Assembly (NCBI GenBank): GCA_947447825.1
Contig: CANFLL010000015.1
Coordinates: forward strand, 1-55,404
Direction of reading: 5' to 3'
DNA: 55,404 nucleotides
From: Chitinophagaceae bacterium
GTDB lineage: Bacteria; Bacteroidota; Bacteroidia; Chitinophagales; Chitinophagaceae
Shown: in pieces, positions 1 to 55,404 of the stretch
Numbering within the stretch: position 1 is the first letter of the stretch
Layout: the number at the start of each line of letters is the position of its first letter
The notes under the pieces: model-generated
Seen by the model: the letters and a program-made list of their open reading frames with translations, nothing else
Told to the model about the DNA's origin: nothing
Database searches by the model: none
Made by a program: the position numbers and the translations under genes

Positions 1-3000
1 CTAATACTCTGAAACCAGTTAATGGATCAAGGGCAGTAGTGGTAGTGTTTGTGATGCCATAAGGAACAGCACCAGTAGTGTAGGTGTTTGTTCCTGTTCC
101 ACCGTAGTTCCAGTTAAAGATACCATTAGTGTTATTATAAGTGAAAGCAGAAGCATTACCATTTATACTGTAATCTAAACCTGAACTAGCAGGAGCTGGT
201 TGAGCCGCAGAAGCATTAGCACCATAAAAACCATCATCAGCATGAGTAGCACTTGGGCCAGTTATGAATATACCTTTTCCACTTGTCATAGAACCACTTT
301 CTTGCCATGTGTTATAGATGGTGTTGCTTGCGCCATAAACTTCTGGAGCAATATCACGATAACCACGGTAGCCAGCAGGAATGAAACGTTCAACATTAAC
401 TGTTCCCGTGATCTTACCACCAACAGAACCTACAATAGCCGTGTTAGCAATTGAAGTAGATTTAAGAGTAAGTAATCCTGTACCTATTGCAAACGTACCA
501 GAAGTTGGTGTAAGTACTCCCGTAATATTCAAAGCATTACCAATTGTAGTAGTACCTGTTGAACCAACTGTCAAATTACCAATTGTGTTAGTGGTACCAG
601 GAGTAGTTTGATCGAAGCTAAGTGTGTTGCTTGTAGCACCCGTAAAAGTTAAACTTGAAGTACTGCTTGTTTTTATTTTACCAGTACCCGTTATAGAACA
701 TAATGATAAAGTATATCCATTCAAATCTAATGTTCCGTTGTTTGCAATACTATCGCTTGCAGCAGTCGAAGAGCTAGCACGATAAGTCATTGTTTCGTTG
801 TAACCCAATTTCACAGTAGAACCACTATTAATCACATAGTCAACAGCAGTTTTATTGGCAGTTGTTGCACTATCATAAATATACTGTGTTCCTGTACCTT
901 GGAATACAACTTGACCGTGCATCTTGGAACTAGTTGCATAGATACTAGCATAGAATTTAGCACTTGCACCTACACTCAAATTACCGCCTAAGTAAATGAT
1001 GGTATTGTAAGTAAGAGTTGAAAGACTATTGTTTGCACTAGCCAAATCAAAAATACCTGTTCCTGTAACGGTAACATTTCCTGCAACAGTAATCTTAGAT
1101 TGTTGAGATGTATAAGTAGAACTTGGTACTGATGAAATCAATTTACCTCCAGAACTAATAAGAATGTTACCAAATGAGTTTGATATCACACTTCCTATAG
1201 TACTTACTAAAGCAACTGAACTCGTATTTGTACCCGCAATAGTTAATGTTCCTGTTGTATTAAAACTTGAAGAGTTTATCACTTGTTGTACTGTCTGACT
1301 AGGGCAATTCCAGTTAAAGTTTCCGAAAGTAGTTGTATAACCACCTGACAATGCAGTACTTGTAATACCAGTAATGTAACAAGTAGAACTAGCATTCCAA
1401 GTAGCGGTTGGTATAGATCCGCCGTTTACCAAGTGATAATAAGCACCACCTGCTCCAAAAGTAACCTTACCTCCATTAAAGCTTGTAAACGCAGTACCCA
1501 ATGAAGAACCATTCTTAAAGCTTCCGTTCACCAACAATTGTTGTGAAGAAGAATACATTGACAAAGCACTAGAAGCACCACTTAAATACAGGGTGGTTCC
1601 CACAGGTACTGTAAAAGCACCTTCTTCTATGTATGTATTACCTAAAACTGTATCTACACCTCCTGCAACGCAACCTGCGGAATTAGAAAGGGTTAGATTA
1701 TAATAATCGAAAGGAGGAATTGTTTGCGCAACGCCCGATCCATTGAAAGAAACTGTAGATCCTATTGCAGCAGAAACACTTGTGCCAGTAGAAACAGTGA
1801 AAACATTGTCAATGGTAATTGTTCCTGTAATTGTCTTTGCACCAGTTCCGCTTAAACCAATATTTGAATAGGTAGCTTGAGCAGGTGTTTGAGCTACAGA
1901 ACCAGTATAGTTTACAGTACTACCCGTAACTAAACTGGTAATAGTTGGCGTTGTTGATAGCTGCCAATTTAATGTACCATTAGATGCTACACCAATTCCC
2001 AAAGCAGTATTTGTGGTGAAATCTAAAACTGCACCAGAAGCAACTGTTAAACTAGTTGCAGAGCTTCCACCTCCTACAACGATTGAAGAACCATTACCCA
2101 AAGTCCAAGTGCCACTGAAAGTAACAGAGCCACTAGCTCCTACAAAATTCCAGATAATATCTGGGTCACTCATGGTAGTTGGAGATGTACCACCTACTAG
2201 AGTAGAACTTGTAGTCCAGTTTGATGGCGTAAGAACTGATGAATTAGAATTTCCTGCTTTGTAATAATAAGCAACTGGTGTAGAGCAGAAGCCTGATACA
2301 GCGACAGTTTTAGATACAGCACCAGCAGACGAAACAGTGATGTTTCCATTGAAAGAACCACCAGTTGTTGGTTTGAAACGTACATATATCACAGGTATTG
2401 ACCTTGTAGAGGTGTCAAACATATCTGCTTGAGTAATTGTGTAAGGAGAACTGTTTGTGTAAACACTAGAGAATGAACTTGAAGGAGAAATTTCAAAACC
2501 AACTGGAGGCGTTACTGTTACACCACCTGTACCAATGAATTTACCAGCCAAAGCGAATGAATTGAATCCAGTATTATTGGCTGCTGTGTTTGCAATGGTT
2601 GTACCGAAGTTGCTTTTAAAATCTCCAGAGTATTGCGCATTGGCAAACTTTGGACTAGTGCTTATAAACAAATAAGGCGTTTGCGAAGTAGATGGTGCAA
2701 AAGCAACACCTCTAAAGTTTGTTGCAGCAGCAGCTTTGGTAACCCAATTGATAGTACCACTCAAAGCACCATTGTCTGTAAACTTAACTAAACTATCTTG
2801 GTCTAGGTTGAAACTACCAGCACCTGCTGTTGCATTTCCACCAGTTGTTGTAAGATATAGAACAGGTTTAGTACCAGAGAAATCCCCAATGATACTCCTA
2901 CCCATCAATGGACGACTTGTGCCATTTACTCCTGGCACTGTCATACGACCCAATAATGTGTATTTGCCTGTGGTATTATTGAAATAGTATTTCAATATAC

Positions 3001-6000
3001 CACCACCATATACATCGGAACCTGATACCCAGTTATTGTTTTCATCATCAACAACATATAGGGTGTCACCTGTTGGATTGAATGTGTAACCATAAGCACT
3101 AGTAGCAGTAGCAGGAGTAGAACCTGAAGGATAACTCATTGCATTACGGTAACCTGTGGTATCTGCAACTAGAGTTGTACCTAAAGTGCCATTATCACGC
3201 AATGAAGAGATGTTGCCAAAGTAATTGATACCAATATAAGGTGCAGAAGCAGTTGCCCCCCATAACCTACCATTGAATATTTGTAATGAACGACCATTTA
3301 TACCCGCATATTGGGTACCAGAATTATCTGTATAGTCATTGAAATAGAAGAATCCCGATGAACCTATTGACCAAATTCTAGTTCCATCAGATGCTACAGC
3401 TCGTAGTGCAGTACCGCTTAGGAAATTAGCAGCAACTGGTACAGATGCAGTACCCGTATAATCTACCTTACCAAAAACCCGGTAATTATTCTTGTTGGTA
3501 GTATTTGTAGCACTGGACGATACACTAGATAAACCTTCATAAGCATTATATCCACCCATAGTCAAGTATTTACCATCAGAAGAGAGTGTCATATACCCTT
3601 CTGATGTAGCAGTGCCACTAGCAGTAAGGCTATAATCACCCTCTTGTGCATAAACACCCTTAGAGTATGGCAATGGAACACTACGAACTAAAGCACCAGT
3701 GCTTGCATTAAATTCATCTACAAAAACCCTGGTAGCAGCACTTGAAAAACCATTACCAAAACCAATGCGCATAGTAGTTATATTACCTGGAGTAAAGGCA
3801 GTAGCAGTAGGCACTAACAATGTGTCTGGACTTGTAGCAGCCGCAGAACAACCATTGGTTGCAGTAACAGTACAGTTTATCTTGTCATTGTTTGTCCATG
3901 TAATCAAATTCTCAGAATAGGTAGCAGTAGTAGGGTTATTTGAACCTGTAGAAGCTATTGGCGTACCATTTTTAGTCCATTGATAGGTAGAAACTACTAC
4001 ACCAGTACCAGAAACTGCCACTGTGAAAGTATCTTTCTGTGGTGTATAGTGAACAATGTGGTTAGCTGTAACCGTAACAACAGGTGCATTATTTACTGAG
4101 AAAGTAAACGTTGATGAACTTACTGGCAATGCAGTAGAAATACACGCATACGAACTTGAAGTTACAGCTGCATAAACAACATCGTTGTTGGCAAAAGTTG
4201 AAGTGTATGTGCTAGTTGTTTGTCCACTTACAACAACACTGTTTTTATACCAAGCATAAACAACAGAGGTTAACCCAACTGCTGGTGTTGCAGTGAATGT
4301 AGAAGCTACAGTAGTACCCGATGTTATACAGTTAGTAGCTGACGCCGAAGAGCCAATTGTAACTGTTGGGGTAATATAAGCAGTTACAGTTAGTGTTGAG
4401 GTAGCAGATGTAGCTGTAACTGGAGAGGCGCAACCAGAACTACTTGTCATTACTACATAAACCTGATCGCCATTGGCAAAAGAGGAGGAGGAATAAGTAG
4501 AGGCAGTACTAACTGGACTACCATTCAAATACCATTGATAGGTAGGTGAGCCTCCTCCGTTAGACGGTGTTGGCGTAAAGGTAACTGATGTACCTGCGCA
4601 AACAGATAAGCTAGGGCTTGCAGCGATAGTTACAGAAGGCGTAACAGTACCAGTTACAGAAAGAGTAGTAGTGGCAGACTGAGCAGTTGAAGCTGTAGCA
4701 CAAGCCGCATTGCTTGTCATTATTACATATACCTGATCAGTATTTGCAAATGACGAAGACGCATAAGTAGAACCTGTAGATACTTGGCTACCATTTAAAA
4801 ACCATTTGTATGTTGGTGAACCACCATTTACTGGGGTAGGAGTAAATGTTACTAATGTTCCAGAACAAATATTATAAGTTCCATTAGGTGAAACGGTAAC
4901 AGAAGGAGTAACATTGGCTGTTATAGTTACAGCACCAGAAACACTACTAGTTGCAGTAAGGCTATTACCGTCTGTAACTACACAGTAATAATAAGTTGTA
5001 CCAGAACTTGAAGTAGGTGGAGTATAAGTGTCTGTTTGTCCACCAGAGCCAGAACCCACTGAAGTTCCACCTGTATTGGAAGCAGTGGTATTACTATACC
5101 ACTGATAATTTGTAATAGAGGCAGTTCCAGCAGTAGCTGAAATAGATAAATTGGTTACAGTAGCATTTTGGCAAAGGGATTGTGTAACAGTAGAAGGCTG
5201 TGTACCTATAGTTGGTGGCAAAGCGGTAACAGAACCACTTACCGATAAACTAACTGAGTTTGTACCAGCATCAGCTATTGTAATAGTCTCGTTATTATAG
5301 GTAGCAACACTTAATCCAGCTTTCAGCCTAACCCAAACGTTAGCTGCAGAAGTTGCGCTTCCTGTATACGCAATAGTTGCGGTAGAACCAAAACCAGTTG
5401 ATGCAGAAGTGGTAGAAACCTCATAATCTGTTGGTGATGTAACTGTAAGGTTGCCAGAAGCGGGTGAAAGGTTTACACTAGTTACTGTAAAATTAGTTGC
5501 TGGGGTAGATGGGCCTGTACCTTGTAAATAAGTTAATCCTGTAAGGGCAGTAGCTGATGGCGTAATATTGTTTGGTGTAACAGAAGCCCATGTTGTACCA
5601 ACCATTATACCATCAATTGTGAGAGTAGGGGCATTAGCTGCAGTACCTTGACGTAGAAAAATTTTATCGATTGTTCCAGCATCTGCTATCCCACCACTTG
5701 TTGTTGCGGGAATTGTAGCTGTGCCTTCAGTGCTTCCTAATGGAGGGTTAACCCAAAGACTAACCACATCATCTGCCGTGCTTGCGTTGTATGCATACTT
5801 AACAACTATTAGGTATGTTGTTGACAAACTTCTTACCACATTATCATAAGTTGCAGTGCCTCCAGTTTTACCAATACCCATAAAATAACCACCAGTCGTA
5901 CTCTTAGCGTAAACTCTAACATTAAAAGTTGTTGTACCAGTACCTATCGCTAAAAAATAATCACCAGTAGCCTGAGCTGCTGAAAGGTTTATTAAAAATG

Positions 6001-6298
6001 ATGCATAGACGTTTCCTGAATTTTGTGCAGTAAATCCTTTAGAATCATCTTCCCCACTTGTTGTCATGGTTACTGACTTACCTACACTCGACCTGGGAGA
6101 ACTAGCATAACTAAGTCCTGTAGCGGCAACTGAAATAGCATTTGTACCTGCACCACTAATAGCAGTCCACCCATTCGCAGTAATAGCCTGTGTAGCCGTA
6201 TAACTAAAATCTTCAGTTAACAGCTGGGCATTAGCTTTGGATGATAGCCCAACTGCAAACGCAAACACCACCATCAGTGGCATCAGTAATCTTTTCAT
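1..6298 (-). CDS. Giant secreted Ig-like repeat surface protein, 3' end outside window
   Basis: The frame stays open from 6298 to the left edge, giving at least 2,099 residues with no stop. It begins with a clear signal peptide (about residues 1-24, MKRLLMPLMVV then AKANAQ-like end). A secreted beta-rich N-terminal domain follows (about 26-215), then a sorting-type beta domain (about 235-360), an Ig-like domain, and three tandem Ig-like repeats of about 88 residues (near 466, 553 and 643) that share a TPxVT opening and a Cys pair. A propeller-like stretch (about 815-1230) and long Ser/Thr/Gly-rich beta-helix-like sequence complete the visible part. This composition is usual for T9SS-exported Bacteroidota adhesins; the expected C-terminal sorting domain would lie outside the window. 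An in-frame ATG exists 27 codons upstream (6379), giving a polar extension before the signal peptide; I chose 6298 because it places the signal peptide at the N-terminus. No enzyme motif was seen. Confidence 0.85.
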   Translation of the reverse strand, partial: MKRLLMPLMVVFAFAVGLSSKANAQLLTEDFSYTATQAITANGWTAISGAGTNAISVAATGLSYASSPRSSVGKSVTMTTSGEDDSKGFTAQNSGNVYASFLINLSAAQATGDYFLAIGTGTTTFNVRVYAKSTTGGYFMGIGKTGGTATYDNVVRSLSTTYLIVVKYAYNASTADDVVSLWVNPPLGSTEGTATIPATTSGGIADAGTIDKIFLRQGTAANAPTLTIDGIMVGTTWASVTPNNITPSATALTGLTYLQGTGPSTPATNFTVTSVNLSPASGNLTVTSPTDYEVSTTSASTGFGSTATIAYTGSATSAANVWVRLKAGLSVATYNNETITIADAGTNSVSLSVSGSVTALPPTIGTQPSTVTQSLCQNATVTNLSISATAGTASITNYQWYSNTTASNTGGTSVGSGSGGQTDTYTPPTSSSGTTYYYCVVTDGNSLTATSSVSGAVTITANVTPSVTVSPNGTYNICSGTLVTFTPTPVNGGSPTYKWFLNGSQVSTGSTYASSSFANTDQVYVIMTSNAACATASTAQSATTTLSVTGTVTPSVTIAASPSLSVCAGTSVTFTPTPSNGGGSPTYQWYLNGSPVSTASTYSSSSFANGDQVYVVMTSSSGCASPVTATSATSTLTVTAYITPTVTIGSSASATNCITSGTTVASTFTATPAVGLTSVVYAWYKNSVVVSGQTTSTYTSTFANNDVVYAAVTSSSYACISTALPVSSSTFTFSVNNAPVVTVTANHIVHYTPQKDTFTVAVSGTGVVVSTYQWTKNGTPIASTGSNNPTTATYSENLITWTNNDKINCTVTATNGCSAAATSPDTLLVPTATAFTPGNITTMRIGFGNGFSSAATRVFVDEFNASTGALVRSVPLPYSKGVYAQEGDYSLTASGTATSEGYMTLSSDGKYLTMGGYNAYEGLSSVSSSATNTTNKNNYRVFGKVDYTGTASVPVAANFLSGTALRAVASDGTRIWSIGSSGFFYFNDYTDNSGTQYAGINGRSLQIFNGRLWGATASAPYIGINYFGNISSLRDNGTLGTTLVADTTGYRNAMSYPSGSTPATATSAYGYTFNPTGDTLYVVDDENNNWVSGSDVYGGGILKYYFNNTTGKYTLLGRMTVPGVNGTSRPLMGRSIIGDFSGTKPVLYLTTTGGNATAGAGSFNLDQDSLVKFTDNGALSGTINWVTKAAAATNFRGVAFAPSTSQTPYLFISTSPKFANAQYSGDFKSNFGTTIANTAANNTGFNSFALAGKFIGTGGVTVTPPVGFEISPSSSFSSVYTNSSPYTITQADMFDTSTRSIPVIYVRFKPTTGGSFNGNITVSSAGAVSKTVAVSGFCSTPVAYYYKAGNSNSSVLTPSNWTTSSTLVGGTSPTTMSDPDIIWNFVGASGSVTFSGTWTLGNGSSIVVGGGSSATSLTVASGAVLDFTTNTALGIGVASNGTLNWQLSTTPTITSLVTGSTVNYTGSVAQTPAQATYSNIGLSGTGAKTITGTITIDNVFTVSTGTSVSAAIGSTVSFNGSGVAQTIPPFDYYNLTLSNSAGCVAGGVDTVLGNTYIEEGAFTVPVGTTLYLSGASSALSMYSSSQQLLVNGSFKNGSSLGTAFTSFNGGKVTFGAGGAYYHLVNGGSIPTATWNASSTCYITGITSTALSGGYTTTFGNFNWNCPSQTVQQVINSSSFNTTGTLTIAGTNTSSVALVSTIGSVISNSFGNILISSGGKLISSVPSSTYTSQQSKITVAGNVTVTGTGIFDLASANNSLSTLTYNTIIYLGGNLSVGASAKFYASIYATSSKMHGQVVFQGTGTQYIYDSATTANKTAVDYVINSGSTVKLGYNETMTYRASSSTAASDSIANNGTLDLNGYTLSLCSITGTGKIKTSSTSSLTFTGATSNTLSFDQTTPGTTNTIGNLTVGSTGTTTIGNALNITGVLTPTSGTFAIGTGLLTLKSTSIANTAIVGSVGGKITGTVNVERFIPAGYRGYRDIAPEVYGASNTIYNTWQESGSMTSGKGIFITGPSATHADDGFYGANASAAQPAPASSGLDYSINGNASAFTYNNTNGIFNWNYGGTGTNTYTTGAVPYGITNTTTTALDPLTGFRVL

Positions 6299-6379
6299 AA
6301 ATGTTGTTTTTGAGTGAGGCGAGGCAACGGAATAGTTGCTTTTGTACGCATTTGAGGGGTAATTGTACTGTTGTTTCAT

Positions 6380-6858
6380 AAATGTGTATACTTTGTTGAA
6401 TAAAAGCCTTTGTTATCTATATAATTAAAACCAATAATTAATCTCTAAACCTTACTAAGCCTTCCTTTCTTCATTCATTTATGTTCGCAATCGAGTGTGT
6501 GGGGTAGAGGTTAATTAATGTCCTCTACTTATTAGCCGCAAAAATATATGTATCTTTTTATATTTCCGAAGCACAATATTAATTAATTGTTACCAATTAC
6601 TGCATTATTTTTATTTTATTTACCGATAAATATAGTATTTGTGGATAAGTTAATTAAATATTACCAAAAAAACTAAATATTCATTTAATTTGGCTTTGCA
6701 AAAATGTTTATTTATCGGATATGAAATTCTAGCACAATATATTAAAGTTAGGCACTTACGCTGTGTAAACATTCTCCATTGCCATGTTGCAGAAATTTAA
6801 TGACTACCAGCCATTTGGTAATTCGCTTACATCTTTTCCATAGTCTTTGCATCATTCA
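6380..6858. other. AT-rich upstream region of the giant surface protein
   Basis: There is no convincing gene here. It is the probable promoter region of the minus-strand surface protein, but I found no exact TAnnTTTG box with a correctly spaced -33 element. The rest is A/T-rich spacer leading into the repeat cluster. Confidence 0.4.
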
Positions 6859-7098
6859 GAATGTCTTATCTGGCGCACCAGAATAAAATGAGAATGACGT
6901 GGACTATTTGCGGTTAGATATCTCCTGTCGTTACAATGACGTGGGTTTATACGTCCCTGATTTGCCAACTTTTCAGAAGTTGGTAAATCTAAATGTGGCA
7001 AGTCTCTGTCCGTTAGATTTGGCAACTTACAAAAAGTTACCAAATCATAGCCCCACACGTCATTCCCATTTTTTTCTGGTGTGCCAGATGAGACATTC
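6859..7098. mobile_element. 240-bp palindromic MITE-like element (family R2), complete copy
   Basis: Both ends carry inverted repeats of about 43 bp that begin GAATGTCT[T/C]ATCTGG and end at GAATGACGTG. The inside holds two nested hairpins, around the AACTTTTCAGAAGTT and AACTTACAAAAAGTT motifs. Positions 6931-7098 match 40385-40552 in inverted orientation over 168 bp with three differences that I could count. Apparent open frames on both strands are by-products of the symmetry. There is no transposase, so it would depend on one encoded elsewhere. No clean target duplication is visible. Confidence 0.7.
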
Positions 7099-7134
7099 GA
7101 TATGACGCTCACCAGGTTTTGAGTAACTGAAATT

Positions 7135-7301
7135 GTAACTATTCAGGGGATATTTAACCACTAGGGTCACTAAGGCTTTCACCAAGAACACAAGGATTGT
7201 GTTGTATTATTACTTCAGAACTACCATTGGAGGAATCTAAACCTTAGTGTATGTAGTTTTTTCATTGTGTACTTGGTGGTAAATAACCCCTGAAGAGTTA
7301 C
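7135..7301. mobile_element. 167-bp MITE (family R1, IS66-like ends), copy 1
   Basis: The ends are GTAACTATTCAGGGGATATT and its imperfect inverse ending in GAGTTAC. The element is flanked by a perfect 8-bp direct repeat, CTGAAATT, at 7127-7134 and 7302-7309. Copies of exactly the same length occur at 23616-23782 and 40195-40361. GTAA-starting ends with 8-bp target duplications are characteristic of the IS66 family, so this is probably a non-autonomous IS66 derivative (inference). Confidence 0.85.
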
Positions 7302-7314
7302 CTGAAATTAAAGT

Positions 7315-7357
7315 CACGTCATTCCCATTTTTTTCTAGTGTGGCAGATAACACATTC
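7315..7357. repeat. Solo end of the R2 element
   Basis: A 43-bp sequence beginning CACGTCATTCCC and ending CACATTC matches the right terminal inverted repeat of the 6859-7098 element with several differences. The body and other end are absent, so it is a relic. Confidence 0.6.
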
Positions 7358-7440
7358 AGAATTACATGCACCAAAGGGATTCTTTCAGAATAACAATTGC
7401 AACTTTTTAAAGACCTGCGACTTATTCACTAAAACTGGTT

Positions 7441-7870
7441 CTCCGCTAGATACCAAGGGTATCTAAATTCAATCATTAATGATTGCAGCCAGATACCAAC
7501 CGATGTAATTTTAATCATTAATGATCTTGGCTAGATATCAAGGGTATGTAAATTCAATCATTAATGATCTACGCCAGATACCAACCGATGTAATTTTAAT
7601 CATTAATGATCTCCGCTAGATACCAAGGGTATCTAAATTCAATCATTAATGTTCTTCGCCAGATACCAACCGATGTAATTTTAATCATTAATGATCTTCG
7701 CTAGATACCAAGGGTATCTAAATTCAATCATTAATGTTCTTCGCCAGATACCAACCGATGTAATTTTAATCATTAATGATCTCCGCTAGATATCAAGGGT
7801 ATGTAAATTCAATCATTAATGATTGCAGCCAGATACCAACCGATGTAATTTTAATCATTAATGTTCTTAG
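7441..7870. repeat. 42/43-bp palindromic tandem array, copy 1 (five AB pairs)
   Basis: Ten consecutive units alternate strictly between type A (43 bp, head CTAGATACCAAGGGTATCTA) and type B (42 bp, head CCAGATACCAACCGATGTAA). Each ends with the palindrome ATCATTAATGAT or a one-base variant. Unit starts are 7446, 7489, 7531, 7574, 7616, 7659, 7701, 7744, 7786 and 7829, so the pair period is exactly 85 bp. The A head is itself a near-perfect inverted repeat. The same units occur in inverted orientation at 25811-26276. There are no unique spacers, which argues against CRISPR. Confidence 0.95.
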
Positions 7871-7910
7871 CCAGACCTATTTTGTTTTGGATAATGGAGA
7901 GTGGTTGAGA

Positions 7911-8124
7911 ACAGGGCAAACGCATTTAATTTTTTTTATACCACATAGCCACAGTAGGCATATAGATTTTATTACTTCAGGCAGATAAAACGCTTCGCTT
8001 TAAGGTCACATAGCGTTGTAAGCCTGTATATCCCCGTCTATGTGGCCTTAAAGCGAAGCGTTTCCTTACTGAACAGACTATGTGGTATATTTTATCCAAT
8101 TAATTTTAGTGCGTTTGCCCCTGT
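7911..8124. mobile_element. 214-bp long-palindrome MITE-like element
   Basis: The ends are ACAGGG(G)CAAACGCA in inverted orientation. Moving inward, ATACCACATAG pairs with CTATGTGGTAT, and a nearly perfect inner stem (about 7987-8012 with 8037-8062, containing AAACGCTTCGCTTTAAGG) closes on a loop of about 24 bp. There is no coding capacity. The right end abuts, and appears to have truncated, the R1 copy that follows, which suggests insertion into it. Confidence 0.7.
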
Positions 8125-8273
8125 ATTTACCACGAAGTACACTAGGAAAAAAACAAGTACACTAAGGTTAAGAGTCCTCCAATGGTAGTTCTGATGTAAT
8201 AATACAACACAATCCTTGTGTTTTTTGTGGAAGCCTTAGTGAACATAGTGGTTAAATATCCCCTGAATAGTCA
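8125..8273. mobile_element. R1 MITE, copy 2, truncated and inverted
   Basis: This is the reverse orientation of the 167-bp R1 element: it starts at ATTTACCACGAAG and ends with TATCCCCTGAATAGT. The first 17 or so bases of the element are missing where the 214-bp palindrome joins. Internal landmarks such as AATACAACACAATCCTTGTG are kept. Confidence 0.75.
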
Positions 8274-8334
8274 TAAAAAAGTAAATGTATATAGTAGCTA
8301 AAATGAAGGAACATTAAGAAAGATGATTGCGTTT

Positions 8335-9864
8335 TTACTGACTGATAGGTTTACTCCAAAAAATGATGGCATCATTAAACTTTGTAAGTGTATCAATCTG
8401 CCGATGCTTCCTTAGTTCCTTAATGGGCATTATGGCAGGATTAGAAAAATCGTTGGTAAACCATACAATATAATTAGCATCCGACTCATAATAATCTTTT
8501 AAATCGACCTTGTGAACTGGTTCAGGAATGCGCAATGCGGGTAAACCACTATAAAAATATACTGCATCACAGGCATTAGAATAAATTTCTGTATCTGGTT
8601 TAAAGTAAGCAGTATTTCGTTTCAAGAACTGAACAATATCACTATCCTGCCAATCTAACTCTGTGTAACCAGGAATGCCGGCCTCCTTGGTTTGTTGCTG
8701 AAAATCTATGGTTGCCATTGCCTGCTGAAACTGTAAGGACAAATAGATGGAGAACATTAAAAGTGTGATACCTATTTTATTGTATTTACTTTTAAGTTGA
8801 TGATAAAGAGAAGGCAGAAAATAGGTGATCCCTATTAATAGAGGTATATAAGCAGGGGATAATAACCGATTGGTTATTTTTTCATATTTAGAGATGGAGG
8901 CAGTGGTTATTATAAATAATATATAAACAACACTAAACGCAATGGTGATTGTTTGGAATGAAGTCATTTTATGCCACTTTAGGTATCTATATAAAAGTAT
9001 AGACGCAAAAGAGACTATTAGAATTGTGGCGGCTATCAAACAGATAATTGGATTTGTGGCAGGAATATGAAACCACTGCAACAGCGTTTCGCCAAAATAC
9101 TGAAGGTTTAGCCAGAATGGTGTAATGCTTTTTTGCCTAATCCCCGTCATGGTGCCATTCATTCGGTCGTTTCTAATTAAATTTAGCAGCAGCAGGACAA
9201 CTCCTCCTGTGCCAAAAATAACCAAGTGTAAAAGTTTCAAACTCCATTTTACCTTTTTGTGTAGAAATATGAGTAGTAATCCAGTTGCCATGATGCTTAA
9301 ACCTGCAATGCGTGTGTCGCAAGCCAAAGCAGTGAAGAGAGAGGGGAGAAAGAGTGCCTTAAAAGTTGGATGTTTAAGATAAACCCTAATTGATAGTAAG
9401 AACAAACTTATTAATAGCATAAATAATGTCTCGCTCCAAAGCATCGTGAAAACATCTAACAAACAATAACTAATAGGTAGAATACTTAAAATAGCCCATT
9501 TGTACCAATAAACTGTTTTTGAGAGTTGCTGAATGAAGCATCCATATAAATAGATGATGAAAGCAATTAAGGTAGCATTAATTAAGGGGGCAATCAATAG
9601 TACATCTTTAGAAAAGATCCACGAGAGTGTGCCTAGAAAAATGGGGTATCCTGCGGGGAAAATGATTAATGGGTTTTCGTTAAATTCTAGAATACCTTTT
9701 CCTAAGCGAATATTTCGGGCTACTCCAGTATATGAAACTGAATCGGGGGAGATGCCAATTCCATGATAATTAGTGAGCGCATAAATGAAGATTGCACCAA
9801 GAATAGCGGCTATCAGAGAGTCTACATTGTTTTTTAAATTAAGAACATTCCATTCATCTCTCAT
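8335..9864 (-). CDS. GT-C fold membrane glycosyltransferase-like protein
   Basis: This is a 509-residue polytopic membrane protein with about ten to twelve hydrophobic segments and a soluble C-terminal domain (about 400-509). After the first membrane helix comes GIGISPDSVSYTGVARNIRLG; an acidic residue in this first extracytoplasmic loop is the hallmark of GT-C enzymes (ArnT/PMT-like), which move a sugar from a lipid-phosphate carrier in the outer face of the membrane. The family assignment is by pattern, the acceptor is unknown, and the start at 9864 gives the complete first helix. It stands alone: repeats lie downstream and parA is divergent upstream. It could also be a member of a related uncharacterised DUF2029/DUF2142-like group. 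Confidence 0.6.
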   Translation of the reverse strand: MRDEWNVLNLKNNVDSLIAAILGAIFIYALTNYHGIGISPDSVSYTGVARNIRLGKGILEFNENPLIIFPAGYPIFLGTLSWIFSKDVLLIAPLINATLIAFIIYLYGCFIQQLSKTVYWYKWAILSILPISYCLLDVFTMLWSETLFMLLISLFLLSIRVYLKHPTFKALFLPSLFTALACDTRIAGLSIMATGLLLIFLHKKVKWSLKLLHLVIFGTGGVVLLLLNLIRNDRMNGTMTGIRQKSITPFWLNLQYFGETLLQWFHIPATNPIICLIAATILIVSFASILLYRYLKWHKMTSFQTITIAFSVVYILFIITTASISKYEKITNRLLSPAYIPLLIGITYFLPSLYHQLKSKYNKIGITLLMFSIYLSLQFQQAMATIDFQQQTKEAGIPGYTELDWQDSDIVQFLKRNTAYFKPDTEIYSNACDAVYFYSGLPALRIPEPVHKVDLKDYYESDANYIVWFTNDFSNPAIMPIKELRKHRQIDTLTKFNDAIIFWSKPISQ

Positions 9865-10283
9865 TCACTTACTATATATGATGTGGGCTAAGGTAATTGC
9901 TGAGAAACAATTTAACAAAAAATATTATAAAGTGTACAAAGGGAATACTTGCAGTTTTTACTTTGGTGCTTTTTACCAATGAGCAGTAACAAATAGATAA
10001 AGCAAAACTAAATTTACCCACAAATTGATAGATTATAGATTTTGGCAATAATAATAGTCTAGTAATCTTTTACATTTGCCAACTTACGCAATACTGCAAA
10101 AGCAATTACTTTTGACACAGTTGGATTAGATGTTTGGGTATTGATTTTAGTTTACACAGAATAATGAGCTGCTTTATGATGAAAAATATAGCAACTGATT
10201 TCTAAGCAAAACCTAATCGGGACGACTTATCTGATACACAACAATAAAACAACTCAATAAAAAGAGTGTAGAATTTTAATAAA
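9865..10283. other. Divergent intergenic region before parA
   Basis: There is no gene that I can support. Two TAnnTTTG-type boxes on the plus strand, TACATTTG at 10071-10078 and TACTTTTG at 10107-10114, could belong to parA promoters, but neither has a well-spaced -33 TTTG. No parS-like palindrome was seen. Confidence 0.35.
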
Positions 10284-11087
10284 ATGGCAAGAATAATAGG
10301 AATAGCGAATCAAAAGGGCGGTGTAGGAAAAACTACTACAGCAATTAATGTAGCGGCAAGCTTGGCAGTGCTAGAATACAGGACATTGCTTGTGGATGCT
10401 GACCCACAGGCAAATAGCACTACAGGCACAGGCTTCGATTTGCACAATATTACTAGTAGTTTATATGACTGCATGGTGAACAATGTGCGAGCAGAAGATG
10501 TGATACTGAAGAGCGATATTCCACATTTGGATATTATTCCTAGTCATATAGATTTGGTGGGTGCGGAAATAGAGATGATTAATTATCCTAACCGTGAAAA
10601 TGTAATGAAAAACATATTGGCTCCTATTGGCGATCGATATGATTTCATTATTATTGATTGTTCGCCATCTCTTGGGTTAATTACTGTAAACTCTTTAGTA
10701 GCTTCTAACAGTGTAATCGTTCCTGTGCAATGTGAGTTTTTTGCATTAGAAGGATTAGGGAAATTATTAAACACCGTAAAGATTGTGCAAAGCAGATTGA
10801 ACCCTCCTTTACAAATTGAGGGCATTTTGATGACAATGTACGATGGGCGTTTACGTTTGTGTAATCAGGTGGTAAGTGAGTTGAGAAGACACTTTGATGA
10901 TATTGTTTTTGCAACTATCATACATAGAAACACCAAACTGAGTGAAGCACCTAGCGTTGGTAAACCTGTTATTTTGTATGATTCTGATAGTAAGGGAGCG
11001 AACAACTATTTGAACCTTGCAAAGGAAATACTTCAAAAGAACGAAATGACCAAGATGACGAATGAAGAAAGAGTGATTAGCCATTAG
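10284..11087 (+). CDS. parA: ParA chromosome-partition ATPase (Soj-like)
   Basis: This 267-residue protein is the ATPase that moves or positions replicated chromosome origins together with ParB. It has the deviant Walker A motif KGGVGKTT at residues 11-18 (both lysines present), a Walker A' region LLVDADPQANST near residues 37-48, and Walker B IIIDCSPSLG near 124. It lacks the N-terminal HTH domain of plasmid ParA proteins, as expected for chromosomal Soj types. parB follows after 134 bp, then a DUF5683 gene and dapB, a gene order common in Bacteroidota. The C-terminal tail carries a 14-bp repeat that runs across the stop codon. Confidence 0.95.
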   Translation: MARIIGIANQKGGVGKTTTAINVAASLAVLEYRTLLVDADPQANSTTGTGFDLHNITSSLYDCMVNNVRAEDVILKSDIPHLDIIPSHIDLVGAEIEMINYPNRENVMKNILAPIGDRYDFIIIDCSPSLGLITVNSLVASNSVIVPVQCEFFALEGLGKLLNTVKIVQSRLNPPLQIEGILMTMYDGRLRLCNQVVSELRRHFDDIVFATIIHRNTKLSEAPSVGKPVILYDSDSKGANNYLNLAKEILQKNEMTKMTNEERVISH

Positions 11088-11130
11088 TGGTTAGTTATTA
11101 GTGGTTAGTTATTAGTGGTTAGTTATTAGT
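11083..11130. repeat. 14-bp tandem repeat across the parA stop codon
   Basis: Three copies and a part of ATTAGTGGTTAGTT start at 11083; the parA stop TAG (11085-11087) lies inside the first copy. The same wording recurs near 28966 and 31642-31690 between other genes, so it looks like a spreading low-complexity spacer rather than a coding repeat. Confidence 0.8.
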
Positions 11131-11221
11131 AAATTGAGGAAAGAAGAATAGTTTTTAGAAATTAGTTGTGTAAATGTGTTTCCTAAAAGTGATTTACTGA
11201 GGGATAAAGCAATAAAATAAG

Positions 11222-12142
11222 ATGGCATCTTCCAAATTAAAACAAGATTTATTGGGCAAAGGCATACGCTCTTTGTTGAACAATATAGATACAGATCTGC
11301 AGACAACTGCGGGAAAGCTAAAGAATGAAGTGGTGGAGCAAGTAACTACTTCTACTCGTATTGCTTTAGATAATATTTCGGTTAATCCTAAACAGCCTCG
11401 TCGCGATTTTGATGAAACTGCCCTTAATGAGCTTGCGGCATCCATTAAAATACACGACATCATTCAACCGCTTACCGTTACTCAATTAGAGAATGGACAC
11501 TATCAACTAATTGCAGGCGAACGCAGATATAGAGCTAGTAAGATTGCTGGTTTAATAGATGTTCCGGTTTACATTAGACAAGCAAATGACAGTGAATTGC
11601 TGGAACTTGCCTTGCTGGAAAACTTGCAAAGAGAAAACCTGAATGCAGTAGAAATTGGGTTGAGCTATAAGCGTATGATGGACGAACTTAACTTTACCCA
11701 AGAGCAAGTGGCTGAAAGGATGGGGAAAGAACGCAGCACAGTAACCAACTACATTCGGTTATTGAAACTTCCACCAGACATTCTTTTATCTGTTCGCAAT
11801 GGTGGATTAAGTATGGGTCATGCAAGGGCTTTAATAAACATTGATACGGTGGACAAGCAATTGTTTGTTTTCCATGAAATAAAGTCGAAAGAACTGAGTG
11901 TTCGGCAAACAGAAGAATTAGTAAGAAAACTTTATAAAACTGAGAAATCTTCTTCGTCAACGCCAAATACGAATACACTACCTCCTGCTTACAAAAAGAT
12001 AGAAGACAATTTGGCTTCGCATTTTAGTACTAAGGTAAAGATGGTGGTGGGTAAAAACGGCACTGGTAGCATTACATTAGAATACTTCTCATTAGAAGAA
12101 CTGAATAAGATTTTAGATCAGATGCAAGTTGTGGTTAGTTAA
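11222..12142 (+). CDS. parB: ParB chromosome-partition protein
   Basis: This 306-residue ParB/Spo0J-family protein binds parS sites and spreads along DNA as a CTP-dependent clamp. It shows the N-terminal ParB domain (ISVNPKQPRRDFD near residues 46-58), the clamp/CTP motif GERRYRAS near 100, a helix-turn-helix FTQEQVAERMGKERSTV near 158-174, and a C-terminal dimerisation region after 260. The N-terminal 30 residues, with GKGIRSLL, resemble the ParA-interacting end. It lies in an operon with parA upstream and the DUF5683 gene 8 bp downstream. No parS site was found in the window. Confidence 0.95.
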   Translation: MASSKLKQDLLGKGIRSLLNNIDTDLQTTAGKLKNEVVEQVTTSTRIALDNISVNPKQPRRDFDETALNELAASIKIHDIIQPLTVTQLENGHYQLIAGERRYRASKIAGLIDVPVYIRQANDSELLELALLENLQRENLNAVEIGLSYKRMMDELNFTQEQVAERMGKERSTVTNYIRLLKLPPDILLSVRNGGLSMGHARALINIDTVDKQLFVFHEIKSKELSVRQTEELVRKLYKTEKSSSSTPNTNTLPPAYKKIEDNLASHFSTKVKMVVGKNGTGSITLEYFSLEELNKILDQMQVVVS

Positions 12143-12150
12143 TCTCGTGT

Positions 12151-12816
12151 ATGCCGATATACCGTATATTATTACTTATTGTTTTGTTTTGTACGTCAGA
12201 TATGTGTTTGAATGCACAACGTGTTAATAGACAAGACTCTCTTAATAAGATATCTTTAGCTAAAGATTCTTTAAAGGGATACGCTATTAATGATACTAGT
12301 AGTAAGAAGAAACACATTCCTAGAATTGCTACCATCAGATCCGCCATCTTTCCTGGATGGGGGCAAGCATACAACCATGAATATTGGAAGATACCCATTG
12401 TTTGGGCGGCTGTTGGTATACCTATTTATACCTTTTTTTATAATGACAGCTATTATAAAAAAACAAGTTATGCTTATGGCATAAAATATCGGCAATACTT
12501 AAATGCAAGCGACACAGCAGATTTGCATACCATTGACCCTCAACTTAAAAACCTTGACATTTATTCTCTACAGATTTATAGAAATGCTTTTAGAAAAGAT
12601 AGGGACTATTCTATATTGTGGTTTTTTATCCTTTGGGGAGTTAATGTGGTGGATGCAACAGTATTTGCCCATCTGAAAGATTTCGATGTAAGTAGGGATT
12701 TAAGTATTCGTGTTACCCCAAATCTTAATAATATGACAGGTACACCTAGTTTGAGTTTGGCACTGGTAAACAAAAGGAAAGAACATAAAATGAGCAGTTT
12801 AGTATATAAATTTTAA
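12151..12816 (+). CDS. DUF5683 domain protein
   Basis: This 221-residue protein starts with a signal peptide or anchor (about 1-22, ending CLNA). The central part RSAIFPGWGQAYNHEYWKIP followed by a hydrophobic helix is the recognisable DUF5683 core, and a second hydrophobic segment (YSILWFFILWGVNVVDA) follows. The function is unknown. In Bacteroidota this family is regularly found between parB and dapB, exactly as here (8 bp after parB, 5 bp before dapB), so it is co-transcribed with chromosome partition and lysine/peptidoglycan precursor genes; a cell-envelope role is an inference from that position only. Confidence 0.85.
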   Translation: MPIYRILLLIVLFCTSDMCLNAQRVNRQDSLNKISLAKDSLKGYAINDTSSKKKHIPRIATIRSAIFPGWGQAYNHEYWKIPIVWAAVGIPIYTFFYNDSYYKKTSYAYGIKYRQYLNASDTADLHTIDPQLKNLDIYSLQIYRNAFRKDRDYSILWFFILWGVNVVDATVFAHLKDFDVSRDLSIRVTPNLNNMTGTPSLSLALVNKRKEHKMSSLVYKF

Positions 12817-12821
12817 TACGA

Positions 12822-13538
12822 ATGAAGATAGCATTGATTGGTTATGGCAAAATGGGTAAGGCAATAGAAGAAATTGCTGTTGCAAAAGGACATGAAATTG
12901 TTTTAAAGTTAGATATTAGCAACCCTGAGGATTTCACAACTGACAATTTAGCGAAATGCGATGTTGCCATTGAGTTTACGAGTCCGCATAGTGCTGTTGA
13001 AAATTTAAAGAAATGTTTTGCTGCTGGTCTTCCTGTGGTTTGTGGTAGTACAGGATGGCTTGCAAAGTGGGATGAGATAGCCAATGATTGTAACCAAAAT
13101 AATGGGTCGTTGGTTTATGCTAGCAATTATAGCATTGGTGTTAATTTGTTCTTTGAATTGAATACATATCTTGCTAAGTTGATGAATAAATACAGTGACT
13201 ATGAGGTGTCGCTAGATGAAATACATCATACCCAGAAGAAAGATTCTCCAAGTGGAACTGCCATTACTTTGGCAGAACAAGTATTGGCTGGTATTCCTAG
13301 AAAGAAACAATGGGTTAATCATTTGAGCGATAATGAGGATGATTTAGAAATAATTAGTGAGCGTATAGACCCTGCACCAGGTACACACAAAATAAAATAT
13401 CATTCGGCAATTGATGACATAGAAATCATCCACACGGCTCACAATAGGAAAGGTTTTGCTGGTGGGGCTGTGTTAGCGGCTGAGTTTATTGTTGGTAAAA
13501 AAGGTATTTATGACATGAAACAAGTATTGGGGCTATAG
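12822..13538 (+). CDS. dapB: 4-hydroxy-tetrahydrodipicolinate reductase
   Basis: This 238-residue enzyme reduces 4-hydroxy-tetrahydrodipicolinate with NAD(P)H in the lysine/diaminopimelate pathway. It has an N-terminal Rossmann motif GYGKMG (residues 7-12), CGSTGW near 84, and the substrate/catalytic signature EIHHTQKKDSPSGTA near 142-156 with the paired histidines and lysine. The length is at the short end for DapB but usual in Bacteroidota. It is the last gene of the par operon and is followed by a hairpin terminator. Confidence 0.95.
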   Translation: MKIALIGYGKMGKAIEEIAVAKGHEIVLKLDISNPEDFTTDNLAKCDVAIEFTSPHSAVENLKKCFAAGLPVVCGSTGWLAKWDEIANDCNQNNGSLVYASNYSIGVNLFFELNTYLAKLMNKYSDYEVSLDEIHHTQKKDSPSGTAITLAEQVLAGIPRKKQWVNHLSDNEDDLEIISERIDPAPGTHKIKYHSAIDDIEIIHTAHNRKGFAGGAVLAAEFIVGKKGIYDMKQVLGL

Positions 13539-13554
13539 GTGATGAATGGAATTG

Positions 13555-13591
13555 AAAAGCTCTTTTTTAGTTACATTATGGAGCTTTTTTT
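13555..13591 (+). terminator. Intrinsic terminator after dapB
   Basis: AAAAGCTC and GAGCTTTT form an 8-bp stem around an 18-base loop, followed by more T residues, 16 bp after the dapB stop. Confidence 0.65.
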
Positions 13592-13810
13592 AACCGCAAA
13601 GCTTTACGCAAAGAAGATACAAAAGGAGATTTGATTAAGGCAAATCGTTTTACCTTATACAGGCTCACAGATGGGAGTAAGAAAGGTAGTGGGAGTTTTG
13701 TTTGAAGCTAACTATTTGCTTGGGACTTTAAATAAATGATTGCATATTGCAGGATAGAACAATAGCTTAATAAGGTTCACTTTAGAAATAATATATAAAT
13801 AAGATTCACA

Positions 13811-14533
13811 ATGGGAAGAATTTTTGAAGTACGTAAGGCCACCATGTTTGCACGTTGGGATAGAATGGCCAAACAGTTTACCCGTATAGGAAAAGAAATA
13901 GTTATTGCTGTTAAAGCAAGCGGACCAGACCCAGCAACAAACCCCGCACTAAGACGTTGCTACCAGAATGCAAGAAGCGTTGGTATGCCTAAAGATCGTG
14001 TGGAAGCAGCCATTAAAAGGGCGATGGGAAAAGATACCGCAAACTATGAAGAGATACTTTATGAAGGATATGCGCCACATGGTGTAGCATTATTGGTAGA
14101 AACTGCTACCGATAACCACGTGCGTACTGTTGCCAACGTGAAGAGTCATTTCAATAAAGGAAATGGTGCTTTGGGTAATAGTGGAAGCGTAAGTTTTCAA
14201 TTTAAGAAAGTAGGAAGTTTCAAATTAAAGCCAGAAGGATTGAGTCTTGATGATCTTGAACTAGAATTGATAGACCATGGTTTGGATGAGATAGGAGAGA
14301 GCGTTGGTGAAAACGGTGAAGAGATTTTAGTATTACGTTGTGCGTTTACCGACTTTGGTAACTTACAAAAAGCATTGGAAGATAAAAATATTTCTCCTAT
14401 TAGTGCCGAACTAGAATGGATCCCCACAACGACGGTTCCAGTAACTGACGAGCAAGCAGAAGATGTGAGTAAGTTGATTGAGAGATTGGAGCAGGATGAA
14501 GACGTTAATAAGGTGTTCCATAACATGGGATAA
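13811..14533 (+). CDS. YebC/PmpR (TACO1) family protein
   Basis: This 240-residue protein has the family's conserved start ([29 protein letters not shown]), the [31 protein letters not shown] block near residues 40-70, and the [14 protein letters not shown] motif near 83-96. YebC proteins were long annotated as DNA-binding regulators; newer work links them to translation of proline-rich stretches. The N-terminus differs a little from the classic GHSKW start. It stands alone between the dapB terminator and a DCC-family gene. Confidence 0.9.
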
Positions 14534-14587
14534 ACTTACTCATTGACAATTGGTAGTTGATATTGTTCGATTTTATAATTATCAATT

Positions 14588-14983
14588 ATGAATATTATTC
14601 TTTTTGATGGGCTTTGTAATCTTTGCAGTAGTAGTGTTCAGTTTGTAATTAAACATGACACCAAAGCTGTATTTAAGTTTGCTTCCCTTCAAAGTGAAAT
14701 AGGGCAAAAGTTGTTATTGGATAATGGCATTCCCATTACTAATAACAACTTTTCTTCTTTTATATTGATAGAAGATCATTCGATATATAAAGAATCTACT
14801 GCTGCACTTAGAGTGGCAAGAAAACTAAATGGCTTATGTCCATTACTGTATGCTGCCATCATCATTCCCCCTTTCATTAGGAATGCATTTTACCAATTCA
14901 TTGCATCAAATAGATATAAATGGTTTGGCAAAAAAGATACCTGCTGGCTGCCTACTAAAGAATTAATAGATAGGTTTTTATGA
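14588..14983 (+). CDS. DCC-family (DUF393) thiol-disulfide oxidoreductase-like protein
   Basis: This 131-residue protein has the DCC signature DGLCNLCSSSVQFV at residues 5-18, with the CxxC-like pair Cys8/Cys11... spacing typical of the family (DGxCxLC). The rest, including FASLQSEIGQKLL and a hydrophobic C-terminal half, matches DUF393 proteins. The family has a thioredoxin-like fold and a predicted redox role; the substrate is unknown. It follows yebC by 54 bp, separated by an AT-rich linker, and need not share its transcript. Confidence 0.85.
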   Translation: MNIILFDGLCNLCSSSVQFVIKHDTKAVFKFASLQSEIGQKLLLDNGIPITNNNFSSFILIEDHSIYKESTAALRVARKLNGLCPLLYAAIIIPPFIRNAFYQFIASNRYKWFGKKDTCWLPTKELIDRFL

Positions 14984-15076
14984 ATATCTGGTATAAAGTA
15001 TTATCAAAACAAGTTTAGTAATTTGATACTAAATGAATTATTATTTTGACTTTAAACCCAGAACTTACAATTCTAG

Positions 15077-15682
15077 CTAATTTATCCTTCTAAAAGTTAT
15101 ATTTATTCTTGGTTGGCAAGGTTTAGTGCTCTTGGGTAGTTGATGCAGCCAATTATGCTGTGTGGAATCACTCATAATTAATAAACTATTGTTTGTGAGC
15201 AGTAAGGATTTTGTGGTTTTAGGCACTCGTTTATGTTTAAATTGAAAAGTCCTCGTTTCTCCAAAAGAAAGTGAAGCAATTACAGGATTTATACCTAATT
15301 CGGGTTCATCATCACTATGCCAACCCATACTATCTTTCTCATTTCTATATAGATTCAATAAAGCCGCATTGAATGTACTATCAGCAGCTTTTTCTACAGC
15401 TTTCTTTAACTCGTTAAGCAAATGGGTGAAGGGAAGTGGAACATTTACTAACCCTGAATACTTATACACTTTCCCTTCCTCACCATACCAAGCCGTCAAT
15501 CTTGGGAAATCAAGGTATTTGCCATACATTTTCATTCCCTCTTGCCGCCATTCAATCTCATTAAAAAGTTGTGCGTAAAGTTGATTTGGTATTTCTTCTA
15601 AAAGGAAGTTATTGTATAGATAAACTTCTCCATCAAATGGAAGTAGATTATCAGTGTCAGATTCAAATATGGGGAGCTGCAT
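15077..15682 (-). CDS. alkB: AlkB-like Fe(II)/2-oxoglutarate dioxygenase
   Basis: This 201-residue AlkB-family enzyme oxidatively removes alkyl groups from bases such as 1-methyladenine and 3-methylcytosine. The iron ligands are visible as WHSDDEPELG (His and Asp) and QHNWLHQL (distal His), and the 2-oxoglutarate-binding arginines in PRINITFRRI. PRLTAWYG and NAALLNLYRNEKDSMGWHSD are the usual substrate-lid and core motifs. It begins three bases after the stop of the small gene upstream, so the two are probably co-transcribed. Confidence 0.92.
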   Translation of the reverse strand: MQLPIFESDTDNLLPFDGEVYLYNNFLLEEIPNQLYAQLFNEIEWRQEGMKMYGKYLDFPRLTAWYGEEGKVYKYSGLVNVPLPFTHLLNELKKAVEKAADSTFNAALLNLYRNEKDSMGWHSDDEPELGINPVIASLSFGETRTFQFKHKRVPKTTKSLLLTNNSLLIMSDSTQHNWLHQLPKSTKPCQPRINITFRRIN

Positions 15683-15685
15683 TCC

Positions 15686-16009
15686 TTAGTTTAGTTGAAC
15701 GGCAGGTAAACGATAATGCTGACTATCATAAACAAATAATTCCTCAACATCATAATCCCAATATTTATATAAAGGCGATTTTGCCAAATAATTAGCTACT
15801 TCTGTTTTAGTTTCACTATTAAAAGTCACCCAACTTGTTTGAGATTCCATACTTACGGCATAACTGTCAATGATTCCTTTATTCATTAAATAGTTAATGT
15901 AGGTTCGATGAGCAGGAACTAAAGTCATAAACTCATCATCCATTGAAAACTTAATAATTGCTTGGAACTTTTTCATGACCATTCTTTTATTGGGGTTAAT
16001 CAACAGCAA
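15686..16009 (-). CDS. Small protein of unknown function, paired with alkB
   Basis: This is a 96 to 107-residue protein. The likely start is the Met at 15976 (MKKFQAIIKFSMDDEFM), since the upstream 11 residues are untypical. The pattern of a short beta strand with an N-terminal lysine-rich start and YLMNKGIIDSYAVSM resembles small alpha/beta-barrel (YCII or muconolactone-isomerase-like) proteins, but I cannot name a family. It lies directly upstream of alkB, with three bases between stop and start. Confidence 0.6.
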   Translation of the reverse strand: MLLINPNKRMVMKKFQAIIKFSMDDEFMTLVPAHRTYINYLMNKGIIDSYAVSMESQTSWVTFNSETKTEVANYLAKSPLYKYWDYDVEELFVYDSQHYRLPAVQLN

Positions 16010-16335
16010 TTATGCCGCATTGTTTTAAATCTGCCAAAGTAACAATGTAATGTTAAGTGTCCAAATTTATGTAAAGGGATTATGATAAAGAAGCTATTTA
16101 ACAAAATGAGAAAAGCAGGGATTAATGTTTCAACTATTTAGCTAAGGCACAACATAAAGTCTGACATAGTCACATAGTTTTTTTAGAATTAATAAAGTTC
16201 ATACAAAAATCCTACTTCGAAGCATTTGGTGTTCCCTTTGAAATAAAGTCACAGAGAAGTAAAGAATAAATTATTAAGGTTTTATTCAGAAAATTATATT
16301 TTGAGAACAGACGGATTTAAGCTTATTGTAAAAGA
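16010..16335. other. Intergenic spacer
   Basis: Nothing convincing was seen apart from degenerate phrases such as AGTCACAGAGAAGTAAAG that recall the relic R1-like repeats. Confidence 0.3.
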
Positions 16336-16371
16336 ATCCACTCAGAAATGCTAAAATGCTTCCGAGTGGAT
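16336..16371 (-). terminator. Terminator of the encapsulin operon
   Basis: ATCCACTC and GAGTGGAT form an 8-bp stem that can extend inward through GGAAGCAT/ATGCTAAAAT-like pairing. On the minus strand it is followed by TCTTTT. It lies 10 bp beyond the cysteine desulfurase stop. Confidence 0.6.
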
Positions 16372-16380
16372 ACTAATTGT

Positions 16381-18381
16381 CTATTTTCTTGCACCTTTTA
16401 AACGCCAAAGGGTAGCAACTAATCTGTCTATATCAGAACAAGTGTTGTAGAATGCTAATGAAGGGCGAACGGTACTTTCTAACCCAAAGCGTCTTAGAAT
16501 GGGCTGAGCACAGTGATGACCTGTACGAACAGCAATACCTTCTTGGTTGAGTGCCTGACCAACTTCATCATTGGTATAACCATCCAATACAAAGGAAGAA
16601 ACGCTTGTCTTTTCTTTTGCAGTTCCTATCAACTTTAATCCTGGAACATCTTTTAATAAATGAGTGGTATATTCCAATAAATAATGTTCGTATTGAAATA
16701 TATTATCAATGCCTAACTTGTTTACATAGTCTAAAGCCGCACCCAATCCTACCGCATCAGCGATGTTTCCTGTTCCTGCTTCAAAACGACCAGGTGTATT
16801 GTGGTATTGGGTATGTTCAAAGGTTACATCTTTAATCATATTGCCCCCACCTTGCCAAGGATCGGTTGCATTCAGCAAATCTTCTTTGCCATATAACACA
16901 CCAATACCAGTAGGACCAAAGACTTTATGACCAGAGAAAACAAACCAATCAGCATTCAATGCTACAACATTGGTGCGGATATGAGAAACCGATTGTGCAC
17001 CATCTAACAAAACCTTTGCCCCTGCCTGATGAGCCATCTCTATGATGATATTAGCAGGGGTAATAGTACCCAACGCATTAGAAACCTGCGTAAAGGAAAC
17101 AATCTTAGTTTTATTATTTAGCAATTTAGCATACTCATCCAACAAAACCTGTCCGCTATCATCTACCGGAATCACCCGAAGCTTTAAGCCTTTCTTAACT
17201 GCCAATTGTTGCCAAGGAACAATGTTTGCATGATGCTCTAAGTGACTAACTATAATTTCATCACCCGGTTGAAGGTATTGTTCGCCATAACTTTTAGCCA
17301 CCAGATTAATAGCTTCGGTAGTACCACGAACAAACACAATCTCATTTGGTGATGCGGCACCAATAAAGGTTTGCACTTTCTTTCTAGCGTCCTCATAAGC
17401 ATCTGTGGCGCGAGCGGCTAATTCATGAGCGGCACGATGAATATTTGAATTTTCGTGCTGATAGAAACAGCTGATACGATCAATAACCTGTTGAGGCTTT
17501 TGAGTAGTAGCAGCATTATCCAACCATACAATTGGTTTACCATTCACCTTTTCATTCAGAATAGGAAAATCTTTTTTTACCAGATTTATATCAAACCCAA
17601 AAGAAGGAAACTGAGCGGATTGATGTCCATTATTCTTTACAGCAGGATAAGAAGGCAATTGAGAAGTGTGTCCATTAGATGGAATATTCTTTCCCTCCAA
17701 AAAATAATAAGAAGGAGAATCTGCCAAACCTAATCCTCCAAAACCATCAGTAGGCAGTTGAGAAGAAGAAGTTTTATTGATACCCGCTAATACCAAACTT
17801 AAATCTAATCCGTAAGCTTCCGCTTCAAAAGGCAAATACTCTTCTAAAACATTTGCTGGGGAAAAAGTACTATCTCCTTTTACGCCGGCATTGTTACCTC
17901 CCTTCAAATTATTATCGGGGAAACTAGTTTGCGGGTTGTGAATATCAATATTATTCCCATGCTGAACACCTGCCGATGGAGAAGCTCCACTTCCTGCAAC
18001 AGAAGCTGGAATACGACCACCGTGATCGCTATGGTATTGAGGTGCATTCACCTCTTTTGCATCAACACTATTGTTTTTGAAAGATTCATTCTGCAAAACC
18101 GAAGGTGAAACTCCCACTCCAACAGCTGATGGAGGTGCGGCTACTTCACTGCCATAAGGAGTAGAAGGTATGGAAGGTGGTGTAGCAGGAGGTGCTAAAT
18201 CGAAACCGTTACCTTGCGAAAACAAGGAATCGTAACCAGAGGGCGAAGGTGGGGAAGCAGATGGAGACAATGCCTCCACTCCCTGCACACTTCCGCTATC
18301 TAGCGACCTGAAAAACTGATTTGCCAGCTTCTCGAGTGCAGATACATCCGGTAATCCGGTATTATCAATACTTGTACTCAT
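16381..18381 (-). CDS. Encapsulin cargo: cysteine desulfurase with long disordered N-terminus
   Basis: This 666-residue protein has two parts. Residues 1-262 are rich in Pro, Ser, Gly and Asn and probably disordered, apart from a short amphipathic helix (DVSALEKLANQFFRSL, 12-27) and a second ordered patch (VLEEYLPFEAEAYGLDLSLV, 178-197). Residues 263-666 are a SufS-type class V aminotransferase fold. The PLP lysine is Lys486 in SGHKVFGPTG and the persulfide cysteine is Cys624 in RTGHHCAQP. The reaction is L-cysteine to alanine plus enzyme-bound sulfur. Such N-terminal extensions target cysteine desulfurases into family 2A encapsulins. The start codon overlaps the shell gene by 17 bp, so translation is coupled. 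Confidence 0.95.
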   Translation of the reverse strand: MSTSIDNTGLPDVSALEKLANQFFRSLDSGSVQGVEALSPSASPPSPSGYDSLFSQGNGFDLAPPATPPSIPSTPYGSEVAAPPSAVGVGVSPSVLQNESFKNNSVDAKEVNAPQYHSDHGGRIPASVAGSGASPSAGVQHGNNIDIHNPQTSFPDNNLKGGNNAGVKGDSTFSPANVLEEYLPFEAEAYGLDLSLVLAGINKTSSSQLPTDGFGGLGLADSPSYYFLEGKNIPSNGHTSQLPSYPAVKNNGHQSAQFPSFGFDINLVKKDFPILNEKVNGKPIVWLDNAATTQKPQQVIDRISCFYQHENSNIHRAAHELAARATDAYEDARKKVQTFIGAASPNEIVFVRGTTEAINLVAKSYGEQYLQPGDEIIVSHLEHHANIVPWQQLAVKKGLKLRVIPVDDSGQVLLDEYAKLLNNKTKIVSFTQVSNALGTITPANIIIEMAHQAGAKVLLDGAQSVSHIRTNVVALNADWFVFSGHKVFGPTGIGVLYGKEDLLNATDPWQGGGNMIKDVTFEHTQYHNTPGRFEAGTGNIADAVGLGAALDYVNKLGIDNIFQYEHYLLEYTTHLLKDVPGLKLIGTAKEKTSVSSFVLDGYTNDEVGQALNQEGIAVRTGHHCAQPILRRFGLESTVRPSLAFYNTCSDIDRLVATLWRLKGARK

Positions 18382-19291
18382 GGTATTTACCTATTTCTAC
18401 ATCGTCTAAAACAGCAATAGCATCATCAACCAAAACTGCTAGAGAACAATACAATGAAACTAAATAAGAAGCAATTGCTTTCTCGTTGATACCCATAAAA
18501 CGAACGGATAATCCGGGAGTTTGTTCCCCTTGCAAACCTGGTTGGAAGAGACCTACAACACCTTGTCGACTCTCGCCTGTGCGAAGTAATATAATTTTAG
18601 ACTTGCCATTTTCGATAGGTAATTTATCGGAAGGAATCAATGGAATACCTCTCCAAGTAAGAAATTGTGAACCAAATAAAGAAGTTGTTGGTGGAGGAAC
18701 ACCGCGACGTGTACATTCACGACCAAAAGCGGCAATTGCTTTTGGGTGCAACAGGAAGAAGCCAGGTTCTTTCCAAACTTTAGCAATCAATTCATCAAAA
18801 TCGTCAGGAGTAGGTGCACCTGAACGTGTGCTAATTCTTTGAGAAGGGGCTACACTGTGCAATAAACCATAATCTTTATTGTTTATCAATTCACTTTCTT
18901 GACGTTCTTTAATAGTTTCTATCGCCAAACGAAGTTGCTCACTGATTTGATTGTAAGGTTTACTATACAAATCCGACACACGGGTGTGTACATCTACAAT
19001 TGTTTGAACAGCCGCAAGGTTATACTCACGAGGATTTTCGATATAATCCACAAATGTTTGCGGAAGTGTGCGTTCATCACGCGCCGAACAGTCTACTTCA
19101 ATAGCAGTGGCATCTTTTACTTTATTTAGACGATAAACACCAGATTCTACTGGAACCCAGTTTAATAACTTTGTCAACCAACGTGGACTGATGGTGACCA
19201 TCTGAGGAACTGTACGGGTAGCAATCGCCAACTGCCGGGCGGCCACATCACCCAAGGCAGTCTGTTGGGTGTTCTTAGTTAAATTTGCCAT
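18365..19291 (-). CDS. Family 2A encapsulin nanocompartment shell protein (SrpI-like)
   Basis: This 308-residue protein matches the SrpI-type HK97-fold shell. Its start (LGDVAARQLAIATRTVPQM, residues 13-31), the RTLPQTFVDYIENPREYNL stretch, the E-loop region with VAPSQRISTRSGAPTPDD, and LFGSQFLTWRGIPLIPSDKLP are typical. It should assemble into an icosahedral protein shell around the cysteine desulfurase encoded directly downstream. It sits 52 bp after metY in the same direction. There is no cNMP-binding insertion, which separates it from family 2B. Sulfur starvation induces SrpI in cyanobacteria; here regulation probably comes from the promoter upstream of metY. Confidence 0.95.
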   Translation of the reverse strand: MANLTKNTQQTALGDVAARQLAIATRTVPQMVTISPRWLTKLLNWVPVESGVYRLNKVKDATAIEVDCSARDERTLPQTFVDYIENPREYNLAAVQTIVDVHTRVSDLYSKPYNQISEQLRLAIETIKERQESELINNKDYGLLHSVAPSQRISTRSGAPTPDDFDELIAKVWKEPGFFLLHPKAIAAFGRECTRRGVPPPTTSLFGSQFLTWRGIPLIPSDKLPIENGKSKIILLRTGESRQGVVGLFQPGLQGEQTPGLSVRFMGINEKAIASYLVSLYCSLAVLVDDAIAVLDDVEIGKYHEYKY

Positions 19292-19343
19292 AGTGTTACT
19301 TTTTTAAAGATTAAATGTATAAATAAATAATTATCATTTTTAA

Positions 19344-20684
<1,341 letters not shown>

Positions 20685-20742
20685 TTATTCTATTTTAATA
20701 ATAGACTGATTGTGAAATTTAAGTTTGTGATTATATTTTTAG

Positions 20743-20782
20743 CAAATATATAGGCTTAATTTAATCCTACCAAATAGGTAGG
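20743..20782 (-). promoter_or_regulatory. metY-encapsulin promoter with palindromic operator candidate
   Basis: On the minus strand a TTTG -33 element (20771-20774) and an exact TATATTTG -7 box (20743-20750) are 20 bp apart, a fit to the Bacteroidota sigma-A promoter. The palindrome CCTACCAAATAGGTAGG (20766-20782) overlaps the -33 element. A repressor binding there would block the promoter. An Rrf2-type (CymR/IscR-like) sulfur regulator is a guess based on the target genes. The leader before the metY ATG is about 90 bases. Confidence 0.6.
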
Positions 20783-20964
20783 TTAATGTATTTATAAAAT
20801 AATATTTTTTAATAATAACGCTCGCTATTGTTTAGTTAAGATAGAAGAAAAATAATCGTAAAGTGATCTATTAACTTGTGTAAAATAAGTTTGAATATAA
20901 GAACGAATAGGAGGTTTGTATTTTTAAATTAATTTTAATTTGATGGAATAGAATATCAGAAGAG

Positions 20965-20996
20965 TTGAATGCGTGTTATTAAATCTACTAGTTTTG
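20965..20996 (+). promoter_or_regulatory. folK promoter, probably giving leaderless mRNA
   Basis: TTG at 20965-20967 and TAGTTTTG at 20989-20996 are separated by 21 bp. The box ends seven bases before the folK ATG, so transcription would start at or next to the A of the start codon. Confidence 0.5.
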
Positions 20997-21003
20997 GCGA
21001 CTC

Positions 21004-21492
21004 ATGTACATAGCATATTTACTTCTTGGGAGCAATTTAGGGGATAGGATTTCATATATTAAACAAGCGAAAGAACTTATTCAAATTATTTGTGGCAATA
21101 TCATTCAACAATCAAGCATCTATGAAACGGCTGCATGGGGAATTGAGGAACAGCCCTCCTTTTATAATCAAGCTGTTATTTTAAAAACTACTTTATTGCC
21201 AGAAGAACTGATGCAATATTTATTAAATATTGAAGAAACTATAGGGCGTATAAGAACAATAAAATATGGGCCACGAATCATAGATATCGATATTCAATTG
21301 ATTGATGAGCTTATTATAAATACCCCTCTTTTGTCACTTCCACACCCTTTATTAGTTGATCGTAAGTTTGCATTGATGCCACTTGCAGAGATTGCACCTC
21401 AATTAAAGCATCCGGTACTAAATAAAACTATACTTGAATTACAAAAAGAATGTAGGGATAGTTTAGGAATAATAAAGTTAGAGACACAATAA
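21004..21492 (+). CDS. folK: 2-amino-4-hydroxy-6-hydroxymethyldihydropteridine pyrophosphokinase
   Basis: This 162-residue HPPK transfers pyrophosphate from ATP to 6-hydroxymethyl-dihydropterin in folate synthesis. It has LLGSNLGDR at residues 7-15, SSIYETAAWG near 37-46, QPSFYNQAV near 50-58, and the signature YGPRIIDIDIQLID near 87-100, whose aspartates bind magnesium. SLPHPLLVDRKFALMPLAEI completes the family pattern. It is divergent from metY and convergent with the isomerase gene. Confidence 0.95.
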   Translation: MYIAYLLLGSNLGDRISYIKQAKELIQIICGNIIQQSSIYETAAWGIEEQPSFYNQAVILKTTLLPEELMQYLLNIEETIGRIRTIKYGPRIIDIDIQLIDELIINTPLLSLPHPLLVDRKFALMPLAEIAPQLKHPVLNKTILELQKECRDSLGIIKLETQ

Positions 21493-21618
21493 AACAAGCT
21501 ACGTTACACTCCACTTTATTTACTACTAGTATTGCAAAACCTGCAAGTTTATTTTAAGTCTGCAATCTTGTTCCTGCAATTACATTTATTAAGTTGTAAA
21601 ACAACCGAGTTAATGAAG

Positions 21619-23535
21619 TTATTGTATTGTTTGCCAAACAGCTTGTTTAATGTTAATAGGATATTTTTTCTTTAAAGACGCTATCCATTCCTTCTCAAGC
21701 ACTTGTTGATAGTCGTTAGTTACAGCTCCCTTTGCATCCTCGAAGTCCCTTTGTTCATTATTGGGATGTGCTTTTAGGATATAGATAAAACTATAACCAT
21801 CAGCGTTTGTATTCTTTTCCGGATCAGTAAAAACACCATCCTTGCTAATAAAAGATTGCTTAATGGGTAATTGAGTTACCTCAAACCTTCCACTATCCGT
21901 GTTAATATCTGCTCCATACGATGTGGTAATGTTGTGCCAATCTGATGGTGTTTGCTTTAATTTATTTGTTAACTCGTTGGCTATTTCTTTAGTCTTTACA
22001 TTAAATACTAATGCAGTAACACTTGAATTCCACTGATAGCTTTCCTTATGTTTCGAATAATAATCTTTCAATGCTGCAACATCAGTACCTGTTTTTCCCC
22101 AAACATGCTTGTCCATTGCGGCAAACAATAAATTGGCTTCATCAAATTCTTTCACTTGTGCTTTCATCGATTCACTATAAAACTCAAGGTTGTCAGCATA
22201 ATATTGAGCGCATGATTGTTCAATGAATTCATTCAATTTGTCTGAGTAGTTGCTAATTGGGTTAGTCAAATATTTTACTATATGCACCGCCCAATCAGCC
22301 GCAAAAATCTTTTTCTTTTCAAAAGAAAACAAAACTGTGGTATCTGAAATTTGCTTAATGCCGTTAGTGATCTTTCCTAAAATATTACTATCCGTATATG
22401 CTCTAAAAGCAGCGGTATCGTAAGACCATGTTTTGAATTTAGTAACTTTCAACCACTTATTTCTCAGCAAATTCTTTTTGAATGTAGCCAAACGATCATC
22501 CTTTTCAACCAATTGTTTAACGTTGGCTAATGCGGCTGCATCATCTGCTGTTTTGGGCGCAACTGCTTTATCTAATAATTTTAAGATGTGGAATCCATAA
22601 GCAGTTGCAAATGGCTTGCTAACTTCTCCTACATTCTGCAAAGCAAAAACCTGATTTTCGAAATCAAATTCATATTGACCAACACCAATATTGCCAATCT
22701 CGCCACCGTTATTAGCAGTTTTATAGTCATTACTAAATTCTGAAGCCAACTTATCGAATGCTTCACCACCTTTTATCAATTTATAAATGCTATCGGCATG
22801 AGAAAGATATTGTTTTTTCACCTCTTCAGAAGCATTGGGAGGTGTGGCAATCATTATCTGGGCTATTTTTCTAGTACCTAAAGCTGGCCTTTCACTTATT
22901 ACTTTAAAAATGTGATAACCCAACACACTTTTAAAAGGCTTAGAAAAACTACCTACTTTAATTTTATACACCTCATTCTCGAATAGATAACTTAAAGAGA
23001 AAGCTGTGATATATCCTAGGTCTCCTTTATTTTGTTTGGTAGCTTTGTCAGTAGAAAATTGTTCTGCTACTTCCCCAAAAGTTTTTCCTACTTGCAATGC
23101 TTTGTAAGCCGCATTAATTTGTTGAAAAGCTTTTAGTGTATCATTTTTATTGGGTGTTTCTATAAATACTTGTGACACATGAAGATCTTTTATACTCCTC
23201 AACATCGCTTCCTGGGTAAGGGCTTTAATGCCAACTTCATCATTGATTACATTGTCTGCAATTTGACGTTTAAAGTTTTTACTTTCCTCTAAAAATGAAG
23301 GTAATTTGTCGAGTTCTTCATCATATCCTGCTTCAACTTTAAGTTTGTAATTGATATATAAACCTAAATACTCATCCAATGCTTTTCTGCGTTCATTTTT
23401 TGTTGGAGGATTTTTATTAAAGGCAGTTAAAAAGTCTTGCTTGCTGACAGGTTTGTCGCCAAAAGAAAATAAAGTTTGACAAAATGCAGTATTCGCAATC
23501 AATAAAAATCCAAATAGTGGGAAATAATGTTTCAT
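21619..23535 (-). CDS. SurA-like peptidylprolyl isomerase with two parvulin domains
   Basis: This 638-residue exported protein has a signal peptide (about 1-19, ending AFCQ). An N-terminal chaperone-like helical region (about 40-110) is followed by two PpiC/rotamase domains, near 118-215 (LHVSQVFIETP ... KGDLGYITAF ... VLGYHIFKV) and 220-335 (KIAQIMIATPP ... GGEIGNIGVG ... AYGFHILKL). The C-terminal 300 residues have no clear domain. It would assist outer-membrane protein folding in the periplasm. It is the only gene of its unit; an R1 MITE lies just upstream. Confidence 0.88.
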   Translation of the reverse strand: MKHYFPLFGFLLIANTAFCQTLFSFGDKPVSKQDFLTAFNKNPPTKNERRKALDEYLGLYINYKLKVEAGYDEELDKLPSFLEESKNFKRQIADNVINDEVGIKALTQEAMLRSIKDLHVSQVFIETPNKNDTLKAFQQINAAYKALQVGKTFGEVAEQFSTDKATKQNKGDLGYITAFSLSYLFENEVYKIKVGSFSKPFKSVLGYHIFKVISERPALGTRKIAQIMIATPPNASEEVKKQYLSHADSIYKLIKGGEAFDKLASEFSNDYKTANNGGEIGNIGVGQYEFDFENQVFALQNVGEVSKPFATAYGFHILKLLDKAVAPKTADDAAALANVKQLVEKDDRLATFKKNLLRNKWLKVTKFKTWSYDTAAFRAYTDSNILGKITNGIKQISDTTVLFSFEKKKIFAADWAVHIVKYLTNPISNYSDKLNEFIEQSCAQYYADNLEFYSESMKAQVKEFDEANLLFAAMDKHVWGKTGTDVAALKDYYSKHKESYQWNSSVTALVFNVKTKEIANELTNKLKQTPSDWHNITTSYGADINTDSGRFEVTQLPIKQSFISKDGVFTDPEKNTNADGYSFIYILKAHPNNEQRDFEDAKGAVTNDYQQVLEKEWIASLKKKYPINIKQAVWQTIQ

Positions 23536-23615
23536 AAACGTATTAGTAGTGTATTAATTAGAATTTATAATCGTCAATAGAGAATTCGAAAAAGCGCACA
23601 TTAGTTCTATTTTTT

Positions 23616-23782
23616 GTAACTATTCAGGGGATATTTAACCACAAGGGGAACTAAGGCTTCCACAAAGAACACAAGGATTGTGTTGTATTATTTCGTCAGA
23701 ACTACTATTGGGGGACTCTAAACCTTAGTGTACTTAGTTTTTTCCTTGTGTACTTCGTGGTAAACAACCCCTTAAGAGTTAC
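23616..23782. mobile_element. R1 MITE, copy 3
   Basis: A 167-bp copy starting GTAACTATTCAGGGG and ending AAGAGTTAC. It is flanked by TATTTTTT (23608-23615) and TATTTTTC (23783-23790), an 8-bp target duplication with one mismatch. It lies between two minus-strand genes, in the upstream region of the isomerase gene. Confidence 0.85.
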
Positions 23783-23828
23783 TATTTTTCTATACAATAG
23801 AATCAATGTACGCTTCTTTAGTTAAATC

Positions 23829-25355
23829 TTATTTTACTTTTAGCTTAGCCGAAATCACATCATTAAACTGTTCAATGCTTAATTGTTTGGCAATAATTCG
23901 CTTCTTTTCATCAAGCAAATACATTGTTGGAGTTTTATACACATCATATAATTGTCTGTAATTTGGCAATCCTGCTGCTTGTTCAGCATCTCTTGCTTCC
24001 TTCGATTGTCGGGTAAATATCCAATCTTTATCCATTTGTTTTTCATGAACAAACTTCTTTAGTTCATCATCCGTGTTCCCTGCTGTACTTACATTAACAC
24101 TGTAAATTTTCAGTCCTAAACTTTTCCAGCGAGCTTTATAAATTGAGTCAATCCTAGGTAATTCAGCTTTGCAGTGTCCACAGGTAGGATCCCAAAAGAC
24201 TACAAAAGCAAATTTGCCATTTAGGTTATACAATGAAATGTTTTTACCAGTAGTATCCGTTAAATCTAATGTTGGTGCTGGATTTCCAACCAAGTTGGCA
24301 ACCATTTGATAGTACCTTTCTGTTATCGTTTTCCTGCTTCCAGCATTTAAAAAGGTAGTATCTCCTTTGGCATAAAAGTTTTCATAGATCTTAATAAAAA
24401 CTTTGTCCTGCCCCATAATTTCAGGGTTCAAGTATTTGTTTGTGAACTTTGTAAGTAAATAGGGATACATTTCTTTTCCTGTTCTGGCATAAAGCAACAT
24501 ATAATTTACTTCACTAAACACGCTATCAGGATCGTTTACTACGAGTGTCTTAAAATAAGTGTCTATCTTGTTTTCAAAGAAAGGTGTTCTTAATAATCTG
24601 TCATCATTCAATTCTACATCATCCCAAAAATGATCTTTCACAAAATGGTATGGATATAAGGAATCCGCTTTTCCGTTCACCACAGGTATTGCAGGATACT
24701 CTGGCTGCTTCATTGCATTCAACAAAGCAGATAGGAGTGTATTAGGGTGTTTTTTAGTAATGCTATCTCTATAAGTTTCTAAAGCTTTGTTTTCGCCAAT
24801 TACCAAAGCCCTATATTTAGACGAGTCCGCTTTGTTTTTAGAAGCCTTAAACTTCTCGGTAAGTTCAGTAATTACCTTCCCTTTATCAACTGAGAATTGT
24901 GAATAGGTTTTAAATAAATCATTGTCGTAAGAGCCTTTTATTACTGCATCTTCTTTTTTGGTAGTATCAGCTTCCATGGAAAAATGTTGTTTGTCATCCA
25001 TCAAAAACTCAAAAAGTATGGCATATTTAGGCGAAACAACAAAGTAGATACCTGGCGTATATTTCTTGACTGGCTTGAAAACGCCTTTACTTTCATCGTT
25101 TAAGAAAACAGAATCAACCAAAGTCTTCCCTTTGCCATAATAGCTACCAATGTATATCCAAGTTTTTTTGTATGGTTTTAATGTAAGGGATATGTTGGCA
25201 GCATCCTCTGCGGACTTAGGAGAAGTTTTGTGCGATGCGCCATTTGTTTGGGCAAAAGAATAAAAAAATACGGTGTTTAATAAAATAATTGTGGATACTA
25301 TATACCTCATCATCGTTCTAAAATTGTTGGGTGTAAATGTAAGTGATTCAAGCAT
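23829..25355 (-). CDS. TlpA/ResA-like thioredoxin-fold lipoprotein or periplasmic protein
   Basis: The open frame has 508 residues, but translation more likely starts at the Met codons at 25313 or 25310 (MRYIVSTIILLNTVFFYSFAQ), which put a signal peptide first. The C-terminal third holds a thioredoxin-like domain with FWDPTCGHCKAELPRID (active-site CGHC) and a cis-Pro region KTPTMYLLD. The N-terminal two thirds (SYYGKGKTLVDSVFLNDES ... GIYFVV) resemble the beta domains that precede thioredoxin domains in many Bacteroidota (DUF4369/DUF5106-like). The likely role is periplasmic disulfide reduction. The partner is unknown. Confidence 0.8.
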   Translation of the reverse strand: MLESLTFTPNNFRTMMRYIVSTIILLNTVFFYSFAQTNGASHKTSPKSAEDAANISLTLKPYKKTWIYIGSYYGKGKTLVDSVFLNDESKGVFKPVKKYTPGIYFVVSPKYAILFEFLMDDKQHFSMEADTTKKEDAVIKGSYDNDLFKTYSQFSVDKGKVITELTEKFKASKNKADSSKYRALVIGENKALETYRDSITKKHPNTLLSALLNAMKQPEYPAIPVVNGKADSLYPYHFVKDHFWDDVELNDDRLLRTPFFENKIDTYFKTLVVNDPDSVFSEVNYMLLYARTGKEMYPYLLTKFTNKYLNPEIMGQDKVFIKIYENFYAKGDTTFLNAGSRKTITERYYQMVANLVGNPAPTLDLTDTTGKNISLYNLNGKFAFVVFWDPTCGHCKAELPRIDSIYKARWKSLGLKIYSVNVSTAGNTDDELKKFVHEKQMDKDWIFTRQSKEARDAEQAAGLPNYRQLYDVYKTPTMYLLDEKKRIIAKQLSIEQFNDVISAKLKVK

Positions 25356-25810
25356 AGCAATAAATTTGAAAAGCTTTTTAATAATTTACAAAAAAGTTAA
25401 TTTTGGCTCATATATTATTTTAAGAACCAATTCTGCAATTTTTTTTAATAGGAGATATAACTTGTATTTATTGTTTGGAAAAGTCCTAATTAAACAAAAC
25501 GTGCAAGAAAAAGGATGGTTATTGAGTACAAAAAGAAACAAGAATAATATTTGGGGGAACTTATACCTATGATAAAATGATTTGAATGAAAGGAATGATT
25601 GATTTCCTTGATTACAAGAAATTTCAGCCTATATTCTTTCGCAAACCATTTTCTTTAGAGTATAAAATGGCTTTTGAAGTGTACTTAGTTAATATAATAT
25701 TTTGTGTCGGACTTAGTAATCTTTTGCAAATGACAACATCATGCAATAGGACTCCAAATTTTAAAGTGTACGTAATGAATTTTGCATTCATAGGCTAGAT
25801 GGGTATCAAT
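25356..25810. other. Intergenic region before the second tandem array
   Basis: Short open frames exist here but show no recognisable protein features and have AT-rich, irregular composition. I see no gene. Confidence 0.35.
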
Positions 25811-26276
25811 CGGAGAACATTAATGATTGAAATTACATAGGTTGGTATCTAGCGGAGATCATTAATGATTGAAATTACATAGGTTGGTATCTAGCTGCAA
25901 TCATTAATGATTGAATTTAGATACCCTTGATATCTAGCGGAGATCATTAATGATTAAAATTACATCGGTTGGTATCTGGCTGCAATCATTAATGATTGAA
26001 ATTACATCGGTTGGTATCTGGCTGCAATCATTAATGATTGAATTTAGATACCCTTGGTATCTAGCGGAGATCATTGATGATTGAATTTACATCGGTTGGT
26101 ATCTGGCGGAGAACATTGATGATTAAAATTACATCGGTTGGTATCTGGCTGCAATCATTAATGATTGAATTTAGATACCCTTGGTATCTAGCGTAGATCA
26201 TTGATGATTGAAATTACATCGGTTGGTATCTGGCGGAGAACATTAATGATTGAATTTACATACCCTTGGTATTTAA
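25811..26276. repeat. 42/43-bp palindromic tandem array, copy 2 (inverted, BBA order)
   Basis: Eleven units of the same two types as the array at 7441-7870, in the opposite orientation. Unit starts are 25811, 25853, 25895, 25938, 25980, 26022, 26065, 26107, 26149, 26192 and 26234. The order is BBA BBA BBA BA, giving a higher-order period of 127 bp instead of 85 bp. Each unit keeps an ATCATTAATGAT-type palindrome. A partial unit lies at 25793-25810. Confidence 0.95.
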
Positions 26277-26539
26277 ATCTGATTATAAACTACAAATTAT
26301 AGCACTTCCTATACGTTAGTTATTCATTTTTCTCAATTTGGTGACATCGCTCTGAAAGGGGGTGAATGAAAGTTTTGCGCATTACAAACCCAACTGTCTC
26401 ATGAATCAATTAATATGCCTTCTGTTATTAATGCCACAATTTAAAGCAAATTACCTCCTATTTTAAAACTATGTAACTGGAAGTAGAATACGGGATTTAT
26501 ACACAAGCCCTAGCTCTTAGGAATGTTGTAAAAACAGTT
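26277..26539. other. Intergenic spacer after the array
   Basis: No gene or strong structure was seen between the array and the hairpin at 26540. Confidence 0.3.
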
Positions 26540-26573
26540 AAAGCAACCTTATTTCAACTAAAGTTGCTTTTTT
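26540..26573 (+). terminator. Orphan intrinsic terminator
   Basis: AAAGCAAC and GTTGCTTT form a stem of about 9 bp around ATTTCAACT-like loop bases and end in TTTTTT. No intact plus-strand gene lies upstream, so it may end an unannotated small RNA or be left over from a lost gene. Confidence 0.5.
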
Positions 26574-26632
26574 GATTTATTACTTACAACATTTCACATT
26601 CAACTTCCTTTTATATGTGCAATTTCAATTGC

Positions 26633-26815
26633 TTAATTTACATCAATATAATAGTATTTCTCAAGGTTCTCTTTTGTTAACCAATCAATTTCTTTTGAAG
26701 TTAAATGAATGCTCTTTGGTTGAGTCGTGATGTTCATTCTGTTTGCAGAAACAGGAATCGTGATTGGCATAATGAAATTGTTGGCGCAATTTGTCCAGTG
26801 TAGGGTTAAGACGAA
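26633..26815 (-). pseudogene. C-terminal remnant of a lost protein-coding gene
   Basis: The minus-strand frame reads VLTLHWTNCANNFIM then PITIPVSANRMN, and ends EKYYYIDVN before a TAA at 26633-26635. The composition (Trp, Cys, balanced polar/hydrophobic alternation) is protein-like, unlike the other short frames nearby. It opens directly after an in-frame stop with no good start, except an ATG at 26770 that would give 45 residues. The end resembles the last beta domain of exported peptidases (M1-like), but this is only an impression. Confidence 0.4.
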
Positions 26816-26895
26816 TTATTGGAGTAAAAAAACTTTTATAAACTGAGATTTATGATTAAAAGAATTTTATCATCCCTATAAATTACTTTTACCGC

Positions 26896-27702
26896 ATGAA
26901 TAGAAAGGAATTAGTTAATGAAATTAGTACCAAAGAATCTTTTTTATGTGTAGGATTGGATACTGACATCTCTAAAATACCAACACATCTACATAATCAT
27001 CCTGACGCAATTTTTGAGTTTAACAGAGCCATTATTGACGCTACCAAAGACTACTGTGTTTCGTATAAAATTAATACTGCCTTCTATGAATCTATGGGAA
27101 TGAAAGGATGGGAAGCTATGGAAAAAACATTGTACTATATCCCCTCTACTCACTTTAAGATTGCTGATGCTAAACGTGGGGATATAGGTAATACCTCTGC
27201 TCAGTATGCTAAAACATTTTTTGAAGTACTGCCTTTCGATGCCGTAACCGTGGCACCATACATGGGTGAGGATAGCGTGAAACCATTTTTAGAATATGAA
27301 AACAAATGGACGATTGTATTAGGATTGACTTCTAACATCGGTGCAAACGATTTTCAACAAAAGAAATTGGCGGATGGTAAAACACATCTTTATGAAAAAG
27401 TATTGTCAACCGTAGCTGAATGGGGTACGCCTAACAACTTGATGTTTGTGATTGGGGCCACTAAAGCAAAGGATCTGGCTGATATACGTAAAATTATCCC
27501 TAACCACTTTTTACTTGTTCCTGGCGTGGGCGTACAAGGAGGTAGCTTGAAGGAAGTGGCTGAATACGGCTTAAACACAGATTGTGGTTTGCTAGTTAAT
27601 GCTAGCAGAGCTATCATTTATGCTGATAGCAGTAATGATTTTGCTGTGACTGCTGGGAAAGTTGCTAAAGAATATCAAATTGAAATGGCAGAATACCTTT
27701 AA
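26896..27702 (+). CDS. pyrF: Orotidine 5'-phosphate decarboxylase
   Basis: This 268-residue enzyme of the longer PyrF subgroup decarboxylates OMP to UMP. It has [14 protein letters not shown] near residues 16-29, the catalytic block [19 protein letters not shown] near 90-108 (the Asp-Lys pair), and the phosphate-binding end [11 protein letters not shown] and [11 protein letters not shown] weak TACTTTTA box ends four bases before the ATG. The other pyrimidine genes of this window (pyrR, pyrB) are 19 kb away. Confidence 0.95.
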
Positions 27703-27882
27703 TGATTCATAATTGTTGGGCTGTGAAGTTGTGTTTATTTAAAAGCATATTTATTCATACTATTGAATTGAACACTTTGAGTATTTAATTTCAAATTTTG
27801 GCTTTCAACTTTATAGTTTCAAAATTTTAATTAAAAGATATCTATTGTAAATTGACAATTATAAACTAATAAAGAGTTTATT

Positions 27883-28965
27883 ATGAGCGAACAACTATTT
27901 ACTTATAACCAATTATATACTTTTACTCATGCTGTTTTTACTAAAATGGGATGTAGTGAAAATGATGCTACTACGGCTACAAAAACCCTTCTATCGGCAG
28001 ATATAAGAGGTATTGATAGTCATGGAGTGGCAAGACTTGGGGGATATGTGCGCCTTTGGGAAGCCAAGCGCATTAATGCAAATCCTACCATTAAAATTAT
28101 ACACGAAACACCCTCTACTGCCGTTGTTGATGGCGGTGCGGGTTTAGGACTGGTGGTTGCTCCTTATGCGATGCAGGTGGCAATAGACAAAGCAAAGACC
28201 GTGGGGACGGGCTGGGTGAGCGTGAAAAATAGTAATCATTTTGGTATTGCGGGGGTTCATGCAATGATGGCTTTGCAACATGATATGATTGGCATTGCCA
28301 TGACGAATGCTAGTGCATTGGTTGCGCCTACATTTAGTATTGAAAAAATGCTTGGAACAAACCCAATAGCAGTGGCCATTCCTGCGGGTAATGAACCTCC
28401 ATTTGTAGCTGACTTTGCTACTACTACTGCTGCAAATGGAAAATTAGAGATATTGCAACGCAAAAATACTGATACCCCTATCGGTTGGGTTCAAGATAAG
28501 GAAGGGAATGCTTCTACGGATGCTAATGTGCTTAAAAAACAAGGGGCTTTATTGCCACTGGGAAGTGATAGAGAGCATGGTAGCCATAAGGGATATGCAC
28601 TTGGTAGCATTGTAGATATATTTTCGGCGGTACTCAGTGGCGCAAGCTATGGCCCATGGGCACCTCCTTTTCCTGCATATATTCCTATGCCTGATAATAT
28701 GCCGGGCGAAGGATTAGGACACTTTTTTGGTGCTATGCGGATAGATGCTTTTAGACCAGCAGCGGATTTTAAAGCTAATATGGATAATTGGATTACTCGT
28801 TTCAGGCATGCAAAACCTGCTGATGGGTTTGAGAAAGTGTTGATCCCTGGGGACCCTGAAAGAGAAATGGAAGCAATAAGAATGATTGAGGGTATTCCGA
28901 TAGTTCAATCGGTTATTGAGGACTTACAGGAAGTTGGAAAAAAGATGGGGTTAGAGTTGTGCTAG
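27883..28965 (+). CDS. Ldh-family NAD(P)-dependent malate/lactate-type dehydrogenase
   Basis: This 360-residue protein belongs to the type-2 malate/L-lactate dehydrogenase family (YlbC/YiaK/ComC relatives), which oxidises 2-hydroxy acids with a fold unlike classical LDH. Markers are RGIDSHGVARLGGYVRLWE (residues 44-62; the His is catalytic), VSVKNSNHFGIAGVHAM (near 110), GTNPIAVAIPAG (near 163) and GSHKGYALG (near 226). The substrate cannot be read from sequence. It follows pyrF after 180 bp of AT-rich linker. Confidence 0.9.
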   Translation: MSEQLFTYNQLYTFTHAVFTKMGCSENDATTATKTLLSADIRGIDSHGVARLGGYVRLWEAKRINANPTIKIIHETPSTAVVDGGAGLGLVVAPYAMQVAIDKAKTVGTGWVSVKNSNHFGIAGVHAMMALQHDMIGIAMTNASALVAPTFSIEKMLGTNPIAVAIPAGNEPPFVADFATTTAANGKLEILQRKNTDTPIGWVQDKEGNASTDANVLKKQGALLPLGSDREHGSHKGYALGSIVDIFSAVLSGASYGPWAPPFPAYIPMPDNMPGEGLGHFFGAMRIDAFRPAADFKANMDNWITRFRHAKPADGFEKVLIPGDPEREMEAIRMIEGIPIVQSVIEDLQEVGKKMGLELC

Positions 28966-29115
28966 TGGTTAGTTCAGAGTCAAAGTTAAAAGTAGATAAG
29001 AAAGGCTTACATTTTGTTTTCATTGCATTTTACTAACCATTCAAGCATCAAACTTTCAAATTGTTACACTAGACTTTCAACTTTGACTTTCAACTTTAGA
29101 CTCTAAAAACCTTTA

Positions 29116-31629
29116 CTAAAACAATTCAGCCAATGTTTTTATTATTATCTTTTTACTTACATCATCAATGGGGGTATCAATGGTAATTATCCTTTTTTCA
29201 TTGGGTAATAAATCAAAATAGTTATCACTAAAATGAACTTGTTTGCCAGTTATATTCAGTTGTACATACTTGGCAAAAGCATTGCTGATGATAGAAAAAC
29301 TAGTGTTGCTGATGGGCTGAATCTGAATAGTAGGCTTGTACAATTTTAGTATGAGCGGCTTGCTAAACGTAAAATGTGTTTCAGCAATTGTTTTTCCTCC
29401 CCCTGCAAAGGTTGCCTTGGCATACAATCCATTTGTTTCGCTGCGTTTACTTACCCAATCTCCTATCTCTACAATGGTATTTGTTTGCTTTGTGGCTGTT
29501 AGCGGAATATCTATTTTATCATATTCTTTCCCAGAAAAATCGTGGATAGATAAATGAAGCACACCAGGTATATTCTTCAATAAATCGTTGGTAATATTCA
29601 CTGCCCACTTCTTTTTATCGGTGGAATCTAGCGTTATCAGCACATCGGAGTATGCATCTTTTATACCATACATCGATGCCTTCCAGTTATTATAACAATC
29701 CACGCTTGACCAACTTGCCACAGGCCAACAGTCGTTCAACTGCCAGTATAAAGTCCCCATATTGGTAGGCATCTTACTCCGATGAATTTGAATGGCAGTG
29801 CTAAACACATAATGCTGCATACACTGCGTGGCATAAATGTAGTCGGAAAAGTTTTTAGGCTGAGGCATGTATTGATTAATATAACTCTGCATTAATGGAT
29901 AACCTTTTCCATGCTTTTGATGGGTTCGCATGGTAGCAGAAGTTGTGTCATAATCTTCGGGCAAAGCATATTTCTCTACCGCAGAAAGTTCAGGCATAGA
30001 TTCCATGCCATATTCGCTTACAAATCTTCCTGTCTTTTCATGAAAAACCTCTACGAGTTCTTCATAACCCCACAAACCCCAATAGTGCGAGTCGCCATTA
30101 ACAATACTCTCTTTCTTAGTCCAACTAAATAGGGGAGAAGAGGGTATAAAACTTCTGCTTTTATCATATTGCGCAATGGTTTTAGGCATCACATCCAAAA
30201 ACAATTTCTTGTAGGCAGCATCAATTCTTGCATCTTCTTGTGGCCTATCCCTAAACTTCCAACGCCACCAATTGTTCCAGCCTTCATCTACTTCATTACT
30301 TCCACAATACAAAGCTAACGAAGGATGATTGCGCAAACGCGTGATATTATCTGCCAGTTCTGCTTGCACATTCTTCAAAAAGGCTTCATCATCAGGGTAC
30401 ATTGCACAAGCAAATGCCATGTCTTGCCACACCAAAATCCCTTCTTCATCGCATAGATTATATAAATCATCACTTTCGTAGATACCACCGCCCCACACAC
30501 GCAGCATATTCATGTTTGCCTCCTTGGCATTGGCAACTTGTTTTTTATAAGTATCGTAAGTAATTCTAGGCAAAAATGGATCGCACGGAATAAAGTTTGC
30601 GCCCTTCATATACACAGGAATACCATTCAGCTTAAAATAAAAGCTCTGCCCCACCTCGTCTTTTTCCTGCATCAGTTGGATGGTTCTGATACCAAACTTC
30701 TTTGTCATATCAACAGTTTCAGTAACTCCTTTCACCGTTGTTTGAATAGAAGTTGAGGCAGTATATAGACAAGGTTTACCCAACTGATAAGTCCACCATT
30801 TTTTAGGATTTAATACATTGAAGTCAAGCGAAATGTCATTAATACCCTTGTGAAGAACCATAGTTTTATTGACTGAAAAAGAAGAAACAGGTGCTTTTTC
30901 TTGCAGGTGAATGCTCACTGTACTTGCCTCATTTGCTTCTATTTGATAAGTGGCTTTTATGGTAGCCAACTTATCAGTAAGTGAGGTCACTGTAAAATGC
31001 ACGTCATTCACCTTCATATTGTCCCAAGCGTTCAGTTTAATATTCTTCCATACACCACAGGTAGTAAACTTCGGACCCCAATCCCAACCAAAACTATACT
31101 GCGCCTTGCGGACATACATCCTAGGATAATCGAGTGTGGGCCAAGCAAATGGGGCATCCTTTTTAGCTAGTTCTTCTACTTTGTTCTGTGCCGAATGAAA
31201 CTTTATGTATAGTCTGTTATTGGGTTTCAGCAATTGCTTCACATCAACTTTCCAAGTGCGGAACATATTGTCAGCATCCAGTATCTTAGTATCATTCAAA
31301 TACACTTCTGCATAAGTATCCAATCCCTCAAAAATCATTTCTACATGATTCCTTTGTAGCAATAAAGCCGAAGTTGAAAAGGTTGTTTGGTATTCCCAAT
31401 CTTCCCTATCCACCCATTGCACCTTGCTTTCATTATCCCGATAAAAGGGATCTGGGATTTTATTATTATTTAATAAATCAGTATGAACAGTACCAGGCAC
31501 GGTGGCAGGCATCCATCCACCATTATCGCCCACCTTTCTGAATTGCCAGTTTAAATTTATCGGTTGAGATTGACTAAATCCCACAGTTATGTATATAATT
31601 GAAATAAATAAAAAAGATAGCTGTTTCAT
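29116..31629 (-). CDS. GH2 beta-mannosidase
   Basis: This 837-residue exported enzyme has a signal peptide (1-19, ending VGFSQ) and the GH2 layout: jelly-roll N-terminal domain (about 20-195), immunoglobulin-like domain (about 200-320), TIM barrel (about 325-640) and a C-terminal beta part. The acid/base is Glu446 in CGSNEVDEGWNNWW and the nucleophile is Glu539 in SEYGMESMPE. WGWDWGPKF and RVWGGGIYE are typical of beta-mannosidases. It would release terminal mannose from mannan oligosaccharides or N-glycans. No PUL partners (SusC/D) are nearby. Confidence 0.92.
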   Translation of the reverse strand: MKQLSFLFISIIYITVGFSQSQPINLNWQFRKVGDNGGWMPATVPGTVHTDLLNNNKIPDPFYRDNESKVQWVDREDWEYQTTFSTSALLLQRNHVEMIFEGLDTYAEVYLNDTKILDADNMFRTWKVDVKQLLKPNNRLYIKFHSAQNKVEELAKKDAPFAWPTLDYPRMYVRKAQYSFGWDWGPKFTTCGVWKNIKLNAWDNMKVNDVHFTVTSLTDKLATIKATYQIEANEASTVSIHLQEKAPVSSFSVNKTMVLHKGINDISLDFNVLNPKKWWTYQLGKPCLYTASTSIQTTVKGVTETVDMTKKFGIRTIQLMQEKDEVGQSFYFKLNGIPVYMKGANFIPCDPFLPRITYDTYKKQVANAKEANMNMLRVWGGGIYESDDLYNLCDEEGILVWQDMAFACAMYPDDEAFLKNVQAELADNITRLRNHPSLALYCGSNEVDEGWNNWWRWKFRDRPQEDARIDAAYKKLFLDVMPKTIAQYDKSRSFIPSSPLFSWTKKESIVNGDSHYWGLWGYEELVEVFHEKTGRFVSEYGMESMPELSAVEKYALPEDYDTTSATMRTHQKHGKGYPLMQSYINQYMPQPKNFSDYIYATQCMQHYVFSTAIQIHRSKMPTNMGTLYWQLNDCWPVASWSSVDCYNNWKASMYGIKDAYSDVLITLDSTDKKKWAVNITNDLLKNIPGVLHLSIHDFSGKEYDKIDIPLTATKQTNTIVEIGDWVSKRSETNGLYAKATFAGGGKTIAETHFTFSKPLILKLYKPTIQIQPISNTSFSIISNAFAKYVQLNITGKQVHFSDNYFDLLPNEKRIITIDTPIDDVSKKIIIKTLAELF

Positions 31630-31811
31630 AGTTGCGAAGTTAATGGTTGGGGATTAGTGGTTAGCGATTAGTAGTTGGTGGTTATTTAGTTAAAAGTCGA
31701 AATTTTAAAGTGATTTGCTGAAATGAGACTTTATTTCAGTGTTTGTAAACAAAACAAAGGCGAATTATTGATTCAATTATAAAAAACCATCGCTTTCCCT
31801 ATTTCTAGGGA

Positions 31812-31842
31812 TTTGCCCCCTTGTTCCAAAAAGACACTTTTG
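31812..31842 (+). promoter_or_regulatory. Promoter candidate of the T9SS surface protein
   Basis: TTTG at 31812-31815, a 19-bp gap, and CACTTTTG at 31835-31842 (one mismatch to TAnnTTTG). The predicted start lies about seven bases on, inside the first ATG of the open frame, which favours the next in-frame ATG at 31865. Confidence 0.45.
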
Positions 31843-31846
31843 CATC

Positions 31847-34800
31847 ATGATAAACAAAGAATTTATGAACATGATGAACGTACCCAACCTAAGATTATCA
31901 TTCTATAAACTAGTTATTATTATTGCTGTAACCTTATTACAAAATAGCATATTCGCACAAAGCAATCCAACCGCTCCTGCACAAGGATTTAGTGTTTTTG
32001 TAAAAAATAGTGCAACATTGCAAAATTCTCAATCTCAAGGACCAGTTGCAATTGGCGGTGATTTTAACCTCAGCGGCAACTCTGTTCTAGCACAAAGCAG
32101 TGCAGGAACATTTAAAGTTAGTAACCTAGCCATTGGATTATTAATAGGGGGTAAGGTAAACTACACATCTGGTAATTCGAATTATGTGAACAATGGTTAT
32201 TTAAAAATAGGTAATGGCACAGGTAGTATTGTTTGGTATGTTGATAATAATGGAGCTAGTAGTAGTCTTAAAGTTAGTAAAAGTGGCTACAACGACCAAT
32301 CATTCATACAGTTGCAAACAAGTGCTTTTAATTTGGGTGTAAGTGCTTCCAATAATCCAGTTATACAAAGTGGATTAATCGATTTTGGTGCTGCTTTCAC
32401 TACCCTTCAAGCGTCTTCTACTTGCATGAGTACTTACACAAACAATGCAAGTTTAACAAACCCAAATGGCAATGTTTTTGGTTCAACCATTAATAGTGTA
32501 TTGACTTATGGTCAAGTAAAAATAAACTTAGCAAGTGGTGTAAACGTACTTAATGTGTCTGGAGCTGATTTAAACAATGTGTCCATTTTTTCTTTCAATA
32601 ATAGTCCAGATGCTTCACACATTCTTGTAGTTAATGTAAATGCTGGTTCAACTTACACTTGGAATGTTTGGAATCAATCAGGCGTAAGTCAGTCTAATAG
32701 TCCCTATATCATTTATAACTTTTATAACACTACTTCATTAACAATTTCTGGTAATAGCCAAATAGAAGGAACTGTTTTTGCACCTTTTGCAGACATCAAT
32801 AAACCTAATAGTTTAAATATTGAAGGTCAGGTAATTGCCAATTCTCTCACAATGACTGGTGGTAGCATTAACTATGCAAACTTCAATTACAACCTAACTC
32901 TTTGTGCTTGTAGCAATCCAGTTGTAGCAGCTATTTCTGGAAGTTCATTAATCTGTAATGCTTCATCAACAATCACATTAAGTGATGCAACTACAAGTGG
33001 GGTTTGGAGTTCATCAAACACAGCAATTGCTACAGTTTCAGGAGGTGTTGTTACTGCTCAAAGTGCAGGCACTGCTACCATAAGTTATGCTGTAACAAAT
33101 AGTTGTGGAACAACTACCGTAACAAAAGCAATAACCGTAGCAAAATCATCTACCTCCACTACAACTGCTACCGTTTGTGCAGGAACAAGCTATATTTTCA
33201 ATGGTTCATCCTACAGTAGCACAGGGTCGTATACAGCACACCTTACTAACGCAGCAGGTTGTGATAGTGCTGCCACACTTAGTTTGTTTGTTATCCCGAT
33301 GCTTACCCCTTCATTAAGTATTGCATCGAGTGCTACCTCAGTTTGTTCGGGTGTTAAAGTTTCTTTTGCTTCAACAGTATTGTATGCAGGTGAAAATGTT
33401 ACCTATCAATGGAATAAAAATGGAGTAGCCATCAGTGGTGCAACTGCCGCTACTTATTCAACAACAACCGCCTCCACTGGAGATGTTATTACCTGTACCA
33501 TCACTGTAGGTGCTACTTGCATTGTGAATAGGGTTATTACTAGTAATGCCATCACCATTACGTTATTAGACCCTGGAACTTGGGTGGGTGGAGTTGATGC
33601 TTCATGGTCGAACCCTAGCAATTGGTGTGGAGCAATTGTTCCACTAGCAAATACAGATGTTGTTATTCCTGTTGGTGCCACAAATTATCCTACCATAACA
33701 GGCGTATATCCTGTTAAGAACTTAACCGTTCAAAATGGTACTACCCTAACTATTACTGGTACCTTACAAGTGGCAGGTAGCATTACTAACAATGGGGTGC
33801 TTGATGTTACATCTGGCACAATTGAGTTGAATGGAACTACTGCGCAAACAATTCCTGCAGGAGCTTTGAAAAACAATTCAGTGAAGAATATTACTATTAA
33901 CAATGCAGCAGGTGTTGCTCTTGCGGATAGCCTTAAAGTTACTGGCACAATAACGCCAACCAAAGGAACATTGACTACTAATGGTAAATTGGTATTGAAA
34001 TCATCTTCAACAGGTACTGCAAGAATTGCGGCTGGAACAGGTAATTACCTTGTAGGCAATGTTACCGTTGAACGTTACATTAACCAAAAAACAGCTCGTA
34101 GGTTTAATGTTATTGGAAGCACAACTTCTCAAACCATTCGCAGCTCTTGGCAACAACAAATTTATGTTACTGGTGCAGGCACAGGTGGTGTAGCTTGTGG
34201 TGCTGGAACAGGAAATGGTGGTGCAACCGACAAGTATAACAGCAATGGTTTCGATAAAACAACCACTAATTCGCCTAGCATCTACACTTACAATTCTACT
34301 TTAGTGAATGGTAGCCGTTGGGTAAGCGTGGCATCTACTTCCGAAAATCTTGTTCCTGGTAAAGGTTACCGTGTTAACATTCGTGGAAATAGAAATAGTT
34401 CAACTGTTTCATGTGCAGATCAATTAAACACTAGTACACCAACTGCTCCCGAAAATGTTACGCTTAGTGCCACTGGCACCATCACCACTGGCGATGTAGT
34501 AGTAACGTTAAACGATGTGGGTGCAACAAAATATTCTTTGTTAGGCAATCCTTACCCTAGTCAAATAAGTTTTACTGCTTTTCAAGCAAGCAATAGCACT
34601 AAAATAAGCAGCAAAATGTGGTCATATAGTCCTTATGGCAACGGTAATTACACTACTTATTCTGCTGGCATCATTGCCAACGGTGCAACTAGTTACGATA
34701 ATACAAATGGAGATTATATTGCAAGTGGGCAGGCGTTTTTTGTAGAAGGTATTAGCAATGGTAGTGTTACTTTTTCTGAGAGTCATAAAACAAATGGTAT

Positions 34801-35806
34801 AATACCTAATACCCAATACTTTGGTGTTAGCAACAAAAAGCTTATCAGAATTGCCCTTCAATCAGATTCCAGTACACGTTTAGATGAAGCCGTTATTCGT
34901 TACAATGCTTATGGCAGCACTAACTATATACCAGAATGGGATGCAACTTCATTAGGTGGCGGTGCACAAACCTTAGCCATCATTAAAGGAATCAATCGTT
35001 TGTCTATCGGTACTCACATTGACAGCAACTACACAGACATAACTAAGGTTGGGGTAAAGAGTAATGTGATTGGTGCATACCAACTGTCATTTAGTGATTT
35101 TGAGGGTATAGATAACAGTAAAACAATCATTTTGCATGATAAATATTTAGGCATAAACACTGATGTTAGAACTCACTCAATCTATCATTTTAAAATTACT
35201 GCCGATACGGGTAGCAAAGGTGATAATCGTTTTGAAGTGTTTGTAAATGCAAAAGCTAGCACATTGCCAGTAACCTTTACCAGCGTAAAAGCAAACAAGA
35301 CAGAAACTGGTGCAGTGGTTTCATGGAGTGTTGCAGATGAAGCAAATGTTGCTAGTTATGATATACAAAGAAGCACCGACGGAATTAGCTTTACCACCAT
35401 TGCCATTAAAACAGCAGTTGGGGCAACTAGCTACAGCGAAAACGACCTAGGTTTACCAGCATCTATTAGTGTTTATTACAGAATAAAATCAGTAGAATTA
35501 GCTGGTGAAGCAAAATATAGTGCAATAGCAAAATTGAACAATGCAATCACCACATCAAATTCAATGAGCATCTATCCTAACCCAGTGAAAGATCAATTAA
35601 ACATCACTATCAGCAATGCTACTAATGCTACATACACTTTAAAAGTTAATACCATCACTGGTAAGCAAATACTGAATAAAACGGCTAATATTACCAATAA
35701 TGGTAAAATAAATGTTGATGCTAATTCATTGCCAGCAGGTGTTTATATGGTTGAACTTACCAATGCAAACGGTGTGAAACTTACCGAGAAATTTATTAAA
35801 GAATAG
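31847..35806 (+). CDS. T9SS-exported surface protein with choice-of-anchor A and Ig-like domains
   Basis: This 1,319-residue protein begins with a signal peptide ending SIFAQ near residue 38. About 40-350 is a choice-of-anchor A/collagen-binding-like beta domain (GPVAIGGDFNLSG ... IEGTVFAPFADINKP). Then come a Big_2-like Ig domain (352-435), a CAGTSYIFNGSSY module (435-485), another Ig (490-575) and a WSNPSNWCGAIVP module (from about 578). The last 80 residues (MSIYPNPVKDQLNI to the end) are a type A T9SS sorting domain, so it is exported through the outer membrane and anchored or released. A promoter at 31812-31842 would start transcription near 31849, so translation may really begin at the ATG at 31865. 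Confidence 0.93.
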   Translation: MINKEFMNMMNVPNLRLSFYKLVIIIAVTLLQNSIFAQSNPTAPAQGFSVFVKNSATLQNSQSQGPVAIGGDFNLSGNSVLAQSSAGTFKVSNLAIGLLIGGKVNYTSGNSNYVNNGYLKIGNGTGSIVWYVDNNGASSSLKVSKSGYNDQSFIQLQTSAFNLGVSASNNPVIQSGLIDFGAAFTTLQASSTCMSTYTNNASLTNPNGNVFGSTINSVLTYGQVKINLASGVNVLNVSGADLNNVSIFSFNNSPDASHILVVNVNAGSTYTWNVWNQSGVSQSNSPYIIYNFYNTTSLTISGNSQIEGTVFAPFADINKPNSLNIEGQVIANSLTMTGGSINYANFNYNLTLCACSNPVVAAISGSSLICNASSTITLSDATTSGVWSSSNTAIATVSGGVVTAQSAGTATISYAVTNSCGTTTVTKAITVAKSSTSTTTATVCAGTSYIFNGSSYSSTGSYTAHLTNAAGCDSAATLSLFVIPMLTPSLSIASSATSVCSGVKVSFASTVLYAGENVTYQWNKNGVAISGATAATYSTTTASTGDVITCTITVGATCIVNRVITSNAITITLLDPGTWVGGVDASWSNPSNWCGAIVPLANTDVVIPVGATNYPTITGVYPVKNLTVQNGTTLTITGTLQVAGSITNNGVLDVTSGTIELNGTTAQTIPAGALKNNSVKNITINNAAGVALADSLKVTGTITPTKGTLTTNGKLVLKSSSTGTARIAAGTGNYLVGNVTVERYINQKTARRFNVIGSTTSQTIRSSWQQQIYVTGAGTGGVACGAGTGNGGATDKYNSNGFDKTTTNSPSIYTYNSTLVNGSRWVSVASTSENLVPGKGYRVNIRGNRNSSTVSCADQLNTSTPTAPENVTLSATGTITTGDVVVTLNDVGATKYSLLGNPYPSQISFTAFQASNSTKISSKMWSYSPYGNGNYTTYSAGIIANGATSYDNTNGDYIASGQAFFVEGISNGSVTFSESHKTNGIIPNTQYFGVSNKKLIRIALQSDSSTRLDEAVIRYNAYGSTNYIPEWDATSLGGGAQTLAIIKGINRLSIGTHIDSNYTDITKVGVKSNVIGAYQLSFSDFEGIDNSKTIILHDKYLGINTDVRTHSIYHFKITADTGSKGDNRFEVFVNAKASTLPVTFTSVKANKTETGAVVSWSVADEANVASYDIQRSTDGISFTTIAIKTAVGATSYSENDLGLPASISVYYRIKSVELAGEAKYSAIAKLNNAITTSNSMSIYPNPVKDQLNITISNATNATYTLKVNTITGKQILNKTANITNNGKINVDANSLPAGVYMVELTNANGVKLTEKFIKE

Positions 35807-35820
35807 TAGAGTTGTGTTCT

Positions 35821-36037
35821 TAGCAGTTTTACCACTAAGTTCATGAAGAAAAAACAAAGAACACAATGTTTAGTTTTTGCACTTGTTATTTTAAATGTTT
35901 AATCTAGTTCACCAGAAAAAAATGTGAATAACAAAGTGTAGTTAGCTTTATTGTAAACGTGTGGTTTTACACAAACCTTGTAACCATCGCGAGAACCCTT
36001 AGTATCCTTTTTGGTTATAAATTAAATGAGTAGTTAC
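35821..36037. repeat. Diverged R1-like relic
   Basis: The left part (TTACCACTAAGTTCATGAAG ... AAAGAACACAATG) and the right part (CCTTAGTATCC ... GAGTAGTTAC) keep the arrangement of R1 ends with a longer, degraded middle. Confidence 0.45.
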
Positions 36038-36044
36038 TTACATA

Positions 36045-36079
36045 AAGCGGCGTCCACAAAGTAGGATGCTGCTTTTTTT
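36045..36079 (+). terminator. Strong intrinsic terminator
   Basis: AAGCGGCGTCC pairs with GGATGCTGCTT through 11 positions (two G-T pairs) around an 8-base loop, followed by seven T residues. It is the likely end of the surface-protein transcript, about 240 bp past its stop. Confidence 0.75.
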
Positions 36080-36139
36080 GTATTTAGAAGGGATTGAGTG
36101 ATGGGCAATCAAATCCCGTATTTAAATCAATGTCTTTTA

Positions 36140-36178
36140 ATAAAGTAAGGCTTCGCTTTGAGCGAAACCTTACTTTAT
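36140..36178. repeat. Strong symmetrical hairpin
   Basis: ATAAAGTAAGG-TTCGCT pairs with AGCGAA-CCTTACTTTAT, one mismatch in 18 positions and a 3-base loop. It has no T-run beyond the stem, and could act as a bidirectional terminator or be a small palindromic repeat. Confidence 0.7.
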
Positions 36179-36179
36179 G

Positions 36180-36502
36180 TTCCGAAATTCTCTTAGTCGA
36201 AAGGAATTGATACTTAAATAGGCAGCATTTTAATAACTACATAAGATGAACTAAGGTTTTTATCAAAAAGCAAACCTGCAACGAAGCAAAGCAACCCCAC
36301 AATCTTGCCCCACTGAATAACCTTTAACTCACCGATAATTATATAGGTATTTTAACGGTAATTTCTACTACAAGCTCAAAGAAAAGTATTCATTATCAAT
36401 GTAGTTGTTTTAGCTGGTTATATGATATAAAATAGTCACATATTTTAAATGAAGCAAAACCTTTTACATTAGCGCATTATTAATCTAAAAAAATTAAAAA
36501 TT
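36180..36502. other. Upstream region of the small peptide gene
   Basis: No gene was seen. The 60 bases before the ATG at 36503 are A/T-rich; only weak matches to a TAnnTTTG box are present. Confidence 0.3.
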
Positions 36503-36751
36503 ATGTCTGATTTAAAGTTTGTTATCGATGCAAAAGAATTAGCTGCTTACATTAAAGAAGCAACAGCAGATGGGTTTATTGATGGAAAGCTTGAATTTGA
36601 GGTAGACTTTGTTGCAAATGAAACTGCAATTGTTCCTTCCTTAACAGCAAAATTTTTAAATCCTATTAAGGAAGGTGAAGAGAAGTTTGTAGGTGGTGGT
36701 ACTGCAACAACTATGAGAATTTGTCCGAATCCTCCAGGTCGTTGTTCTTAA
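36503..36751 (+). CDS. Small peptide with acidic leader, GGG motif and two-Cys tail
   Basis: This 82-residue protein has no known family that I recognise. Residues 1-60 are acidic and amphipathic (MSDLKFVIDAKELAAYIKEA start). A GGG at about 64-66 is followed by a different, basic and short tail, TATTMRICPNPPGRCS, with two Cys and a Pro-Pro turn. The leader/GG/Cys-rich-tail layout resembles ribosomally made modified peptides, but there is no maturase or peptidase-transporter gene beside it. The TTG-started membrane protein begins 15 bp downstream. It could equally be an ordinary small metal- or surface-binding protein. Confidence 0.65.
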   Translation: MSDLKFVIDAKELAAYIKEATADGFIDGKLEFEVDFVANETAIVPSLTAKFLNPIKEGEEKFVGGGTATTMRICPNPPGRCS

Positions 36752-36766
36752 CAAAAACAGTAAACT

Positions 36767-37423
36767 TTGAAACTCTTTACCGACATTTTATCCAAGTTTG
36801 ATACCATTGGCATCTTCTCTGTTTTAGTTTTCTTTTTAATAAAGAGACCTAAAACAGAGGGTGCTTTTTATTGGTTTATGGGCTTTGTGTTTTCTATGTG
36901 TTCTTTTAATTTTCTGGCAGAATTACAGGGTATATGCTTAACCTATTTTAATATAACAGGAAACAATCTGCCATTATACCACATTGCCTGCATCCTATAT
37001 GTAATTACTCTTTCCAGATTTTTTGATAGGCTTTTTTACTCCAAATGGAATAAAATTGTTGATTTAGTTTTTTTAATTCCCTTCCTTATACTATCTATAT
37101 TCAATTTTATTTATCTAAAAAGAACGTTTACTATCTATGGATTAACTTCAATATGGGTAGTAGTAAAATGTTTGTTCCATTACACCTCCGAGTTCACCAA
37201 TCCTATGAAAAGAGATATTCTTCAAAGTAAAATATTTTGGATTGTATCAGGGTTGTTTCTATATTTCTCAGTGGCTTTTTTCATTTTTATCACATGGGAT
37301 TTTCTTCTGGAAAGCAGTTATATCAGTAATAATTTCTTTTTTGCCCATTTATGGCTTCTGCATAACTGTATTCTTGCCCTATCCTGTTGTTTTTTCATCA
37401 AATCAATTTACTGTGTAGATTAA
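36767..37423 (+). CDS. Seven-helix membrane protein of unknown function, TTG start
   Basis: This 218-residue integral membrane protein has about seven hydrophobic segments with aromatic-rich loops. The reading frame opens with TTG at 36767, just after an in-frame TAA at 36761; the next Met is 37 codons on, inside the second helix, so TTG is the only sensible start. The 15-bp gap from the small peptide gene suggests one transcript. I cannot assign a family. Candidates are a sensor-like 7TM protein or a peptide-handling or immunity membrane protein. Confidence 0.7.
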   Translation: MKLFTDILSKFDTIGIFSVLVFFLIKRPKTEGAFYWFMGFVFSMCSFNFLAELQGICLTYFNITGNNLPLYHIACILYVITLSRFFDRLFYSKWNKIVDLVFLIPFLILSIFNFIYLKRTFTIYGLTSIWVVVKCLFHYTSEFTNPMKRDILQSKIFWIVSGLFLYFSVAFFIFITWDFLLESSYISNNFFFAHLWLLHNCILALSCCFFIKSIYCVD

Positions 37424-37448
37424 TTACAGTTTTCCCACAATACTATTT

Positions 37449-37600
37449 TTACTACTTAGGGGTATTTCTACCACAAACAATAAGGCTTCACAACGAATCC
37501 AAGGACAATGAGGTATCATTTGTTTATAATTATTAATATGGACTCTAAACTTCAGTGTCCATAGTTTTTTGTATTCTTAGTGTAAATCTTTTGAGTAATA
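37449..37600. repeat. Diverged R1-like relic
   Basis: TACTACTTAGGGGTATTTCT at the left and ACTCTAAACTTCAGTGTCC ... TTTTGAGTAATA at the right match the order of R1 landmarks with many changes. Confidence 0.45.
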
Positions 37601-37663
37601 AAACTCCATTAAAATTAAATTAAAAATACAAAATTGGTTCAATAAGCCAATTTAAAGCAGCCT

Positions 37664-38440
37664 TTAAAGTATCAGTTCTGGCAATTCTTCAAACCTGTAT
37701 TCTTCGATAGGGTTGGTGGCTGTTCTAAAATCCTTACTAATATTCCATGCTTTCATTGCAGAGCTATCAAACTGAGAGGTAGCAATTTCGTTAATCCGTA
37801 TTTCCGACAAATCCTTGCCAATCCACTCTTCTGCCAGGGCATCAGTAAGCAGCGTGGGCATCCTTTTTTGGGTATTATGTATCTGTTCCATCAACTGGTT
37901 TGCCGCAGTAGTTACTATAGAAAAAGAATCAATCACTTCGCCAGTAGTAAAATCTACAGTGGGCTGATAGATGCCTGCCATCAGAAATAAAGGCATCTTG
38001 TTTTGATTGTGGTTTTGATACAGGTTATTGTTTTCAGCATTGGTGGTAATATAATAAGGGTAGGTAATGGGCTTTTTAGCACCTTCTGGCTGGTAGTGTC
38101 GCCATTCATAAAACCCAGAAGAGAGAATAAGGCATCGACGTTTTAACGCTGCATCTCGAAACATTTTGCTTTCTAACAATCGTTCAGAAGTGGCATTGAG
38201 GGTATTAAATTTTTTCCTACTCTCTTTCAATGCCTCCTCACTTTTAATCCAATAGGGCACAAATTCCCAATGAGCCATTTCGATACCCCAATCATCATTG
38301 CCCATGGCCTTTATGATTGGCCAATTTTTGTATTCAAATCCATTCTGCATTTTACGATCTACTTCAATTAATGTCTTTTCCTTTTCCTTTAGCTTTAGTT
38401 TCTTCGATTTATTGATGAATACACTGTTATAATTACACAT
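37664..38440 (-). CDS. SRAP-family abasic-site protein (YedK/HMCES-like)
   Basis: This 258-residue protein has Cys2 right after the initiator Met (MCNYNSVF), the residue that forms a thiazolidine crosslink with abasic sites in single-stranded DNA. ILSSGFYEWRH (near 105-115) carries the conserved Glu, and SFSIVTTAAN ... IHNTQKRMPTLL carries the conserved His. In the last motif the His-to-Arg spacing is longer than the common HxRMP. It protects stalled forks from abasic lesions. Nothing adjacent is functionally linked. Confidence 0.92.
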   Translation of the reverse strand: MCNYNSVFINKSKKLKLKEKEKTLIEVDRKMQNGFEYKNWPIIKAMGNDDWGIEMAHWEFVPYWIKSEEALKESRKKFNTLNATSERLLESKMFRDAALKRRCLILSSGFYEWRHYQPEGAKKPITYPYYITTNAENNNLYQNHNQNKMPLFLMAGIYQPTVDFTTGEVIDSFSIVTTAANQLMEQIHNTQKRMPTLLTDALAEEWIGKDLSEIRINEIATSQFDSSAMKAWNISKDFRTATNPIEEYRFEELPELIL

Positions 38441-38660
38441 TGCTATACTGTTAACTTATTCAAATTAACAGAAAAATTGTGTAACGCCTAAAGAGATTTA
38501 CCATAAAATAAGAAATTAGGGGCTTGTATTTCTGGTTATAGTACATAGTTAAAAGAGTCTAAATTTTTTCTCCAACACAAAGCCTCGAAGACGCTAAGAA
38601 GCCCCCCAAGAAGAAAAGACATAGCGTAATAAATCGACCACTTATGGTTTATTAATAAAT

Positions 38661-38690
38661 AAAGAGACTACCTTTTGAGGCCGTCTCTTT
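38661..38690 (-). terminator. Distal terminator hairpin
   Basis: AAAGAGAC pairs with GTCTCTTT (8 bp) and is followed, on the minus strand, by A/T-rich sequence. It lies downstream of the 38717 hairpin. Confidence 0.5.
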
Positions 38691-38716
38691 CAGTTTATAA
38701 CAATTCAAAACAAAAA

Positions 38717-38748
38717 AGAGAGGCTACTCCAATTGGGGCAGCCTCTCT
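38717..38748 (-). terminator. Terminator of the 230-residue protein gene
   Basis: AGAGAGGCT pairs with AGCCTCTCT, with further pairing across CTCCAATTGGGG. On the minus strand it is followed by six T residues, 27 bp after the gene's stop. Confidence 0.75.
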
Positions 38749-38774
38749 AATTTTCTTTTAAATTTAAAACAAGA

Positions 38775-39467
38775 TTACACGTTTCCTTTCACCGCCACGG
38801 AAATGGTACTACTCCAGTGACCAATCTGTACGTTTTTGTAGCGATAGATTATCTTATATTTCCAAACTAGTTCTACCCCCAATGCCGGCAATGGAGATTG
38901 GTCAATAAAATCGGCAGCGTTGCTTACATTATTAAAAACAAAGCCTGTCCCCGCATCTTTCCATATTTCAAAGCCATCATAAGCATCTAATTTAGAGTGC
39001 AACATGGGATGTCCGCCACTCATCGACTTCAGCGAAAGGATTGGTGTGCCATTTGCCAATACAGTAGTACTTTCTTCTTCAAAAATACCCAAAGCCTTAG
39101 CTACATCCTCCGTTAGGTTTCCAGAGTTTATGCAATCCTGAATAATGTCTCTAAATAGACCTTCTACGTTTGCATTACAAACTGGCGGAACAACCAGTGG
39201 ATAAACGGTTAAAGTTGGCTTTGCACCCAAAATTTCAGCACCTTTGCCATGACGAATCAAATTTTTATAGCTAGTTACTGAAGAAGAGGTTGTGTGTACC
39301 TTTGTTTGAATATCCAAAATAAAATCCAAATAGGCACTCCCCTTTGCTAGGTCTGTAATTTTTGATGCAATTACCTTCATCTCATCTTTGTGATTAGGAT
39401 ATTCGGCCAGAAAATCTCTTATCTGTTTTGCTAGTTCAATATCACCTTTTTCTACTAATGTTCTCAT
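38775..39467 (-). CDS. Unknown 230-residue soluble protein
   Basis: I do not recognise a family. There is no signal peptide or membrane segment. The N-terminal half is helical and charged (MRTLVEKGDIELAKQIRDFL). The middle has VYPLVVPPVCNANVEGLFRDI, and the C-terminal part (FEIWKDAGTGFVFNNVSNAADF ... VELVWKYKIIYRYKNVQIGH) looks like a beta sandwich such as fibronectin-like or carbohydrate-type domains. It is transcribed alone, ends in two hairpins, and is divergent from the 21-bp array. Codon use is like that of its neighbours. Confidence 0.7.
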   Translation of the reverse strand: MRTLVEKGDIELAKQIRDFLAEYPNHKDEMKVIASKITDLAKGSAYLDFILDIQTKVHTTSSSVTSYKNLIRHGKGAEILGAKPTLTVYPLVVPPVCNANVEGLFRDIIQDCINSGNLTEDVAKALGIFEEESTTVLANGTPILSLKSMSGGHPMLHSKLDAYDGFEIWKDAGTGFVFNNVSNAADFIDQSPLPALGVELVWKYKIIYRYKNVQIGHWSSTISVAVKGNV

Positions 39468-39568
39468 TTTTTTTATTTAATAATAAATTTCAATTCTTTT
39501 AAATGTTTGTGTTTGTGAAGACATTCTATAATTCTGAGGCTTCATTTTTTTTTGCTGAATCTATAAAT

Positions 39569-39778
39569 GGTGTCACTTTACTTTATAGTGGTGTCACTTT
39601 ACTTTCGAGTGACGTCACTTTACTTTCAAGTGATGTCACTTTACTTTCGAGTGACGTCACTTTACTTTCAAGTGATGTCACTTTACTTTCGAGTGACATC
39701 ACTTTACTTTCGAGTGGTGTCACTTTACTTTCGAGTGACGTCACTTTACTTTCGAGTCACGTCACTTTACTTTCCAGA
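39569..39778. repeat. 21-bp tandem array, ten units
   Basis: Ten head-to-tail 21-bp units with consensus GACGTCACTTTACTTTCGAG plus T. At the junctions AGTGACGTCACT is a perfect 12-bp palindrome in several units and has one mismatch in others. Since 21 is divisible by three, all six frames can stay open; the frame from the ATG at 39503 reads heptads VTLLSSD and stops at 39784. In that frame the two commonest changes (TCG/TCA and GAC/GAT) are silent, but Tyr, Gly, Ile and His changes also occur. Translation is unproven. Confidence 0.95.
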
Positions 39779-39800
39779 AACTAACAAAAATTGTGATAAC

Positions 39801-39833
39801 GATAGGGAGGCATACCAAATACGCCTCCCTATC
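39801..39833. repeat. Hairpin after the 21-bp array
   Basis: GATAGGGAGGC and GCCTCCCTATC form a perfect 11-bp stem with an 11-base loop; there is no T-run on either side. Confidence 0.65.
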
Positions 39834-40194
39834 TCGCCGGTGGAACGTATAAAACAAGGTGATTGAAGTGGAAGATGCTGGTGGAGAAGGGTTTTTTGAG
39901 AAAGGTTTTGTTGTTAGTGAAGCCTTCTTTAGTGGAAGAGGCTTTTATGCCAGTGAAACCAAAAATGAACGGGGAAAAGCTAAAAGGTTGCGCCACAAGG
40001 AAATATATTATCGGTGATAGATATTTTGCTTGGCAGAAGCGCTTTACCAAACTTTCAAAACCCCATTTCCTCGCTTGAGGCTGCAAAGTAGTTCTTTATT
40101 AGTGAATAGAGGATAATAAGATTTTTAAGGGGAGAAATCGTTTTTCACATTCGCATCCAAAAACTTCTCGAAAGTTTGAATAAATAAAGAATTT
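39834..40194. other. Intergenic stretch without a convincing gene
   Basis: Overlapping short frames occur on both strands. They show repeated, low-complexity wording (AGTGGAAGATG, AGTGGAAGAGGC, AGTGAAGCC, AGTGAAACC) and no domain, so I do not call a gene. Confidence 0.4.
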
Positions 40195-40361
40195 GTAACT
40201 ATTCAGGGGATATTTAACCACCAGAGTCACTAAGGCATTCTCCAAGAACACAAGGAGTGTGTTGTATTATTTCTTCAGAACTACCCTTGGTGTACTCTAA
40301 ACCTGAGTGTATTTAGTTTTTTCCTAGTGTACTCGGCAGTAAATAACCACTGAAGAGTTAC
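40195..40361. mobile_element. R1 MITE, copy 4
   Basis: A 167-bp copy with ends GTAACTATTCAGGGG and GAAGAGTTAC. It is flanked by a perfect 8-bp direct repeat, AAGAATTT, at 40187-40194 and 40362-40369. Confidence 0.9.
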
Positions 40362-40384
40362 AAGAATTTTACGTTAGTCATTAC

Positions 40385-40552
40385 GAATGTCTCATCTGGC
40401 GCACCAGAAAAAAATGTGAATGACGTGTGGGGCTATGATTTGGTAACTTTTTGTAAGTTGCCAAATCTAACGGACAGAGACTTGCCACATTTAGATTTAC
40501 CAACTTCTGAAAAGTTGGCAAATCAGCGACGTATAAACCCACGTCATTGTAA
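40385..40552. mobile_element. R2 MITE-like element, partial and inverted copy
   Basis: 168 bp match the reverse complement of 6931-7098 with three differences. The other terminal inverted repeat and about 70 bp are missing. The element lies inside a transposase reading frame, which it interrupts. Confidence 0.85.
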
Positions 40553-40871
40553 AAGAAATTGTTATAAAAAAATTCTACCGAAGAATCGCTTAAATCTACA
40601 AATACCTCATGTTTTAGTTTGGACTGGGCTTGAGAAAAGGCACTTTTAGTCGTCTTCTGAATACTATAATTAGCACTGCGTAAACGACCGAAGAAGTCAT
40701 TCAATTCTCTGTGAAATGAACGTCTTAATAGTTGTGAAATGAAAAGGAAAACAATTTTGAAGGTTAAAATATGTGTTCTTACAAATCCTTTACAATAGTG
40801 GTGTCGCTGCGTTTAAAATATTTGTCATCCAGATTCGTCTTTGTAGGTGTTAATAATCTACGCCTATAATT
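40553..40871 (-). pseudogene. IS4-type transposase N-terminal fragment, frameshifted and truncated
   Basis: The minus strand encodes FVRTHILTFKIVFLFISQLL then RRSFHRELNDFFGRL and KTTKSAFSQAQSKLKHEVF, the N-terminal pattern of IS4-family DDE transposases (tF.k...fll...l.rSl..ELddFF, then SAFSQARxKL). The preceding part, LDDKYFKRSDTTIVKD, is in another frame and ends at a stop, so a frameshift lies near 40790. The reading frame runs into the R2 element at 40552. The DDE catalytic domain is absent. It is a dead remnant. Confidence 0.75.
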
Positions 40872-40941
40872 CTATACCTTTTTCAAGGGTGACAAAGTAA
40901 GAAAATCTAGCAAAAAATCTTTAACTTAACAGGATTGAATG

Positions 40942-41613
40942 CTAATTAGCTTGCAAACGGCTTCCAAAAAGCAAACTGCCAATCCTTACCATTGTGCTAC
41001 CTTCTTGAATGGCAAGTTTATAATCGCCGCTCATTCCCATACTTAAAATTTGCAATTGACAATTGAAGAGTTGGATGGATGAATATTTATCAAATATTGA
41101 TTTTAGTTTGATGAATTCTGCTTTTATTTTCTCTTGGTTTTCAGAAAAACTAGCCATCCCCATCATTCCCACAACACGAATGTTTTTTAGTTCATTAAAG
41201 CTATTTGCAAATAAACCCTCAATTTCGCTTTCATCAAAGCCAAATTTAGTTTCCTCATCCGCAATGTGAACTTGAAGTAGACAATCTATTGTGCGGTTGT
41301 TTTTTATGGCTTGTTTGTTGATTTCCTTTAACAAAGAAAAACTGTCAACACCATGAATAAGGTATACAAAAGGAGCAATATATTTAACTTTATTACTTTG
41401 TAGATGCCCAATAAAATGCCAGCGTATATCTTTAGGAAGCATCAGTTGTTTGTCGACTAATTCCTGAACATAGTTCTCTCCAAAATCTTTTTGTCCCAAA
41501 GCATATAAAGATTCAATGTCTGATGCAGGTTTTGTTTTACTAACGGCAACAAGGGTAGTTTTAGTATGTTTTAATTCACCAAGAACACTTTTGTAGTTAT
41601 CTATATTTATCAT
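40942..41613 (-). CDS. YggS-family PLP homeostasis protein
   Basis: This 223-residue single-domain protein of the PLPBP family binds PLP through Lys26 in AVSKTKP. It has DFGENYVQEL near 46-55, WHFIGHLQSNKVKYI near 65-79, and the phosphate-binding end SMGMSGDYKLAIQEGSTMVRIGSLLFG. The family keeps free PLP low and balances amino-acid metabolism; it has no known catalytic activity. The gene is a single unit downstream of an unremarkable spacer. Confidence 0.93.
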   Translation of the reverse strand: MINIDNYKSVLGELKHTKTTLVAVSKTKPASDIESLYALGQKDFGENYVQELVDKQLMLPKDIRWHFIGHLQSNKVKYIAPFVYLIHGVDSFSLLKEINKQAIKNNRTIDCLLQVHIADEETKFGFDESEIEGLFANSFNELKNIRVVGMMGMASFSENQEKIKAEFIKLKSIFDKYSSIQLFNCQLQILSMGMSGDYKLAIQEGSTMVRIGSLLFGSRLQAN

Positions 41614-41983
41614 ATTATTTAATTTGAAAGTTATTTGGATTTAGCCAATCTTGGAAGTAATAATGTTATCAAAAGATTATAAAAATCAAAAGTAATTATC
41701 TATCCACAATGCGCTTAAATTAGTTTTTGGAAGTTGTTGGTAAATACTTTCATCGTCCTTAAACAAATACTCTAGCTTTTTCAGGCAGCCTCTTAATTTT
41801 TCTCTTAATCTTGACACTACGCTTACTGAGTAACAACCAAATTTCTGATCTAGTTGAAGAAATAATATGGTATTAACGCAGCTATTAAACAAAGAATCAA
41901 TGACACTAAATAAAATAAATAAAACTTTTTTTATCCATAACTAATATTTTTAGTATTTTGCGCTAAAATAAATATTATCAATC
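41614..41983. other. Divergent spacer between yggS and the XRE-S24 gene
   Basis: A 68-codon minus-strand frame exists (41686-41892) but has no recognisable features. A near -7 box (TAGTATTTTG) at about 41949-41959 may serve the plus-strand regulator gene. Confidence 0.35.
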
Positions 41984-42736
41984 ATGAGTTACGCAGGAAA
42001 AAATCTTCGGTTTTTAAGAAAATCAAAAGGATGGACGCAAGAGGAAATAGCAGAACGATTAAAAATAAAACGCTCACTAGTAGGTGCTTATGAGGAGGAA
42101 AGAGCAGAACCTAAGTTGGAAGCTTTAGAAATTATGTCGGAGTTGTTTAAGCTTACATTAGACCAATTACTTCTACAAGATTTGTCGGCGGAAGGACAAG
42201 GAAGTTATTTAGAACAACGCCGAAAAGCAAAACTTGGTTCTGATGTGGCTGTTGTGCAGTTTGTGCCTATTAAGGCTGCGGCAGGCTACTTATCTGGCTA
42301 TGCGGATCCTGATTTTATTGATGAACTAAACACCTTCACACTGCCAATGCTAGCTCCTGGTCAGTATCGCGCTTTTGAAATTGTGGGTGATAGTATGTTG
42401 CCAACTCCTAGCGGCAGCGTGGTTGTGGGAGAAAAAGTGGAAAGAATGGATGATCTTAAAAACCATAATAGTTATGTGGTTCTCTCAAAAAGTGATGGAA
42501 TAGTTTATAAACGTATTGCGAAGGACAAAGAAAAAAAGAACAAGCTTACTCTCATTAGTGATAATCCTGTTTATGAACCTTACAGTGTTAGTGAAGAGGA
42601 TGTATTAGAAATTTGGAAGGCTGTTTACATCCTCCAAAAAGCAAATACCATTCAACGTTGGGACGTGAATCAGTTGGCAGGAATGGTAACTAATCTTCAA
42701 GAAGAAGTAGTTAGCTTAAAGCAAAAACTTGCATAG
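41984..42736 (+). CDS. XRE-family regulator with S24 (LexA/CI-like) domain
   Basis: This 250-residue protein has an HTH_3 domain (residues 4-60, WTQEEIAERLKIKRSLVGAYEEERAEPKLEAL) and a C-terminal S24 peptidase-like domain with the Ser-containing GDSMLPTPSGSVVVGEKV and a Lys in SKSDGIVYKRI. It ends in a coiled-coil-like tail (VTNLQEEVVSLKQKLA). Phage-type and stress repressors have this layout and can undergo RecA-linked self-cleavage, but the usual Ala-Gly cleavage site is not clear here. It stands alone, with no phage genes nearby. Confidence 0.88.
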   Translation: MSYAGKNLRFLRKSKGWTQEEIAERLKIKRSLVGAYEEERAEPKLEALEIMSELFKLTLDQLLLQDLSAEGQGSYLEQRRKAKLGSDVAVVQFVPIKAAAGYLSGYADPDFIDELNTFTLPMLAPGQYRAFEIVGDSMLPTPSGSVVVGEKVERMDDLKNHNSYVVLSKSDGIVYKRIAKDKEKKNKLTLISDNPVYEPYSVSEEDVLEIWKAVYILQKANTIQRWDVNQLAGMVTNLQEEVVSLKQKLA

Positions 42737-42872
42737 GAAAGCCTTGTTTGAAATTTAAGTTTTAAGTTTTCATTAAAGTTACACCGTTAGCCTAAGTAAT
42801 GATAATTGATTATATCAGTAGCTTCAAGAGCTAGGCACCGAAACTTTATACGGTCTCCTTTCGTCTTTAAAC

Positions 42873-43997
42873 TTAGATTTTACTTTCAACTTTCAACAAG
42901 TTTTTTACTTTATTGGCGGTATGGGTAAGTTCTGCATAATCATTACCAAGAATGGTTACATGCCCCATCTTGCGACCGGGTTTAGTTATCTTTTTGCCAT
43001 ACAGATGAACAAAGGTGTTACCTAGTTTTAACACTTCATCCATGCCATTATAGGTTGCTTCGCCCGAAAAACCTTCTGCACCCACCAAGTTTACTAAGGC
43101 GGAAGGAAGAATAGCGGCTGTGTTGCCTAAAGGAAGTTGCAACATTATGCGCCAAAGCATATCGTATTGGCTACAATAATTTGCTTCTATGGTGTGGTGA
43201 CCACTATTATGAACTCTGGGGGCAATCTCGTTTACAAGTACATCATTGTTGTTATCTACAAAAAGTTCAATGGCAAAAATGCCAGAACTTTTCAGTTCTC
43301 TCAATAACTTAAAAGCAATGGCTTCCACTTTCCATAAAACCTCTTTTGCCAATCGTGACGGCGTTAACTGATAGTCTAACAGATTGTATCGAACATCGAA
43401 CACCATTTCGGCAGGGGGATAAATAGCAGTTTCGCCTTTGTCGTTCATGGCAACTATTACTGCAATTTCTTTTTGAACTGGCACTAGTTTTTCCAGAACA
43501 GAAGGTGCATCAAATCCTTTTTCTATCTCGCTTTTATCTTTTATAATTTGTACACCCTTTCCGTCATAACCACCTTCACCTAGTTTGTGAACAGCTGGCA
43601 GAAATGCAATATGCTCTTTAAGATCAGTGAGTTGATGGGTAATAATAAAATTGGAGGTCGGAATATCTTTCTCTTTGTAAAATTGCTTTTGGTTGATTTT
43701 ATTTTTAATTACCCGTAAAATTGAGGGGGAAGGATAAACACGCACTCCTTCATTTTGAAGTTTTTCTAGTGCATCAACATTAACGGCTTCAATTTCGATG
43801 GTTATGGCATCAAGATTTTTTCCGAAATTATAAACAGTTTCGAAGTCTTTAATGTCCCCTTTTGTAAAATGATTACACAAATGTGCAGCAGGACATTCAA
43901 CATCATTCTCTAAAACATGGGTTTCTACCACGTAGTTAATCCCTGCCTGCAAAAGCATTCTTCCTAATTGCCCTCCTCCTAATATCCCTATTTTCAT
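42873..43997 (-). CDS. purK: 5-(carboxyamino)imidazole ribonucleotide synthase
   Basis: This 374-residue ATP-grasp enzyme converts AIR, ATP and bicarbonate to N5-CAIR in purine synthesis. It has GILGGGQLGRML at residues 3-14, KLGEGGYDGKGVQII near 140, EKLVPVQKEIAVIVA near 168, ELFVDNNNDVLVNEIAPRVHNSGHHTIEA near 240 and GRKMGHVTILG near 345. A TATCTTCG box about 16 bases upstream of the ATG is a -7 candidate. No purE is in the window. Confidence 0.95.
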   Translation of the reverse strand: MKIGILGGGQLGRMLLQAGINYVVETHVLENDVECPAAHLCNHFTKGDIKDFETVYNFGKNLDAITIEIEAVNVDALEKLQNEGVRVYPSPSILRVIKNKINQKQFYKEKDIPTSNFIITHQLTDLKEHIAFLPAVHKLGEGGYDGKGVQIIKDKSEIEKGFDAPSVLEKLVPVQKEIAVIVAMNDKGETAIYPPAEMVFDVRYNLLDYQLTPSRLAKEVLWKVEAIAFKLLRELKSSGIFAIELFVDNNNDVLVNEIAPRVHNSGHHTIEANYCSQYDMLWRIMLQLPLGNTAAILPSALVNLVGAEGFSGEATYNGMDEVLKLGNTFVHLYGKKITKPGRKMGHVTILGNDYAELTHTANKVKNLLKVESKI

Positions 43998-44104
43998 GCT
44001 GTGGTGTTTGCGGCGAAGATAATTTTTAAAGTATTATTCAAGGAAAGAGTAATCCACAATTAGATGCCATATTAGTTTATAGTTTACATTTTCAATAACC
44101 TTGG

Positions 44105-45592
44105 TTAGCTAAACCTTACTTTCACTTTATCCCATAATTGGTGTGCATCAGGGGTTAGTCTAAAAGTGAATATACTCGCCATCATAATGCTAGAGAAAAC
44201 TAAGAATTTAACAATAATGGCTACCCATCTCGCATAGAAACTTCCTAGCCAATAAGCGATGCCAAAAGAGGCAGCAGTTATCAAAATGGTCAACACGGTT
44301 TTACTGTCAAAAGGTTGCATCTTAAATTTTCTTCTAATAAATTCAAAACGGATATAGTTATAAACACTCATAGAAATTAGTTGCGCATAAGCAGAACCTA
44401 TTATGCCGTATTGTTTAATGAGAAAATAGTTTGTTGGCAGAATTAATACAATTAAAATAAGTCCACTAAAAAAATCGAACCGCCAATGAGATGAGGTCAA
44501 AATAACCATTCCATTTACACCAGTGCCAGCATCAATTATACGTACAATGCCTAAAATAATCATGGCGTTAATGCCAGTTAGATAGGAAGGATTTATATTG
44601 AAAGCATGGATGGTGTCTGTGGCATTCAAAACAACATTGCCGTAAATAAATAAGCTTGCTAACAACATGTTGATACAACTTCTTGTGTAAATTCTGTTTA
44701 CTTCAGTCAAGTTTTTATCTTTCCAAGCTTGGGATAAAACACCCACTGAGATGGCCTGCAAACTACGCTGTGGCACCTGAACAAGATTTGCCATGTATTG
44801 AGCCAAAGTGAAAATGCCGGCAGCACCAAAGTTCACCAACCCACCAATGAAGATGCCATCAATAGTTTGTCCGAGCGCATTAATTATTACTCCACTAAAC
44901 ATAAGTCCTTGCATCCAAAGCATTTTTTTATAAAACTTCTTAGTTACCCTGCTTATTTTGAAGGTTAAATAGAACTTTTTTTGCCTAACGATATACACCA
45001 ATAATATTAAAAATATGGCGAGATACAAAAAGGAAAATAGGTGAATAAAACCCGAAAAGGTTATAATTTTTAGATAGTATAATGCAATCAAAACAGAAGT
45101 AAATAACCTCAAAACTGTTTCTTTCAAAAAATTGGTTAGTACTGTCTTCTGCATCACCCAAGCCAAAGATTCAAGAACTGTATAGAGTAGTACACCTAAC
45201 CCGAAAGGAAAAACCCAGAAGTAATAATCAAGAAACAATTTAGAACCTTGCCCATAATTTTTAACCATATAAGGTTGAAAGACGATGCCAATGCCAAGAA
45301 CCATAATAAAACCAATCAAGGAAGCACATAATACCCAGGTAACCAAGTCAATTTCTTGGTCGGGAAGATTATCTCTATAATACGGATAAAATTTATAGAT
45401 AACTGAAATAGCCCCAAGACTAGAGAAGGCATATATATTGGTAGAAAAATCAAAAAACAAACGTGTTAACCCAAATTGAGCTTCTGTAAATACTCCGTTT
45501 TTAGTGTAGAGACAAATATTAATTGCCCCAATCACAAAGCCGATGTACAATAATATGCTGGATGTAATTGCCTGTTTCCGGATGTTTGCCAT
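44105..45592 (-). CDS. Wzx/MurJ-like polysaccharide flippase
   Basis: This 495-residue protein has about twelve to fourteen membrane segments and the layout of the MOP (MATE/Wzx) exporter superfamily: an N-terminal helix bundle starting KQAITSSILLYIGFVIGAIN, a central GVLSQAWKDKNLTEVNRIY cytoplasmic loop and GSAYAQLISMSVYNYIRFEF. Such proteins flip lipid-linked oligosaccharides across the inner membrane. There are no glycosyltransferase neighbours, so its substrate is open. It is next to purK, with a gap of 107 bp. Confidence 0.85.
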   Translation of the reverse strand: MANIRKQAITSSILLYIGFVIGAINICLYTKNGVFTEAQFGLTRLFFDFSTNIYAFSSLGAISVIYKFYPYYRDNLPDQEIDLVTWVLCASLIGFIMVLGIGIVFQPYMVKNYGQGSKLFLDYYFWVFPFGLGVLLYTVLESLAWVMQKTVLTNFLKETVLRLFTSVLIALYYLKIITFSGFIHLFSFLYLAIFLILLVYIVRQKKFYLTFKISRVTKKFYKKMLWMQGLMFSGVIINALGQTIDGIFIGGLVNFGAAGIFTLAQYMANLVQVPQRSLQAISVGVLSQAWKDKNLTEVNRIYTRSCINMLLASLFIYGNVVLNATDTIHAFNINPSYLTGINAMIILGIVRIIDAGTGVNGMVILTSSHWRFDFFSGLILIVLILPTNYFLIKQYGIIGSAYAQLISMSVYNYIRFEFIRRKFKMQPFDSKTVLTILITAASFGIAYWLGSFYARWVAIIVKFLVFSSIMMASIFTFRLTPDAHQLWDKVKVRFS

Positions 45593-46023
45593 AATGATTC
45601 GCGATAATAACTAATAACTATATTTAAAAGCACTAAAACAACTGCATTTTAATGAGGGCTGTAAATGTATAGGAAGCCTTTTATATAGGTTTAACTAATT
45701 GAGAATTAGATTGAATTTTTATATCTAAAAAATAGTTAAGGCTAAGAATGGGTTGAACACTGGTCTTTTGTAAACAACATTTCTTTTCAAAAGTAATAAA
45801 AGCATAAGAAGCAACTTAAAAAGAAAGTAGTTGCGTTGAAACATGGGGGTTACTCTTGAAAAGTAGCCATTTGTTTTAGAAGAAGTCCGTTGTGAAAAAA
45901 TAAATTCCACATCATTTTGAGTGTACTTTTTGGTTAACGGTTAATTTATTTTCCATTGCATAAAACTTTGCTACTTATATTGCACTGCACAACTGTATTA
46001 TTGAATTAAAAAGTTATTACTAA
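45593..46023. other. Divergent spacer between the flippase gene and pyrR
   Basis: No convincing gene was seen. An AT-rich stretch with a TTTG at 45967-45970 may carry the pyrR promoter, but the -7 box is weak. Confidence 0.3.
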
Positions 46024-46551
46024 TTGAAAACAATTTTATCTAGCCATCAAGTTGCCCTGAGTATTAAACGTCTTGCACATCAGATACTAGAAAATCATAT
46101 TCTATTGCAAGATACCGTTTTGATAGGCTTACAACCAAGAGGCATTTTTTTGAGTGATAAGATTGTTACTGAAATAAAAAATATCATCGATCCCTCTTTA
46201 GTAACTTATGGTAAATTGGATATTACATTTTATCGGGACGATATTCACAAACAAATTCATAATGCAAATCAAACGGATATTCCTTTCAGTATTGAGAATA
46301 AAAAAGTGGTGTTGATTGATGACGTATTATGGACTGGCAGAACAATTCGTGCTGCATTAGATGCACTTTTAGATTTTGGCAGACCTAAAAAAGTGGAATT
46401 ATGTGTACTGATTGACAGAAGATTTAGTAGAGAATATCCCATTCAGGCAGACTACGTGGGTAGGTCTATTGATACTTTCCCTAATCAAAAAGTGATGGTA
46501 TATTTAAATGATAAAATACGTGAAGAAAGCGTTGAACTCTGGGAATCATGA
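46024..46551 (+). CDS. pyrR: PyrR-family phosphoribosyltransferase, TTG start
   Basis: This 175-residue PRTase-fold protein is the pyr regulator/uracil phosphoribosyltransferase. It has KTILSSHQVALSIKRLAHQI at the start, LIGLQPRGIFLSDKI near 34-48, YRDD near 74, and the PRPP loop KVVLIDDVLWTGRTIRAALDAL near 95-116. An in-frame TAA lies directly before the TTG at 46024 and there is no other Met before the conserved region, so TTG is the only possible start. It lies upstream of pyrB (170-bp gap). In Bacteroidota PyrR is not proven to act by RNA attenuation. Confidence 0.93.
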   Translation: MKTILSSHQVALSIKRLAHQILENHILLQDTVLIGLQPRGIFLSDKIVTEIKNIIDPSLVTYGKLDITFYRDDIHKQIHNANQTDIPFSIENKKVVLIDDVLWTGRTIRAALDALLDFGRPKKVELCVLIDRRFSREYPIQADYVGRSIDTFPNQKVMVYLNDKIREESVELWES

Positions 46552-46720
46552 GACTTATAGTTGAAAGTTAAATGTTGAAAGTATAGCGTCGATAGCTGAC
46601 AGTAATAACATCAACTATTGAATCTAAACTTTCCCTCTCTCGACTTTCAATTTTCAATTCTCAATTTTCAACTCTCAATTTACTATTCATAAAGCTGTTT
46701 TCCTTTAACTTCGTTTTTTA

Positions 46721-47650
46721 ATGATACTTTCTACAAAACATTTACTTGGCATTAAGCATCTTACTAAGGAAGATATTCAACTAATTCTTTCTACTGCATC
46801 AGATTTTAAGGGGGTTTTACAAAGGCCTGTGAAAAAAGTTCCATCTCTACGGGACGTAACCATCGTGAATCTTTTTTACGAAAACTCTACCAGAACAAGA
46901 ATGAGTTTCGAATTGGCTGAGAAAAGGTTAAGTGCCGACACCTTAAACTTTGCTGCAAGTAGTTCTTCCGCTGCTAAAGGAGAAACACTTTTGGACACAG
47001 TTCAGAATATTCTTAGCATGAAAGTGGATATGATTGTAATGCGCCATAGTGCAAGTGGAGCTCCACATTTCTTATCAAAGCAAATAGATGCAGCCATCAT
47101 CAATGCTGGCGACGGCATTAATGAACACCCAACCCAAGCATTACTAGACGCTTTTTCGATGGTAGAGAAATTTGGAACGCTAGAAGGATTAAGGGTTGCT
47201 ATTATTGGAGACATCATGCACAGCCGTGTTGCATTGAGCAATATTTATCTCCTCAAAAAGATGGGAGCTGAAGTAATGGTTGCCGGTCCACCAACGCTTA
47301 TTCCCAAATATATAAAAGAAGCCTTAAATGTTCGAGTGGTATATAATGTGAAAGAAGCACTTGAATGGTGCGATGTGGCCAATGTTCTTCGTATTCAATT
47401 GGAGAGACAAAATCAACCGTTATTTTCTTCATTAAGGGAATACAATTTGGCTTATGGCATTACCAGAAAACTGTTGGACAGTATTGGTAAAGAAATTACC
47501 ATTATGCATCCTGGCCCAATCAATAGAGGCGTTGAACTTGATAGCGATGTGGCAGATGGCAGTAACTCAATCATTTTAAATCAGGTAGAAAATGGTGTAG
47601 CGGTTAGGATGGCAGCCTTGTATCTACTCAGACCGCAACACAGCAACTGA
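46721..47650 (+). CDS. pyrB: Aspartate carbamoyltransferase, catalytic subunit
   Basis: This 309-residue enzyme makes carbamoyl-aspartate from carbamoyl phosphate and aspartate. The carbamoyl-phosphate site FYENSTRTRMSFELA (residues 50-64), NAGDGINEHPTQALLDAFSM (near 128-147) and MHPGPINRGVEL (near 265-276) are all present. A TAACTTCG box ends a few bases before the ATG. coaD follows after 79 bp of AT-rich inverted repeat. No pyrI regulatory subunit gene is next to it. Confidence 0.96.
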   Translation: MILSTKHLLGIKHLTKEDIQLILSTASDFKGVLQRPVKKVPSLRDVTIVNLFYENSTRTRMSFELAEKRLSADTLNFAASSSSAAKGETLLDTVQNILSMKVDMIVMRHSASGAPHFLSKQIDAAIINAGDGINEHPTQALLDAFSMVEKFGTLEGLRVAIIGDIMHSRVALSNIYLLKKMGAEVMVAGPPTLIPKYIKEALNVRVVYNVKEALEWCDVANVLRIQLERQNQPLFSSLREYNLAYGITRKLLDSIGKEITIMHPGPINRGVELDSDVADGSNSIILNQVENGVAVRMAALYLLRPQHSN

Positions 47651-47725
47651 TAATTGATAATTGATAATTGACACATGACAATTATCAATTACTAATTGTC
47701 AAATATAAATTATCAATTATCATTT
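47645..47725. repeat. AT-rich inverted linker repeat
   Basis: Tandem TGATAATT units at the left face CAATTATCAATT and AATTATCAATTATC at the right, giving stems across the whole pyrB-coaD gap. The same wording is found at 14538-14587 and 27845-27875. Confidence 0.6.
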
Positions 47726-47729
47726 TATT

Positions 47730-48212
47730 ATGAGTCGTATTTGCTTGTTTCCAGGAACTTTTGACCCCGTTACATTGGGGCATACTGATATAATTGATAG
47801 AGCCTTGCCTTTATTCGATAAAATTTATGTTGGCATTGGCATTAATGCCCTAAAGCATCCGATGTTTTCAGCTGAACAAAGGATGAAATGGTTCAATGAA
47901 ATATATATAAACGACCCCCGTGTGGAATGCGCCATCTATGAAGGCCTAACGGTGCAGTTCTGTAAAAAGATAAATGCTCAATTCATTTTGAGAGGCATCA
48001 GATACGTGAGCGATTTTGAATATGAGAAAACAATTGCAGATGCCAATAGAACATTAGACAGAAGTATTGAAACTGTATTCTTAACTGGCGAACCAAAATA
48101 CACTTCTGTAGCTTCTACAATTGTTCGAGATATTCTTAAAAATGGAGGAAATGCTTCCCCCTTTTTACCACAAGCTGTCATCAACTCTTTGGAAGAAGGA
48201 ATAATGATTTAA
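47730..48212 (+). CDS. coaD: Phosphopantetheine adenylyltransferase
   Basis: This 160-residue enzyme adenylylates 4'-phosphopantetheine in coenzyme A synthesis. It has the nucleotidyltransferase motif FPGTFDPVTLGHTDII (residues 7-22), the FILRGIRYVSDFEYE block near 86-100, and the SSTIVRDI-like TSVASTIVRDI near 125-135. It is probably co-transcribed with pyrB. Confidence 0.96.
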   Translation: MSRICLFPGTFDPVTLGHTDIIDRALPLFDKIYVGIGINALKHPMFSAEQRMKWFNEIYINDPRVECAIYEGLTVQFCKKINAQFILRGIRYVSDFEYEKTIADANRTLDRSIETVFLTGEPKYTSVASTIVRDILKNGGNASPFLPQAVINSLEEGIMI

Positions 48213-48334
48213 TTAATTTTTAGGTATCAAGGCCAACATACACTTTATTTTTACAGCTAGTTAGTGAAGATAATTTCTATGGCGTTTAATTATTCTATAT
48301 GTGATTAGAACCCGTAAATATGTGGCTGTACAAA

Positions 48335-48724
48335 CTATAAATATTTTGCTAAGGTTTCTTTAAACTGTTCTTCTGTAAATGGCTTTAACAGCACCTCATT
48401 AATACCAGTTTGCAAATAGGACTCTATTTCTGAATTAAGAATACTAGCTGTTAATGCAATAATTGGTGTAGTAGCTTTGGTCACATCTGTATGTTCCCTC
48501 AATATTTTTGCCATTGCATTTCCAGGAATCTTAGGAATATGTATGTCTGTTAAAACAATATCATAACTACTTTGGTTGAACTTTTCAATGGCCTCTTCCC
48601 CATCAGTAGCAACGTCGAATTGAATGCCCACCCTTTTGAGAAGTAACGAAAAAAGTTTCACATTCATGATATTATCCTCCACCAACAATGCCCTTTTTGT
48701 GGAGTAATCTATCTTTTTATCCAT
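48335..48724 (-). CDS. Single-domain response regulator
   Basis: This 129-residue stand-alone receiver has the acidic pair in LVEDN (Asp17), the phosphoacceptor Asp60 in DIVLTDIHIP, the switch Thr92 in IALTAS and Lys114 in LLKPF. There is no output domain. It is very similar to the receiver domain at the end of the hybrid kinase gene 24 bp upstream, so it is probably a duplicate that receives or competes for phosphate from that kinase. It is co-transcribed as the second gene. Confidence 0.92.
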   Translation of the reverse strand: MDKKIDYSTKRALLVEDNIMNVKLFSLLLKRVGIQFDVATDGEEAIEKFNQSSYDIVLTDIHIPKIPGNAMAKILREHTDVTKATTPIIALTASILNSEIESYLQTGINEVLLKPFTEEQFKETLAKYL

Positions 48725-48748
48725 TACTAGTTATTTTGTAAAAATTTG

Positions 48749-50923
48749 TTATCCTGCATGGTCTTCGAATAAATACCTTTCTAAAACTGCTTTAAAATCA
48801 GCTTCTTTAAACGGTTTCACTAACAATTCATTAATCCCCATTCTAAAATATTGTTCAGTATTATCACCAATAATACTTGCTGTTAAGGCAACAATTGGTA
48901 AATTATTCTTCCTTATGTCAGTACTTTTTCTAATTATAGCAGCAATCTGATCACCAGTTAACTTAGGCACATTAATGTCGGTCAAAACAATATCGTAGTA
49001 ATTATTTTCAAAAAGGCGAACACCTTCTTCTCCATCTTTAGCTACATCAAAGGAAAGCTGAAGCTTTTTAAGCAAAAGCTTTATCAATAATATATTCATA
49101 TCATTGTCTTCGATTACTAAAGCTTTTTTATCAGAAAAATTGTGCAATTGTTTCGATGGTTCTTCAGCAACCACTTGTGTAGGTTTTTCTTCAGGTTCAA
49201 TCATATAGGGCATTGTAATGCTAAACGTAGAGCCTATGTTTAGCTCACTTTTTACCTGTATTTTCCCTCCTTGCAATTCTGTTAGCATCTTACAAATTGC
49301 CAATCCAAGTCCAGTTCCTCTAATAGCCCTTCTTCCTCCACTTTTTGTATTAGTTGCTTGTGCAAACTCCTCGAAAATAAATCCTAATTGATCTGCTGGA
49401 ATACCCACACCGCTATCTTGTACATCAATTTTAACAACAATCTCTTTGTCGGTTCTAGACAAACTCTTAGCACTAATTTTCACTTTACCTTGTTCTGTGA
49501 ATTTAATGGCATTACTTGTTAAATTGAACAATATTTGTTTAAGCCTAAACGCATCTCCATGCACAAATAAGTCTTTATCAATTTGAATGTCAGACTGCAG
49601 AACAATACTCTTTTTTTGTGCTGCCACCGAGAATGCATATAACACTTCTTCTACTACTTTTTGAACTTTAAAAGGCTGAATGTTTAGCGTTAGCTTTCCT
49701 GCATCTAGTTTAGAGAAATCTAATATATCGTTTACCGTAGTTAACAAATGATCCGATGAAGTTCTAATTGCATTCAAATATCTTTTCTTATCTTGATCGT
49801 ACTCTATGTTATCCAATTGCTCTGTAAACCCAATAATAGAAGTTAATGGGCTTCTTATTTCATGGCTCATGTTGCTAAGAAATCTACTTTTAGTCAACAC
49901 CAATTTTTCTGCGGTTTCTCTCGCCTCAATTATTTCTTTTTCATATTTCATGCTCTTCTTAACATTGTAAATAAGCACAATAACAACAAATATGATAACA
50001 ATATATGACCCCCATGTAAGCAGTGTAATTGTTTGTTTTGCCTCTTTAGCTCTTTCAAGAACTTGATCTTCCTTCTCTTTGCCAGATTCCTCTTGAATGC
50101 CTAACAGCTTTTTCAGGGCATCACTCACTTGATACTGAATAACCAAGTTTACTTGAGCCAATTCTTTTTCATTGTTATCTAATCTTTCTTTTAAGGCAAG
50201 TTCACTGTATCTATACTTATAAAAATCGTCGACATCCTGTTGCGACTGATCTTTTTGGGCATTCATTACATAGCCAGTAGAAGATGAGTTTGTTGTGCTG
50301 GTAGACGCAGATTGAGATGAAGCGTCTTCTTTATTGCCAAATATATCTCCCAACTTTTTAAGGAATACTTTTTTCCTATTTACAGTTGATTGGTTAGTGT
50401 CAACTTGTTGCATTAAGCTGTCATATCCTTTTAAGATGGAATTATTAGACATCCTATACCAATATGGATTGATATAAAACCCACCATTGTTTGCATGTAT
50501 TTTACTGATGCTAATTGAATCAGAAATTCTTTTCAACAAATCTATTGCATCCGAAACTTGAACTTTCTGTTCAATGCCAGCAATAACGGTACTGATTCCC
50601 GAAGTGTCATTGCCTGTTTTTAAAGTAATAAGGTCATTAACGCAAGAGGTTACATGCGATAAATATTTGTTACTATAAAGTGTATCCTTGGTGCTTAAGT
50701 ATAACCTGTAAGCATTTTCAGCTTCTAGCAATTCTTTATTAGTATTTCGCAATATCTCAACACTGCTGTTGTCATTGCTTAGGCTATTGATGTAATTTCT
50801 TAATTGAGCTAAATTTTTAGCATTAAATATATTAAGCAGCAAAACAGCTACTATCACCAATAAACAAACAACTAGTAGAATGATGTTTGAGGCTGAAAAT
50901 TTCGATTTAGGCAAAGAGGTCAT
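48749..50923 (-). CDS. Hybrid sensor histidine kinase
   Basis: This 724-residue membrane kinase has a first membrane helix (about 13-32), an extracytoplasmic region of about 265 residues with CHASE3-like helical character, and a second helix (about 300-322). HisKA follows, with phospho-His354 in FLSNMSHEIRSPLTSIIGF, then an HATPase domain (N box FNLTSNAIKF 466-475, G boxes DSGVGIP and GTGLGLAICK) and a C-terminal receiver with Asp649 in DIVLTDINVPK. There is no HPt domain, so relay needs a partner. The signal is unknown. The single receiver gene lies downstream. Confidence 0.93.
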   Translation of the reverse strand: MTSLPKSKFSASNIILLVVCLLVIVAVLLLNIFNAKNLAQLRNYINSLSNDNSSVEILRNTNKELLEAENAYRLYLSTKDTLYSNKYLSHVTSCVNDLITLKTGNDTSGISTVIAGIEQKVQVSDAIDLLKRISDSISISKIHANNGGFYINPYWYRMSNNSILKGYDSLMQQVDTNQSTVNRKKVFLKKLGDIFGNKEDASSQSASTSTTNSSSTGYVMNAQKDQSQQDVDDFYKYRYSELALKERLDNNEKELAQVNLVIQYQVSDALKKLLGIQEESGKEKEDQVLERAKEAKQTITLLTWGSYIVIIFVVIVLIYNVKKSMKYEKEIIEARETAEKLVLTKSRFLSNMSHEIRSPLTSIIGFTEQLDNIEYDQDKKRYLNAIRTSSDHLLTTVNDILDFSKLDAGKLTLNIQPFKVQKVVEEVLYAFSVAAQKKSIVLQSDIQIDKDLFVHGDAFRLKQILFNLTSNAIKFTEQGKVKISAKSLSRTDKEIVVKIDVQDSGVGIPADQLGFIFEEFAQATNTKSGGRRAIRGTGLGLAICKMLTELQGGKIQVKSELNIGSTFSITMPYMIEPEEKPTQVVAEEPSKQLHNFSDKKALVIEDNDMNILLIKLLLKKLQLSFDVAKDGEEGVRLFENNYYDIVLTDINVPKLTGDQIAAIIRKSTDIRKNNLPIVALTASIIGDNTEQYFRMGINELLVKPFKEADFKAVLERYLFEDHAG

Positions 50924-50994
50924 GCTATATAAAATCGGGTTAATTAATTAGTTGAGGGAACATACCATTTAGATGGTAAATATATTAGAAATTA

Positions 50995-51744
50995 TTAAAA
51001 AATTACATATTCTCCCATAGAATTCACCGTAATCACTGGAAGTTTTTTGTTCAACTCAAAATAATCGAATACTTCTTTGATATTAATGGCAAACTTTTGA
51101 TACAACCTATCATCTTTACTAACCTTTAAAAAATATTCCACACTCTTTTGTACATTATATCTCACAGGAAAAACATGTACTGGAATAAAATCTTGACCAT
51201 CCTGTTTAGCCAATGCTGCTAACAAATAAACTTCTTCCATTGGGTCGTTTTGCAACGGAATACATCCTACTGTTATACAGCTTCCATGAATATAAATATC
51301 TCCTCCTGGCTTAATAGAGTCACTCAATAATTCGTCGGAAGCATTGGGATAGTTTAAACCCAAAGCCAAATGAAATTCGCTTTTAGGTTTAAACTCATTA
51401 ATATAATAAAAACCTTCCGGCACTTGATAATCGCCTTCCACTCTTTTTGGCCCAATCGAACCGCTTAATGCACATACTTTATAGGTTTTAAAAAGTGTAA
51501 ATGCTTCTTTGTTATTATCTCTTATCCATACCTCCAGCTGGCTATCGTATTTAAAACTTCGTACATACATTTGTTTGGGCGGCCATTGAAGTCCTTTCTG
51601 CGCAAACTGACTTTTTAATGAGTCCTCTTTGGTTTTAAAAGCATTTGCAACCCTTGAATAGTTTCTTTGATATTGCAAAAATGTTTGTGCGTTGAGGTTG
51701 TTTATATGAAAAAGTAAAAATAATAGTCCAGCAATGTATCTCAT
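50995..51744 (-). CDS. YkuD-type L,D-transpeptidase (YafK-like)
   Basis: This 249-residue exported protein has a signal peptide (about 1-19, ending LNAQ) and the catalytic region YIHGSCITVGCIPLQND, with His153 and Cys161 of the HGxxxxxGC pattern. GFYYINEFKPKSEFHLALGLNYP before it is typical of the YafK group. It may form or trim peptidoglycan crosslinks or lipoprotein links. A TATTTTTG box ends five bases upstream of the ATG, implying a very short leader or none. It is upstream of the kinase gene, in the same direction but 71 bp away. Confidence 0.9.
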   Translation of the reverse strand: MRYIAGLLFLLFHINNLNAQTFLQYQRNYSRVANAFKTKEDSLKSQFAQKGLQWPPKQMYVRSFKYDSQLEVWIRDNNKEAFTLFKTYKVCALSGSIGPKRVEGDYQVPEGFYYINEFKPKSEFHLALGLNYPNASDELLSDSIKPGGDIYIHGSCITVGCIPLQNDPMEEVYLLAALAKQDGQDFIPVHVFPVRYNVQKSVEYFLKVSKDDRLYQKFAINIKEVFDYFELNKKLPVITVNSMGEYVIF

Positions 51745-52135
51745 GTCTGCAAAAATAGAGTTATTGTAACAATTTATTAATTGAAGAGGGGCATAAAAAA
51801 ATATTGTATTGGCGTAAATGCTTAATGCATCACCGATGATGTAGCGAATGAAGAACAGAAGGAAATGTTACTTAAAAACAAATCACTTCTATTAAACTTT
51901 GGTGTAACAGAGTAGCACTCTAAAATATGAAATTAGTTTTACAACTAAATCTTCATTTGTATTAAATTGAATAAAGATTAAAGTACTTAGATACTGTAAC
52001 TCTTAATATAATGCCAGATATCATCAACCTAAATAATCCATATACTAACTTTTGCCCATGATTTGTTTGAATAGAAGCTTTAGAAACCTAGAACAAAAAG
52101 AAGAATTGATGGAGCAAGACCGACTAGAAAGTTTT
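51745..52135. other. Gene-free spacer
   Basis: Nothing supportable was found apart from the promoter box of the transpeptidase gene at 51750-51757 on the minus strand. Confidence 0.35.
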
Positions 52136-52301
52136 GGTTACCACAGAGTAGCTTTGCCATTAAGTTAACATGGCAAAAGCAAGGGACACAAAGGTTTAAC
52201 TTTTGCCTTTATCATTTCTTAACAAACATTACCATACAATCTTTATGTTCTCTATGTAATCCTTAGTATTACTTGTGGTTAAAATATACCTGAGTAGTAA
52301 C
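52136..52301. repeat. R1-like relic, end variant GTTACTACTCAGG
   Basis: The left end GGTTACCACAGAGTAG and the right end ATACCTGAGTAGTAAC enclose diverged R1 landmarks (GGGACACAAAGG, CCTTAGTATTACTTGTGG). The length is 166 bp, matching R1. Confidence 0.55.
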
Positions 52302-52394
52302 TATTGGCATCAAAAAAAATCTTATTTAATATCATTTCTCACCCTTCTCAGCCCCAAACCCTCATTTTCCTATATACTCCTATATGATATCTCT

Positions 52395-52605
52395 TTCAGT
52401 ATGATACCTACATTTAAATGCATTGGCTTTCTTGCTTGCGATATCATGCCTGAATTTAAATTCAGGCATGATATCGCACGGCAGATGGTACCTGCTTTAA
52501 ATTCAACACCTTTATCCTTATCAATATGGTGCCTGAATTTAAATGCAGGCACCATATTAATAGCGAAATGAAACCTGAATTTAAATGCATGTATAATATC
52601 GCTAT
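52395..52605. repeat. 42-bp palindromic tandem array, five units
   Basis: Five palindromes centred on TTTAAA at 52413, 52455, 52496, 52538 and 52580 lie 41-42 bp apart. The second is a perfect 40-bp palindrome at 52438-52477 (half-site GCGATATCATGCCTGAATTT). The fourth, 52523-52558, has one mismatched pair. The shared core is CCTGAATTTAAATGCAGG. Short frames through the array on both strands read as 14-residue repeats, probably because 42 is divisible by three. Confidence 0.9.
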
Positions 52606-52801
52606 CCAAAAACAAGAATACTATAGTATTTTGTCGTTTTTTTTGTATTATAATACTGGTTTATACATTTCTTATATTAATGACTTTGTAGCTGCTCACC
52701 AACTCGCCGTTTTTTGGTTTTCTTTCCCAACAACAATTAATAGTAACTTTAATTACTTATTGCAATATCCAAACATAGGGGTTCTGCTTTTAATATTTAG
52801 A

Positions 52802-52962
52802 TACTACTCAGAAGCTTTTACCAACTAAGTTCACAAAGAATAAACAAAGAATACAAAGGTTATGTGTTTGCTTTTATTATTTGTTTAGTAACCGATTGTA
52901 CCTCCTTGTGGTCTTTATGAAATCCTAAGGGTGGGTTTTAGTTAAAATGTGCCTAGTAGTTG
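52802..52962. repeat. Diverged R1-like relic
   Basis: TACTACTCAGAAGCTTTTAC at the left and AAAATGTGCCTAGTAGTTGCC at the right, with ACAAAGAATACAAAGG and CTTTATGAAATCCTAAGG inside, in the order seen in R1. Confidence 0.45.
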
Positions 52963-53126
52963 CCAAAAAGACCCTTTTCATTAAGTTTCGACTAAAATTT
53001 AATATAGACTTCTATAATTTGAAATGTTCAGTCATTTATCAATTGTATCATTTTGTATTTTAGAGGTCTTTAAATGACTTGCAACTGAAATTGATAAAAG
53101 TCATTTTTAAACTTGACACTTGTTGG

Positions 53127-53156
53127 TTTGAACTTTTTTACCCACCAATATTTTTG
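53127..53156 (+). promoter_or_regulatory. hemN promoter
   Basis: TTTG at 53127-53130 and an exact TATTTTTG at 53149-53156, 18 bp apart. The predicted mRNA starts about ten bases before the ATG at 53174. Confidence 0.6.
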
Positions 53157-53173
53157 CCGTTTCAATCATATTT

Positions 53174-54538
53174 ATGCCCGAAGTAAGTCAGCTTATAGAC
53201 AAATACAACAAATCTGTGCCGCGTTATACCAGTTATCCAACCGTACCTTTTTGGAAAGATTGGGATACTAATTATGCATGGAAAAACACTTTTAAACAAC
53301 GACTTAACAGCATTAATACAGCAGATACTGGTTTGAGTATCTATTTACATCTACCTTTTTGCGAATCGTTGTGTACTTATTGTGCTTGCAATAAAAGGAT
53401 TACTACCAATCATGCTGTTGAGGAAAGATACATTTTGGCCATTTTAAAAGAATGGCAATTATACAAAGACTTATTAGCGGAAGCACCCATCATTCAGTCG
53501 ATTCATTTAGGCGGCGGAACACCTACTTTTTTTTCTCCGGAGAACTTAAAAAAAATAATTGAGGGCATTCTTTCAGGTGCTACATTGGCAGATGAATATT
53601 CATTCAGCATTGAAGGACATCCTAACAATACCACCGAAGAACATTTGCAAACCTTATATAATCTTGGTTTCAGAAGAATAAGTTATGGTGTGCAAGATAA
53701 TGACCCTGTGGTTCAAAAAGCGATCAATAGAATTCAACCTATTGAAAATGTAAGAAAGGCAACTGAGCTGGCAAGGAAAATTGGTTTCACATCAGTAAAC
53801 TTTGATTTGATTTATGGATTACCCTTTCAAACGCTTGAAGGTATGCAGGAAACCATCCGCCAAACCGTAGAGTTGCAACCAGATAGAGTTGCTTTTTACA
53901 GCTATGCACATGTGCCTTGGAAACAAAAAGTGCAACGTCTTTTTGATGAAAATGATTTGCCTGAAGCGTCGCTTAAATCGCAGTTATACAATACTGGCAA
54001 GCGTCTTTTTGCCGAAGCTGGGTATACAGATATTGGCATGGATCATTTTTCATTGCCTTCCGATGAGCTTTATAGAGCAAGAGAAAATGGCAGTTTGCAC
54101 CGTAATTTCATGGGATATACAGATACTAATTGTACGGCATTGATTGGTTTGGGCGTTTCGGCCATTAGCGATATTGGTGTTGCTTATGCTCAAAATCATA
54201 AAGAACTAGAGAGTTACTATAGATGTATTGAAGCAAATGAATTACCAGTAAATAAGGGATATTTTATGGATGAAGAGGATCTTGTTTTTAAGCAATATAT
54301 TCTACAAACTATCTGCAAAGGGCATACTGACTTTTTGAACGTGTATAAAGATTTGCTTTCGGAATATTCACTGCCATTACTGAAAGATATGGCCAAAGAT
54401 GGGCTGCTTGAATTGACAGATAATTCATTAACTGTAACTAAACTAGGTTTTCATTTTGTGAGAAACATCTGCAAAGCTTTTGATATGAAATGGCTTAAAG
54501 ATGAAACAGGGATGGTAGGTTTTAGCAAGGCAGTTTGA
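53174..54538 (+). CDS. hemN: Oxygen-independent coproporphyrinogen III oxidase
   Basis: This 454-residue radical SAM enzyme decarboxylates coproporphyrinogen III to protoporphyrinogen IX without oxygen. The 4Fe-4S cysteines are Cys63, Cys67 and Cys70 (FCESLCTYCAC). Family marks are the start YNKSVPRYTSYPTVPFW (residues 11-27), IHLGGGTPTFFSP near 115, FDLIYGLPFQT near 215, DRVAFYSYAHVPW near 239 and GLGVSAISDIGVAYAQN near 324. The length and the N-terminal extension match true HemN rather than HemW. It is transcribed alone. Confidence 0.97.
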   Translation: MPEVSQLIDKYNKSVPRYTSYPTVPFWKDWDTNYAWKNTFKQRLNSINTADTGLSIYLHLPFCESLCTYCACNKRITTNHAVEERYILAILKEWQLYKDLLAEAPIIQSIHLGGGTPTFFSPENLKKIIEGILSGATLADEYSFSIEGHPNNTTEEHLQTLYNLGFRRISYGVQDNDPVVQKAINRIQPIENVRKATELARKIGFTSVNFDLIYGLPFQTLEGMQETIRQTVELQPDRVAFYSYAHVPWKQKVQRLFDENDLPEASLKSQLYNTGKRLFAEAGYTDIGMDHFSLPSDELYRARENGSLHRNFMGYTDTNCTALIGLGVSAISDIGVAYAQNHKELESYYRCIEANELPVNKGYFMDEEDLVFKQYILQTICKGHTDFLNVYKDLLSEYSLPLLKDMAKDGLLELTDNSLTVTKLGFHFVRNICKAFDMKWLKDETGMVGFSKAV

Positions 54539-54645
54539 TGTTTTAATGTTTGAATATTGGGTTGTAATAATATTAAGTCCTAATTCAAAAAAGTAATGTC
54601 TTATTTAGGTTAGATTAATAAGTTGAAATGCCGTTGCATTGAAGT

Positions 54646-54673
54646 AAAATAGTCAATTCCTATTGGCTATTTT
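54646..54673. terminator. Terminator downstream of hemN
   Basis: AAAATAG-CAA pairs with TTG-CTATTTT (one mismatch), a symmetric hairpin 107 bp after the hemN stop. Confidence 0.5.
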
Positions 54674-54979
54674 CCTAGTGATGCAAGTTGTTCAACTTAT
54701 TTTGGATACTGAACTTATCCCATATCGTAAAGCTAAATTAAGATACAAACTTCAGTATTGAAACCAAATCGTTCGCTTTAAACTATCAATTTATTTTTTT
54801 CAATTTATATAAAGCTAATTGTTGCCAATTATGACGAAAGTCATTGTTTATTATTCTATTTGAGTACTTAAAACACTATATTTTTATCCCAAATTTCAAC
54901 TTGGGTATCATAAAGACTATTTGCTAAAACTAAATGCCAGTAATGGTTTCATCTTTCATACATCAGTTTGGTATCATAA
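54674..54979. other. Gene-free spacer
   Basis: No gene. The phrase TTGG(G)TATCATAAA occurs twice, at about 54901 and 54968. Confidence 0.3.
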
Positions 54980-55011
54980 AAACGCCATTAAGTTGGTTCT
55001 TAATGGCGTTT
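54980..55011 (-). terminator. Perfect 13-bp hairpin, terminator-like on the minus strand
   Basis: AAACGCCATTAAG and CTTAATGGCGTTT pair perfectly around TTGGTT. On the minus strand two further T residues follow the stem. No intact minus-strand gene is visible before it within the window. Confidence 0.55.
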
Positions 55012-55020
55012 GAGTAGCGT

Positions 55021-55219
55021 TACTTTTGTGTAACAAATAAGGAAAATAAAGTTTCCTAACAAAAAAGGCAGCAATCGTTAGAAGAGCAAGTTTATCGTGA
55101 GAGGTCGAAGTTCAAAGAAAGTTAAGCTACTTTAAAAGGCTCAAATTACTAAGAAGAATTTTCATATGGCAAGCAATCGTTAGAGGTCAGTCTGTTTCTA
55201 CAGAGTGACCCTTTTTTTT
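55021..55219 (+). ncRNA. Candidate small RNA with promoter box and terminator
   Basis: A TACTTTTG box at 55021-55028 is followed, about 160 bp on, by a terminator: GGTCAGTCTG pairs with CAGAGTGACC (one mismatch) at 55185-55210, then eight T residues. No open frame of note lies between. The inside has a direct repeat of GCAATCGTTAGA (55071 and 55173). A -33 element at the usual spacing is missing, and I cannot match a known RNA family; 6S-like size is only suggestive. Confidence 0.3.
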
Positions 55220-55404
55220 GAATCGCATTGCAAATATATAGGATAAATATTCCAATATTAATTAATTGTGAAATTTATTTTTCAATGACAGTTAATCCAT
55301 GAAAATTACTTTTCCAATTTGCCTCTTTACCACTTTCCAAGTATTAACATCCACTCTCCAGACTTTAAACTAATAAACAAATAGTTAATATGTATGTTTT
55401 AAGA

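Follow-up and report, generated by a model that had tools for sequence, protein, structure and literature searches.

Intergenic tandem-repeat arrays with a period of 21 bp, or a multiple of it, recur throughout the sampled part of this Chitinophagaceae genome, are associated with particular protein families and differ in period according to the family beside which they lie. Tentatively, and with somewhat less than even confidence, array and protein are read here as the two parts of a module whose step depends on the protein and in which the majority of arrays are solitary copies, with a function suggested by sequence and position.

The window, meaning the whole stretch of DNA that was analyzed (55,404 nucleotides), is the entire contig C15 of a 4.65-Mb genome in 187 contigs. 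By HemN, the nearest named record, at 83% identity, is an uncultured Chitinophagaceae MAG. Exact core spacings confirmed the four arrays of the original prediction, with periods of 21, 42 and 42/43 bp (Table 1). Array 1 carries two dyads per unit, about 21.5 bp apart, and array 3 ends 98 bp from the family A gene, on its upstream side. In array 4, which is missing from the TRF output at a minimum score of 40 and was caught by the autocorrelation finder, the arms vary from unit to unit, and direct reading shows long palindromes with unlike arms around 52457 and 52540. Arrays 1 and 2 belong to a single sequence family, in opposite orientation and 87% identical, which leaves three unit sequences in the window and corrects the original description of the units as unrelated. 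The array 1/2 family has 22 matches, corresponding to 17 places genome-wide by our own count; the array 3 sequence occurs at 5 places in the genome, and that of array 4 has a single other match, which is weak (76% over 60 bases). Searches of the window with Rfam and for tRNAs returned no matches.

Table 1. Coordinates of the features discussed; positions refer to the window unless preceded by a locus label.
Feature	Location	Strand	Description
Array 1	7440..7875		ten CATTAATG cores, spacing 42,43,42,43...
Array 2	25796..26275		eleven CATT[AG]ATG cores, spacing 42/42/43
Array 3	39565..39777		ten 21-bp units, ten CACTTTACTTT cores, nine spacings all 21
Array 4	52388..52610		five TTTAAA-centred palindromes at 42,41,42,42 bp
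Family A gene	38775..39467	-	230 aa, no known family
Inverted repeat, 11-bp arms	39801..39833		past array 3; also at a relative's locus, L202 (direct reading)
7-/14-bp arrays	11055-11130, 46637-46687, 47645-47725		
Second dispersed element	7250-7310, 8110-8270, 40200-40360, 52120-52300, 52830-52960		..CACTAAGG..GTGGTTAAATATCCCCTGAATAG..
Short repeated open frame	6855-7112; L031:8694-9161	- (both)	NDVWGYDLVTF..LPNLTDRDLPHLDLPTSEKLANQGRINPRH
DUF6261 gene	L030:6409-7179		113.9 bits against PF19775 (cut-off 27)
Protein gene, family not recognised	L003:2154-2858	-	234 aa; an array of the array 1/2 family lies 130 bp away
21-bp array	L197:2180-2380		near one of the genome's five Y1_Tnp matches
Leader	L022:7218-7305	+	
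Leader	L040:360-441	-	precedes an array
Leader, further places			12 more in the genus

Other repeats are interspersed with these arrays. A second dispersed intergenic element, present in both orientations, lies close to three of the four arrays, and a 135-bp copy at 90% identity also adjoins an array in L005. A short repeated open frame (Table 1) may represent a dispersed element translated as if it were a gene. Arrays with 7- or 14-bp units form a separate, common class, accounting for 29 of the 118 arrays found in the genome sample by best period.

That sample comprised 40 stretches of 20 kb plus the window, or 855,404 of 4,645,965 bases. The array finder, based on autocorrelation with a threshold of 22, returned 475 lag-segments in the genomic sequence, against 0 when run on a single third-order Markov shuffle. 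From the resulting 118 arrays, 36 with a period below 19 or a span below 80 bp were dropped (mostly 7-/14-bp arrays, but including two short 21-bp ones), and the 82 kept divide into 13 genic and 69 non-genic arrays. The excess at multiples of 21 that the original prediction expected genome-wide was found in this 855-kb sample: 60/69 non-genic arrays have a period that is a multiple of 21 within 1 bp, with period 21 in 31 of them and period 42 in 16. Against an expectation of 1/7 the binomial p is ∼3e-41, a calculation that takes no account of relatedness among arrays; the 69 arrays fall into 47 sequence groups when compared by blastn at 50 bits. The 21n arrays have a median span of 214 bp. The period pattern is therefore real, and genome-wide within the part sampled.

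The step is 21 bp, and is neither one helical turn nor a heptamer. None of the 69 non-genic arrays has a period of 31-32 or 52-53 bp, so the rule is 21 and not any whole number of turns. Within the 21n arrays, mean identity at lags 7, 10 and 11 is under the shuffled level, and at lag 14 it differs from shuffled by at most 0.03. A 10.5-bp rule was accordingly rejected on the low identity at lags 10 and 11 and the missing intermediate periods, and an origin from 7-bp arrays on the values at lags 7 and 14. The proposal that all arrays use whole helical turns thus holds in that periods of 21 and 42 are over-represented among many unrelated units, but does not extend to three and five turns. The gene contexts of the non-genic arrays are mixed, with flanking genes in the same direction in 34 (++/--), -+ in 18 and +- in 12, and with 5 cut by the ends of stretches; a terminator or promoter role was rejected on this distribution.

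Palindromes were assessed against a null in which the unit columns were permuted, with z > 2 taken as significant. Dyads are significant in 24 of the 59 arrays tested and fall short of significance in the other 35, so the description of the arrays as palindromic applies to a part of them. The dyad profile recurs at 10.5, 21, 31.5 bp and further multiples, a necessary property of any dyad-bearing array with a 21-bp period. Palindrome centres are phased at 10.5 bp in arrays 1, 2 and 3 (R of 0.72, 0.79 and 1.00, respectively), and array 4 yields only 2 centres under a strict dyad test. Because arrays 1 and 2 average 42.3-42.4 bp, they would drift by several bases from end to end at exactly 10.5 bp per turn, and 10.6 bp is a better fit for both. 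The suggestion that all palindromes lie on one face of the helix is thus upheld as regards the spacing of the centres at multiples of 10.5 bp, but is weakened by the drift of these two arrays. Compensatory changes within dyads are in modest excess, with 136 cells against 102.5 +- 7.4 in shuffles for 53 arrays of this genome, and 106 against 86.1 +- 7.1 for 65 arrays of the two main protein families. Hairpin density is about twice that of shuffles (151 vs 73-83; 168 vs 73-92), which is weak evidence since these shuffles break the periodicity.

The association with arrays was examined mainly in two protein families. Family A is defined by the gene beside array 3, and DUF6261 (PF19775) by a gene that adjoins an array of the sample rather than of the window. 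An array was counted when it ended no more than 300 bp upstream of the gene, under strict and loose variants of the rule; the loci are the best-scoring of each search rather than all matches, and in most cases the start codon is the furthest in-frame ATG. Such an array precedes the gene at 39/52 family A loci and, sampled across Bacteroidota, at 35/49 DUF6261 loci under the loose rule (32/49 under the strict rule). Control genes gave 26/515 (strict) and 29/515 (loose) in the same genome and 1/212 in eleven other genera, with p <1e-23 for each comparison of family and control. Within the genus, where family A is multi-copy and has a match in 11/13 genomes, 24/30 loci examined have a 21n array within 300 bp upstream. 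For DUF6261, 28/30 loci have an adjacent array, and among new loci above the cut-off, taken from 395 genomes drawn across the phylum, 15/19 have one. In the sample, the majority of arrays have no family gene alongside.

The loci that failed this count are of several kinds. Among the 13 for family A, L205 and L217 have less than 200 bp upstream or a contig end, L206 is a broken gene with an array 494 bp from the called start, and L272 and L282 have arrays at 458 and 502 bp; the others are L207, L218, L228, L262, L269, L270, L271 and L280. Among the 14 for DUF6261, no array was found at L287, L291, L316, L317, L318 and L325, the array lies on the opposite side of the gene at L292, L299 and L304, and it lies 399-511 bp upstream at L321, L326 and L327. 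By our own reading L296 and L311 are probably misanchored, a contig end cutting the locus, and were kept as misses.

The period goes with the protein family. A period of 20-22 bp was found in 26/39 family A arrays and 0/35 DUF6261 arrays (p 2e-10), the latter having periods of 40-42, 83 or 123. The same upstream layout was seen for further families, with 3/3 loci in family B, 4/4 in family C where upstream sequence is present, 2/3 in family D and 2/2 in family E. These counts are partly circular, as families B to E were noticed by lying beside arrays, although family C also has an independent example, its gene in L149. In families F and G the array lies ∼110-194 bp downstream of the gene. Family G is the sole linked protein found for the array 1/2 sequence (in L003). 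A relative of the 234-aa protein at L003 is found in L173, again with an array on its 3' side.

Pfam, NCBIfam and PDB sequences gave no match to the family A gene that adjoins array 3. The predicted structure of family A (pLDDT 90, pTM 0.54) combines a helical bundle at the N terminus with a C-terminal sandwich, and in this model the sandwich matches only fibronectin-III-like chains. The DUF6261 model (pLDDT 80) is all-helical and gave no significant Foldseek match, all E values being >0.1. A comparison of the two profiles gave no match, and a relationship between the two families was rejected on this result. No recognized nuclease, transposase or DNA-binding domain was found in family A or DUF6261 by models and domain scans, and none of six array-linked proteins has a PHROG or PADLOC match. 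For families A, C and DUF6261 a single member each was compared with viral contigs, where no relatives were found with a method that detects close relatives only. Plasmids gave no family A match by tblastn and nothing close to the one DUF6261 gene used as query. A viral or plasmid origin was rejected on these negative searches.

Arrays and families alike are restricted in distribution. There are 70 21n arrays of at least 80 bp in the 855 kb of this genome, which extrapolates to ∼380 arrays in the whole, and 28 in 471 kb of twelve genomes of the same genus. None occurs in 350 kb of eleven other genera without family A, and 8 occur in 1.2 Mb around 68 more distant HemN loci, a set that includes at least one same-genus record (L081). 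A further figure, of 11 arrays in 283 kb of family A carriers outside the genus, is biased upwards, since several of those stretches were picked for a family A gene on the contig. Among 244 Chitinophagaceae genomes, family A homologues are present in 18 (11/101 genera, with the array link also found outside the genus), DUF6261 in 9 and family C in 11. Family A co-occurs in 6/9 DUF6261 genomes (p 5e-6) and 8/11 family C genomes (p 2e-8); outside the genus the overlaps are 4/7 and 4/7 (p ∼2e-4 each), some of these genomes being mutually related.

The array keeps its step and its place, but not its unit sequence. Unit sequences vary from locus to locus among the family A loci of the genus and are clearly alike only among close homologues, with a protein score ratio of at least 0.6. 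Protein and array similarity are uncorrelated for family A (rho 0.03, 318/1000 permutations as high) and weakly correlated for DUF6261 (rho 0.14, 4/1000 permutations as high).

Several known systems resemble this arrangement. REP/BIME elements are dispersed intergenic palindromic repeats with a RAYT (TnpA_REP) partner at some copies and solitary copies elsewhere. The arrays described here are likewise dispersed and intergenic, with significant dyads in the proportion given above, but they are long, have a fixed 21n step and comprise many unrelated sequences. The linked proteins, unlike RAYTs, have no Y1_Tnp match, and no family A Pfam match to Y1_Tnp was obtained. One 21-bp array, in L197, does lie near one of the genome's Y1_Tnp matches (Table 1).

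As described in PMC4627078, type III toxin-antitoxin systems (ToxIN, CptIN, TenpIN) have upstream tandem repeats that vary in sequence and length by locus. In these systems the repeat RNAs measure 36 to 45 nt, and a ribonuclease with a Kid-like fold serves as toxin. Family A and DUF6261 genes, too, mostly have tandem repeats immediately in front of them. In contrast to those systems, the step here is 21n and no sense-RNA signature was seen, and no ToxN/Kid-like ribonuclease fold was found in the family A or DUF6261 models. TIGR-Tas systems, as described in PMC12045711, have tandem arrays of paired short repeats up- or downstream of one gene, with repeats that vary by locus; the units hold variable 9-nt spacers and the Tas proteins a Nop domain. 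Arrays beside one associated gene with a locus-specific repeat sequence are shared with that description. Unlike it, the present arrays show no spacer blocks and mixed conservation within units (lag-1 z > 2 in 13/69 arrays), and no Nop domain was found in 26 family A members or in the other array-linked proteins scanned. Prokaryotic satellites of Leptospira and Methanocella are dispersed non-coding tandem-repeat families (PMC6749651), a likeness to the present arrays; their description there, as excerpted, gives no common step and no linked protein, and the words 'helical' and 'Bacteroid' are absent from PMC6749651. In layout the closest are type III toxin-antitoxin, REP/RAYT and TIGR, but for each of the three one or more of the defining features tested could not be found here. 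A word search of open-access full text found no earlier account, and DUF6261 appeared only in one paper, which judging by its title concerns another subject.

The resemblance to type III systems raises the alternative that the array is transcribed and that the repeat RNA binds or controls the protein, or acts as a leader of its mRNA. We regard this as rather unlikely. It would account for repeats lying just upstream of one gene, and the gap between array and start is only 20-37 bp at several family A loci by the called start codons. Also in its favor, a TAnnTTTG box is found in only 1/32 family A gaps examined between array and start (9 of 41 loci were skipped). A leader of ∼90 bp is common to ten sequences, namely nine family A loci and one array without a family A gene. 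Its hairpin covaries, with 3 cells changed on both sides against 0/500 shuffles; a detected array follows in 9/10 sequences, the exception being L207, and by our own reading TAnnTTTG stands ahead of the hairpin in 5/10. Standing upstream of nine arrays, this leader suggests that some arrays are transcribed. However, the leader model is confined to 14 places in 13 genomes, ten of which are its own training set, and TAnnTTTG upstream of arrays in general occurs at chance level (4/34 and 2/34). At the leader place in L040 no family A gene was found after the array.

The stems themselves give little sign of RNA. Mismatches on the sense strand, counted on the strongest array of each locus (in a few loci not the nearest), comprise 22 G:T against 52 A:C for family A, unevenly spread over 11 vs 15 arrays, and 15 G:T against 13 A:C for DUF6261. 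The family A deficit of G:T runs counter to the expectation for a sense RNA, and the sense strand is the more stable one in only 12/35 family A and 16/36 DUF6261 arrays. Strand bias is present, the sense strand carrying more C than G in 27/36 DUF6261 arrays (p 0.004) and more A than T in 24/34 family A arrays (p 0.04). Arrays downstream of the gene in some families also count against an RNA, as does a common 21n step, which is not expected of such RNAs. The lack of a G:T excess and of a stabler sense fold, together with arrays in all gene orientations, is as expected if DNA is read, and we lean, without certainty, towards the array being read as DNA rather than RNA.

Fixed-step amplification or copying, selfish or neutral, in which the step would reflect an enzyme and not helical phasing, was the other suggestion of the original prediction and seems slightly less probable again than a repeat RNA. 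The dispersal of the sequence families to 17 and 5 places, the fast turnover of units, the lack of preference for gene orientation and the fact that most arrays stand alone all fit such a process. The linked proteins nevertheless have no recognized enzyme domain, the genome contains 5 matches to the HUH transposase family, 4 of them above the cut-off, with a strong 21n array near only one of the five loci, and amplification by itself leaves the placement upstream of particular genes unexplained. The original prediction invoked a nucleoid or boundary protein binding every array on one helical face, and as stated this is not supported. A common step across many unrelated sequences and dyads at multiples of 10.5 bp would suit such a protein, yet it leaves the pairing with families and the dependence of period on the linked family unexplained, and with no motif common to all unit-sequence families and no three- or five-turn arrays we consider it very improbable. 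That the arrays are coding heptad repeats, of 7 or 14 codons, is almost certainly wrong: both 21 and 42 are divisible by three, and an open frame is present in many arrays, but periods of 41, 62, 65, 83, 85 and 87 occur, 40-41 is common beside DUF6261, and the 13 genic arrays (42, 72, 72, 99, 108, 126, 132, 153 in four and 156 in two) include one of period 42 and none of 21.

The reading we favor is the two-part module. The arrays would be its DNA half, and family A, DUF6261 or one of families B to E its protein half, whose gene in most cases directly follows its own array. The step goes with the family, at 20-22 bp (two turns) for most of family A and 40-42 bp (four turns) for DUF6261, and the unit sequence changes as step and place persist. 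The double-stranded array, with its copies on one face, would be read by the cognate protein as an oligomer or by a factor that works together with it, and copies out of register would then be lost. The solitary arrays, the majority in the sample, would be dispersed copies or target sites. In favor of the module are the 21n excess in 60/69 non-genic arrays, the upstream arrays of family A and DUF6261 against the controls, the family-specific periods, the co-occurrence of families A, DUF6261 and C, the dyads in 24/59 arrays, and the stems and gene orientations that fit a reading as DNA. What the data show directly is the 21n period, its dependence on the protein, the association with these families and the narrow distribution; from sequence and position we infer that the proteins may bind the arrays and serve some cellular role, and that they would either read the arrays or make them. 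Several results weigh against the module. Neither protein model has a recognized DNA-binding domain, most arrays of the sample lack a neighbouring family gene, and significant dyads are missing from 35/59 arrays. Array sequence does not track family A beyond close orthologues, and families F and G have the opposite order. Moreover, 13/52 family A and 14/49 DUF6261 loci have no counted array, and the DUF6261 strand bias and the leader count against it too, the leader suggesting some transcription.

A broader possibility, which we consider doubtful, is that the arrays represent a new class of module across Bacteroidota, in which unrelated protein families own, and perhaps make or spread, arrays whose step would be a protein-specific ruler of two or four turns, with a freely changing unit sequence, the several hundred solitary arrays of a genome being products or targets. 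If the module reading is true, DUF6261 and several unnamed families would gain a common context, in which the array in front is a testable partner. Likewise, with repeat spacing fixed but sequence free, a role of helical phasing would become directly testable.
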